NCBI GenBank assembly: GCA_037893245.1
Contig: JBAIAA010000013.1
Span: 496,001-560,000, forward strand
DNA length: 64,000 nucleotides
Source: Crossaster papposus
Lineage: Eukaryota > Echinodermata > Asteroidea > Velatida > Solasteridae
Reading direction: 5' to 3'
Position 1 is the first letter of the stretch. Every line of letters begins with the position of its first letter. The notes under the pieces are model-generated. The model was not told the DNA's origin and did no database searches. It saw only the letters and a list, made by a program, of their open reading frames with translations. Position numbers and translations under genes: made by a program. Shown piece by piece: positions 1 to 64,000 of the stretch.

Positions 1-112
1 TCGGTTGTTATTGATTGAAACGACTCGGGGGTTTCAATAGAATCTAAAATCCAAATACATGTTCATGTTTGTTAGGGTTCATGTGTCCTTGGTGAACTCT
101 ACACTCTGTTTA

Positions 113-535
113 TTATTGAACAACGTGCATTACATTTGTGTTCATTCGTGAGGTAGCAGCTGACATTGAAATAATGTCCCCGTCCTCCAATCGATTCTTA
201 CGGCATCGCTTGAGTACTAGTTTTCTCAGCCCGGAGCGAAATTTGGCGTATGTGAAGCAGTAAATGACCGGGTTGACGAGCATGTTGCATGCCACCAGGC
301 TGATAAAGGGTAAGTACAGCGGTGTGATCCAATCTCCTGAAACGTTTTGATACACGAACAACACTTCTATTGGTGTCCAACAAAGTACAAACATTATGCC
401 TATCAGCATTGTCGTTACGAGAACGTTTGTCTTGGCTTTATTCATCGCATTACGAGGACCGTTCATTGGATTAGCCGATTTCTTGTTGAGCGTGATGAGT
501 ATCCGGCTGTATGTATATATTAGAATTTTGCAATC
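113..535 (-). CDS. Class A (rhodopsin-like) GPCR, last exon: end of TM5 to C-terminus
   Basis: Partial host gene; 140 residues then TAA. The exon opens at a CAG acceptor (536-538) in phase 0, inside TM5 (residues DCKILIYTYSRIL), so the rest of the receptor lies upstream on the minus strand beyond 540, partly or wholly outside the window. A basic third intracellular loop follows, then TM6 with the CWTP form of the CWxP toggle motif, a short extracellular loop, TM7 with NPVIY (the NPxxY motif), helix 8 (FRSGLRKLVLK) and a Cys that could be palmitoylated. The tail is short. An AATAAA on the minus strand (109-114) overlaps the stop codon and may be the polyadenylation signal. Seen: motifs, exon end, stop. 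Known: these motifs define family A receptors that couple to G proteins at the plasma membrane. Ligand class cannot be told from TM6-TM7 alone; amine, peptide or orphan receptors are all possible. Confidence 0.85.
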   Translation of the reverse strand, partial: DCKILIYTYSRILITLNKKSANPMNGPRNAMNKAKTNVLVTTMLIGIMFVLCWTPIEVLFVYQNVSGDWITPLYLPFISLVACNMLVNPVIYCFTYAKFRSGLRKLVLKRCRKNRLEDGDIISMSAATSRMNTNVMHVVQ

Positions 536-539
536 CTGT

Positions 540-1340
540 TATTACTAGCAAAATTCGAAACAATGAGGCATGGAGGTATCAATAATCGTTAATTGAAGTT
601 TGTCTTTGTGTGTAACAGAAATATTAAGCAGTTTTATATGATTTACGAGGTTAAATTGGCTGTAATAAGAAACGAACAAGTGTCCATGTGTGCATTCTAG
701 ATTTAGCACAGTGTTTATTGTACTTAATTTACATGTTAATTCTGGTGTTTTGCTTAGGTGTTTACATAGCAAGGCTAGGTCAGCTAAATAAAGTAACGGT
801 CAAAGGGCAGTTGTCTCCTTAACTTAATTCGGTTTTTCTTCTATTTTGCTTATGCCCGCGTTACACTGTCCTGAAATTGACACTAGATGGCCATACGATA
901 AAGGAAATGTTCAAATTCGGTTCCGATCGTAAAAACATCCGGCCATTCGAGATTTCATCTTAAGCCATCGTATGACCACCGGTAGAGTTTCTCAGGCTCC
1001 GGCAGCAACTTCGTAGAAGGTGGAAAAATCGTTGGCATGCCAACGAATTGGCGAAGGACCTTGCGAAGGTTTATTTTCTTGTTGAATTCGTGTGTCAATT
1101 TTGCCCTTCGTAAGGCCATCGTCAGTGAGGGCATCTTGTCAAATCGTACGTGTCATCTTCGTCTTTACTTCGTGTGATCGTCGGGGCCATCGCTCAATTT
1201 TAGCCTCACGAAGACAATGCAAAAGAAACAAGAAGCTACCCGATTCTCTTAAGAAGGCAACACGACTACGTGAAGCCCTCCCAATGCCGTCGTGTAGCCA
1301 TCGTATTATCCCTCCTATATACAGTGCAGTTACCATAGAG
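540..1340. other. Non-coding: GPCR intron and intergenic DNA
   Basis: The part next to 540 is presumably GPCR intron, because the exon acceptor is at 536-538. From about 850 to 1320 the base composition rises and a GCCATCGT/GCCATACGAT-like word recurs (near 887, 964, 1118, 1187 and 1297) among many CTTCG words. This looks like a decayed dispersed repeat, but I could not find clean ends or a target duplication. No coding region is supported. Confidence 0.4.
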
Positions 1341-1605
1341 CTGTCAGACCTTTCAAAACCTTTCAAGTTTTCTGGACTGAAGCGTTTTGAAAGGTGAGAC
1401 AGCTGTTTGACAAATAGAACCTATGAAAGGTTTTGAAAGGTAAAACAACTCTCTGAACAAACTGGTGTTAAAAAAAAAAAAAACTTTCAAAAGGTTTTGA
1501 AAGGTGTAGTAGTGCAGTAGCAAAAAAATCTGGAGCGTTTTGAAAGGTTCATACTTTTTGATAGCCATTTCGCCCATTAAGCAGATTTTGAAAGGTTTTG
1601 AAAGG
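1341..1605 (+). repeat. Cluster of GGTTTTGAAAGGT motifs with one inverted pair
   Basis: The 11-12 base word TTTTGAAAGGT occurs at 1384-1395, 1424-1441 (double), 1484-1505 (double), 1534-1548 and 1584-1605 (double), and inverted (ACCTTTCAAAACCTTTCAA) at 1348-1366. The inverted copy and the first direct copy form a hairpin whose stem is extended by CTGTC/GACAG (1341-1360 with 1384-1402). The copies are spaced irregularly by 35-50 bases, so this is not a simple satellite. It lies 120-380 bases upstream of a candidate promoter on the same strand, so a transcription-factor array is one reading; a decayed foldback repeat is the other. Confidence 0.6.
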
Positions 1606-1724
1606 TAAAACCATAAGAGGGTTAAAGTACAATGACATAGAGATGGGACCACGGTGTAGGCGAAGACAGCCGAATTCGAGTAGCTCAAGCGTTTCTCATT
1701 GTTTGTGTGTCATGGTAACGTGGA

Positions 1725-1883
1725 CATAAAAAGGCCAGCATTAGAGCATCTTCCTCAGTCAGTCCTGAGCAACTCTACAGCCTGAGCAGATAGGCGTGTG
1801 TAACTCCCAAAACGTGACGCCTTCGTGACCTAGTTCGATTATTATTATTCCCTTATTTAACGACACACAACGCCACAACGCAG
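1725..1883 (+). promoter_or_regulatory. Candidate RNA Pol II core promoter and ATG-free first exon
   Basis: A TATA-like CATAAAAAGG (1725-1734) is followed about 30 bases later by TCAGTCAGTC (1755-1764), a good match to the animal initiator TCAGTY, with A1757 as the natural +1. From 1757 the sequence has no ATG for 127 bases and reaches a strong splice donor, CAG|GTTAGT, with the exon ending at 1883. TATA spacing, initiator, absence of ATG and donor together look like a promoter and 5'-UTR exon. No following coding exon could be found in the window, so the gene is unknown. It could also be the promoter of a lost mobile element. Confidence 0.4.
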
Positions 1884-2628
1884 GTTAGTTAGACAATTTC
1901 AGCTTATTTTTGGAACAATCCTAACATTTCTACTCGAAACTAGGAAATAATTTGATTCCAAAACGCGAAGAATTAAATTACACGCTTAAAACACGATTGA
2001 AAGCGCAAACTCAGCACAAGGATTCGCCATCAAAAAAATTCGAAATTTGATTATACCTCAGTGACAGGTTTTCCTGGATCTGCAAAATGCTTAACTGTTT
2101 TGGGTTAGGCAATTTTCCGACGTCGTGCCTCCGCCGTGTTGAACGCAACTTTAAATTGCTTTGTTTGTATTCGATAAGGTTGATGTTTCCATATGATGTA
2201 GAATGTGACATCGACCTACAACTTGGCCGTGATACCGCTGGAGCGGTTAAATTAATATGGCGACATTCCACACGGTGAGGCAACGCAATACTCGAGTTTT
2301 TGACAGTAAATTACCGTTGTACGCAAGCCTAGCCATTCAGCACTTGCGAGTGTTCATGAGATCAGCGGTGCTTGCGTTCCATCCAATGAACTATCGGGAC
2401 TGTACATGTACCTTGGCTTATTGTAACGAAAACCGTTCACATGGGTCCACAAACACACAGGAAGTACTCAAGACAGGTATTCTCTTTTATCGACGGTTCT
2501 CAGGCCGTTTATTCTCACTATTTCTAGCTACAAAACTGGCACACAACTATGGCGTCACAACGCGGCACTAGTGCGCATGCGCCATCCGGGACGGATCGGC
2601 AAGCGGACCGGCAGGAGCACCCTAGACG
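1884..2628. other. No gene recognised; candidate intron
   Basis: If the donor at 1884 is real, this would be intron. Short open frames here show no family resemblance and no codon bias. I see nothing else. Confidence 0.4.
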
Positions 2629-2636
2629 GTCCCACC

Positions 2637-2949
2637 CACTGATCTCTACACCTGGACGGACCATTGTCCACATTCTGCTGTACTAACGCTTGAAGTCGGC
2701 GCGAACTGGACGTGCAACATGGCGGACCCAAGACGTCACTTCTGTGAGCCAATGAAATGTCCAGGTGTAGAGGTCAGTGGATTTACTCTATACATTTGTT
2801 TATTTATAAACATTACGTCGACTGAACCTTACACCTGGACATTTAATTGGCTCACAGAGTGATGTCGTGGGTCCGCCATGTTGCACTTCCAGTTCGCGCC
2901 GACTTCAAGTGTGTAACAATGATGACCTGTCCATGTGTAGAGGTCAGTG
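2637..2949. mobile_element. Foldback MITE, 313 bp, 8-bp target duplication (hAT/P type)
   Basis: The element begins CACTGATCTCTACACC and ends with the near-complement GGTCAGTG. It is flanked on both sides by the identical 8-mer GTCCCACC (2629-2636 and 2950-2957). The two halves are long inverted arms (about 2637-2767 and 2828-2949) around a short AT-rich centre, sharing for instance GTTCGCGCCGACTTCAAG and its complement, and GGTCCGCCATGTTGCAC and its complement. An extra copy of the end sequence (GTCCAGGTGTAGAGGTCAGTGG, 2760-2781) sits at the inner end of the left arm. Known: an 8-bp duplication is typical of hAT and P superfamily transposases. It has no coding capacity, so it must have been moved by an enzyme encoded elsewhere. 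The perfect duplication suggests it is not very old. Confidence 0.85.
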
Positions 2950-2957
2950 GTCCCACC

Positions 2958-3216
2958 GTGGGACCGCTCTGGTGCCCTCTACCGGCCAACCGGCACAGAT
3001 GTAACGATCTACATGATTACAATGGCGATGTGTACAATAGACTGACCGTGGGCAGGCCGCCTCAGGACCCCGGTGTTGAATCACTGTTGGGTCACTCCCA
3101 CCTACACCCAGAAGACAGCACGGTGGCCTGCCCTACCGGAGCGGGGACTGACCGGGGACATGCGACCAGCCCCTCCCTATCCTTGGTCCCGGCAAAACTG
3201 TGCACGTTTCTAGGGG
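2958..3216. other. GC-rich, no gene recognised
   Basis: The open frame that crosses here starts inside the MITE and shows no recognisable domain. I see no other structure. Confidence 0.4.
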
Positions 3217-3660
3217 GAAATATTCGCATATAACGAAAACGGATTGTACGAAATTCCTGTTACAACGAACGGTTTTAGTAACCCGTGAATAAAAAAGCAT
3301 TGTTATTGATCCATTTATAACGAAAGCTTACAAATCCTGGCCCACGGCTTTTTCATTCAGATCAAAATTAAAAGCAGTATTAGTCATCAATTGATGCTTG
3401 TCATGTTAATTCACCTTGCCGATGAGAAAACCTGTTCAGAGGCATGGTGCTAATTGTTTGGACAGTGCACAGTCGTTAATCGGCCGTTGCAGTTAGCAAC
3501 AAAGGCCCGTCTTAAAAGAGTGCTGGTAACAAGTGCCAATCACCCAAACCATGTGCGCCTTGCCAAAGGACCGTCACTACCAAGCTCAAGATGGAGGTCA
3601 TCAAAGCGATCGAGAATGGGCGCAAGAAAGGGAACATCGCGCTGGCCTGATCGCGCAAGA
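3217..3660 (+). pseudogene. Pogo/Tigger-like DNA transposon remnant with transposase N-terminus
   Basis: TATAACGAA-type words at about 3232, 3263 and 3317 resemble the end regions of pogo/Tigger elements. Downstream, 3568-3648 (+) reads TVTTKLKMEVIKAIENGRKK and continues GNIALA before a TGA. This matches the first helices of the CENP-B/pogo helix-turn-helix DNA-binding domain, which opens pogo transposases and CENP-B. No DDE catalytic domain follows. Seen: the words and the peptide. Inferred: both belong to one decayed element. A domesticated CENP-B-like exon is less likely because the frame closes at once. Confidence 0.5.
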
Positions 3661-4100
3661 AAAAGCAGGAAAAAATCCCAATCAATCTCCCCTCTAAAAA
3701 ATAATTTAGCTCTCTTCCCTGGTAAGTTGTATAACCCCTCAGAAAAAGAAAAACAAAACTAATCCCTTAATTATTTCACCTTTAACCAACCGCAATCTTA
3801 GATAATGAATAAAATAAACCCGTCTTTAAAACTTGAATGGCCTGTGCTACGTACGTTAAAATATCCAATCAAGTTAGGTTACTGTCACATGAGGGCGCTT
3901 TAGCGATTTCTGAAAACTCGTGCCGTTTTCCAAACCCAAAACTCATCTCCGTTTTGGCGTTGTTCATGCAGTTTGTCAAATGCGATGGAGCCGCAACGGC
4001 GTTTGCAAGCTGGGGTTTGGGAAAAGGCCTCAGCCATCGGATCGATCATGTGACTGCAGTACAGTGTGTGTACATTGCTCTATGATTTTTGTGATCATGG
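3661..4100. other. Non-coding, with one hairpin
   Basis: An imperfect inverted pair, GCCGTTTTCCAAACCCAAAAC (3922-3942) and CTGGGGTTTGGGAAAAGGC (4010-4028), can fold with a loop of about 67 bases. No coding region is supported. Confidence 0.4.
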
Positions 4101-4260
4101 CAATAAGCCATTTGCGCGTGACCCCGAGTTAAATTTAAATAATATCTGGTACACTGACTTGTTCACACACATTGGCACAGTTTAACTTTAAATTCTCCAG
4201 ACCAAAGACACTGTTGCTATATCACGTGATTCGGGGCAAGCTTTTGCATAGTTACGTAAG
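4101..4260 (+). repeat. Left half of a foldback element split by a LINE
   Basis: 4101-4241 is the near-perfect inverse complement of 7419-7559; the outer end reads CAATAAGCC and its partner GGCTTATTG. About 19 bases of loop (4242-4260) remain before the LINE. I found no clear target duplication outside the arms, so the superfamily is open. Confidence 0.8.
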
Positions 4261-7200
4261 AGACGCTCAGCAACAATACATTGTTTACAATGGGTGAGAA
4301 TGGCAAAAAGACACCAGACCATTCCAGAGCTGGGAGTTGCTAGCGTATGACTACAACCAACGAAGATAACAACAATGATCTGGTGGATGTGTGGCCCCCG
4401 AGCGCCGATCCGGATCTCAATGCTACTTGGGATGTAGACCCTCCGCGGCGACAGACCTCGACTGATGACGCGTCACACTTAAAGCCCTCCGGGGATGGTG
4501 TGGGGCTGATACGCCGTGGAACTCGCGCCGCGCCGGGCCTATTTACTTTTACTATTGGAACGTGGAACGTCACCACGTTACAACATGCCCTTGATGACGA
4601 ACACATAGAACAAGCCCTAACCTCTTATAGTTACGATGCCATCGCACTCACCGAAACACATGGAATAGGCACGGAAACTCGACTAGATGGCAGACTGCTT
4701 CTCTCCGGTGGTACTAAGCGCTATGCCGGTGTCGGTATCCTCCTCTCTGCGAAAGCAAAAGCAGCACTCATCTCACACGATTGTATATCTGACCGCGTCA
4801 TGTCTGCTCGGCTTCCTTTGAACGGTCCTGGCTCACTGGTCTTCCTGGCTGTCTACGCACCCACCAGCACCGCCACTGTTGATGTAATGGACGCCTTCTA
4901 TGACCAACTCGAAGACGTGATTCAGAGAGTGAAACCATCTGATACATTGATAGTTGCTGGTGATCTGAACGCAAAACTTGGCACAGAGAGAATTGACCCG
5001 GCGGTCATTGGCCCTCATAGCATCGGCACCGTTAACGACCGCGGCCTGAGACTACTTGATTTTTGCCGTGCCCACCAACTGACCTCAACTAACACCTGGT
5101 TTCGTAAGCGGATGCTGCACAAAGTCACGTGGATAAGCCGCGCAGGGAACGCCAGGAACGCGATTGACCACGTTCTAGTCAGACAGAAGCACCTCCAGCA
5201 GCTGGTCGATTGCCGCTTGTACTCGGCAGCCTTCGACACGGACCACCGACTAGTCCTATGCAATATGAAGTTGCAGATCAAACGCGTACCGAAACCTCCC
5301 AAACTGCCACCTAAACCATGTGCACAACAGCTCACCTCCGCCAACGGTGACACAATCAAAAGAAACCTGCAGACGGAAGTGAAAAACCGCATCGCCACAT
5401 CAGATGATTTGGAGGATATCACCTCTGCTATCCATGATGCCGCACTTAAACTCTGTGGTCCCACCAGACGAAACAAGTCGAAACCGCACATTACACCCGA
5501 AACGATCGATCTGATTGAAAAGAAGCGGAAGGCGACTGGTACCCCTCAATACCGTCTGCTCAAGAATCAAGTGAGGGCAGCGTGCGACAAGGACCTCGAC
5601 ACATGGCTGCTCAAAAAGGCGGATGAAATCAACGATGCATTCCATCGCAACGACTCTGCCCTTCTGTTCAAAACCACGAAGAGCCTGGTAGGAGATCCAC
5701 GCAAGCCGGAAGCCACCATTAAGCTTAGCAACGGCAATCTCTGCGTCTCCCCTGAGGATGAAATCAAAAGATGGCATGAATATGCTCAGGGCCTATTCCA
5801 GTCTAACCTACAACGCGCAGCGTACTCGCCACACCAATTTGCAGCTGCACCTCTACCCGCCGATGTCGTCAGACGCGCTATCTCCCGTCTCAAGAACGGA
5901 AGAGCTGCTGGCTCGGACGGAGTTCAAGCGGAGTTTCTGAAGGCTATGCTTGATGACCCACTCGTGTTTTCTGCAATCCATCGCGCCATCAACCGCATCT
6001 GAACCACGGGCAACTGGCCACCCTCTGCGCTGATGTCTAATTACATCGCACTGTACAAGAAATGTGACAACGGCGACTGCGGCAACTATCGGACTCTAGC
6101 TTTGATTACACACGCAAGCAAGATCATGCTGAACATCATGTTGGAGGACCTCAACCGTGTCGCCAAAGTCGCCGTCAGCGAAACTCAGTGTGGGTTCAGC
6201 GCCGGCAAGTCCACCACCGATGCGATATTCACACTCAAGCTTATTGGCCAAGCTCACATGGCAGCTCGCAGACAGCTTCACATGGTCTTCGTTGACTTTC
6301 GTAAAGCATTCGATTCTGTGATCCACCGCAAAATGCTGGAAATCATCGACTCGTATGGAGTTATGCCAGAAACCTCCCGTCTCATCGCCAATCTTTACAA
6401 CGGCGCATACGGTTCGCTCTCCTGGAAAGGCCTGACCACTGAATGCTTTGAGACGCCAGTTGGTGTACGCCAGGGCTGCCCCTTGTCTCCTGTGCTTTTC
6501 AACTTATACACAGAAGCGATGATGCGAGAGTGGAAAGAAGAGGTGTCACATCTACTCCCTCCAGATGTGACAGGAGGGAGAGTACTGGGAACTGAGATAC
6601 GCCGACGACCTGGTGCTACTTGCGCGCTCTGCAGAAGATGCCACTTTTATGCTGGATAAGCTCGACCTCATTGCCAACTCCTATGGTTTGAAACTTCATC
6701 TAGGAAAAACCGAACATCTAGCACTGAACGCTCCAGACGTTCCAGTCACTCTCCATGGCAACCCCATCAAGCCGACCACTAATTTCCGATACCTGGGCTG
6801 TAGCATCAACAACACCCTAGATGACTCCTCCGAGATTCGCTCCCGCATCGCCATCGCAAAGAGTGCCTTGAACTTATGCATCTACCTCCAGAAATCACGT
6901 ATACGCATCGAAACAAAGCTCCACCTCGCCAGAGCGCTCATTCTCTCAAAAATGATGTATGGGGCAGCGTCCTGGACAGTCAGCACCACAAGCGCAAAGT
7001 CAATTGACGCGTTTGGCAGAACCATGTGGAGGAAGCTGCTTGGTGTTGTTTGGAGTGACTTCGTCTCAAACACTGAACTTGGACAACGTATAGGCGATCG
7101 CTGGCAACTCACTGAGGCCACTCTGATGAACCAGCAATGGACGTGGCTGGGGCACTTCCAGCGTCACACAAACCACCCAGCTCTGATCACCGGTCTGCCG

Positions 7201-7411
7201 ACTGACGCACGCCCTACTCCTGGCAGGCCGCGTCTGCGATGGATGGATGGACTGCGACGATGGTCCGGAAAGCCGGCAGCAGCTCTCGCCGACGACGCGG
7301 CAGCTCGTGCCCCCATGCCACAGAAGAAACATGGAACCAGATCAACTTCAATGGTGCTAAGAAGTCATAGCCGCCAAGGCGCCTCCGGCGTACGACGATG
7401 ATGATGATGAC
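4261..7411 (+). mobile_element. RTE-like non-LTR retrotransposon (LINE), dead copy
   Basis: A single-ORF LINE with an APE-type endonuclease followed by a reverse transcriptase. The 3' end is a (GAT)n run at 7396-7411 rather than poly(A), as in RTE-type elements. Flanking bases CGTAAG occur just before 4261 and again at about 7413-7418, consistent with a short target duplication made on insertion into the loop of the foldback element. The 5' leader to the first ATG is about 86 bases. Clade assignment rests on the endonuclease style and on the C-terminal WTWLGHFQRH region, which resembles the many animal proteins misannotated as craniofacial development protein 2; I hold it provisionally. Confidence 0.85.
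4347..7401 (+). pseudogene. LINE ORF: APE endonuclease plus reverse transcriptase, one stop and one frameshift
   Basis: 4347-6002 encodes an N-terminal stretch and the endonuclease: GTWNVTTL (about residue 72), ALTETHG (the catalytic Glu), AGDLNAKLG (GDxN), IDHVLVRQ and FDTDHRLV (TDH where most have SDH). The frame meets TGA at 6000-6002 and continues in the same frame from 6003, with ATG at 6033, so one nonsense change separates the parts. The RT follows: FVDFRKAFDSV (motif A Asp), GVRQGCPLSPVLFN (motif B), then a frameshift between about 6580 and 6598, after which YADDLVLLA (motif C) and the C-terminal domain continue to 7401. The protein would nick target DNA and prime reverse transcription there. 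Two disruptions make autonomous activity of this copy unlikely. Endonuclease and RT residues are otherwise intact, suggesting moderate age. Confidence 0.88.
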
Positions 7412-7559
7412 GCGTAAGGCTTGCCCCGAATCACGTGATATAGCAACAGCGTCTTTGGTCTGGAGAATTTAAAGTTAAACTGTGCCAAGCTGTGTGAGCA
7501 AGTCAGTGTACCAGATGTTATTCAAATTTAACTCGGGGTCATGCGCAAAAGGCTTATTG
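7412..7559 (-). repeat. Right half of the split foldback element
   Basis: 7419-7559 pairs with 4101-4241. Removing the LINE restores a palindromic element of roughly 300 bases with a loop of about 20 bases. Identity between arms is high by eye, with a handful of substitutions. Confidence 0.8.
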
Positions 7560-8983
7560 TGTCGTTTGTGTTGTTAAGGGCCCCTTTTTATTTTGGTCCA
7601 ATTCGAGTCAAAGGTACTTTTATCATTCAAAAATTACTTTAACAACCTAAAGTACACTTCTCTCAACTCTTATGACACAATTTTGTATATTTTTGAACAC
7701 TTTGTCGGGTCGAAAATGTGATTTGCTTACGCATTTTACCTTCTAAATTAACGGTTTTGCAACGAGGGGATCGCCCTTGTACGTTCGTGCTGTTGTCTTT
7801 GCTATCATTTTATATCTCAACATTTCACAATTCTGCCTTCTGAAGACCAAAGGATAATAACAAATGTCTCTCCGTCACAATTTGTGCAAGATACTTACGT
7901 TGAAACAACCGATCCAGTTAGTTGATTCACTCTTCCGTATCTGTTACGTTGACTTCATTCTCAACAATCGAACATCAAGAACCTTCGTAATTTGTTTATT
8001 ATTTTACACCTACATTTAACATTTTGCTTCTCACAACTTTAATTTAAACCTTTTATTACACAAACAACACTACGTGTAAATTGTATTTCATTTGTGTTCA
8101 TATTGCAAAGGTGTATTTTGGTCAACACGTACAGGGTCTATACAAAGTGAACAATGGGTTAGAAATCGTTGGGTCGGATAATACGAAATTCGGATATAAC
8201 GAACACTTTGACGAGGTCCCGTGGAGTTCGTTATAACGGGAGTCGACTGTACCTCAAACTTTTGCAGACTGCCCGCGCGACATTGGAGTAACGCCGGCGG
8301 ATCGCCAGTTGCCATCATTTATGGTAAGATATTGGGCGGTATCTGATCACCTTCGAACCTCTAACTTTCATTCTTGATTGATAAAAAAACATTCGTGGCG
8401 AATGCTTTTGCAGTTGGTCGTCGTGACGGCAATCCAAGAATGCTACCTCTCACACCGCAGTACAAATGCCACCGTTATAAAATCCCTCTTAATCATTACC
8501 TCGAGTTCCGAAAACTACCAAGGATGCCGTGCGTTGTTTTTTTACAAAAATCTGTACCGCAGCTCAGATGTGTTGCATATTTGTTTATTTCAAAGGTAAC
8601 AACAATGTGAAGGGTTTTCCCAGATCACATCACAAATGAGCTGTACAACAGTAATACTTGTTATACCATGGAATTAAATTGTGAGATCCGATTGGTTGAT
8701 AACTGGTCACACGGTTTAAAACAAAACTGTATGTGTTACTCCACAAGTGATGTACCCCATGGAGTACATTACCTTGATTGTTCTCATCGTTTGGCCCCTT
8801 CTAAAACTAAAACAAAAAACTAAAAAGTTTAATGGAAGAAGATTGTGAGAAAGAGGTTTCATTTCCACTGGTACTACGTGAATAACTAGGTTTGGAAGAC
8901 CTTCCGTTGCCGCCATTACCTGATTACTGTTTGTTTCGTCTGCCCTTCAGTTTTTACGTTTCAAACACCGTTTGCTTTGGCAA
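7560..8983. other. Non-coding, with a pogo-like end at about 8180-8255
   Basis: At 8180-8255 the words GGATATAACGAAC and GTTCGTTATAACGGGAG followed by TCGACTGTA resemble a pogo/Tigger terminal repeat ending in CTG next to a TA target. No matching transposase is nearby, so this is a solo end or a MITE relic. In the rest of the stretch, up to the start of the tRNA satellite, I see nothing I can name. Confidence 0.4.
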
Positions 8984-9381
8984 TAGCAGAGCGAGGTTTC
9001 GATCCTTGTACCTCTGGGTTATGGGCCCAGCACGCTTCAACTGCGCCACTATGCCTCATGTAAATTTAGAAAATGCAAACAAAATGAAAGCAGACATTTT
9101 AAAAACATTATACAATATTTATTAAATGTGAATAGCAGTGAAGCAAAAATACCTAGTTAGCAAAGCGAGGTTTTGGTCCTTGGACCTCCGGGCTATGGGC
9201 CCATCACGCTCCCGCTGCACTACTCTGCGAAACTATTTTTAATGAAAATGAAATCCCTATCAAATACAAAATTATCCTGAGCAGACCGAGGTTGTGATCA
9301 TCCGAACTCTCGGTTACTGACCAAGAAAGTGTCTACTTTGTCACTCCGAGTCGAGTACCTCATGTCATACCAAAAACTTGT

Positions 9382-9453
9382 TAGCAGAGCGAGGTTTCGA
9401 TCCTCGGACCTCTGGGTTATGGGCCCAGCACGCTTCAACTGCGCCACTATGCC
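9382..9453 (-). tRNA. tRNA-iMet-like, subfamily A1, anticodon CAT (representative)
   Basis: Exactly 72 nt, the length of animal initiator tRNA without CCA. Acceptor GGCATAG pairs with CTCTGCT with one mismatch (5:68), and the discriminator is A73. D-stem is GCGC/GCGT. The anticodon arm CTGGG-CCCATAA-CCCAG has the three G:C pairs and C33 typical of animal initiators. T-arm CGAGG-ATCGAAA-CCTCG is perfect with A54, and the B box GGATCGAAACC is intact. The D-loop AGTTGAA lacks G18, which weakens both the A box and the elbow contact. A T5 Pol III terminator lies at 9372-9376, six bases past the 3' end. About 40 copies in the window share this form. Transcription is plausible; service as a working initiator is uncertain. 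Confidence 0.65.
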
Positions 9454-9676
9454 TCATGTAAATTTAGAAAATGCAAACAAAATGAAAGCAGACATTCTAA
9501 AAACATTCTACAATATTTATTAAATGTGAATAGCAGTGAAGCAAAAATACTTCGTTAGCAAAGCGAGGTTTTGGTCCTCGGACCTCTGTGTTATGGGCCC
9601 ATCACGCTCCCGCTGCACTACTCTGCGTAACTATTTTTAATGAAAATGAAATCCCTATCAAATACAAAATTATCCT

Positions 9677-9748
9677 GAGCAGACCGAGGTTGTGATCATC
9701 CGAACTCTCGGTTACTGACCAAGAAAGGGTCTACTTTGTCATTCTGAG
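9677..9748 (-). pseudogene. iMet-derived block, subfamily C (degenerate)
   Basis: It aligns without gaps to the full 72-nt initiator tRNA. The anticodon stem CTTGG/CCGAG still pairs, with loop TCAGTAA instead of CCCATAA. The T-arm (GGATG-ATCACAA-CCTCG) and acceptor keep only part of their pairs, and the A-box segment (TGACAAAGTAG) is poor. A T4 run at 9666-9669 follows the 3' end. This third block is the oldest-looking part of every monomer and is unlikely to be a functional tRNA gene. Confidence 0.6.
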
Positions 9749-9782
9749 TCGAGTACTTCAAGTCATACCAAAAACTTGTTAG

Positions 9783-9854
9783 CAGCAGAACGAGGTTTTG
9801 ATCCTCGGCACTCTGGGTTATAGGCCCAGCAAGCTTCCACTTCGCCACCATGCC
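9783..9854 (-). tRNA. tRNA-iMet-like body with anticodon TAT, subfamily A2 (representative)
   Basis: The body is initiator-like, with anticodon stem CTGGG/CCCAG and C33, but the loop is CCTATAA, giving anticodon TAT (an Ile anticodon) instead of CAT. The change is seen in every A2 copy I read. Most A2 copies have the canonical D-loop AGTGGAA and hence the best A box in the array (TGGCGCAGTGG); this copy has one base changed there. The B box is GGATCAAAACC (G57 to A), base 73 is G, and the 3' acceptor strand begins TTCTGCT, giving several G:T pairs. T5 terminator at 9770-9774. Probably a tRNA pseudogene; the 19-bp minisatellites arose inside A2 copies. Confidence 0.55.
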
Positions 9855-10760
9855 TCATGTAAATTTAGAAAAACAACAAACAAAATAAAAGCAGACATTC
9901 TAAAAACATTCTAAAATAATTATTAAATTTGAATAACAGTGAAGCAAAAATACCTCTTTAGCAGGGCGAGGTTTCGGTCCTCGGGCCTCTGGGTTATGGG
10001 CCCATCACGCTTCCCACTGCACCACTCTGCGTAACTATTTGTAATGAAAATGAAATCACTTTCAAGGAAATAATTATCCTGAGCAGACCGAGGTTGTGGT
10101 CAACCAAACTCTCGGGTACTGACCAAGAAAGTGTCTACTTTGTCACTCCGAGTCGAGTACCTCATGTCATACCAAAAACTTGTTAGCAGAGCGAGGTTTC
10201 GATCTTCGGACCTCTGGGTTATGGGCCCAGCACGCTTCAACTGCGCCACTATGCCTCATGTAAATTTAGAAAATGCAAACAAAATGAAAGCAGACATTCT
10301 AAAAACATTCTACAATATTTATTAAATGTGAATAGCAGTGAAGCAAAAATACCTCGATAGCAAAGCGAGGTTTTGGTCCTCGGACCTCTGTGTTATGGGC
10401 CCATCACGCTCCCGCTGCACTACTCTGCGTAACTATTTTTAATGAAAATGAAATCCCTATCAAATACAAAATTATCCTGAGCAGACCGAGGTTGTGATCA
10501 TCCGAACTCTCGGTTACTGACCAAGAAAGGGTGTACTTTGTCACTCTGAGTCGAGTACTTCAAGTCATACCAAAAACTTATTAGCAGCAGAACGAGGTTT
10601 TGATCCTCGGCACTCTGGGTTATAGGCCCAGCAAGCTTCCACTGCGCCACCATGCCTCATGTAAATTTAGAAAAACAACAAACAAAATAAAAGCAGACAT
10701 TCTAAAATGATTCTAAAATATTTATTAAATTTGAATAACAGTGAAGTAAAAATACCTCTT

Positions 10761-10832
10761 TAGCAGAGCGAGGTTTCGGTCCTCGGGCCTCTGGGTTATG
10801 GGCCCATCACGCTCCCACTGCACCACTCTGCG
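10761..10832 (-). tRNA. tRNA-iMet-like, subfamily B2, anticodon CAT (representative)
   Basis: Acceptor CGCAGAG/CTCTGCT pairs except at 1:72; discriminator A73. A box TGGTGCAGTGGG fits the Pol III consensus. The loop is CCCATAA, though base pair 27:43 is A:G. T-arm CGAGG-ACCGAAA-CCTCG has T55 changed to C in an otherwise good B box. T5 terminator at 10748-10752. Many B2 copies have one extra base in the D-loop (for example 9959-10031, 73 nt). The Ngaro element sits at the 3' end of a B2 copy. Confidence 0.6.
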
Positions 10833-12761
10833 TAACTATTTGTAATGAAAATGAAATCACTTTCAAGGAAATAATTATCCTGAGCAGACCGAGGTTGTGG
10901 TCAACCAAACTCTCGGCTACTGACCAAGAAAGTGTCTACTTTGTCACTCCGAGTCGAGTACCTCATGTCATACCAAAAACTTGTTAGCAGAGCGAGGTTT
11001 CGATCCTCGGACCTCTGGGTTATGGGCCCCGCACGCTTCAACTGCGCCACTATGCCTCATGTAAATTTTGAAAATGCAAACAAAATGAAAGCAGACATTC
11101 TAAAAACATTCTACAATATTTATTAAATGTGAATAGCAGTGAAGCAAAAATACTTCGTTAGCAAAGCGAGGTTTTGGTCCTCGGACCTCTGTGTTATGGG
11201 CCCATCACGCTCCCGCTGCACTACTCTGCGTAACTATTTTTAATGAAAATGAAATCCCTATCAAATACAAAATTATCCTGAGCAGACCGAGGTTGTGATC
11301 ATCCGAACTCTCGGTTACTGACCAAGAAAGGGTCTACTTTGTCACTCTGAGTCGAGTACTTCAAGTCATACCAAAAACTTGTTAGCAGCAGAACGAGGTT
11401 TTGATCCTCGGCACTCTGGGTTATAGGCCCAGCAAGCTTCCACTGCGCCACCATGCCTCATGTAAATTTAGAAAAACAACAAACAAAATAAAAGCAGACA
11501 TTCTAAAAACATTCTAAAATAATTTTTAAATTTGAATAACAGTGAAGCAAAAATACCTCTTTAGCAGGGCGAGGTTTCGGTCCTCGGGCCTCTGGGTTAT
11601 GGGCCCATCACGCTTCCCACTGCACCACTCTGCGTAACTATTTGTAATGAAAATGAAATCACTTTCAAGGAAATAATTATCCTGAGCAGACCGAGGTTGT
11701 GGTCAACCAAACTCTCGGGTACTGACCAAGAAAGTGTCTACTTTGTCACTCCGAGTCGAGTACCTCATGTCATACCAAAAACTTGTTAGCAGAGCGAGGT
11801 TTCGATCTTCGGACCTCTGGGTTATGGGCCCAGCACGCTTCAACTGCGCCACTATGCCTCATGTAAATTTAGAAAATGCAAACAAAATGAAAGCAGACAT
11901 TCTAAAAACATTCTACAATATTTATTAAATGTGAATAGCAGTGAAGCAAAAATACCTCGTTAGCAAAGCGAGGTTTTGGTCCTCGGACCTCTGTGTTATG
12001 GGCCCATCACGCTCCCGCTGCACTACTCTGCGTAACTATTTTTAATGAAAATGAAATCCCTATCAAATACAAAATTATCCTGAGCAGACCGAGGTTGTGA
12101 TCATCCGAACTCTCGGTTACTGACCAAGAAAGGGTGTACTTTGTCACTCTGAGTCGAGTACTTCAAGTCATACCAAAAACTTATTAGCAGCAGAACGAGG
12201 TTTTGATCCTCGGCACTCTGGGTTATAGGCCCAGCAAGCTTTCACTGCGCCACCATGCCTCATGTAAATTTAGAAAAACAACAAACAAAATAAAAGCAGA
12301 CATTCTAAAAACATTCTAAAATATTTATTAAATTTGAATAACAGTGAAGTAAAAATACCTCTTTAGCAGAGCGAGGTTTCGGTCCTCGGGCCTCTGGGTT
12401 ATGGGCCCATCACGCTCCCACTGCACCACTCTGCGTAACTATTTGTAATGAAAATGAAATCACTTTCAAGGAAATAATTATCCTGAGCAGACCGAGGTTG
12501 TGGTCAACCAAACTCTCGGCTACTGACCAAGAAAGTGTCTACTTTGTCACTCCGAGTCGAGTACCTCATGTCATACCAAAAACTTGTTAGCAGAGCGAGG
12601 TTTCGATCCTCGGACCTCTGGGTTATGGGCCCCGCACGCTTCAACTGCGCCACTATGCCTCATGTAAATTTTGAAAATGCAAACAAAATTAAAACAGACA
12701 TTTTAAAAACATTCTACAATATTTATTAAATGTGAATAGCAGTGAAGCAAAAATACCTAGT

Positions 12762-12833
12762 TAGCAAAGCGAGGTTTTGGTCCTCGGACCTCTGGGTTAT
12801 GGGCCCATCACGCTCCCGCTGCACTACTCTGCG
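12762..12833 (-). tRNA. tRNA-iMet-like, subfamily B1, anticodon CAT (representative)
   Basis: Acceptor CGCAGAG/CTTTGCT (1:72 mismatch, one G:T), D-arm GTGC-AGCGGGA-GCGT, anticodon loop CCCATAA with 27:43 mismatched, T-arm CGAGG-ACCAAAA-CCTCG. The B box is weakened at positions 55 and 57. T5 terminator at 12749-12753. It is the least canonical of the CAT-bearing subfamilies and is probably a pseudogene. Confidence 0.5.
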
Positions 12834-15800
12834 TAACTATTTTTAATGAAAATGAAATCCGTATCAAATACAAAATTATCCTGAGCAGACCGAGGTTGTG
12901 ATCATCCGAACTCTCGGTTACTGACCAAGAAAGGGTCTACTTTGTCACTCTGAGTCGAGTACTTCAAGTCATACCAAAAACTTGTTAGCAGCAGAACGAG
13001 GTTTTGATCCTCGGCACTCTGGGTTATAGGCCCAGCACGCTTCAACTGCGCCACCATGCCTCATGTAAATTTAGAAAAACAACACACAAAATAAAAGCAG
13101 ACATTCTAAAAACATTCTCAAATATTTATTAAATGTTAATAGCAGTGAAGCAAAAATACCTCGTTAGCAAAGCGAGGTTTTGGTCCTCGCACCTCTGGGT
13201 TATGGGCCCATCACGCTCCCGCTGCACTACTCTGCGTAACTATTTTTAATGAAAATGAAATCCCTATCAAATACAAAATTATCCTGAGCAGACCGAGGTT
13301 GTGATCATCCGAACTCTCGGTTACTGACCAAGAAAGGGTCTACTTTGTCACTCTGAGTCGAGTACTTCAAGTCATACCAAAAACTTGTTAGCAGCAGAAC
13401 AAGGTTTTGATCCTCGGCACTCTGTGGGTTATAGGCCCAGCAAATGCAAACAAAATGAAAGCAGACATTCTAAAAACATTCTACAATATTTATTAAATGT
13501 GAATAGCAGTGAAGCAAAAATACCTCGTTAGCAAAGCGAGGTTTTGGTCCTCGGACCTCTGGGTTATGGGCCTATCACGCTCCCGCTGCACTACTCTGCG
13601 TAACTATTTTTAATGAAAATGAAATCCGTATCAAATACACAATTATCCTGAGCAGACCGAGGTTGTGATCATCCGAACTCTCGGTTACTGACCAAGAAAG
13701 GGTCTACTTTGTTACTCTGAGTCGAGTACTTCAAGTCATACCAAAAACTTATTAGCAGCAGAACGAGGTTTTGATCCTCGGCACTCTGGGTTATAGGCCC
13801 AGCAAGCTTCCACTGCACCACCATGCCTCATGTAAATTTAGAAAAACAACAAACAAAATAAAAGCAGACATTCTAAAAACATTCTAAAATAATTATTAAA
13901 TTTGAATAACAGTGAAGCAAAAATACCTCTTTAGCAGAGCGAGGTTTCGGTCCTCGGGCCTCTGGGTTATGGGCCCATCACGCTTCCCACTGCACCACTC
14001 TGCGTAACTATTTGTAATGAAAATGAAATCACTTTCAAGGAAATAATTATCCTGAGCAGACCGAGGTTGTGGTCAACCAAACTCTCGGGTACTGACCAAG
14101 AAAGTGTCTACTTTGTCACTCCGAGTCAAGTACCTCATGTCATACCAAAAACTTGTTAGCAGAGCGAGGTTTCGATCCTCGGACCTCTGCGTTATGGGCC
14201 CAGCACGCTTCAACTGCGTCACTATGCCTCATGTAAATTTAGAAAATGCAAACAAAATGAAAGCAGACATTCTAAAAACATTATACAATATTTATTAAAT
14301 GTGAATGGCACTGAAGCAAAAATACCTAGTTAGCAAAGCGAGGTATTGGTCCTCGGACCTCTGGGCTATGGGCCCATCACGCTCCCGCTGCACTACTCTG
14401 CGTAACTATTTTTAATGAAAATGAAATCCCTATCAAATACAAAATTATCCTGAGCAGACCGAGGTTGTGATCATCCGAACTCTCGGTTACTGACCAAGAA
14501 AGGGTCTACTTTGTCACTCTGAGTCGAGTACTTCAAGTCATACCAAAAACTTATTAGCAGCAGAACGAGGTTTTGATCCTCGGCACTCTGGGTTATAGGC
14601 CCAGCAAGCTTCCACTGCGCCACCATGCCTCATGTAAATTTAGAAAAACAACAAACAAAATAAAAGCAGACATTCTAAAAACATTCTAAAATAATTATTA
14701 AATTTGAATAACAGTGAAGCAAAAATACCTCTTTAGCAGAGCGAGGTTTCGGTCCTCGGGCCTCTGGGTTATGGGCCCATCACGCTTCCCACTGCACCAC
14801 TCTGCGTAACTATTTGTAATGAAAATGAAATCACTTTCAAGGAAATAATTATCCTGAGCAGACCGAGGTTGTGGTCAACCAAACTCTCGGGTACTGACCA
14901 AGAAAGTGTCTACTTTGTCACTCCGAGTCAAGTACCTCATGTCATACCAAAAACTTGTTAGCAGAGCGAGGTTTCGATCCTCGGACCTCTGGGTTATGGG
15001 CCCAGCACGCTTCAACTGCGTCACTATGCCTCATGTAAATTTAGAAAATGCAAACAAAATGAAAGCAGACATTCTAAAAACATTATACAATATTTATTAA
15101 ATGTGAATAGCAGTGAAGCAAAAATACCTAGTTAGCAAAGCGAGGTATTGGTCCTCGGACCTCTGGGCTATGGGCCCATCACGCTCCCGCTGCACTACTC
15201 TGCGTAACTATTTTTAATGAAAATGAAATCCCTATCAAATACAAAATTATCCTGAGCAGACCGAGGTTGTGATCATCCGAACTCTCGGTTACTGACCAAG
15301 AAAGTGTCTACTTTGTCACTCCGAGTCAAGTACCTCATGTCATACCAAAAACTTGTTAGCAGAGCGAGGTTTCGATCCTCGGACCTCTGGGTTATGGGCC
15401 CAGCACGCTTCAACTGCGTCACTATGCCTCATGTAAATTTAGAAAATGCAAACAAAATTAAAGCAGACATTCTAAAAACATTATACAATATTTATTAAAT
15501 GTGAATAGCAGTGAAGCAAAAATACCTAGTTAGCAAAGCGAGGTTTTGGTCCTCGGACCTCTGGGTTATGGGCCCATCACGCTCCCGCTGCACTACTCTG
15601 CGTAACTATTTTTAATGAAAATGAAATCCCTATCAAATACAAAATTATCCTGAGCAGACCGAGGTTGTGATCATCCGAACTCTCGGTTACTGACCAAGAA
15701 AGGGTCTACTTTGTCACTCTGAGTCGAGTACTTCAAGTCATACCAAAAACTTGTTAGCAGCAGAACAAGGTTTTGATCCTCGGCACTCTGTGGGTTATAG

Positions 15801-18800
15801 GCCCAGCAAGCTTCCACTGCGCCACCATGCCTCATGTAAATTTAGAAAAACAACAAACAAAATAAAAGCAGACATTCTAAAAACATTCTAAAATATTTAT
15901 TAAATTTGAATAACAGTGAAGTAAAAATACCTCTTTAGCAGAGCGAGGTTTCGGTCCTCGGGCCTCTGGGTTATGGGCCCATCACGCTCCCACTGCACCA
16001 CTCTGCGTAACTATTTGTAATGAAAATGAAATCACTTTCAAGGAAATAATTATCCTGAGCAGACCGAGGTTGTGGTCAACCAAACTCTCGGCTACTGACC
16101 AAGAAAGTGTCTACTTTGTCACTCCGAGTCGAGTACCTCATGTCATACCAACAACTTGTTAGCAGAGCGAGGTTTCGATCCTCGGACCTCTGGGTTATGG
16201 GCCGAGCACACTTCAACTGCGCCACTATGCCTCATGTAAATTTAGAAAATGCAAACAAAATGAAAGCAGACATTCTAAAAACATTCTACAATATTTATTA
16301 AATGTGAATAGCAGTGAAGCAAAAATACCTCGTTAGCAAAGCGAGGTTTTGGTCCTCGGACCTCTGGGTTATGGGCCCATCACGCTCCCGCTGCACTACT
16401 CTGCGTAACTATTGTTAATGAAAATAAAATCCGTATCAAATACAAAATTATCCTGAGCAGACCGAGGTTGTGATCATCCGAACTCTCGGTTACTGACCAA
16501 TAAAGGGTCTACTTTGTCACTCTGAGTCGAGTACATCAAGTCATACCAAAAACTTGTTAGCAGCAGAACGAGGTTTTGATCCTCGGCACTCTGGGTTATA
16601 GGCCCAGCACGCTTCAACTGCGCCACCATGCCTCATGTAAATTTAGAAAAACAACACACAAAATAAAAGCAGACATTCTAAAAACATTCTCAAATATTTA
16701 TTAAATGTTAATAGCAGTGAAGCAAAAATACCTCGTTAGCAAAGCGAGGTTTTGGTCCTCGGACCTCTGGGTTATGGGCCCATCACGCTCCCGCTGCACT
16801 ACTCTGCGTAACTATTTTGTTAATGAAAATGAAATCCCTATCAAATACAAAATTATCCTGAGCAGACCGAGGTTGTGATCATCCGAACTCTCGGTTACTC
16901 ACCAAGAAAGGGTCTACTTTGTCACTCTGAGTCAAGTACTTCAAGTCATACCAAAAACTTGTTAGCAGCAGAACAAGGTTTTGATCCTCGGCACTCTGTG
17001 GGTTATAGGCCCAGCAAGCTTCCACTGCGCCACCATGCCTCATGTAAATTTAGAAAAACAACAAACAAAATAAAAGCAGACATTCTAAAAACATTCTAAA
17101 ATAATTATTAAATTTGAATAACAGTGAAGCAAAAATACCTCTTTAGCAGAGCGAGGTTTCGGTTCTCGGGCCTCTGGGTTATGGGCCCATCACGCTTCCC
17201 ACTGCACCACTCTGCGTAACTATTTGTAATGAAAATGAAATCACTTTCAAGGAAATAATTATCCTGAGCAGACCGAGGTTGTGGTCAACCAAACTCTCGG
17301 CTACTGACCAAGAAAGTGTCTACTTTGTCACTCCGAGTCGAGTACCTCATGTCATACCAAAAACTTGTTAGCAGAGCGAGGTTTCGATCCTCGGACCTCT
17401 GGGTTATGGGCCGAGCACGCTTCAACTGCGCCACTATGCCTCATGTAAATTTAGAAAATGCAAACAAAATGAAAGCAGACATTCTAAAAACATTCTACAA
17501 TATTTATTAAATGTGAATAGCAGTGAAGCAAAAATACCTCGTTAGCAAAGCGAGGTTTTGGTCCTCGGACCTCTGGGTTATGGGCCCATCACGTCCCCGC
17601 TGCACTACTCTGCGTAACTATTTTTAATGAAAATGAAATCCGTATCAAATACAAAATTATCCTGAGCAGACCGAGGTTGTGATCATCCGAACTCTCGGTT
17701 ACTGACCAAGAAAGGGTCTACTTTGTCACTCTGAGTCGAGTACTTCAAGTCATACCAAAAACTTCTTAGCAGCAGAACGAGGTTTTGATCCTCGGCACTC
17801 TGGGTTATAGGCCCAGCAAGCTTCCACTGCGCCACCATGCCTCATGTAAATTTAGAAAAACAACAAACAAAATAAAAGCAGACATTCTAAAAACATTCTA
17901 AAATAATTATTAAATTTGAATAACAGTGAAGCAAAAATACCTCTTTAGCAGAGCGAGGTTTCGGTCCTCGGGCCTCTGGGTTATGGGCCCATCACGCTTC
18001 CCACTGCACCACTCTGCGTAACTATTTGTAATGAAAATGAAATCACTTTCAAGGAAATAATTATCCTGAGCAGACCGAGGTTGTGGTCAACCAAACTCTC
18101 GGGTACTGACCAAGAAAGTGTCTACTTTGTCACTCCGAGTCAAGTACCTCATGTCATACCAAAAACTTGTTAGCAGAGCGAGGTTTCGATCCTCGGACCT
18201 CTGGGTTATGGGCCCAGCACGCTTCAACTGCGTCACTATGCCTCATGTAAATTTAGAAAATGCAAACAAAATGAAAGCAGACATTCTAAAAACATTATAC
18301 AATATTTATTAAATGTGAATAGCAGTGAAGCAAAAATACCTAGTTAGCAAAGCGAGGTTTTGGTCCTCGGACCTCTGGGCCCATCACCCTCCCGCTGCAC
18401 TACTCTGCGTAACTATTTTTAATGAAAATGAAATCCCTATCAAATACAAAATTATCCTGAGCAGACCGAGGTTGTGATCATCCGAACTCTCGGTTACTGA
18501 CCAAGAAAGGGTCTACTTTGTCACTCTGAGTCGAGTACTTCAAGTCATACCAAAAACTTATTAGCAGCAGAACGATGTTTTGATCCTCGGCACTCTGGGT
18601 TATAGGCCCAGCACGCTTCAACTGCGCCACCATGCCTCATGTAAATTTAGAAAAACAACACACAAAATAAAAGCAGACATTCTAAAAACATTCTAAAATA
18701 ATTATTAAATTTGAATAACAGTGAAGCAAAAATACCTCTTTAGCAGAGCGAGGTTTCGGTCCTCGGGCCTCTGGGTTATGGGCCCATCACGCTTCCCACT

Positions 18801-18965
18801 GCACCACTCTGCGTAACTATTTGTAATGAAAATGAAATCACTTTCAAGGAAATAATTATCCTGAGCAGACCGAGGTTGTGGTCAACCAAACTCTCGGGTA
18901 CTGACCAAGAAAGTGTCTACTTTGTCACTCCGAGTCGAGTACCTCATGTCATACCAAAAACTTGT

Positions 18966-19037
18966 TAGCAGAGCGGGGTTTCGATCCTCGGACCTCTGGG
19001 TTATGGGCCCATCACGCTCCCGCTGCACTACTCTGCG
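18966..19037 (-). pseudogene. Hybrid tRNA copy (B1 5' half, A1 3' half)
   Basis: Read on the minus strand, the 5' half is B1-like (acceptor CGCAGAG, D-loop AGCGGGA) and the 3' half A1-like (loop ATCGAAA). The switch lies in the shared anticodon segment. Reciprocal-type hybrids, A1 5' half with B2 3' half, occur at 22176-22247, 26760-26831, 29741-29812, 34324-34395 and 38107-38178. Total length stays 72 nt in all, so exchange was in register. Confidence 0.75.
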
Positions 19038-22000
19038 TAACTATTTTTAATGAAAATGAAATCCCTATCAAATACAAAATTATCCTGAGCAGACCGAGGT
19101 TGTGATCATCCGAACTCTCGGTTACTGACCAAGAAAGGGTCTACTTTGTCACTCTGAGTCGAGTACTTCAAGTCATACCAAAAACTTGTTAGCAGCAGAA
19201 CAAGGTTTTGATCCTCGGCACTCTGTGGGTTATAGGCCCAGCAAGCTTCCACTGCGCCACCATGCCTCATGTAAATTTAGAAAAACAACAAACAAAATAA
19301 AAGCAGACATTCTAAAAACATTCTAAAATATTTATTAAATTTGAATAACAGTGAAGTAAAAATACCTCTTTAGCAGAGCGAGGTTTCGGTCCTCGGGCCT
19401 CTGGGTTATGGGCCCATCACGCTCCCACTGCACCACTCTGCGTAACTATTTGTAATGAAAATGAAATCACTTTCAAGGAAATAATTATCCTGAGCAGACC
19501 GAGGTTGTGGTCAACCAAACTCTCGGCTACTGACCAAGAAAGTGTCTACTTTGTCACTCCGAGTCGAGTACCTCATGTCATACCAACAACTTGTTAGCAG
19601 AGCGAGGTTTCGATCCTCGGACCTCTGGGTTATGGGCCGAGCACACTTCAACTGCGCCACTATGCCTCATGTAAATTTAGAAAATGCAAACAAAATGAAA
19701 GCAGACATTCTAAAAACATTCTACAATATTTATTAAATGTGAATAGCAGTGAAGCAAAAATACCTCGTTAGCAAAGCGAGGTTTTGGTCCTCGGACCTCT
19801 GGGTTATGGGCCCATCACGCTCCCGCTGCACTACTCTGCGTAACTATTGTTAATGAAAATAAAATCCGTATCAAATACAAAATTATCCTGAGCAGACCGA
19901 GGTTGTGATCATCCGAACTCTCGGTTACTGACCAATAAAGGGTCTACTTTGTCACTCTGAGTCGAGTACTTCAAGTCATACCAAAAACTTGTTAGCAGCA
20001 GAACGAGGTTTTGATCCTCGGCACTCTGGGTTATAGGCCCAGCACGCTTCAACTGCGCCACCATGCCTCATGTAAATTTAGAAAAACAACACACAAAATA
20101 AAAGCAGACATTCTAAAAACATTCTCAAATATTTATTAAATGTTAATAGCAGTGAAGCAAAAATACCTCGTTAGCAAAGCGAGGTTTTGGTCCTCGGACC
20201 TCTGGGTTATGGGCCCATCACGCTCCCGCTGCACTACTCTGCGTAACTATTTTGTTAATGAAAATGAAATCCCTATCAAATACAAAATTATCCTGAGCAG
20301 ACCGAGGTTGTGATCATCCGAACTCTCGGTTACTCACCAAGAAAGGGTCTACTTTGTCACTCTGAGTCAAGTACTTCAAGTCATACCAAAAACTTGTTAG
20401 CAGCAGAACAAGGTTTTGATCCTCGGCACTCTGTGGGTTATAGGCCCAGCAAGCTTCCACTGCGCCACCATGCCTCATGTAAATTTAGAAAAACAACAAA
20501 CAAAATAAAAGCAGACATTCTAAAAACATTCTAAAATAATTATTAAATTTGAATAACAGTGAAGCAAAAATACCTCTTTAGCAGAGCGAGGTTTCGGTTC
20601 TCGGGCCTCTGGGTTATGGGCCCATCACGCTTCCCACTGCACCACTCTGCGTAACTATTTGTAATGAAAATGAAATCACTTTCAAGGAAATAATTATCCT
20701 GAGCAGACCGAGGTTGTGGTCAACCAAACTCTCGGCTACTGACCAAGAAAGTGTCTACTTTGTCACTCCGAGTCGAGTACCTCATGTCATACCAAAAACT
20801 TGTTAGCAGAGCGAGGTTTCGATCCTCGGACCTCTGGGTTATGGGCCGAGCACGCTTCAACTGCGCCACTATGCCTCATGTAAATTTAGAAAATGCAAAC
20901 AAAATGAAAGCAGACATTCTAAAAACATTCTACAATATTTATTAAATGTGAATAGCAGTGAAGCAAAAATACCTCGTTAGCAAAGCGAGGTTTTGGTCCT
21001 CGGACCTCTGGGTTATGGGCCCATCACGTCCCCGCTGCACTACTCTGCGTAACTATTTTTAATGAAAATGAAATCCGTATCAAATACAAAATTATCCTGA
21101 GCAGACCGAGGTTGTGATCATCCGAACTCTCGGTTACTGACCAAGAAAGGGTCTACTTTGTCACTCTGAGTCGAGTACTTCAAGTCATACCAAAAACTTC
21201 TTAGCAGCAGAACGAGGTTTTGATCCTCGGCACTCTGGGTTATAGGCCCAGCAAGCTTCCACTGCGCCACCATGCCTCATGTAAATTTAGAAAAACAACA
21301 AACAAAATAAAAGCAGACATTCTAAAAACATTCTAAAATAATTATTAAATTTGAATAACAGTGAAGCAAAAATACCTCTTTAGCAGAGCGAGGTTTCGGT
21401 CCTCGGGCCTCTGGGTTATGGGCCCATCACGCTTCCCACTGCACCACTCTGCGTAACTATTTGTAATGAAAATGAAATCACTTTCAAGGAAATAATTATC
21501 CTGAGCAGACCGAGGTTGTGGTCAACCAAACTCTCGGGTACTGACCAAGAAAGTGTCTACTTTGTCACTCCGAGTCAAGTACCTCATGTCATACCAAAAA
21601 CTTGTTAGCAGAGCGAGGTTTCGATCCTCGGACCTCTGGGTTATGGGCCCAGCACGCTTCAACTGCGTCACTATGCCTCATGTAAATTTAGAAAATGCAA
21701 ACAAAATGAAAGCAGACATTCTAAAAACATTATACAATATTTATTAAATGTGAATAGCAGTGAAGCAAAAATACCTAGTTAGCAAAGCGAGGTTTTGGTC
21801 CTCGGACCTCTGGGCCCATCACCCTCCCGCTGCACTACTCTGCGTAACTATTTTTAATGAAAATGAAATCCCTATCAAATACAAAATTATCCTGAGCAGA
21901 CCGAGGTTGTGATCATCCGAACTCTCGGTTACTGACCAAGAAAGGGTCTACTTTGTCACTCTGAGTCGAGTACTTCAAGTCATACCAAAAACTTATTAGC

Positions 22001-25000
22001 AGCAGAACGATGTTTTGATCCTCGGCACTCTGGGTTATAGGCCCAGCACGCTTCAACTGCGCCACCATGCCTCATGTAAATTTAGAAAAACAACACACAA
22101 AATAAAAGCAGACATTCTAAAAACATTCTAAAATAATTATTAAATTTGAATAACAGTGAAGCAAAAATACCTCTTTAGCAGAGCGAGGTTTCGGTCCTCG
22201 GGCCTCTGGGTTATGGGCCCAGCACGCTTCAACTGCGCCACTATGCCTCATGTAAATTTAGAAAATGCAAACTAAATGAAAGCAGACATTCTAAAAACAT
22301 TCTACAATATTTATTAAATGTGAATAGCAGTGAAGCAAAAATACCTCGTTAGCAAAGCGAGGTTTTGGTCCTCGGACCTCTGGGTTATGGGCCCATCACG
22401 CTCCCGCTGCACTACTCTGCGTAACTATTTTTAATGAAAATGAAATCCCTATCAAATACACAATTATCCTGAGCAGACCGAGGTTGTGATCATCCGAACT
22501 CTCGGTTACTGACCAAGAAAGGGTCTACTTTGTCACTCTGAGTCGAGTACTTCAAGTCATACCAAAAACTTATTAGCAGCAGAACGAGGTTTTGATCCTC
22601 GGCACTCTGGGTTATAGGCCCAGCAAGCTTCCACTGCGCCACCATGCCTCATGTAAATTTAGAAAAACAACAAACAAAATAAAAGCAGACATTCTAAAAA
22701 CATTCTAAAATAATTATTAAATTTGAATAACAGTGAAGCAAAAATACCTCTTTAGCAGAGCGAGGTTTCGGTCCTCGGGCCTCTGGGTTATGGGCCCATC
22801 ACGCTTCCCACTGCACCACTCTGCGTAACTATTTGTAATGAAAATAAAATCACTTTCAAGGAAATAATTATCCTGAGCAGACCGAGGTTGTGGTCAACCA
22901 AACTCTCGGGTACTGACCAAGAAAGTGTCTACTTTGTCACTCCGAGTTGAGTACCTCATGTCATACCAAAAACTTGTTAGCAGAGCGAGGTTTCGATCCT
23001 CGGACCTCTGGGTTATGGGCCCAGCACGCTTCAACTGCGCCACTATGCCTCATGTAAATTTAGAAAATGCAAACAAAATTAAAGCAGACATTCTAAAAAC
23101 ATTCTACAATATTTATTAAATGTGAATAGCAGTGAAGCAAAAATACCTAGTTAGCAAAGCGAGGTTTTGGTCCTCGGACCTCTGGGTTATGGGCCCATCA
23201 CGCTCCCGCTGCACTACTCTGCGTAACTATTTTTAATGAAAATGAAATCCGTATCAAATACAAAATTATCCTGAGCAGACCGAGGTTGTGATCATCCGAA
23301 CTCTCGGTTACTGACCAAGAAAGGTTCTACTTTGTCACTCTGAGTCGAGTACTTCAAGTCATACCAAAAACTTATTAGCAGCAGAACGAGGTTTTGATCC
23401 TCGGCACTCTGGGTTATAGGCCCAGCAAGCTTCCACTGCGCCACCATGCCTCATGTAAATTTAGAAAAACAACAAACAAAATAAAAGCAGACATTCTAAA
23501 AACATTCTAAAATAATTATTAAATTTGAATAACAGTGAAGCAAAAATACCTCTTTAGCAGAGCGAGGTTTCGGTCCTCGGGCCTCTGGGTTATGGGCCCA
23601 TCACGCTTCCCACTGCACCACTCTGCGTAACTATTTGTAATGAAAATGAAATCACTTTCAAGGAAATAATTATCCTGAGCAGACCGAGGTTGTGGTCAAC
23701 CAAACTCTCGGGTACTGACCAAGAAAGTGTCTACTTTGTCACTCCGAGTCGAGTACCTCATGTCATACCAAAAACTTGTTAGCAGAGCGAGGTTTCGATC
23801 CTCGGACCTCTGGGTTATGGGCCCAGCACGCTTCAACTGCGCCACTATGCCTCATGTAAATTTAGAAAATGCAAACAAAATGAAAGCAGACATTCTAAAA
23901 ACATTCTACAATATTTATTAAATGTGAATATCAGTGAAGCAAAAATACCTAGTTAGCAAAGCGAGGTTTTGGTCCTCGGACCTCTGGGCTATGGGCCCAT
24001 CACGCTCCCGCTGCACTACTCTGCGTAACTATTTTTAATGAAAATGAAATCCCTATCAAATACAAAATTATCCTGAGCAGACCGAGGTTGTGATCATCCG
24101 AACTCTCGGTTACTGACCAAGAAAGGGTCTACTTTGTCACTCCGAGTCGAGTACTTCAAGTCATACCAAAAACTTATTAGCAGCAGAACGATGTTTTGAT
24201 CCTCGGCACTCTGGGTTATAGGCCCAGCAAGCTTCCACTGCGCCACCATGCCTCATGTAAATTTAGAAAAACAACAAACAAAATAAAAGCAGACATTCTA
24301 AAAACATTCTAAAATAATTATTAAATTTAAATAACAGTGAAGCAAAAATACCTCTTTAGCAGAGCGAGGTTTCGGTCCTCGGGCCTCTGGGTTATGGGCC
24401 CATCACGCTCCCACGGCACCACTCTGCGTAACTATTTGTAATGAAAATGAAATCACTTTCAAGAAAATAATTATCCTGAGCAGACCGAGGTTGTGGTCAA
24501 CCAAACTCTCGGGTACTGACCAAGAAAGTGTCTACTTTGTCACTCCGAGTCGAGTACCTCATGTCATACCAAAAGCTTGTTAGCAGAGCGAGGTTTCGAT
24601 CCTTGGACTTCTGGGTTATGGGCCCAGCACGCTTCAACTGCGCCACTATGCCTCATGTAAATTTAGAAAATGCAAACAAAATTAAAGCAGACACTCTAAA
24701 AACATTCTACAATATTTATTAAATGTGAATAGCAGTGAAGCAAAAATACCTAGTTAGCAAAGCGAGGTTTTGGTCCTCGGACCTCTGGGCTATGGGCCCA
24801 TCACGCTCCCGCTGCACTACTCTGCGTAACTATTTTTAATGAAAATGAAATCCGTATCAAATACAAAATTATCCTGAGCAGACCGAGGTTGTGATCATCC
24901 GAACTCTCGGTTACTGACCAAGAAAGGGTCTACTTTGTCACTCTGAGTCGAGTACTTCAAGTCATACCAAAAACTTATTAGCAGCAGAACGAGGTTTTGA

Positions 25001-28000
25001 TCCTCGACACTCTGGGTTATAGGCCCAGCAAGCTTCCACTGCGCCACCATGCCTCATGTAAATTTAGAAAAACAACAAACAAAATAAAAGCAGACATTCT
25101 AAAAACATTCTAAAATAATTATTAAATTTGAATAACAGTGAAGCAAAAATACCTCTTTAGCAGAGCGAGGTTTCGGTCCTCGGGCCTCTGGGTTATGGGC
25201 CAATCACGCTCCCACGGCACCACTCTGCATAACTATTTGTAATGAAAATGAAATCACTTTCAAGAAAATAATTATCCTGAGCAGACCGAGGTTGTGGTCA
25301 ACCAAACTCTCGGGTACTGACCAAGAAAGTGTCTACTTTGTCACTCCGAGTCGAGTACCTCATGTCATACCAAAAACTTGTTAGCAGAGTGAGGTTTCGA
25401 ACCTCGGACCTCTGGGTTATGGGCCCAGCACGCTTCAACTGCGCCACTATGCCTCATGTAAATTTAGAAAATGCAAACAAAATTAAAGCAGACATTCTAA
25501 AAACATTCTACAATATTTATTAAATGTGAATAGCAGTGAAGCAAAAATACCTAGTTAGCAAAGCGAGGTTTTGGTCCTCGGACCTCTGGGCTATGGGCCC
25601 ATCACGCTCCCGCTGCACTACTCTGCGTAACTATTTTTAATGAAAATTAAATCCCTATCAAATACAAAATTATCCTGAGCAGACCGAGGTTGTGATCATC
25701 AGAACTCTCGGTTACTGACCAAGAAAGGGTCTACTTTGTCACTCTGAGTCGAGTACTTCAAGTCATACCAAAAACTTATTAGCAGCAGAACGAGGTTTTA
25801 ATCCTCGGCACTCTGGGTTATAGGCCCAGCAAGCTTCCACTGCACCACCATGCCTCATGTAAATTTAGAAAAACAACAAACAAAATAAAAGCAGACATTC
25901 TAAAAACATTCTAAAATAATTATTAAATTTGAATAACAGTGAAGCAAAAATACCTCTTTAGCAGAGCGAGGTTTCGGTCCTCGGGCCTCTGGGTTATGGG
26001 CCCATCACGCTCCCACGGCACCACTCTGCGTAACTATTTGTAATGAAAATGAAATCACTTTCAAGAAAATAATTATCCTGAGCAGACCGAGGTTGTGGTC
26101 AACCAAACTCTCGGGTACTGACCAAGAAAGTGTCTACTTTGTCACTCCGAGTCGAGTACCTCATGTCATACCAAAAACTTGTTAGCAGAGCGAGGTTTCG
26201 ATCCTCGGACCTCTGGGTTATGGGCCCAGCACGCTTCAACTGCGCCACTATGCCTCATGTAAATTTAGAAAATGCAAACAAAATGAAAGCAGACATTCTA
26301 AAAACATTCTACAATATTTATTAAATGTGAATAGCAGTGAAGCAAAAATACCTAGTTAGCAAAGCGAGGTTTTGGTCCTCGGACCTCTGGGCTATGGGCC
26401 CATCACGCTCCCGCTGCACTACTCTGCGTAACTATTTTTAATGAAAATGAAATCCCTATCAAATACAAAATTATCCTGAGCAGACCGAGGTTGTGATCAT
26501 CCGAACTCTCGGTTACTGACCAAGAAAGGGTCTACTTTGTCACTCTGAGTCGAGTACTTCAAGTCATACCAAAAACTTATTAGCAGCAGAACGAGGTTTT
26601 GATCGTCGGCACTCTGGGTTATAGGCCCAGCAAGCTTCCACTGCGCCACCATGCCTCATGTAAATTTAGAAAAACCACAAACAAAATAAAAGCAGACATT
26701 CTAAAAACATTCTAAAATAATTATTAAATTTGAATAACAGTGAAGCAAAAATACCTCTTTAGCAGAGCGAGGTTTCGGTCCTCGGGCCTCTGGGTTATGG
26801 GCCCAGCACGCTTCAACTGCGCCACTATGTCTCATGTAAATTTAGAAAATGCAAACAAAATGAAAGCAGACATTCTAAAAACATTCTACAATATTTATTA
26901 AATGTGAATAGCAGTGAAGCAAAAATACCTCGTTAGCAAAGCGAGGTTTTGGTCCTCGGACCTCTGGGTTATGGGCCCATCACGCTCCCGCTGCACTACT
27001 CTGCGTAACTATTTTTAATGAAAATGAAATCCCTATCAAATACACAATTATCCTGAGCAGACCGAGGTTGTGATCATCCGAACTCTCGGTTACTGACCAA
27101 GAAAGGGTCTACTTTGTCACTCTGAGTCGAGTACTTCAAGTCATACCAAAAACTTATTAGCAGCAGAACGAGGTTTTGATCCTCGGCACTCTGGGTTATA
27201 GGCCCAGCAAGCTTCCACTGCGCCACCATGCCTCATGTAAATTTAGAAAAACAACAAACAAAATAAAAGCAGACATTCTAAAAACATTCTAAAATAATTA
27301 TTAAATTTGAATAACAGTGAAGCAAAAATACCTCCTTAGCAGAGCGAGGTTTCGGTCCTCGGGCCTTTGGGTTATGGGCCCATCACGCTTCCCACTGCAC
27401 CACTCTGCGTAACTATTTGTAATGAAAATGAAATCACTTTCAAGGAAATAATTATCCTGAGCAGACCGAGGTTGTGGTCAACCAAACTCTCGGGTACTGA
27501 CCAAGAAAGTGTCTACTTTGTCACTCCGAGTCGAGTACCTCATGTCATACCAAAAACTTGTTAGCAGAGCGAGGTTTCGATCCTCGGACCTCTGGGTTAT
27601 GGGCCCAGCACGCTTCAACTGCGCCACTATGCCTCATGTAAATTTAGAAAATGCAAACAAAATGAAAGCAGACATTCTAAAAACATTCTACAATATTTAT
27701 TAAATGTGAATAGCAGTGAAGCAAAAATACCTAGTTAGCAAAGCGAGGTTTTGGTCCTCGGACCTCTGGGCTATGGGCCCATCACGCTCCCGCTGCACTA
27801 CTCTGCGTAACTATTTTTAATGAAAATGAAATCCCTATCAAATACAAAATTATCCTGAGCAGACCGAGGTTGTGATCATCCGAACTCTCGGTTACTGACC
27901 AAGAAAGGGTCTACTTTGTCACTCTGAGTCGAGTACTTCAAGTCATAGCAAAAACTTATTAGCAGCAGAACGAGGTTTTGATCCTCGGCACTCTGGGTTA

Positions 28001-31000
28001 TAGGCCCAGCAAGCTTCTACTGCGCCACCATGCCTCATGTAAATTTAGAAAAACAACAAACAAAATAAAAGCAGACATTCTAAAAACATTCTAAAATATT
28101 TATTAAATTTGAATAACAGTGAAGCAAAAATACCTCTTTAGCAGAGCGAGGTTTCGGTCCTCGGGCCTCTGGGTTATGGGCCCATCACGCTCCCACTGCA
28201 CCACTCTGCGTAACTATTTGTAATGAAAATTAAATCACTTTCAAGGAAATAATTATCCTGAGCAGACCGAGGTTGTGGTCAGCCAAACTCTCGGGTACTG
28301 ACCAAGAAAGTTTCTACTTTGTCACTCCGAGTCGAGTACCTCATGTCATACCAAAAACTTGTTAGCAGAGCGAGGTTTCGATCCTCGGACCTCTGGGTTA
28401 TGGGCCCAGCACGCTTCAACTGCGCCACTATGCCTCATGTAAATTTAGAAAATGCAAACAAAATTAAAGCAGACATTCTAAAAACATTCTACAATATTTA
28501 TTAAATGTGAATAGCAGTGAAGCAAAAATACCTAGTTAGCAAAGCGAGGTTTTGGTCCTCGGACCTCTGGGCTATGGGCCCATCACGCTCCCGCTGCACT
28601 ACTCTGCGTAACTATTTTTAATGAAAATTAAATCCCTATCAAATACAAAATTATCCTGAGCAGACCGAGGTTGTGATCATCAGAACTCTCGGTTACTGAC
28701 CAAGAAAGGGTCTACTTTGTCACTCTGAGTCGAGTACTTCAAGTCATACCAAAAACTTATTAGCAGCAGAACGAGGTTTTAATCCTCGGCACTCTGGGTT
28801 ATAGGCCCAGCAAGCTTCCACTGCACCACCATGCCTCATGTAAATTTAGAAAAACAACAAACAAAATAAAAGCAGACATTCTAAAAACATTCTAAAATAA
28901 TTATTAAATTTGAATAACAGTGAAGCAAAAATACCTCTTTAGCAGAGCGAGGTTTCGGTCCTCGGGCCTCTGGGTTATGGGCCCATCACGCTCCCACGGC
29001 ACCACTCTGCGTAACTATTTGTAATGAAAATGAAATCACTTTCAAGAAAATAATTATCCTGAGCAGACCGAGGTTGTGGTCAACCAAACTCTCGGGTACT
29101 GACCAAGAAAGTGTCTACTTTGTCACTCCGAGTCGAGTACCTCATGTCATACCAAAAACTTGTTAGCAGAGCGAGGTTTCGATCCTCGGACCTCTGGGTT
29201 ATGGGCCCAGCACGCTTCAACTGCGCCACTATGCCTCATGTAAATTTAGAAAATGCAAACAAAATGAAAGCAGACATTCTAAAAACATTCTACAATATTT
29301 ATTAAATGTGAATAGCAGTGAAGCAAAAATACCTAGTTAGCAAAGCGAGGTTTTGGTCCTCGGACCTCTGGGCTATGGGCCCATCACGCTCCCGCTGCAC
29401 TACTCTGCGTAACTATTTTTAATGAAAATGAAATCCCTATCAAATACAAAATTATCCTGAGCAGACCGAGGTTGTGATCATCCGAACTCTCGGTTACTGA
29501 CCAAGAAAGGGTCTACTTTGTCACTCTGAGTCGAGTACTTCAAGTCATACCAAAAACTTATTAGCAGCAGAACGAGGTTTTGATCGTCGGCACTCTGGGT
29601 TATAGGCCCAGAAAGCTTCCACTGCGCCACCATGCCTCATGTAAATTTAGAAAAACCACAAACAAAATAAAAGCAGACATTCTAAAAACATTCTAAAATA
29701 ATTATTAAATTTGAATAACAGTGAAGCAAAAATACCTCTTTAGCAGAGCGAGGTTTCGGTCCTCGGGCCTCTGGGTTATGGGCCCAGCACGCTTCAACTG
29801 CGCCACTATGTCTCATGTAAATTTAGAAAATGCAAACAAAATGAAAGCAGACATTCTAAAAACATTCTACAATATTTATTAAATGTGAATAGCAGTGAAG
29901 CAAAAATACCTCGTTAGCAAAGCGAGGTTTTGGTCCTCGGACCTCTGGGTTATGGGCCCATCACGCTCCCGCTGCACTACTCTGCGTAACTATTTTTAAT
30001 GAAAATGAAATCCCTATCAAATACACAATTATCCTGAGCAGACCGAGGTTGTGATCATCCGAACTCTCGGTTACTGACCAAGAAAGGGTCTACTTTGTCA
30101 CTCTGAGTCGAGTACTTCAAGTCATACCAAAAACTTATTAGCAGCAGAACGAGGTTTTGATCCTCGGCACTCTGGGTTATAGGCCCAGCAAGCTTCCACT
30201 GCGCCACCATGCCTCATGTAAATTTAGAAAAACAACAAACAAAATAAAAGCAGACATTCTAAAAACATTATAAAATAATTATTAAATTTGAATAACAGTG
30301 AAGCAAAAATACCTCTTTAGCAGAGCGAGGTTTCGGTCCTCGGGCCTTTGGGTTATGGGCCCATCACGCTTCCCACTGCACCACTCTGCGTAACTATTTG
30401 TAATGAAAATGAAATCACTTTCAAGGAAATAATTATCCTGAGCAGACCGAGGTTGTGGTCAACCAAACTCTCGGGTACTGACCAAGAAAGTGTCTACTTT
30501 GTCACTCCGAGTCGAGTACCTCATGTCATACCAAAAACTTGTTAGCAGAGCGAGGTTTCGATCCTCGGACCTCTGGGTTATGGGCCCAGCACGCTTCAAC
30601 TGCGCCACTATGCCTCATGTAAATTTAGAAAATGCAAACAAAATGAAAGCAGACATTCTAAAAACATTCTACAATATTTATTAAATGTGAATAGCAGTGA
30701 AGCAAAAATACCTAGTTAGCAAAGCGAGGTTTTGGTCCTCGGACCTCTGGGCTATGGGCCCATCACGCTCCCGCTGCACTACTCTGCGTAACTATTTTTA
30801 ATGAAAATGAAATCCCTATCAAATACAAAATTATCCTGAGCAGACCGAGGTTGTGATCATCCGAACTCTCGGTTACTGACCAAGAAAGGGTCTACTTTGT
30901 CACTCTGAGTCGAGTACTTCAAGTCATAGCAAAAACTTATTAGCAGCAGAACGAGGTTTTGATCCTCGGCACTCTGGGTTATAGGCCCAGCAAGCTTCTA

Positions 31001-34000
31001 CTGCGCCACCATGCCTCATGTAAATTTAGAAAAACAACAAACAAAATAAAAGCAGACATTCTAAAAACATTCTAAAATATTTATTAAATTTGAATAACAG
31101 TGAAGCAAAAATACCTCTTTAGCAGAGCGAGGTTTCGGTCCTCGGGCCTCTGGGTTATGGGCCCATCACGCTCCCACTGCACCACTCTGCGTAACTATTT
31201 GTAATGAAAATTAAATCACTTTCAAGGAAATAATTATCCTGAGCAGACCGAGGTTGTGGTCAGCCAAACTCTCGGGTACTGACCAAGAAAGTTTCTACTT
31301 TGTCACTCCGAGTCGAGTACCTCATGTCATACCAAAAACTTGTTAGCAGAGCGAGGTTTCGATCCTCGGACCTCTGGGTTATGGGCCCAGCACGCTTCAA
31401 CTGCGCCACTATGCCTCATGTAAATTTAGAAAATGCAAACAAAATGAAAGCAGACATTCTAAAAACATTCTACAATATTTATTAAATGTGAATAGCAGTG
31501 AAGCAAAAATACCTAGTTAGCAAAGCGAGGTTTTGGTCCTCGGACCTCTGGGCTATGGGCCCATCACGCTCCCGCTGCACTACTCTGCGTAACTATTTTT
31601 AATGAAAATAAAATCCCTATCAAATACAAAATTATCCTGAGCAGACCGAGGTTGTGATCATCCGAACTCTCGGTTACTGACCAAGAAAGGGTCTACTTTG
31701 TCACTCTGAGTCGAGTACTTCAAGTCATACCAAAAACTTATTAGCAGCAGAACGAGGTTTTGATCCTCGGCACTCTGGGTTATAGGCCCAGCAAGCTTCT
31801 ACTGCGCCACCATGCCTCATGTAAAATTAGAAAAACAACAAACAAAATAAAAGCAGACATTCTAAAAACATTCTAAAATATTTATTAAATTTGAATAACA
31901 GTGAAGCAAAAATACCTCTTTAGCAGAGCGAGGTTTCGGTCCTCGGGCCTCTGGGTTATGGGCCCATCACGCTCCCACTGCACCTCTCTGCGTAACTATT
32001 TTTAATGAAAATGAAATCACTTTCAAGGAAATAATTATCCTGAGCAGACCGAGGTTGTGGTCAACCAAACTCTCGGGTACTGACCAAGAAAGTGTCTACT
32101 TTGTCACTCCGAGTCGAGTACCTCATGTCATACCAAAAACTTGTTAGCAGAGCGAGGTTTCGATCCTCGGGCCTCTGGGTTATGGACCCAGCACGCTTCA
32201 ACTGCGCCACTATGCCTCATGTAAATTTAGAAAATGCAAACAAAATGAAAGCAGACATTCTAAAAACATTCTACAATATTTATTAAATGTGAATAGCAGT
32301 GAAGCAAAAATACCTCGTTAGCAAAGCGAGGTTTTGGTCCTCGGACCTCTGGGCTATGGGCCCATCACGCTCCCGCTGCACTACTCTGCGTAACTATTTT
32401 TAATGAAAATGAAATCCGTATCAAATACAAAATTATCCTGAGCAGACCGAGGTTGTGATCATCCGAACTCTCGGTTACTGACCAAGAAAGGGTCTACTTT
32501 GTCACTCTGAGTCGAGTACTTCAAGTCATACCAAAAACTTATTAGCAGCAGAACGAGGTTTTGATCCTCGACACTCTGGGTTATAGGCCCAGCAAGCTTC
32601 CACTGCGCCACCATGCCTCATGTAAATTTAGAAAAACAACAAACAAAATAAAAGCAGACATTCTAAAAACATTCTAAAATAATTATTAAATTTGAATAAC
32701 AGTGAAGCAAAAATACCTCTTTAGCAGAGCGAGGTTTCGGTCCTCGGGCCTCTGGGTTATGGGCCAATCACGCTCCCACGGCACCACTCTGCATAACTAT
32801 TTGTAATGAAAATGAAATCACTTTCAAGAAAATAATTATCCTGAGCAGACCGAGGTTGTGGTCAACCAAACTCTCGGGTACTGACCAAGAAAGTGTCTAC
32901 TTTGTCACTCCGAGTCGAGTACCTCATGTCATACCAAAAACTTGTTAGCAGAGTGAGGTTTCGATCCTCGGACCTCTGGGTTATGGGCCCAGCACGCTTC
33001 AACTGCGCCACTATGCCTCATGTAAATTTAGAAAATGCAAACAAAATTAAAGCAGACATTCTAAAAACATTCTACAATATTTATTAAATGTGAATAGCAG
33101 TGAAGCAAAAATACCTAGTTAGCAAAGCGAGGTTTTGGTCCTCGGACCTCTGGGCTATGGGCCCATCACGCTCCCGCTGCACTACTCTGCGTAACTATTT
33201 TTAATGAAAATTAAATTCCTATCAAATACAAAATTATCCTGAGCAGACCGAGGTTGTGATCATCAGAACTCTCGGTTACTGACCAAGAAAGGGTCTACTT
33301 TGTCACTCTGAGTCGAGTACTTCAAGTCATACCAAAAACTTATTAGCAGCAGAACGAGGTTTTAATCCTCGGCACTCTGGGTTATAGGCCCAGCAAGCTT
33401 CCACTGCACCACCATGCCTCATGTAAATTTAGAAAAACAACAAACAAAATAAAAGCAGACATTCTAAAAACATTCTAAAATAATTATTAAATTTGAATAA
33501 CAGTGAAGCAAAAATACCTCTTTAGCAGAGCGAGGTTTCGGTCCTCGGGCCTCTGGGTTATGGGCCCATCACGCTCCCACGGCACCACTCTGCGTAACTA
33601 TTTGTAATGAAAATGAAATCACTTTCAAGAAAATAATTATCCTGAGCAGACCGAGGTTGTGGTCAACCAAACTCTCGGGTACTGACCAAGAAAGTGTCTA
33701 CTTTGTCACTCCGAGTCGAGTACCTCATGTCATACCAAAAACTTGTTAGCAGAGCGAGGTTTCGATCCTCGGACCTCTGGGTTATGGGCCCAGCACGCTT
33801 CAACTGCGCCACTATGCCTCATGTAAATTTAGAAAATGCAAACAAAATGAAAGCAGACATTCTAAAAACATTCTACAATATTTATTAAATGTGAATAGCA
33901 GTGAAGCAAAAATACCTAGTTAGCAAAGCGAGGTTTTGGTCCTCGGACCTCTGGGCTATGGGCCCATCACGCTCCCGCTGCACTACTCTGCGTAACTATT

Positions 34001-37000
34001 TTTAATGAAAATGAAATCCCTATCAAATACAAAATTATCCTGAGCAGACCGAGGTTGTGATCATCCGAACTCTCGGTTACTGACCAAGAAAGGGTCTACT
34101 TTGTCACTCTGAGTCGAGTACTTCAAGTCATACCAAAAACTTATTAGCAGCAGAACGAGGTTTTGATCGTCGGCACTCTGGGTTATAGGCCCAGCAAGCT
34201 TCCACTGCGCCACCATGCCTCATGTAAATTTAGAAAAACCACAAACAAAATAAAAGCAGACATTCTAAAAACATTCTAAAATAATTATTAAATTTGAATA
34301 ACAGTGAAGCAAAAATACCTCTTTAGCAGAGCGAGGTTTCGGTCCTCGGGCCTCTGGGTTATGGGCCCAGCACGCTTCAACTGCGCCACTATGTCTCATG
34401 TAAATTTAGAAAATGCAAACAAAATGAAAGCAGACATTCTAAAAACATTCTACAATATTTATTAAATGTGAATAGCAGTGAAGCAAAAATACCTCGTTAG
34501 CAAAGCGAGGTTTTGGTCCTCGGACCTCTGGGTTATGGGCCCATCACGCTCCCGCTGCACTACTCTGCGTAACTATTTTTAATGAAAATGAAATCCCTAT
34601 CAAATACACAATTATCCTGAGCAGACCGAGGTTGTGATCATCCGAACTCTCGGTTACTGACCAAGAAAGGGTCTACTTTGTCACTCTGAGTCGAGTACTT
34701 CAAGTCATACCAAAAACTTATTAGCAGCAGAACGAGGTTTTGATCCTCGGCACTCTGGGTTATAGGCCCAGCAGGCTTCCACTGCGCCACCATGCCTCAT
34801 GTAAATTTAGAAAAACAACAAACAAAATAAAAGCAGACATTCTAAAAACATTATAAAATAATTATTAAATTTGAATAACAGTGAAGCAAAAATACCTCTT
34901 TAGCAGAGCGAGGTTTCGGTCCTCGGGCCTTTGGGTTATGGGCCCATCACGCTTCCCACTGCACCACTCTGCGTAACTATTTGTAATGAAAATGAAATCA
35001 CTTTCAAGGAAATAATTATCCTGAGCAGACCGAGGTTGTGGTCAACCAAACTCTCGGGTACTGACCAAGAAAGTGTCTACTTTGTCACTCCGAGTCGAGT
35101 ACCTCATGTCATACCAAAAACTTGTTAGCAGAGCGAGGTTTCGATCCTCGGACCTCTGGGTTATGGGCCCAGCACGCTTCAACTGCGCCACTATGCCTCA
35201 TGTAAATTTAGAAAATGCAAACAAAATGAAAGCAGACATTCTAAAAACATTCTACAATATTTATTAAATGTGAATAGCAGTGAAGCAAAAATACCTAGTT
35301 AGCAAAGCGAGGTTTTGGTCCTCGGACCTCTGGGCTATGGGCCCATCACGCTCCCGCTGCACTACTCTGCGTAACTATTTTTAATGAAAATGAAATCCCT
35401 ATCAAATACAAAATTATCCTGAGCAGACCGAGGTTGTGATCATCCGAACTCTCGGTTACTGACCAAGAAAGGGTCTACTTTGTCACTCTGAGTCGAGTAC
35501 TTCAAGTCATAGCAAAAACTTATTAGCAGCAGAACGAGGTTTTGATCCTCGGCACTCTGGGTTATAGGCCCAGCAAGCTTCTACTGCGCCACCATGCCTC
35601 ATGTAAATTTAGAAAAACAACAAACAAAATAAAAGCAGACATTCTAAAAACATTCTAAAATATTTATTAAATTTGAATAACAGTGAAGCAAAAATACCTC
35701 TTTAGCAGAGCGAGGTTTCGGTCCTCGGGCCTCTGGGTTATGGGCCCATCACGCTCCCACTGCACCACTCTGCGTAACTATTTGTAATGAAAATTAAATC
35801 ACTTACAAGGAAATAATTATCCTGAGCAGACCGAGGTTGTGGTCAGCCAAACTCTCGGGTACTGACCAAGAAAGTTTCTACTTTGTCACTCCGAGTCGAG
35901 TACCTCATGTCATGCCAAAAACTTGTTAGCAGAGCGAGGTTTCGATCCTCGGGCCTCTGGGTTATGGGCCCAGCACGCTTCAACTGCGCCACTATGTCTC
36001 ATGTAAATTTAGAAAATGCAAACAAAATGAAAGCAGACATTCTAAAAACATTCTACAATATTTATTAAATGTGAATAGCAGTGAAGCAAAAATACCTCGT
36101 TAGCAAAGCGAGGTTTTGGTCCTCGGACCTCTCGGTTATGGGCCCATCACGCTCCCGCTGCACTACTCTGCGTAATTATTTTTAATGAAAATGAAATCCC
36201 TATCAAATACACAATTATCCTGAGCAGACCGAGGTTGTGATCATCCGAACTCTCGGTTACTGACCAAGAAAGGGTCTACTTTGTCACTCTGAGTCGAGTA
36301 CTTCAAGTCATACCAAAAACTTATTAGCAGCAGAACGAGGTTTTGATCCTCGGCACTCTGGGTTATAGGCCCAGCAGGCTTCCACTGCGCCACCATGCCT
36401 CATGTAAATTTAGAAAAACAACAAACAAAATAAAAGCAGACATTCTAAAAACATTATAAAATAATTATTAAATTTGAATAACAGTGAAGCAAAAATACCT
36501 CTTTAGCAGAGCGAGGTTTCGGTCCTCGGGCCTTTGGGTTATGGGCCCATCACGCTTCCCACTGCACCACTCTGCGTAACTATTTGTAATGAAAATGAAA
36601 TCACTTTCAAGGAAATAATTATCCTGAGCAGACCGAGGTTGTGGTCAACCAAACTCTCGGGTACTGACCAAGAAAGTGTCTACTTTGTCACTCCGAGTCG
36701 AGTACCTCATGTCATACCAAAAACTTGTTAGCAGAGCGAGGTTTCGATCCTCGGACCTCTGGGTTATGGGCCCAGCACGCTTCAACTGCGCCACTATGCC
36801 TCATGTAAATTTAGAAAATGCAAACAAAATGAAAGCAGACATTCTAAAAACATTCTACAATATTTATTAAATGTGAATAGCAGTGAAGCAAAAATACCTA
36901 GTTAGCAAAGCGAGGTTTTGGTCCTCGGACCTCTGGGCTATGGGCCCATCACGCTCCCGCTGCACTACTCTGCGTAACTATTTTTAATGAAAATGAAATC

Positions 37001-40000
37001 CCTATCAAATACAAAATTATCCTGAGCAGACCGAGGTTGTGATCATCCGAACTCTCGGTTACTGACCAAGAAAGGGTCTACTTTGTCACTCTGAGTCGAG
37101 TACTTCAAGTCATAGCAAAAACTTATTAGCAGCAGAACGAGGTTTTGATCCTCGGCACTCTGGGTTATAGGCCCAGCAAGCTTCTACTGCGCCACCATGC
37201 CTCATGTAAATTTAGAAAAACAACAAACAAAATAAAAGCAGACATTCTAAAAACATTCTAAAATATTTATTAAATTTGAATAACAGTGAAGCAAAAATAC
37301 CTCTTTAGCAGAGCGAGGTTTCGGTCCTCGGGCCTCTGGGTTATGGGCCCATCACGCTCCCACTGCACCACTCTGCGTAACTATTTGTAATGAAAATTAA
37401 ATCACTTTCAAGGAAATAATTATCCTGAGCAGACCGAGGTTGTGGTCAGCCAAACTCTCGGGTACTGACCAAGAAAGTTTCTACTTTGTCACTCCGAGTC
37501 GAGTACCTCATGTCATGCCAAAAACTTGTTAGCAGAGCGAGGTTTCGATCCTCGGGCCTCTGGGTTATGGGCCCAGCACGCTTCAACTGCGCCACTATGT
37601 CTCATGTAAATTTAGAAAATGCAAACAAAATGAAAGCAGACATTCTAAAAACATTCTACAATATTTATTAAATGTGAATAGCAGTGAAGCAAAAATACCT
37701 CGTTAGCAAAGCGAGGTTTTGGTCCTCGGACCTCTGGGTTATGGGCCCATCACGCTCCCGCTGCACTACTCTGCGTAACTATTTTTAATGAAAATGAAAT
37801 CCCTATCAAATACACAATTATCCTGAGCAGACCGAGGTTGTGATCATCCGAACTCTCGGTTACTGACCAAGAAAGGGTCTACTTTGTCACTCTGAGTCGA
37901 GTACTTCAAGTCATACCAAAAACTTATTAGCAGCAGAACGAGGTTTTGATCGTCGGCACTCTGGGTTATAGGCCCAGCAAGCTTCCACTGCGCCACCATG
38001 CCTCATGTAAATTTAGAAAAACCACAAACAAAATAAAAGCAGACATTCTAAAAACATTCTAAAATAATTATTAAATTTGAATAACAGTGAAGCAAAAATA
38101 CCTCTTTAGCAGAGCGAGGTTTCGGTCCTCGGGCCTCTGGGTTATGGGCCCAGCACGCTTCAACTGCGCCACTATGTCTCATGTAAATTTAGAAAATGCA
38201 AACAAAATGAAAGCAGACATTCTAAAAACATTCTACAATATTTATTAAATGTGAATAGCAGTGAAGCAAAAATACCTCGTTAGCAAAGCGAGGTTTTGGT
38301 CCTCGGACCTCTGGGTTATGGGCCCATCACGCTCCCGCTGCACTACTCTGCGTAACTATTTTTAATGAAAATGAAATCCCTATCAAATACACAATTATCC
38401 TGAGCAGACCGAGGTTGTGATCATCCGAACTCTCGGTTACTGACCAAGAAAGGGTCTACTTTGTCACTCTGAGTCGAGTACTTCAAGTCATACCAAAAAC
38501 TTATTAGCAGCAGAACGAGGTTTTGATCCTCGGCACTCTGGGTTATAGGCCCAGCAGGCTTCCACTGCGCCACCATGCCTCATGTAAATTTAGAAAAACA
38601 ACAAACAAAATAAAAGCAGACATTCTAAAAACATTATAAAATAATTATTAAATTTGAATAACAGTGAAGCAAAAATACCTCTTTAGCAGAGCGAGGTTTC
38701 GGTCCTCGGGCCTTTGGGTTATGGGCCCATCACGCTTCCCACTGCACCACTCTGCGTAACTATTTGTAATGAAAATGAAATCACTTTCAAGGAAATAATT
38801 ATCCTGAGCAGACCGAGGTTGTGGTCAACCAAACTCTCGGGTACTGACCAAGAAAGTGTCTACTTTGTCACTCCGAGTCGAGTACCTCATGTCATACCAA
38901 AAACTTGTTAGCAGAGCGAGGTTTCGATCCTCGGACCTCTGGGTTATGGGCCCAGCACGCTTCAACTGCGCCACTATGCCTCATGTAAATTTAGAAAATG
39001 CAAACAAAATGAAAGCAGACATTCTAAAAACATTCTACAATATTTATTAAATGTGAATAGCAGTGAAGCAAAAATACCTAGTTAGCAAAGCGAGGTTTTG
39101 GTCCTCGGACCTCTGGGCTATGGGCCCATCACGCTCCCGCTGCACTACTCTGCGTAACTATTTTTAATGAAAATGAAATCCCTATCAAATACAAAATTAT
39201 CCTGAGCAGACCGAGGTTGTGATCATCCGAACTCTCGGTTACTGACCAAGAAAGGGTCTACTTTGTCACTCTGAGTCGAGTACTTCAAGTCATAGCAAAA
39301 ACTTATTAGCAGCAGAACGAGGTTTTGATCCTCGGCACTCTGGGTTATAGGCCCAGCAAGCTTCTACTGCGCCACCATGCCTCATGTAAATTTAGAAAAA
39401 CAACAAACAAAATAAAAGCAGACATTCTAAAAACATTCTAAAATATTTATTAAATTTGAATAACAGTGAAGCAAAAATACCTCTTTAGCAGAGCGAGGTT
39501 TCGGTCCTCGGGCCTCTGGGTTATGGGCCCATCACGCTCCCACTGCACCACTCTGCGTAACTATTTGTAATGAAAATTAAATCACTTTCAAGGAAATAAT
39601 TATCCTGAGCAGACCGAGGTTGTGGTCAGCCAAACTCTCGGGTACTGACCAAGAAAGTTTCTACTTTGTCACTCCGAGTCGAGTACCTCATGTCATGCCA
39701 ACAACTTGTTAGCAGAGCGAGGTTTCGATCCTCGGGCCTCTGGGTTATGGGCCCAGCACGCTTCAACTGCGCCACTATGTCTCATGTAAATTTAGAAAAT
39801 GCAAACAAAATGAAAGCAGACATTCTAAAAACATTCTACAATATTTATTAAATGTGAATAGCAGTGAAGCAAAAATACCTCGTTAGCAAAGCGAGGTTTT
39901 GGTCCTCGGACCTCTGGGTTATGGGCCCATCACGCTCCCGCTGCACTACTCTGCGTAACTATTTTTAATGAAAATGAAATCCCTATCAAATACACAATTA

Positions 40001-40402
40001 TCCTGAGCAGACCGAGTTTGTGATCATCCGAACTCTCGGTTACTGACCAAGAAAGGGTCTACTTTGTCACTCTGAGTCGAGTACTTCAAGTCATACCAAA
40101 AACTTATTAGCAGCAGAACGAGGTTTTGATCCTCGGCACTCTGGGTTATAGGCCCAGCAAGCTTCCACTGCGCCACCATGCCTCATGTAAATTTAGAAAA
40201 ACAACAAACAAAATAAAAGCAGACATTCTAAAAACATTATAAAATAATTATTAAATTTGAATAACAGTGAAGCAAAAATACCTCTTTAGTAAACTATTTA
40301 TATCGCTCTATTGTTCCGTAGCGGACTCCAGAATCTACAATGCTTAGATATGGGTTTAATAGATTTTACGTAGAAACCGGAACCCGCGGCGGAACTCCGC
40401 GC

Positions 40403-40430
40403 GGGGGAAAAAAGGGGTTGGGTGGGTGGG
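40403..40430 (+). other. G-quadruplex-capable run in the Ngaro terminal region
   Basis: Five G-runs of three or more, ending GGGGTTGGGTGGGTGGG, meet the usual four-tract quadruplex rule. They lie between the 76-bp end repeat and the internal repeat pair, beyond the recombinase gene. Confidence 0.6.
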
Positions 40431-40695
40431 AAAACCGTTGATAAACTCACCACCAAACTGCAACTTCTAGGTGTGCCAAACAAGAGATATTTACTCACCT
40501 CTGACGAGCTGAACCCTTACCCCGCATAGCCCTGAGAACTCCACGCCATCGGTCCGCTAGAATCACGAATGGCTTGATGTTTCTTCTGGCGCCCTCATTG
40601 TCTTGAGCGGTACAAATAGTAAACTATTTATATCGCTCTATTGTTCCGTAGCGGACTCCAGAATCTACAATGCTTAGATATGGGTTTAATAGATT

Positions 40696-41487
40696 ATTAC
40701 CGAAGCCCCATCCGAGCTTGAGTCCCCTAAACCCTTAATATAATACTCACCATTTCCCCATCTCTCATCCCAACTCTTAGACTCTCCTATCCTTAAAGTA
40801 AGCACGGGCGAGACTTTGTTGCTGTGTTGTACTTCGGGTTGTTTTGTTTTAACCCGTCTGCTCCTTTTCTATATTTTCTATACATATTATTTACATACAT
40901 ATATACACACATTCTTATAGTACATGATGTTATGAGGACATTTCAAATAGTCCGTAAGCTTATCTCTCTAAACTCAAAATCTGAAAAATATTTCGATCAC
41001 CCCAACCTGTTTTTATCCGTTTTCTGGCATTTTACCCTAAATCAAAAACAAATCTTTTTTTTTTTTTTTTTTGTTTTTTTTTACAAAAACAAAAGTGCAA
41101 AACATACGTACGCACGCATACGCGAACACTAAACTCCGCAGGACAGCGCCGTTTGAAAACTTGCCATGTAGGCCTGTGTGTCCGTATTATGTCGCGAAGC
41201 CTGTCAAACCATCTGCGTCATTATTATAAAACACGTTCATTTGCAAACACCCGCTAAGTGTTAATACATTTGTGAATCATAATCTTGGTTATATTTTGAT
41301 AATGATTTGACCTCTAATGGGGTAGTTCGTGTACTATATGCCTGACCCTTATTATTTATTATATAACCCATTATACCCATTTTACATGCTCTTCAAATCG
41401 TTTCCGTTATTTAAAACTAAGAAGGGTCTACCGGGCATAACGCCCGCCACTCTGTAAGTTTAAACAGCAGTCTTTGATTGCCGAGTT
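40696..41487. other. Ngaro non-coding tail region
   Basis: Between the internal repeat pair and the recombinase gene. AT-rich, with a long T-run near 41050-41075 and no coding signal. Confidence 0.6.
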
Positions 41488-42741
41488 TTATGGAAAGGCT
41501 CGCTGAACTTGAAAACCGGAGTCGAGACCTCTGAAGAAACCGGCCGCAAGATCAGCTGATGATAGTTGACCCTGATCCTTCCGGACAGCGTCACACAAGA
41601 CATGTACCGTTTGCTTACGCCTGGTTATTCTTTCCAACTCAGTGTAGTGTTTATATGTTTTCCTGGAAGCCCATCTGCAGTGATCCATAACCTGCTCCTC
41701 TGAAGCTCCAAGGAGGCGTAAGGTGACAGCGACTCCCGCACGGTTCCCATGGGCCCTTAGTCGGCTATCGGCTGGATCTGACGAAGAAGAAAAGTAGGCC
41801 TGCAGCCGCAAGTTCGGCGCGGAACCCACGAAAGGCCTGTTGATGAGATGTTTTCGGTCTTGCGTTGACGGCCGAAATAAGAAACCGTCGTTCAGGTTGT
41901 AACCGTGCGACCCTGCCACCTCGACCAAGCTGTTGACTGCACCGGCAGGGTCTAAGTCTGATGAATCTTCCAACTTTGGGACAATAATGAGAGAGGAAGT
42001 GGACTCTCTAACCGTCTTTCCTACCGTGTGGTTGAAGAGAAGATCGCCTCCCTCTATTCTTGAAATCTCGCACGTCTTCGTCCGTCCTAAGTCACCAGCC
42101 CTGTCGCCTGCCCACCAGAGACATAAGAAGAAAGCCAAATCTCTCTGTAGTATGTATCTGTGTATGAATGAAGAGTTATTGTCTTGGGATGACAAACGCC
42201 TTTTTATCTCTGCCGCCAACCAGCGCAACTTATCTGAGAATATTGGGACAGCCTGCTTGGGGGTGACGTGGGCTTCTGCCTGTTCCAGCCGAATAGCCTT
42301 TAGATATCTTTGAACCTGTTGTGATATGCAGGGGTTGCCCCACAAGGAGTTGGTTCGCCAAATCTCGGTTCTGCCTACAGAATTGTAATACCCCCTGAGC
42401 TGGCCGATATAGGAATCCACAGTTCCAGCTGCCAGAAGACGCGGGCAACCACAAGAGAAGAAGCCCTGCTTACCTAGGTTGTCACATCCAACAGCGTGGA
42501 CTTGCGTCCTTCCTTTAGAATCCCTATCTACTAGGAAGGTGACAATGTCTAGAGGAGTTGCAGAGTGAAGGTCAGTTCCTTCTGTTCGATATCCTTCACC
42601 TTGATGCTTATGGATAAACTCCTCGAGTGATGCCACTAACTTAGTTTTCTGCTTGTCGTATGCCCGTCTATCCAAAAGGCTGTTTAGCGACTTCAATCTC
42701 GCCGATACCCCATCACGCTTAAAGAGGAGAGGAAGAGACAA
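41488..42741 (-). CDS. Ngaro part: tyrosine recombinase
   Basis: The C-terminal part carries the recombinase signature: an Arg in AGDRAGDLG, HGNRAG (HxxR), HCRWAS and the catalytic Tyr region in KTYKHYTEL. In this order the recombinase, not a DDE integrase, inserts the circular DNA copy. The N-terminal part would be the core-binding domain. It is the last gene of the element in coding direction. Confidence 0.8.
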   Translation of the reverse strand: MSLPLLFKRDGVSARLKSLNSLLDRRAYDKQKTKLVASLEEFIHKHQGEGYRTEGTDLHSATPLDIVTFLVDRDSKGRTQVHAVGCDNLGKQGFFSCGCPRLLAAGTVDSYIGQLRGYYNSVGRTEIWRTNSLWGNPCISQQVQRYLKAIRLEQAEAHVTPKQAVPIFSDKLRWLAAEIKRRLSSQDNNSSFIHRYILQRDLAFFLCLWWAGDRAGDLGRTKTCEISRIEGGDLLFNHTVGKTVRESTSSLIIVPKLEDSSDLDPAGAVNSLVEVAGSHGYNLNDGFLFRPSTQDRKHLINRPFVGSAPNLRLQAYFSSSSDPADSRLRAHGNRAGVAVTLRLLGASEEQVMDHCRWASRKTYKHYTELERITRRKQTVHVLCDAVRKDQGQLSSADLAAGFFRGLDSGFQVQRAFP

Positions 42742-42769
42742 TAAATGCGCAAATGTTAGCCACCGTGTT

Positions 42770-44218
42770 CTACTGGAAACAAGATATCTCGGGGCCGGAA
42801 CGCAGGCACAAAGCTGATCTTAAAACTATATGTAGCCTGCGGTGAAGCTTTAGGCTGCCCCATGAGGACAGGTGGACGTCATCTATTAGGTCATCTTGCA
42901 TAATGTAATCATTTGAGAGAAATACCCAGGCAGTCTCACTGCATATGGCTCTCAGGGCCTCGTTGACCATGGCTACGGAGCGGTTTACTTTCACCAGCTT
43001 GGTTTGGCAGATCGATGACAAGATGAAGATACAGTTTGGAAACTCATCCTGAAGCCGAACGGCGGCTGCGCGAAAGACTCTTATGACCTCTCGCGCTCCC
43101 ACCTGGCAATTTGTTAACCTGCTGAGATCATTAATTCCTCCGTGTAAAACCACTGCATCCTGTGCATGCTGCCGGCATGTAGCTGCCACCGCTCTACATA
43201 AAGATGCCATCTTATAACCTCCGTTAGCAAACAGCTGTACATTTAGACTCGATGGCCAGCTGAAACCTTTAAGGCCCTTGAACATGGAGTCCGACATGAG
43301 GAGGATATTGCTGAGCTTAGGCGGCGGAATTTCCATCTGATGCTTACCGGAGTCAGGGAAGAAACATTGAAAGGCCCAGAGTTCAAAGGGCAGGCCCTCC
43401 ACATTTGGCGTGTAACCCCGAACTGATGGATATTCAATGACCCCCGTCTGCCCTACCTCGGACAAACGTACCGAGCGATTCGCAAACGAAAGCAGACGCG
43501 GCCACCATGGCTTCGGGTGAGGGTGTTTTGGCACCACTACAGTAACCTTCACATTTCCCCATTCCTGGAACAGTCGAATAAGTGAAGCAATCATAACGAA
43601 AGGTGGAAAAACATAAAGCTGTTCGCCTACTGGGCAATGCTGGGCGAATACGTTTACTCCCGACGGCCCGGGCGCCGGATCCCTCGAGTAGTACTTTAAA
43701 GCCGATCCGTCTAATCCTTTGGGCGCATTTGAAGGAAGTGCCATTAAATCAAACGTGAAACCGCGAGCGCCTCCCAACTCCTTTTGAAGCAGCTTCCAGA
43801 CTGAATTGGTTAAACGAGCGTCGGCTCTCGATAACTCTCTTGACGGGGCGTCTGCAGGGTTTTGCTTAGACGGGACCCATCTCAAATGTAGAGTGAAGTT
43901 TACCTCTAAGGTCAGGGCGAAAATCAGCTTTAAGACGCTTGCCAAGGCTGTCGACCTTGCTCTGTGACTGCTCCAAACGTTGAAGAGAGCCAAAGAGTCA
44001 ACCGTCACGTCAACACGCCTATCCCACAATGAGTCCGAAACTGACTGCAGGACAAAATACAAAGCTAAGGCCTCCTTGCAGCAGATGTCTGCCCCAGCCA
44101 GAATTTCCGGAGACCAGTAATCTCCAAAACTAGTGTTTCCCGACGGATCCACCAAGACTCCTCCCCAACGAAAGCCAGAAGCGTCCGAACTCAAAGTCAC
44201 TGACACATGGCGTTCCAT
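42770..44218 (-). CDS. Ngaro part: RNase H followed by SGNH hydrolase domain
   Basis: RNase H comes first: LSSDASGFRWGG (first Asp), CCKEALALYF (Glu), VTVDSLALF (Asp) and NPADAPSR (last Asp). The C-terminal third (about residues 305-470) is an SGNH/GDSL-type hydrolase with MSDSMFKG (catalytic Ser), HGGINDLS (block III, GxND) and DDVHLSSWG (DxxH). Known: some Ngaro elements carry such a hydrolase of unknown role. Domain order supports the family call. Confidence 0.8.
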   Translation of the reverse strand: MERHVSVTLSSDASGFRWGGVLVDPSGNTSFGDYWSPEILAGADICCKEALALYFVLQSVSDSLWDRRVDVTVDSLALFNVWSSHRARSTALASVLKLIFALTLEVNFTLHLRWVPSKQNPADAPSRELSRADARLTNSVWKLLQKELGGARGFTFDLMALPSNAPKGLDGSALKYYSRDPAPGPSGVNVFAQHCPVGEQLYVFPPFVMIASLIRLFQEWGNVKVTVVVPKHPHPKPWWPRLLSFANRSVRLSEVGQTGVIEYPSVRGYTPNVEGLPFELWAFQCFFPDSGKHQMEIPPPKLSNILLMSDSMFKGLKGFSWPSSLNVQLFANGGYKMASLCRAVAATCRQHAQDAVVLHGGINDLSRLTNCQVGAREVIRVFRAAAVRLQDEFPNCIFILSSICQTKLVKVNRSVAMVNEALRAICSETAWVFLSNDYIMQDDLIDDVHLSSWGSLKLHRRLHIVLRSALCLRSGPEISCFQ

Positions 44219-44247
44219 TTTCCAAGGTATTGGTTGTGAGAATGAAT

Positions 44248-45683
44248 CTATAAAACGCCAAAAAAAAAAAAAAAAAAAAAAATCTCGGCTCTTACTTCTT
44301 GTGTGAGCGGTGTGGGGTAAATATCATCCAGTCTTGACATGAATGCGCAACACTCCCTTATAAACAAAGAGGCGGCTGGAAAAACCAATGCGAAGCTTTG
44401 ACATTTTCCAACGAAGCGCTGAAGCTGCTTTAAGACAACCCGGTCTGCCAATAAAATATCTTCTCTCACCTCAGCAAAGGACACCTTTTTCTTGTCTGGG
44501 ATCCAGAAGGATAAAGATTTCGAACAGATCCCCAGACCCAGATGAATCATGCTAGAGGATGGGTAAAGATGACTCTTTTTCAGATTGATGAAGAATCCCA
44601 AATGTGACTTCATGTAGCAAACCACATAAAGCGATCTCAGAGCCCTGTCGAAGGCCCCGCCGCCTGGTGCACTTTCCGAGCACTGTGAAACAAATTAAGG
44701 TGGAAAGAAAAGAAATGGGAAAGACCCATTTTGAAAAAGTCTGATAGCATATTTGGCATTCCCCAAAATTATGAGCACTCGCCTATGAAACGGTCATCAA
44801 TCCAAACCTCGGTGTGGATACCCCGGTGCTTTAACCATGATGACAAGCACATACCAATAGTTGTGTAGATGAACGCGCTGTTCTTAAAGCCAAATGGTAA
44901 GGTTGTGTCTACGAAAAAGTAACCGGCCCACTCGAAGCCACAAAAGGTCTTTGACGATTCCGACAACAGTATTTGCTTGTAACCTTGCGCATCATCAGTG
45001 GCTGAAAAGAATCCATTCCTGTCAATAGACTTTGCAATCTCGCCCAAGGGAACTAATTTAAATGGCGTGTCTTTACACCAAAGATTTGGGCCCTTCATCG
45101 ACAGAACTAGTCTTGGCTTTTTGGGTTCAATGGATAGGGCATTTACACATCTGGGCGGTTGAACTTCGCTCGTCTTCCCCAACAGCTCCACGGAACCTTC
45201 TATAAGCCTCTTGGTTAATGTCTCATTTATGAAGGAAACGAAATTACGACACAAAGGGGCGTTTGCGAAATACATCTGTGGGGGCACGTCAGAGTCGAAT
45301 TGTCTGCCTCGATATACTCCTTTAAAGGGCTGAAAAAATTCAGAAATATCTACCCCTTCACGCAGCCATCTAGATACAGCGGGACCATCCACAGATTCGT
45401 CAAGAACGGGGTCCCAACAATCAGAGTTCATATTTAACGATCCCGCTACAAAATGGTCTGGATCTCTAAACCGCAGTGCTTGCATATCTGGCAAGACACT
45501 ACCGGAAAGGACATCCAGAGGGTTTGGTGCACAAACCGTAGGTACACTTACAGGTTTCCCGGATATGTCCACCCAACTGAGGACTTCCTTCTTTCGCTTT
45601 GCTGCCTGGGCTGCGAATGGATCAAAACACTGAAGAGAAGACCTCTCCCATGCATGACTCTTCAGTACTGCCAAGTATCGCAA
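44248..45683 (-). pseudogene. Ngaro part: reverse transcriptase
   Basis: RT motifs of DIRS type: PRLVLSMKGPNLW, FFSATDDAQGYKQI (motif A), TTLPFGFKNSAF (motif B) and VWIDDRFIG (the catalytic DD box), then the thumb-like stretch with FVGKCQSFALVFP. It copies element RNA into DNA. The region looks broken in about two places. Confidence 0.8.
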
Positions 45684-46087
45684 CAGTTCCTATTAAAAGG
45701 GTATGACAAATATATATGTGCCCCCGAGAAAGGACAAAAGGGACAAAGGGAAAACATGTTTCCTTTACGCCATTTACAGTTTTATTTTGGATATCAATCT
45801 TTATGCCTCTCCACAGCCAACAAAATGCATCTCGTGCTTATAAATAAGTTTATTAACGTATGGTATAATGTAATACATGTAGCTCAATATTAAAATACCC
45901 AAGGCTAGGCACTATATAAAGAGGGGCCATATACTGCTCCGCCTACAAAAGGGTGTCATAACCCAACAACGATCATCAAATGCCCATGGACCCAGCCTGT
46001 CAGAATGTTTATGTCAACATGATCTTTCCGTGCTTATAATTATCATTGACCAATCCTGCATTTTACTAATTTCCCTCGCTGACCTCC

Positions 46088-46729
46088 TTACACAATGTCC
46101 TTGCAGTCGCGAGCCATGTGTCCCACCTTTTGGCATCGAAAACAAGCGCCTCTGTTCTTAGGCGTTGAGGAAAAGGCTAACGACGAACTGCGTGAACCCC
46201 AGCCCCGTTGGCCCTGCCGGGAATTCCATCTGGACCGGTAGCCCTGTCTCAAGGGTCTAAAAACACCGCCTTGCGGCCCCATTCGCGCCTTAGTGTCGGC
46301 TGGAGGGGCGTTTAAACCTAAATGCTTACGGGCAAATCTTAGCCGTTTGTCTGAATCTTCACCCGTTACTGATTTATAGATATACATGGCTATACCTTGC
46401 ACCTTAGATTCTATGTGTTTTGTGCACTCAGTGAGCAGATTGACATACATCTGCTTTTCTTTGATGTCGTCGGTGGACAGCGGCGTGAATTCCTCCACAT
46501 ACTTTCTGAATATGGACATCACATATGCCACATTTCGGTCGTAACCGGTCTCGGTACAAGCCTTTAGAAGTTCCAGACGTCTTGGTTTGTGGACCTCCAA
46601 AGCGGATTTCGCCTGCATTTTATATAAACAAACAAACAAACGCCGAACGTGCCACTTGCAGGCCCAATGTGGATGGATAATACATTTTATCTGTCTAAAC
46701 TTAATCGGACAATTGCAGAGCGTATTCAC
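46088..46729 (-). CDS. Ngaro part: Gag with CCHC zinc knuckle
   Basis: Ends in a single CCHC knuckle, CFRCQKVGHMARDC, preceded by an Arg/Gly-rich RNA-binding stretch (GYRSRWNSRQGQRGWGSRSS). The N-terminal part is helical and polar. It would package element RNA. A further polar open stretch at 50116-50631 (-) may be an upstream part of the same gene. Confidence 0.65.
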   Translation of the reverse strand: MNTLCNCPIKFRQIKCIIHPHWACKWHVRRLFVCLYKMQAKSALEVHKPRRLELLKACTETGYDRNVAYVMSIFRKYVEEFTPLSTDDIKEKQMYVNLLTECTKHIESKVQGIAMYIYKSVTGEDSDKRLRFARKHLGLNAPPADTKARMGPQGGVFRPLRQGYRSRWNSRQGQRGWGSRSSSLAFSSTPKNRGACFRCQKVGHMARDCKDIV

Positions 46730-47794
46730 CGCTCTTTACCAAAAATGCTTCAAGTGTAAACTCTTTGCTAAACACTATCTTGGCTAGCCCCAGTGCTCAG
46801 ACGAGAGCTTATCCGGCCTGCATTAAACCCTATGGTAAAAGAGATACGTATACCCAAACTGAAACGACTTTCAAAAAGGGTTGAGGGGGGGGGGGGGGCA
46901 AACCACATTTATTGCGTTGCCTGCACTGTGGCGATATTGAGCAGTACTGACCTTTTAAGGTTACTTACATGATGTTTTAAATGTACATGTATAGATGTAT
47001 CTGTCTATACAATCGTATTTTCCTTATATTACAAATGCCCCTGTTAATTTATTGTTAATATAAATGACAAGCCCACAAATTCATGTATTTTTTATGAATC
47101 TATGAAATGCACGAGGCTCGGCCCTTTCGAGCCCAAATATCAACTCAATTTAAAGCAGGTGCAGCTCTATGTTAAATTTCATGTTGTGGGTGGGGTCGAT
47201 TATGCCGGAGGTAAAATGGTCAAAAGAGTACACTTTGAGCTCGTATTATTGTTGTTAATATTCAGTATCTCCGTTGTGAGTTATAATTGCTGAATCCTCT
47301 TGTGACAAAAATGGCTGTACCCGACCCAGGAATATGATTTTATCCGTAAATACCAGTATAAATCGTTTATACTTATCAGTATGCCGTTCTAAATGATTTC
47401 TCTGCCAACTTCAGGGATTTTTCTTCCAACCATAACCCATTCTGGGCAAAGCCCAAGTATACTTTGAGGTCCAACCTCTGATCCAAAATTCAAAAGTTCA
47501 AATATAGGGTCTCGTCTCCTTGGCGTCTAAAACTGGGCTCAATTAATAAAGCTACCTTTAGGAATTTAATTGGGACCCAGAACCTTATTCAGGCCCAGCC
47601 TCGGTTCTAAATTTCGGTATACCATCACCTATTATAAATAAATTAAAACATCGCTAAAAATCAACCGTGCGTGCGCACGCACACATAATTACACATGTAC
47701 ATGTATTATGTACCTAAAATGCACTCACTTACAGCGCTGTAAATGTCACCAAATGCGGACCCAAAGGGCATAAACCAGCCAACCTTAATAAATG

Positions 47795-49445
47795 TTTTTA
47801 AGGCACGTCCTCGGATTTACCAAATTGATCAGATTTTTAACGGGAACACAGCCTATTAAATTTGGAGGTCCAACCTTTAAATCGAAATTTAAATTTGTTT
47901 CATCACATTTCTTTCGGGGGAGCCCCGTCCATTTTTACCTCGAGGTCCCAACCTCAGCCTCTGAACCTAATTTGGTTAAAAGGATTTATTTAGGAAACTC
48001 TACCCCATTGCTCCCTCGAGGCCCCACCTCGGCATCTAAACTTACTTTAGTTAAAAGGCTTTATTTCTGGGGACCCAGCCCCTTGGCACTGAGGACCCAC
48101 CTCGGCATCTAAACTTAGCTTGGCTAAAAGGCTTTCTTTCTGGGGACCCAGCCCCGTGGCACTTCGAGGCCCCGCCTCGACATCTGAACTCAATTTAGTC
48201 AGAACAATTTATTTCTGGGAACCCAGCCCCGTGGCACTCCAATGTCCCACCTCGGCATCTAACCTTAATTTGGTCAAATTGACTTCTTTCGGGGGACCCA
48301 GCCCCGTGGCACTACGAGGTCCAACCTCGGAATCCTAACTGAATTTGGTTAACAGGATATCTTTAGAGGGCACAGCCCTTTGTCACCTTGAGGTCCAACC
48401 TCATCATCTGAACTTAATTGGGTTTACAATAATTCTTTCAGGGGACCCAGCCCCTTACCTTATCGAGGTCCAACCTCGGATTCTGAACCCAATTTGGTTA
48501 AAATAATTTATTTCTGGGGACCCAGCCCCATGGCCGTCAAGGTCCAACCTCGGCATAAAACTTTATTCTTGTTCAAAATTATTTATTGTGGGGGACCCTG
48601 CCCCTTGCCACCTTAAGCTCCAACCCCGGCATCTGAACTTAATTTGGTTTACAAGATTTCCTCGGGGGACCCAACCCATTGCCACCTGAGGTCCAACCTC
48701 GGAATCTGAACTTAATCTGGTTTACAAGATTTCTTCGGGGGACCCAGCCCATTGCCACCTGAGGTCCAACCTCGTAATCTAAACTTAATCTGGTTTACAA
48801 GATTTCTTCGGGGGACCCAGCCCATTGCTACCTGAGGTCCAACCTCGTAATCTGAACTTAATCTGGTTTACAAGATTTCTTCGGGGGACCCAGCCCATTG
48901 CCACCTGAGGTCCAACCTCGGAATCTGAACTTAAACTGGTTCACAAGATTTCTTCGGGGGACCCAGCCCATTACCACCTGAGGTCCAACCTCGGAATCTG
49001 CACTTAATCTGGTTTACAAGATTTCTTCGGGGGACCCAGCCCCTTGCCACCTGAGGTCCAACCTCGGAATCTGAACTTAATCTGGTTTACAAGATTTCTT
49101 TGTGGGACCCAGCCCATTGCCACCTGAGGTCCAACCTCGTAATCTGAACTTAATCTGGCTTACACGATTTCTTCGGGGGACCCAGCCCATTGCCACCTGA
49201 GGTCCAACCTCGGAATCTGAAATTTAACTGGTTTACAAGATTTCTTTGGGGGACCCAGCCCATTGCCGCCTGAGGTCCAACCTCGGAATCTGAACTTAAT
49301 TTGGTTAAAAGTATTTCTTTCTAGGGACCCAACCCCGTAGCACTTTGCGGACCAACCTCGGTATCTAATCTTAATTTGTTAAAATGATTTCTTTTGTGGA
49401 ACCCTGCCCCTTGTCACCTCTAGGTCGAACTTCGGAGTCTGAACT
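47795..49445. repeat. 73-bp tandem repeat inside the Ngaro leader (about 22 copies)
   Basis: A 73-bp unit containing GGGGGACCCAGCCC and GAGGTCCAACCTCGG recurs about 22 times. It is most uniform from about 48640 to 49310 and frays at both edges. GAGGT-CCA-ACCTC makes a small hairpin in every unit. The block lies on the leader side of Gag, between the zinc-knuckle part and the 50116-50631 open stretch. Confidence 0.85.
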
Positions 49446-50115
49446 TACAAGGTTTGAAAAACTGAATTGAATCTGGTTAACCAAAAGGCTACCCCTTTTC
49501 AAATGAGGCTCAACCTCTGAATATAAACCTAACTTTAACTCCTCTTAAATCTTATTGGGTAATGCTGACCCTGTTCATCTTGAGGCCCGACTTTGAACCA
49601 AAACAACTTTCAGTGGATTTTGACCGGGTATTGTGTCATTCAAAAATAATTTCGCCAAATACGATTGCCCATCTCTGTTTAACCTCGAGGTCCAACCTCA
49701 GATCTAACCTTTTAATTCACGTTCCTGTGGGTTCAAGACCGAACTCGTATCAAAATAATATTTCCCAAATTACGTGCCCACTACCAATCAAACTACCAGT
49801 TTGAAATTTGGCTACAGATACTTTTATGTAGTTTCTCCAGACCCTTCCCCATAATCTCCACACATTTTCTCAGGGTTATAGACTCGAGATCAAAAGGACT
49901 CAAGATAAAAATCTTAGCTCAAAGAATTTTCTTTGTCCCAACTGCCAATAATGTTAAAAGTATTACGGCCAGCATCCAAACTCTGCCGGGGAATGTACGA
50001 TCTCCATAACATATCGGGTCTATAATTTGAAAAGGCTTTACTTGCGATTGTCGCATAAATACCAATATTTAAACCGCTGCCTTATTTACCATTTATAACG
50101 CAATAAGACATATAA

Positions 50116-50631
50116 CTAATTTATAAATACTTCATTCACCTGTGAGGCCGAGGTGGCTGCATCCCCCTTGGCAACACTAGTATTGGCAGGAGCCGACTTC
50201 TTGGCGGCGATGTCAGCAGTAGACGCACTCGGAGTCAGGCCAGTGGTGCCCGAGCCTTGCGGAGCCTGTCTGTCGAGCCCCTTGTCCTGGTCTTCCTGCT
50301 GCTGGGTTTTACGCTGTTTGGGCAGCCTGCCGAGAAACTGTTCATCTAGCGGGCCGGCCTCCACACGAGCCATCAGCCGCTCGAAATTCCGCCGCTGACC
50401 TCCGTTTGGAGCCAGGGTCAATAGATGGGCGATCCACTCCTTGTCTAGCCCTAACAACTGGTCCAAGTCTTCCCAGCCATCCTGGCTCAGGTTCTCAAAG
50501 TACTTGTTGGAGATTTTAAAGGCAGCACAAAGCCCTTTAAAAGCGGGGCTTGCCTGAGTCTCCATGCCCTCGTAGGCATCGGGCTTCTCCTGAAAAGGGA
50601 AAGGTGTTTGACCATTGAAATACGAACACAA
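50116..50631 (-). CDS. Possible N-terminal part of Ngaro Gag
   Basis: 171 codons without a recognised domain: acidic and helical at first (WEDLDQLLGLDKEWIAHLL), then Gln-rich and Ala/Ser-rich. It sits upstream of the zinc-knuckle Gag on the same strand and inside the element. A donor-like CAG|GTGAAT occurs near its 3' end, so splicing across the tandem-repeat block is possible; introns are known in some DIRS-order elements. It might instead be an unrelated accessory frame. Confidence 0.45.
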   Translation of the reverse strand: MCSYFNGQTPFPFQEKPDAYEGMETQASPAFKGLCAAFKISNKYFENLSQDGWEDLDQLLGLDKEWIAHLLTLAPNGGQRRNFERLMARVEAGPLDEQFLGRLPKQRKTQQQEDQDKGLDRQAPQGSGTTGLTPSASTADIAAKKSAPANTSVAKGDAATSASQVNEVFIN

Positions 50632-50639
50632 AAAGGGCG

Positions 50640-51919
50640 AAAATGAAATGGCGAAGGCGCCAATTGATGTGTGTTCAAAAATATCACAAATTTATAGAGC
50701 CACTTAAAAGTATGCACTGAGAAAACCACATGTTTCGTAATCTAGGCTTGGAAAGCTGTATATAAATAAGGGCCAAATAGGGTCGAAATCAAACTTCGCC
50801 CGCCTATAGGCTATAGGCCTAAATGAGATTATTAAAACAAAATATAAATAATTGCCAGCTATTGTATGTGGAATCTTAAAACAACCAAACATCAGATATT
50901 GGCCAGGATAAAAGCAACCCGCTATTTTCTGCAAAGGAGGATATAATACCATCCACTATCTACTAACCCGCTGCACATGCCATTGTGTTCCCGCGCCTAT
51001 TTTATTTGAAATCTATGAGTACGATATTTAAATCAAAAATATTCTTGCGAAAATATAAATGATGAGGCTATCTTACCTCCACAATATCATACGTGATATC
51101 CATGCCCGGCGTTCAAAACATATACCGGAGATAGGACAACTGTTGTGGCCAACGCACACAAGTGGGTAAATGCCGTCAATAGGGGACGGGGCATTGTCCG
51201 ACCGTCTTCCCTCTTTTGTTTGTACTCTAACGTTTTCGGATGATCGCCATAGGATTTGCACACGAGTCTGAATCGGGGACCTTTGCGGAATAGGGGACCC
51301 CATTGTTCCCTTTGTCATACGTCCCCTATTTCAATCAAAAACAAACGCAGCCGGGACTAAGTGTATAGGGATCACACTCTGCGGCTACGCCCTATCCGTT
51401 GGAATGTGTCGAATGCCGAACGGATCACTCGAGCGCGACCGTGCCTGCGCACATGACAGCACCGACTTCACGGCTCGTCGACTCACAATAAAAACGAACG
51501 CCCGAGCGTGTCAGTGACGTAACTCGGGAATCGTACCACCTATACCAGCACTGTACTGCGCTATAAATAACGAATACGGCAAATGTTGAGTGTCTTGACG
51601 CTTGCGACAGCTCTAAAACTAGAATAAGAACTAACAAGAATGATCGAATTATACATATCAACCGTACCTTTTGGTAGGAACCTACAACATTGAATTTACC
51701 AAGAAAATTCGCCAAGTCATTTGGCAGGACAAGCTGATCTACTCCAATTTCCATTCAATAAAAGGAACAGTCTTACCAGCTATTTGTTTCCAACAGGTCC
51801 ACTCCAACATGCCGACAAACTACACATTACTCTCCCGATCCCATTTCCCCAAAATATCATAAAGCCCACAGGGAATCACAAATATCGCCAGCCAGGCACA
51901 AGAGCACCCGCTGGCGTGG
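50640..51919. other. Ngaro leader region
   Basis: Between the possible Gag N-terminus and the 65-bp end repeat; presumably promoter and untranslated leader, because the coding strand is minus and transcription must begin near this end. I see no clear TATA box and no domain in the short open frames. Confidence 0.45.
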
Positions 51920-51984
51920 CGCTAGAATCACGAATGGCTTGATGTTTCTTCTGGCGCCCTCATTGTCTTGAGCGGTACAAATAG

Positions 51985-54900
51985 CAGAGCGAGGTTTCGG
52001 TCCTCGGGCCTTTGGGTTATGGGCCCATCACGCTTCCCACTGCACCACTCTGCGTAACTATTTGTAATGAAAATGAAATCACTTTCAAGGAAATAATTAT
52101 CCTGAGCAGACCGAGGTTGTGGTCAACCAAACTCTCGGGTACTGACCAAGAAAGTGTCTACTTTGTCACTCCGAGTCGAGTACCTCATGTCATACCAAAA
52201 ACTTGTTAGCAGAGCGAGGTTTCGATCCTCGGACCTCTGGGTTATGGGCCCAGCACGCTTCAACTGCGCCACTATGCCTCATGTAAATTTAGAAAATGCA
52301 AACAAAATGAAAGCAGACATTCTAAAAACATTCTACAATATTTATTAAATGTGAATAGCAGTGAAGCAAAAATACCTAGTTAGCAAAGCGAGGTTTTGGT
52401 CCTCGGACCTCTGGGCTATGGGCCCATCACGCTCCCGCTGCACTACTCTGCGTAACTATTTTTAATGAAAATGAAATCCCTATCAAATACAAAATTATCC
52501 TGAGCAGACCGAGGTTGTGATCATCCGAACTCTCGGTTACTGACCAAGAAAGGGTCTACTTTGTCACTCTGAGTCGAGTACTTCAAGTCATAGCAAAAAC
52601 TTATTAGCAGCAGAACGAGGTTTTGATCCTCGGCACTCTGGGTTATAGGCCCAGCAAGCTTCTACTGCGCCACCATGCCTCATGTAAATTTAGAAAAACA
52701 ACAAACAAAATAAAAGCAGACATTCTAAAAACATTCTAAAATATTTATTAAATTTGAATAACAGTGAAGCAAAAATACCTCTTTAGCAGAGCGAGGTTTC
52801 GGTCCTCGGGCCTCTGGGTTATGGGCCCATCACGCTCCCACTGCACCACTCTGCGTAACTATTTGTAATGAAAATTAAATCACTTTCAAGGAAATAATTA
52901 TCCTGAGCAGACCGAGGTTGTGGTCAGCCAAACTCTCGGGTACTGACCAAGAAAGTTTCTACTTTGTCACTCCGAGTCGAGTACCTCATGTCATACCAAA
53001 AACTTGTTAGCAGAGCGAGGTTTCGATCCTCGGACCTCTGGGTTATGGGCCCAGCACGCTTCAACTGCGCCACTATGCCTCATGTAAATTTAGAAAATGC
53101 AAACAAAATGAAAGCAGACATTCTAAAAACATTCTACAATATTTATTAAATGTGAATAGCAGTGAAGCAAAAATACCTAGTTAGCAAAGCGAGGTTTTGG
53201 TCCTCGGACCTCTGGGCTATGGGCCCATCACGCTCCCGCTGCACTACTCTGCGTAACTATTTTTAATGAAAATAAAATCCCTATCAAATACAAAATTATC
53301 CTGAGCAGACCGAGGTTGTGATCATCCGAACTCTCGGTTACTGACCAAGAAAGGGTCTACTTTGTCACTCTGAGTCGAGTACTTCAAGTCATACCAAAAA
53401 CTTATTAGCAGCAGAACGAGGTTTTGATCCTCGGCACTCTGGGTTATAGGCCCAGCAAGCTTCTACTGCGCCACCATGCCTCATGTAAAATTAGAAAAAC
53501 AACAAACAAAATAAAAGCAGACATTCTAAAAACATTCTAAAATATTTATTAAATTTGAATAACAGTGAAGCAAAAATACCTCTTTAGCAGAGCGAGGTTT
53601 CGGTCCTCGGGCCTCTGGGTTATGGGCCCATCACGCTCCCACTGCACCTCTCTGCGTAACTATTTTTAATGAAAATGAAATCACTTTCAAGGAAATAATT
53701 ATCCTGAGCAGACCGAGGTTGTGGTCAACCAAACTCTCGGGTACTGACCAAGAAAGTGTCTACTTTGTCACTCCGAGTCGAGTACCTCATGTCATACCAA
53801 AAACTTGTTAGCAGAGCGAGGTTTCGATCCACGGGCCTCTGGGTTATGGACCCAGCACGCTTCAACTGCGCCACTATGCCTCATGTAAATTTAGAAAATG
53901 CAAACAAAATGAAAGCAGACATTCTAAAAACATTCTACAATATTTATTAAATGTGAATAGCAGTGAAGCAAAAATACCTCGTTAGCAAAGCGAGGTTTTG
54001 GTCCTCGGACCTCTGGGCTATGGGCCCATCACGCTCCCGCTGCACTACTCTGCGTAACTATTTTTAATGAAAATGAAATCCCTATCAAATACAAAATTAT
54101 CCTGAGCAGACCAAGGTTGTGATCATCCGAACTCTCGGTTACTGACCAAGAAAGGGTCTACTTTGTTACTTTGAGTCGAGTACTTCAAGTCATACCAAAA
54201 ACTTATTAGCAGCAGAACGAGGTTTTGATCCTCGGCACTCTGGGTTATAGGCCCAGCAAGCTTCTACTGCGCCACCATGCCTCATGTAAATTTAGAAAAA
54301 CAACAAACGAAATAAAAGCAGACATTCTAAAAACATTCTAAAATATTTCTTAAATTTGAATAACAGTGAATCAAAAATACCTCTTTAGCAGAGCGAGGTT
54401 TCGGTCCTCGGGCCTCTGGGTTATGGGCCCATCACGCTCCCACTGCACCACTCTGCGTAACTATTTGTAATGAAAATGAAATCACTTTCAAGGAAATAAT
54501 TATCCTGAGCAGACAGAGGTTGTGGTCAACCAAACTCTCGGGTACTGACCAAGAAAGTGTCTACTTTGTCACTCCGAGTCGAGTACCTCATGTCATACCA
54601 AAAACTTGTTAGCAGAGCGAGGTTTCGATCCTCGGACCTCTGGGTTATGGGCCCAGCACGCTTCAACTGCGCCACTATGTCTCATGTAAATGTAGAAAAT
54701 GCAAACAAAATGAAAGCAGACATTCTAAAAACATTCTACAATATTTATTAAATGTGAATAGCAGTGAAGCAAAAATATCTCGTTAGCAAAGCGAGGTTTT
54801 GGACCTCGGACCTCTGGGCTATGGGCCCATCACGCTCCCGCTGCACTACTCTGCGTAACTATTTTTAATGAAAATGAAATCCCTATCAAATACAAAATTA

Positions 54901-57900
54901 TCCTGAGCAGACCGAGGTTGTGATCATCCGAACTCTAGGTTACTGACCAAGAAAGGGTCTACTTTGTCACTCTGAGTCGAGTACTTCAAGTCATACCAAA
55001 AACTTATTAGCAGCAGAACGAGGTTTTGATCCTCGGCACTCTGGGTTATAGGCCCAGCAAGCTTCCACTGCGCCACCATGCCTCATGTAAATTTAGAAAA
55101 ACAACAAACAAAATAAAAGCAGACATTCTAAAAACATTATCAAATAATTATTAAACTTGAATAACAGTGAAGCAAAAATACCTCTTTAGCAGAGCGAGGT
55201 TTCTGTCCTCGGGCCTCTGGGTTATGGGCCCATCACGCTTCCCACTGCACCACTCTGCGTAACTATTTGTAATGAAAATGAAATCACTTTCAAGGAAATA
55301 ATTATCCTGAGCAGACCGAGGTTGTGGTCAACCAAACTCTCGGGTACTGACCAAGAAAGTGTCTACTTTGTCACTTCGAGTCGAGTACCTCATGTCATAC
55401 CAAAAAATTGTTAGCAGCAGAACGAGGTTTGGATCCTCGGCACTCTGGGTTATAGGCCCAGCAAGCTTCCACTGCGCCACCATGCTTCCACTGCGCCACC
55501 ATGCTTCCACTGCGCCACCATGCTTCCACTGCGCCACCATGCTTCCACTGCGCCACCATGCTTCCACTGCGCCACCATGCTTCCACTGCGCCACCATGCT
55601 TCCACTGCGCCACCATGCTTCCACTGCGCCACCATGCTTCCACTGCGCCACCATGCTTCCACTGCGCCACCATGCTTCCACTGCGCCACCATGCTTCCAC
55701 TGCGCCACCATGCTTCCACTGCGCCACCATGCTTCCACTGCGCCACCATGCTTCCACTGCGCCACCATGCTTCCACTGCGCCACCATGCTTCCACTGCGC
55801 CACCATGCTTCCACTGCGCCACCATGCTTCCACTGCGCCACCATGCTTCCACTGCGCCACCATGCTTCCACTGCGCCACCATGCTTCCACTGCGCCACCA
55901 TGCTTCCACTGCGCCACCATGCTTCCACTGCGCCACCATGCTTCCACTGCGCCACCATGCTTCCACTGCGCCACCATGCTTCCACTGCGCCACCATGCTT
56001 CCACTGCGCCACCATGCTTCCACTGCGCCACCATGCTTCCACTGCGCCACCATGCTTCCACTGCGCCACCATGCTTCCACTGCGCCACCATGCTTCCACT
56101 GCGCCACCATGCTTCCACTGCGCCACCATGCTTCCACTGCGCCACCATGCTTCCACTGCGCCCCCATGCTTCCACTGCGCCCCCATGCTTCCACTGCGCC
56201 ACCATGCTTCCACTGCGCCACCATGCTTCCACTGCGCCACCATGCTTCCACTGCGCCACCATGCTTCCACTGCGCCACCATGCTTCCACTGCGCCACCAT
56301 GCTTCCACTGCGCCACCATGCTTCCACTGCGCCACCATGCTTCCACTGCGCCACCATGCTTCCACTGCGCCACCATGCTTCCACTGCGCCACCATGCTTC
56401 CACTGCGCCACCATGCTTCCACTGCGCCACCATGCTTCCACTGCGCCACCATGCTTCCACTGCGCCACCATGCTTCCACTGCGCCACCATGCTTCCACTG
56501 CGCCACCATGCTTCCACTGCGCCACCATGCTTCCACTGCGCCACCATGCTTCCACTGCGCCACCATGCTTCCACTGCGCCACCATGCTTCCACTGCGCCA
56601 CCATGCTTCCACTGCGCCACCATGCTTCCACTGCGCCACCATGCTTCCACTGCGCCACCATGCTTCCACTGCGCCACCATGCTTCCACTGCGCCACCATG
56701 CTTCCACTGCGCCACCATGCTTCCACTGCGCCACCATGCTTCCACTGCGCCACCATGCTTCCACTGCGCCACCATGCTTCCACTGCGCCACCATGCTTCC
56801 ACTGCGCCACCATGCTTCCACTGCGCCACCATGCTTCCACTGCGCCACCATGCTTCCACTGCGCCACCATGCTTCCACTGCGCCACCATGCTTCCACTGC
56901 GCCACCATGCTTCCACTGCGCCACCATGCTTCCACTGCGCCACCATGCTTCCACTGCGCCACCATGCCTCATGTAAATTTTGAAAAACAACAAACAAAAT
57001 AAAAGCAGGCATTCTAAAAACATTCTAAAATAATTATTAAATTTGAATAACAGTGAAGCAAAAATACCTCTTTAGCAGAGCGAGGTTTCGGTCCTCGGGC
57101 CTCTGGGTTATGGGCCCATCACGCTTCCCACTGCACCACTCTGCGTAACTATTTGTAATGAAAATGAAATCACTTTCAAGGAAATAATTATCCTGAGCAG
57201 ACCGAGGTTGTGGTCAACCAAACTCTCGGGTACTGACCAAGAAAGTGTCTACTTTGTCACTCCGAGTCGAGTACCTCATGTCATACCAAAAACTTGTTAG
57301 CAGAGCGAGGTTTCGATCCTCGGACCTCTGGGTTATGGGCCCAGCACGCTTCAACTGCGCCACTATGCATCATGTAAATTTAGAAAATGCAAACAAAATG
57401 AAAGCAGACATTCTAAAAACATTCTACAATATTTATTAAATGTGAATAGCAGTGAAGCAAAAATATCTCGTTAGCAAAGCGAGATTTTGGTCCTCGGACC
57501 TCTGGGCTATGGGCCCATCACGCTCCCGCTGCACTACTCTGCGTAACTATTTTTAATGAAAATGAAATCCCTATCAAATACAAAATTATCCTGAGCAGAC
57601 CGAGGTTGTGATCATCCGAACTCTCGGTTACTGACCAAGAAAGGGTCTACTTTGTCACTCTGAGTCGAGTACTTCAAGTCATACCAAAAACTTATTAGCA
57701 GCAGAACGAGGTTTTGATCCTCGGCACTCTGGGTTATAGGCCCAGAAAGCTTCCACTGCGCCACCATGCCTCATGTAAATTTAGAAAAACAACAAACAAA
57801 ATAAAAGCAGACATTCTAAAAACATTCTAAAATAATTATTAAATTTGAATAACAGTGAAGCAAAAATACCTCTTTAGCAGAGCGAGGTTTCGGTCCTCGG

Positions 57901-58551
57901 GCCTCTGGGTTATGGGCCCATCACGCTTCCCACTGCACCACTCTGCGTAACTATTTGTAATGAAAATGAAATCACTTTCAAGGAAATAATTATCCTGAGC
58001 AGACCGAGGTTGTGGTCAACCAAACTCTCGGGTACTGACCAAGAAAGTGTCTACTTTGTCACTTCGAGTCGAGTACCTCATGTCATACCAAAAAATTGTT
58101 AGCAGAGCGAGGTTTCGGTCCTCGGACCTCTGGGTTATGGGCCCAGCACGCTTCAACTGCGCCACTATACCTCATGTAAATTTAGAAAATGCAAACAAAA
58201 TGAAAGCAGACATTCTAAAAACATTCTACAATATTTATTAAATGTGAATAGCAGTGAAGCAAAAATACCTAGTTAGCAAAGCGAGGTTTTGGTCCTCGGA
58301 CCTCTGGGCTATGGGCCCATCACGCTCCCGCTGCACTACTCTGCGTAACAATTTTTAATGAAAATGAAATCCCTATCAAATACAAAATTATCCTGAGCAG
58401 ACCGAGGTTGTGATCATCCGAACTCTCGGTTACTGACCAAGAAAGGGTCTACTTTGTCACTCTGAGTCGAGTACTTCAAGTCATACCAAAAACTTATTAG
58501 CAGCAGAACGAGGTTTTGATCCTCGGCACTCTGGGTTATAGGCCCAGCAAG
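51985..58551 (-). repeat. Initiator-tRNA-derived satellite, segment 2
   Basis: Continuation of segment 1: with the Ngaro element removed, the B2 copy at 40289/51985 is restored. A1 copies start at 52207, 53008, 53809, 54610, 57298 and 58100. From about 51985 to 54000 it matches about 30320-32330 at a constant offset of 21,664 bp, including private variants such as the GGACCC change in the A1 copies at 32145 and 53809. It is interrupted by a 1,501-bp minisatellite expansion and ends in a second one. Confidence 0.92.
55466..56966 (-). repeat. 19-bp minisatellite of the tRNA A-box segment, exactly 79 copies
   Basis: Unit CTTCCACTGCGCCACCATG on the plus strand, i.e. tRNA nucleotides about 3-21 on the minus strand, holding the Pol III A box TGGCGCAGTGG. 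1,501 bases is 79 units with no remainder. Only two units differ (A to C, near 56162 and 56181). Left and right flanks are the 3' part and the 5' flank of one A2 copy, so the expansion is internal to that copy. The unit has no stop codon in any frame and is not a multiple of three, which creates long false reading frames on both strands. Confidence 0.95.
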
Positions 58552-60903
58552 CTTCCACTGCGCCACCATGCTTCCACTGCGCCACCATGCTTCCACTGCG
58601 CCACCATGCTTCCACTGCGCCACCATGCTTCCACTGCGCCACCATGCTTCCACTGCGCCACCATGCTTCCACTGCGCCACCATGCTTCCACTGCGCCACC
58701 ATGCTTCCACTGCGCCACCATGCTTCCACTGCGCCACCATGCTTCCACTGCGCCACCATGCTTCCACTGCGCCACCATGCTTCCACTGCGCCACCATGCT
58801 TCCACTGCGCCACCATGCTTCCACTGCGCCACCATGCTTCCACTGCGCCACCATGCTTCCACTGCGCCACCATGCTTCCACTGCGCCACCATGCTTCCAC
58901 TGCGCCACCATGCTTCCACTGCGCCACCATGCTTCCACTGCGCCACCATGCTTCCACTGCGCCACCATGCTTCCACTGCGCCACCATGCTTCCACTGCGC
59001 CACCATGCTTCCACTGCGCCACCATGCTTCCACTGCGCCACCATGCTTCCACTGCGCCACCATGCTTCCACTGCGCCACCATGCTTCCACTGCGCCACCA
59101 TGCTTCCACTGCGCCACCATGCTTCCACTGCGCCACCATGCTTCCACTGCGCCACCATGCTTCCACTGCGCCACCATGCTTCCACTGCGCCACCATGCTT
59201 CCACTGCGCCACCATGCTTCCACTGCGCCACCATGCTTCCACTGCGCCACCATGCTTCCACTGCGCCACCATGCTTCCACTGCGCCACCATGCTTCCACT
59301 GCGCCACCATGCTTCCACTGCGCCACCATGCTTCCACTGCGCCACCATGCTTCCACTGCGCCACCATGCTTCCACTGCGCCACCATGCTTCCACTGCGCC
59401 ACCATGCTTCCACTGCGCCACCATGCTTCCACTGCGCCACCATGCTTCCACTGCGCCACCATGCTTCCACTGCGCCACCATGCTTCCACTGCGCCACCAT
59501 GCTTCCACTGCGCCACCATGCTTCCACTGCGCCACCATGCTTCCACTGCGCCACCATGCTTCCACTGCGCCACCATGCTTCCACTGCGCCACCATGCTTC
59601 CACTGCGCCACCATGCTTCCACTGCGCCACCATGCTTCCACTGCGCCACCATGCTTCCACTGCGCCACCATGCTTCCACTGCGCCACCATGCTTCCACTG
59701 CGCCACCATGCTTCCACTGCGCCACCATGCTTCCACTGCGCCACCATGCTTCCACTGCGCCACCATGCTTCCACTGCGCCACCATGCTTCCACTGCGCCA
59801 CCATGCTTCCACTGCGCCACCATGCTTCCACTGCGCCACCATGCTTCCACTGCGCCACCATGCTTCCACTGCGCCACCATGCTTCCACTGCGCCACCATG
59901 CTTCCACTGCGCCACCATGCTTCCACTGCGCCACCATGCTTCCACTGCGCCACCATGCTTCCACTGCGCCACCATGCTTCCACTGCGCCACCATGCTTCC
60001 ACTGCGCCACCATGCTTCCACTGCGCCACCATGCTTCCACTGCGCCACCATGCTTCCACTGCGCCACCATGCTTCCACTGCGCCACCATGCTTCCACTGC
60101 GCCACCATGCTTCCACTGCGCCACCATGCTTCCACTGCGCCACCATGCTTCCACTGCGCCACCATGCTTCCACTGCGCCACCATGCTTCCACTGCGCCAC
60201 CATGCTTCCACTGCGCCACCATGCTTCCACTGCGCCACCATGCTTCCACTGCGCCACCATGCTTCCACTGCGCCACCATGCTTCCACTGCGCCACCATGC
60301 TTCCACTGCGCCACCATGCTTCCACTGCGCCACCATGCTTCCACTGCGCCACCATGCTTCCACTGCGCCACCATGCTTCCACTGCGCCACCATGCTTCCA
60401 CTGCGCCACCATGCTTCCACTGCGCCACCATGCTTCCACTGCGCCACCATGCTTCCACTGCGCCACCATGCTTCCACTGCGCCACCATGCTTCCACTGCG
60501 CCACCATGCTTCCACTGCGCCACCATGCTTCCACTGCGCCACCATGCTTCCACTGCGCCACCATGCTTCCACTGCGCCACCATGCTTCCACTGCGCCACC
60601 ATGCTTCCACTGCGCCACCATGCTTCCACTGCGCCACCATGCTTCCACTGCGCCACCATGCTTCCACTGCGCCACCATGCTTCCACTGCGCCACCATGCT
60701 TCCACTGCGCCACCATGCTTCCACTGCGCCACCATGCTTCCACTGCGCCACCATGCTTCCACTGCGCCACCATGCTTCCACTGCGCCACCATGCTTCCAC
60801 TGCGCCACCATGCTTCCACTGCGCCACCATGCTTCCACTGCGCCACCATGCTTCCACTGCGCCACCATGCTTCCACTGCGCCACCATGCTTCCACTGCGC
60901 CAC
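58552..60903 (-). repeat. Same 19-bp A-box minisatellite, 123 full copies plus 15 bases
   Basis: 2,337 bases of perfect 19-bp units plus a 15-base partial unit. I saw no variant units. The left flank is again the 3' part of an A2 copy; the right edge changes abruptly into retroelement sequence at 60904, so the 5' flank of the tRNA copy is missing. Exact copy number may be limited by assembly. Confidence 0.95.
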
Positions 60904-62400
60904 TATTTCTTTGCCTTCTGAACGCCACTTCTTTACCAGGACTCTCATAATTTTAGTGAAAATATACGGGGCCGAGCTTAACCCAAACGGTAGCACTAGG
61001 AATTTATAGTATTTTGTGGTAGCTCCGAATGACCACGAGAACCCCAGGTATTCAGTATGTTTTGGGAATATGTCAACATGGTGGTAACCACACTTGAGGT
61101 CAAAAGAAAATAAATATTTGTCTTTCTCCAAGTATAGACGGGCCATTTTAAGATCTTCATATTTGATGGATTCCTTCCAGAGGTGAAGGTTAACTTTCCT
61201 CAAGTCTAGAATGAGCCTCTTTTTTCCACAAGGTTGAATTGTGACCGATAAGGGGTTAACTATCTTTGGCCTAATGGAACATTCTTGAATACGCCCTTCA
61301 TTTAAGAGCTGAATTATAGCTTCCGACACAAAGAATGAATGTGTACACGCTGATCTGTTATTGGGAGTGAACGAAGCCTCGGGCAGGGAATAGAAGGGAA
61401 TTTTATATCCAACGGTAATTGTGTCCAAAACAAATTCATTGGAACAATGTTTTAACCAAAACTTTCTATGCTTCCTCAGTCTACCTTTAATAAGTTTCCC
61501 TGTGACTCCTTGTTCACACTCATATCTAGTGGAATTTGATACTTCTAGGCACTTATCTTTAAATGTGTCTTCTTTCCGTGAATGTTCCCTGCGATGCCTG
61601 GTGTCTACTGGATTAGGTTGCTCTGGCGTCTCTAGCTGATGTGATGCAACTGACAGTAGAGGGGGCGGAGCTTCTACCTGGCTGTACAAACGGGCACTCC
61701 TTTCTCCAATGGCCAGTGGCTCCACATGCGAAACAGGAACCTGACTTGGCGGCTGGCCTGGGACCGTAGGGGTAGCTACGTTGACTAGACATGACGCTGT
61801 TGAACGAGTCTTGGGGACGGCGAAAAGAGCTCGTGTAAGGTCTGAACCTGCTACTGCCTCGGGTACCGAACGATTTAGATCGCTTAAGTTTCTTGGAGGC
61901 CCGAGCCTCAGCTCTGTTGATACGTTTCTCGTCTTCGGAGTCGGAGGCAAGTTCGTTAGATTCGTACTCCTTGACGGTTTGCCAGCCCGACTCGCTGGTA
62001 TCTGCAAGGCGGATTAACTTCTGCCTCGTAGTGAGTTTTTTCATAGCTTGCTCGATGTTAGCGGAGCAGCTAACAGCGTCCCCTCCTTTGATCGCCTCTG
62101 TAGCTTTGTTGAGGCTTTCAATGATTTCTGCATTGAAGTCGAACTGCTTTCGGTTGCCCTCTTTCTTCCATCTTTTGTTCGTGCTCTGCTTTATTTGCTG
62201 TGTCAGAGCCTCTTTGGACTCTGAATGGTGTTGAAATATTTCGTTACGTAACGACGTACACGAAGCCTGAAACGTGCGTTTCAGCTCGGCTGTGGAGGCT
62301 TGGAATGTTTTGATAAGCTGATCGGGTGTGGCCCTGGACTGGTCAGCAGAGAGGCCCTCCATGCTGGAGGAATGCTAAGAATGTCGAGAAGTACGAATAG
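60904..62400 (-). mobile_element. DIRS-like retroelement fragment: Gag and start of RT
   Basis: A family different from the Ngaro above. Gag lies at about 61613-62362, with a coiled, charged N-terminus and a CCHC knuckle (CFACGATGHWRKEC). RT lies at about 60904-61600, with KKRLILDLRKVNLHL, FSFDLKCGYHHVDI (motif A) and LVLPFGLSSAPYIFTK (motif B). It is an incomplete copy with only the Gag side and the first part of the polymerase, abutting the minisatellite; RNase H and recombinase are absent from the window. I found no end repeats, so the outer limit near 62400 is approximate. DIRS assignment rests on RT style. Confidence 0.7.
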
Positions 62401-62912
62401 TATTATGGTAAAGGTAAGTCGAGCCCGTCGGTGCGCAGATGACCCGTGTTGTTGTTGTTGTAGTAGGTTTGGTTGGCACGTATGGCGATCATAGCGCCCT
62501 GTGTGCCATTAGCATTACATTATGCACTATATCATCTCAGCACGCGGAACAGCTAGTACATCAGAGTGCAGTATGGGAAATTATGACGTAAGCAAAGGAG
62601 ATAAACGGAGTGCTAGTAAAAGGCTGCTCGAAAAAGGAAAAAAAGAAACAAAACAAAAAAGAATGGTGCATGAAGGTAGGGGCAGGGGGTGCGCCAGTAA
62701 TCTTCCGAGAAACAGTGCCACAAAGGGTCCCGCAAGGCCGGCCGTTTCGCAGACAGGGGCACAAGGCTCCCATCTGTTACTTTTTTCTGTTACTGTTACT
62801 TTTTTCAGGACGAAGGGTGGCACTGCGCCCGTCAATCACCGGCGACAACGGTCCTCACTAAACCCTTACCCATGCGCAATATCAATAAAATCAGAAGGCC
62901 ACACAAAACAAA
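62401..62912. other. Non-coding, perhaps retroelement leader
   Basis: May include the leader of the DIRS-like fragment. Contains a (GTT)n run near 62450-62464 and purine-rich stretches. Open frames here show no domain. Confidence 0.35.
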
Positions 62913-63245
62913 TTAAATATTAATGTTGCATCTTTGAACATAGTTAAGTATTTGTTGACAGTTTCGTTTCTGTCCAAGAAGTTGTGTAAGAGTCATTTGT
63001 GAATCTGTCAAATTAAGTGATTTTTGGAGGAGTTTTCTTTGGCTGTTAAATCGTTTGCATTCAAGTAGGAAGTGTCCAACATCATCACTAGCTCCACATA
63101 TTTCACAGATACCGTTAGGGTGTTTTCCAGAGTAATAGAGAAATTTTTTGAGCCCTTTACAAATGCCAATAGGTAATCTGTGAAGTGTAACCCGTGATGA
63201 CCCGTGCTTGCCAAGCACCTCCTTATATATTGCCCCTTCACTCCT
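62913..63245 (-). pseudogene. LINE ORF2 C-terminal fragment (Jockey/CR1-like)
   Basis: Encodes YAEVTRSEGAIYKEV followed by RVTLHRLPIGIC and a Cys/His motif, CEICGASDDVGHFLLEC, then NINI and a stop. This pattern (R-x-LxRLRxG, then CxxC-x-HxLxxC) is the C-terminus of many non-LTR retrotransposon polymerases. The catalytic RT is not in the window. It is a 5'-truncated LINE or a piece of one; the open frame continues past 63218 to at least 63245. Confidence 0.6.
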
Positions 63246-64000
63246 GGTTACCTCCGCGTAGCGGAGTGATAGCTACACTATTTGAGAACTACATTTCGTT
63301 CTAATTCACCCGGTTCAACCGAACGAAATAATATTATCTTAGGCATTTAATTTTCAAAAAATGTCTTTAAACAAAGAGGCAAAAAGTCAATTTTAAATGT
63401 TCTTTGAAGTCAGGTGTCATTCAGTCTGGATTTATTTTCAAGTAGGTTAACACATAAAAGTAAACCAATGGAATACAGTTAAAATCCATTTGTTCTAGTA
63501 AAAAAAAGAAAATGAATTTTAAATCTTTGGCTACATTTCTTTTGCCAACATTACCTATTTCAAGACAATCATTTTTTTTCAGAGTGTACATGTTGCTCAG
63601 GTGACATTCATTTATAATACAGCTTGTTTGGAATGAACACACATGTTTTTACAAATCAAAGCTCATTATACAGCCACTTAAGTCAAAGCAGTTCATTTTG
63701 ATCTGGCTAGGCCAACAATATTTGTTTATCTTTCAACTTATTGGGGGATAGTGTTCCTGACAAATCCTGATCCATGATAGCAATAATAAATTGAACAGTA
63801 ACACAACAAAAGTAAAGGTACATATGAAACAATGCTTCTATTGCATGTATCAATTATAATAATTTACTTTCCTTTTTACAAATGTCATGGCACAAACTGC
63901 AATATATAATGAGGAAAAAGTTTTCTTATTCCTAAATAGTGTTCTCCAACTTTCCAAATTCAAGTGCCCTTTGTGGAAAGGCCGTGGCTATTTTTACGTC
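63246..64000. other. AT-rich non-coding DNA
   Basis: I see no gene, RNA or clear repeat here. A small hairpin, CTCCGCGTAGCGGAG, lies at 63251-63265. Confidence 0.5.

Follow-up and report, generated by a model that had tools for sequence, protein, structure and literature searches.

A pseudogene-like initiator-tRNA satellite in Crossaster papposus and its relation to tandem tRNA arrays elsewhere in the genome

Animal tRNA genes are mostly known as dispersed or clustered genes, often of mixed isotype. A 64,000-nucleotide stretch of the Crossaster papposus genome (GenBank assembly GCA_037893245.1, contig JBAIAA010000013.1, positions 496,001 to 560,000; hereafter the window) contains a long tandem array of blocks derived from a single tRNA, the initiator methionine tRNA (iMet). 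An initial annotation, made from the sequence alone, described it as a megasatellite of iMet genes that could affect initiator dosage. Is the array a working set of initiator genes or a decayed relative of one, and where do intact iMet genes lie?

Layout of the array in the window

The satellite measures 36,405 bp in three stretches (31,303 + 3,501 + 1,601; Table 1), excluding a Ngaro retrotransposon and minisatellites, which agrees with the ~36 kb first estimated. Its unit of ~401 bp lies on the minus strand and comprises two clear iMet blocks (A and B) and one ruined block (C). The 84 full units form alpha/beta dimers of 802 bp and then larger repeats. A non-trivial unit is thus repeated head to tail over a long distance and in higher-order periods, as expected of a satellite. 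A scan able to report both strands found 0 plus-strand iMet blocks; every block lies on the minus strand, in keeping with the single orientation annotated. The annotated single-isotype iMet origin, higher-order layout and unusual size are upheld. All three blocks of the ~400-bp monomer are iMet-derived as proposed, but block C falls below the Rfam tRNA gathering score. The proposed span (8984..58551) holds a real array, although iMet-derived sequence runs on as a 19-bp minisatellite to 60,906. Blocks were found with an HMM built on two sequences, which gave 442 raw matches in the window; matches confined to the first 32 positions of the model (the minisatellite) or scoring <5 were dropped. The remaining 272 blocks (93 A, 89 B, 90 C) received their labels from a score threshold together with a 5' motif; at least one block labelled “C” is actually a truncated A.

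Internal duplications have identities of 98–99.6% and reach 6.8 kb at 98.7%. An A/B hybrid block (Table 1) is a sequence trace of unequal exchange within the tRNA block, and the identical join recurs at 29741, 34324 and 38107 and, with a single base changed, at 22176. The inserted retrotransposon has split direct repeats A1-B1-A2-B2 (51920-51984/40555-40619 and 40617-40695/40287-40365), which define Ngaro elements according to an excerpt of PMC4157794. It has ALOG and zinc-knuckle Pfam matches, while a GDSL match falls below its cut-off. A methyltransferase Pfam match, the mark of PAT elements, is absent from the five ORFs scanned, but the frames of the element are broken. Long ORFs across the minisatellite were considered as coding sequence and rejected, since they result from a 19-mer that lacks stop codons and is read through in all three frames. 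Viral contigs were searched with two patterns, neither of which was found. In protein searches a GPCR exon had no match, and the retroelement reverse transcriptase had 47 matches.

Table 1. Features of the window (positions are those of the 64,000-nucleotide stretch)
Feature	Position	Strand	Description
iMet-derived satellite, first stretch	8984..40286	-	alpha (A block TAT) and beta (A block CAT) units, mostly alternating, in ~802-bp dimers
iMet-derived satellite, second stretch	51985..55485	-	
iMet-derived satellite, third stretch	56971..58571	-	
C block, example	9280..9345	-	degenerate third iMet-derived block, under the Rfam tRNA threshold
Beta A block, best block type	9382..9453	-	CAT; 49.8 bits; 3 substitutions relative to canonical iMet (1, 5, 17; 72-nt numbering)
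B block, example	9556..9627	-	CAT; C at position 1, A.G mismatch 26:42, T55 lost
A/B hybrid block	26760..26831	-	5' half beta A; 3' half and flank beta B
Ngaro-type tyrosine-recombinase retrotransposon	40287..51984	-	inserted in the array at CTA ending a B block
19-bp minisatellite	55486..56970	-	from positions 4-22 of the alpha A block (A-box region); 76 exact units and 2 variants
19-bp minisatellite, second block	58572..60906	-	122 exact units; adjoins a broken retroelement reverse transcriptase

tRNA features and constraint in the window

More than 150 copies were said to keep a recognizable cloverleaf, a CAT or TAT anticodon, C33 and a T-run terminator. These features are indeed present: the anticodon (132 CAT, 48 TAT) and C33 are each kept in 180 of the 182 A and B blocks, and T5 follows within 30 nt in 176 (88/93 A, 88/89 B). 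Rfam tRNA matches at or above the gathering score number 137, and ARAGORN predicts 19 genes (18 Met, 1 Ile). Nevertheless, a cloverleaf free of mismatches occurs in 0 of the 182 clear blocks. A 5:67 T.C mismatch is common to 93/93 A blocks, and 1:71 and 26:42 mismatches are common to 89/89 B blocks. The name “tRNA genes” finds no support for the window blocks, in which every A or B block carries the shared mismatches of its class. The A1:U72 pair occurs in 2/93 A blocks, both of which border minisatellites, and in 0/89 B blocks. Strict A and B box patterns occur together in 1 of 132 CAT blocks.

Variation in the tRNA blocks is no lower than in the spacers. Comparison of alpha and beta units gives a ratio of tRNA to spacer variation of 0.92 (95% interval 0.43–1.94), a test that alone leaves room for up to about twofold constraint; across 19 loci of beta units, 47/144 tRNA sites are variable against 32/184 spacer sites (p 0.0017). 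The 54 distinct block sequences show no compensatory change, and their pairing matches the mean of shuffled controls. CpG ratios are 0.75 and 0.73 in array stretches, 0.80 in the Ngaro, 0.75 in the right flank and 0.99 in the left flank. The array values, close to those of the Ngaro and right flank and below that of the left flank, are not a telling sign of methylation through CpG loss. On sequence evidence, the window blocks are pseudogene-like and the window is not an initiator-dosage array; the shared mismatches and the undiminished variation of tRNA sites overturn the dosage proposal at this locus.

iMet genes and other tRNA arrays in the genome

Exact matches to the complete 72-nt canonical iMet number 1,281 in the same genome (1,240 minus-strand, 41 plus-strand; backward control 0), and exact 34-nt iMet 5' parts number 2,605 (111 plus-strand, with places listed for 100, and 2,494 minus-strand; control 0). 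These counts overturn the notion that the whole family is only a dead satellite. The 100 perfect copies listed of the 1,240 on the minus strand all lie on one contig, C146, with 97 at 5.44–5.54 Mb and 3 at 4.31 Mb. From 5.47 to 6.70 Mb on C146, all 20 places sampled (8 blind 2-kb samples, 10 blind 450-bp samples, and L030 and L031, both chosen from matches) contain iMet array; the core is ~1.26 Mb. The blind samples yield 13 perfect copies in 20.5 kb, which extrapolates to ~800 in 1.26 Mb; part of the 1,281 may thus lie elsewhere. Ten core stretches (36 kb) contain 189 iMet-like blocks, 43 of them perfect, and the 11 perfect copies in stretches L028 and L029 each score 58.7 bits, compared with at most 49.8 bits in the window. 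Perfect copies number 59 in all fetched loci, 2 of them at edges with flanks out of view; the 57 with both flanks all have T5 within 20 nt and 5' flanks whose last 9 nt are nearly identical. With the canonical sequence, a high covariance score (11 scored) and a terminator, core copies are predicted to be functional iMet genes. The claim of an initiator array survives at genome level, in a form not visible from the window and in the same repeat family where read, and finds no support for the defective window copies.

Per-copy selection is not clear even in the core arrays, where constraint is weak or absent. Variation in the main core A class (n=72) is 1.53% in tRNA against 2.1% in flanks (p 0.017), it does not differ in two other core A/B classes (p 0.84, 0.63), and in a small A class (n=13) and the B class (n=94) it is higher in tRNA than in flanks. 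Of the 72 copies in the main A class, 27 are perfect, and 79 differences are present overall. In five C146 loci, with blocks picked by terminator, the A-block consensus is always canonical, and flank consensuses differ at up to 10/100 (5') and 5/102 (3') sites. Window-type monomers give 40 full-length matches at 97–100% identity on 8 contigs, with scoring limited to 40 of 250 candidates, so the family occupies several genomic places, as a satellite does. Nineteen window-type 10-kb stretches hold 13–24 full units apiece and 0 canonical iMet copies; the nearest of their 867 blocks has 3 differences.

Other tRNA species also show tandem spacing. Elongator Met was intended as a low-copy control and failed as such, with 1,792 exact cores at 184-bp spacing. 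Lys-CTT has 1,271 exact cores at 174-bp spacing, which has room for a second tRNA, and Gly-GCC has 186 at 141-bp spacing, which has none. Array places for these three species come from the first 100 matches of each. One-isotype tandem arrays were read as sequence for iMet and for 600 bp of elongator Met (3 identical genes, with one spacer pair differing at 15/108 sites); for Lys and Gly, exact cores and spacing point to putative arrays. Tandem tRNA arrays lie on contigs C146, C112, C28 and C656 among the matches listed. A candidate Phe pattern had 0 matches in the genome.

Origin of the array and comparison with known systems

The window probably represents a decayed, peripheral array of a satellite family that is spread across the genome, has an iMet gene plus spacer as its unit and has its core on C146, in a genome where at least four tRNA species appear to be tandem in an rDNA/5S-like manner. 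Unequal exchange and conversion would homogenize such arrays, and core arrays would supply working tRNA. Because all copies have the same defects, window-type arrays may have been founded by already defective units, after which they would drift as ordinary satellite DNA; they are probably transcriptionally weak or silenced. A transcribed initiator-dosage array kept by selection in the window itself would account for the retained anticodons and terminators and the 137 Rfam-passing matches, but is extremely unlikely given that no block is mismatch-free, 54 distinct sequences lack compensatory change with pairing at the shuffle mean, strict boxes coincide once, and tRNA sites are no less variable than spacers (0.92; 47/144 versus 32/184).

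A purely selfish satellite, in which canonical core copies reflect recent amplification of an iMet gene while the working iMet lies elsewhere, fits the weak or absent per-copy constraint in the core, and by our reckoning 27/72 perfect copies approximates random mutation around a canonical consensus. It is nonetheless unlikely: three more tRNA species show tandem spacing, which would not be expected of a satellite that arose by chance from a single tRNA, and the A-block consensus stays canonical in 5/5 C146 loci while flank consensuses diverge. Tandem arrays of a tRNA-derived SINE or Helenus-type TRIM have been reported (excerpt of PMC10886601), and retrotransposition of such an element followed by tandemization could produce similar units; this origin is very improbable here, where units are strictly head-to-tail, the rest of the window has no dimer match, and the representative molluscan Helenus in that excerpt aligned to tRNA-Lys. 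The almost perfectly uniform 19-bp minisatellites could suggest repeats inflated by long-read assembly, yet diverged dimers, several repeat orders, duplications at 98–99.6%, hybrids and window-type units on 8 contigs make an artefact barely credible.

Comparable systems, as described in excerpts of the papers cited, share parts of the organization favoured here. Tandem tRNA genes of Entamoeba are thought to be homogenized by concerted evolution; a unit there can contain as many as five tRNA genes, in some cases together with 5S RNA, and no clear pseudogenes were seen (PMC2652664). By comparison, each array read here is restricted to a single isotype, large subfamilies of pseudogenes are present, and the genome is animal-like. 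Maize tRNASAT_ZM, termed a tRNA satellite, is one array of 91.95 kb on chr4L (PMC10335936), compared with a core of ~1.26 Mb and several isotypes. The human 1q23.3 locus is a copy-variable tandem repeat with tRNA genes, but these make up <6% of 7.3-kb units and are conserved between human and mouse where the rest is not (PMC4041453), a contrast that the window array lacks. The tandem Arabidopsis SYY (tRNA-Ser/Tyr) cluster is associated with heterochromatin and silent in most tissues, but mixes two isotypes (PMC12308677), and the tandem tRNA-Cys cluster has 0.4-kb units but four genes (PMC10701932). Huge clustered tRNA gene numbers are already known in animals: in a survey of 74 genomes, Nematostella has >17,000 tRNA genes and pseudogenes (89% clustered) and drosophilid pairs are mostly same-isotype (PMC2888827). 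Nematostella pairs are mostly of mixed isotype, unlike the one-isotype arrays read here, and the excerpted survey describes no isotype-pure thousand-copy arrays (PMC2888827). Open-access literature on iMet and tRNA satellites, as excerpted, yielded precedents for tandem tRNA repeats and no iMet-only satellite.

It is possible, although we lean slightly against it, that most tRNA genes of this genome are kept like rRNA genes, with each isoacceptor in its own homogenized array of hundreds to thousands of copies at 141–184-bp (nucleosome-scale) spacing, from which pseudogene satellites bud off around the genome. In that case most initiator tRNA would come from the iMet array, which would also constitute a very large chromatin domain of Pol III/TFIIIC. 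One-isotype arrays of >1,000 perfect genes would permit direct tests of how cells set tRNA supply from hugely redundant genes, of how an essential gene of 72 bp is retained or lost under concerted evolution when many of its copies decay, and of whether Pol III genes can form a chromosome domain. Within one genome, the iMet family would offer a natural gradation between the perfect gene and dead satellite.

Organization of the satellite and its surroundings

The satellite consists of units of ~401 bp that carry three blocks derived from the initiator-Met tRNA (iMet) in the transcription order A, C, B. From 442 HMM hits in the window, 272 blocks were kept (93 A, 89 B and 90 C), with labels assigned by a score cut together with a motif in the 5' part. 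In all, 137 tRNA hits passed the Rfam threshold, and ARAGORN called 19 genes. A run of five T follows 88 of the 93 A blocks and 88 of the 89 B blocks. The 84 full units comprise 47 of type alpha (A block TAT), 36 of type beta (A block CAT) and one outlier; the two types mostly alternate to give an 802-bp dimer. Longer duplications within the array reach 6.8 kb at 98.7% identity, with another of 3.3 kb at 99.6%. Five 176-bp units contain a hybrid block with the 5' half of a beta A block and the 3' half and flank of a beta B block, and one B block has A-like 3' sequence, which indicates unequal exchange inside the tRNA blocks. The degenerate C block (e.g., 9280-9345) has the lowest mean minor-allele frequency within each window-type subfamily, yet is not scored as tRNA.

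Features of the window, with positions counted within it
Feature	Position	Strand	Remarks
Rhodopsin-type seven-transmembrane receptor exon	113-538		Animal-like host gene
Endonuclease-reverse transcriptase LINE	4344-7401		Within 4101-7559
Fragment matching eukaryotic small-subunit rRNA	8249-8688	minus	122.9 bits, diverged
iMet-derived satellite	8,984-58,571	minus	36,405 bp in total, broken by Ngaro element and minisatellite
Ngaro element	40287-51984		A1-B1-A2-B2 repeats
73-bp minisatellite	47907-49447		Inside Ngaro element
Second retroelement	60904-62374		Zinc-knuckle gag and partial reverse transcriptase; cut off by 19-bp minisatellite

The receptor exon, together with the iMet sequence and the retroelements, suggests that the host is an animal. 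The LINE is flanked by 144-nt inverted repeats (94% identity), which is unusual for a LINE. The left array edge (8983/8984) lies directly after a CTCTGCTA tRNA end, where unrelated sequence adjoins. The 19-mer ATGGTGGCGCAGTGGAAGC spans positions 4-22 in an A block of type alpha and has expanded in place into two tracts, one with 76 exact units and 2 variants and one with 122 exact units; none of the 27 loci L001-L027 carried it in tandem. The insertion point of Ngaro coincides exactly with the CTA that closes the 3' end of a B block, and this short core may be its target homology. The element's own repeat junctions carry CTA as well.

State of the iMet blocks in the window

Judged by sequence, the iMet copies in the window look pseudogene-like. 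The best block type differs from canonical iMet at three sites, and none of the 182 A and B blocks folds into a mismatch-free cloverleaf. A T.C mismatch at 5:67 is common to all 93 A blocks, and mismatches at 1:71 and 26:42 are common to all 89 B blocks; because these defects are present in every copy, they most simply predate the spread. Among 54 distinct block sequences, no base pair has changed at both of its positions; paired cells make up 89.9%, the same as the shuffle mean. Only 25 of 182 blocks (24 of them TAT) have both promoter boxes under the strict patterns applied.

Sequence variation does not set the tRNA blocks of the window apart as conserved. The alpha and beta consensus sequences differ at similar rates at tRNA (14/147) and spacer (19/184) sites (p 0.86; tRNA-to-spacer rate ratio 0.92, interval 0.43-1.94). 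Variable sites in the window are similarly frequent in tRNA and spacer within alpha (30/147 vs 34/182; p 0.78) and more frequent in tRNA within beta (32/144 vs 23/184; p 0.025), with no significant difference in either type once alleles explainable by exchange are removed (alpha, 22/147 vs 29/182, p 0.88; beta, 24/144 vs 21/184, p 0.20). A wider test of 410 units from 19 further stretches again gave no significant difference for alpha (30/147 vs 29/182; p 0.31) and higher tRNA variation for beta (47/144 vs 32/184; p 0.0017).

Canonical copies in a large array on another contig

The window occupies C13:496,001-560,000 in an assembly of 1.02 Gb (1,841 contigs). Full-length matches to window-type units (97-100% identity) number at least 40 on 8 of these contigs, with 40 of 250 candidates scored. 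The 867 blocks in 19 window-type stretches include no perfect copy, the closest having three differences. The exact canonical 5' 34 nt occurs 2,605 times in the genome and the full 72 nt 1,281 times, with no match to reversed-pattern controls for either search; every place among the matches listed is on contig C146. Plus-strand 5' parts lie at 4.32-4.43 Mb (100 listed of 111), and the first 100 of 1,240 minus-strand full copies lie at 4.31 Mb (3) and 5.44-5.54 Mb (97). Stretches near 4.35 and 4.39 Mb contain 4 and 7 perfect copies (58.7 bits), with flanks and terminators of the same kind as those of window A blocks and accompanied by decayed B blocks.

Blind 2-kb samples of C146 fell within the array at 5.60, 5.70, 5.85, 6.00, 6.15, 6.30, 6.45 and 6.60 Mb, had window-type units at 4.45 Mb, and lacked any block at 4.25, 4.60, 5.00, 5.40, 5.435, 6.75 and 6.92 Mb; all ten blind 450-bp samples from 5.55-6.70 Mb were also in the array. 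Together with the listed places, these samples indicate an array, or core, that begins at ~5.44 Mb and ends between 6.70 and 6.75 Mb; its sampled parts all have the same orientation. In ten core stretches totaling 36 kb, two of which were picked where matches are dense, there are 189 iMet-like blocks, of which 43 are perfect, 34 carry 1-3 differences, 109 carry 4-11 and 3 carry more. Blind core samples alone yield 13 perfect copies in the 20.5 kb sampled. Among perfect copies whose flanks could be read, all 57 have a five-T terminator within 20 nt, and the last 9 nt of their 5' flank are near-identical.

Variation in the core is mixed. The tRNA varies less than its flanks in the main A class (1.53% vs 2.1%; p 0.017), and more in a small A class (5.3% vs 2.7%) and in the B class (4.3% vs 3.0%), with no difference in the two A/B classes (p 0.84, 0.63). 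In an unassigned class of 55 members, which probably represents C blocks, variation is lower within the block than in the flanks (0.63% vs 2.2%).

Tandem tRNA arrays and their proposed maintenance

Cores of other tRNA species also occur at tandem spacing in this genome. Elongator Met, searched as a control, has 1,792 exact cores, of which the first 100 lie at C112:1,769,897-1,789,771 with ~184-bp spacing; in a 600-bp piece the three genes are identical, and alignment of the two spacers shows 15 differences over 108 sites. From cores and positions alone, the first 100 of 1,271 Lys-CTT cores (C28:248,535-270,061) are spaced mostly at 174 bp or its multiples, and 98 of the 100 listed of 186 Gly-GCC cores lie on C656:598,482-792,702, mostly at multiples of 141 bp, with 2 on other contigs. 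A Phe pattern, possibly wrong, had no match in the genome. In the portions of the literature consulted, tandem precedents include maize tRNASAT, Entamoeba arrays, the human 1q23.3 repeat, Arabidopsis clusters and Helenus elements, and a survey reports >17,000 tRNA genes and pseudogenes, mostly clustered, in Nematostella (PMC2888827). No iMet-only satellite and no set of one-isotype arrays with >1,000 copies appeared among the precedents in these portions. The arrays may already be mentioned in a genome paper.

As for rDNA, the copies of each array would stay alike through unequal exchange and conversion, processes whose traces the hybrid blocks in the window bear. That the core consensus stays canonical could reflect selection on the whole array or its recency. 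Because tRNA-versus-flank variation is mixed across core classes, supply of initiator tRNA by the core array is proposed only as an inference. For window-type arrays, an inert or silenced state is most likely, by analogy with the Arabidopsis SYY cluster (PMC12308677).
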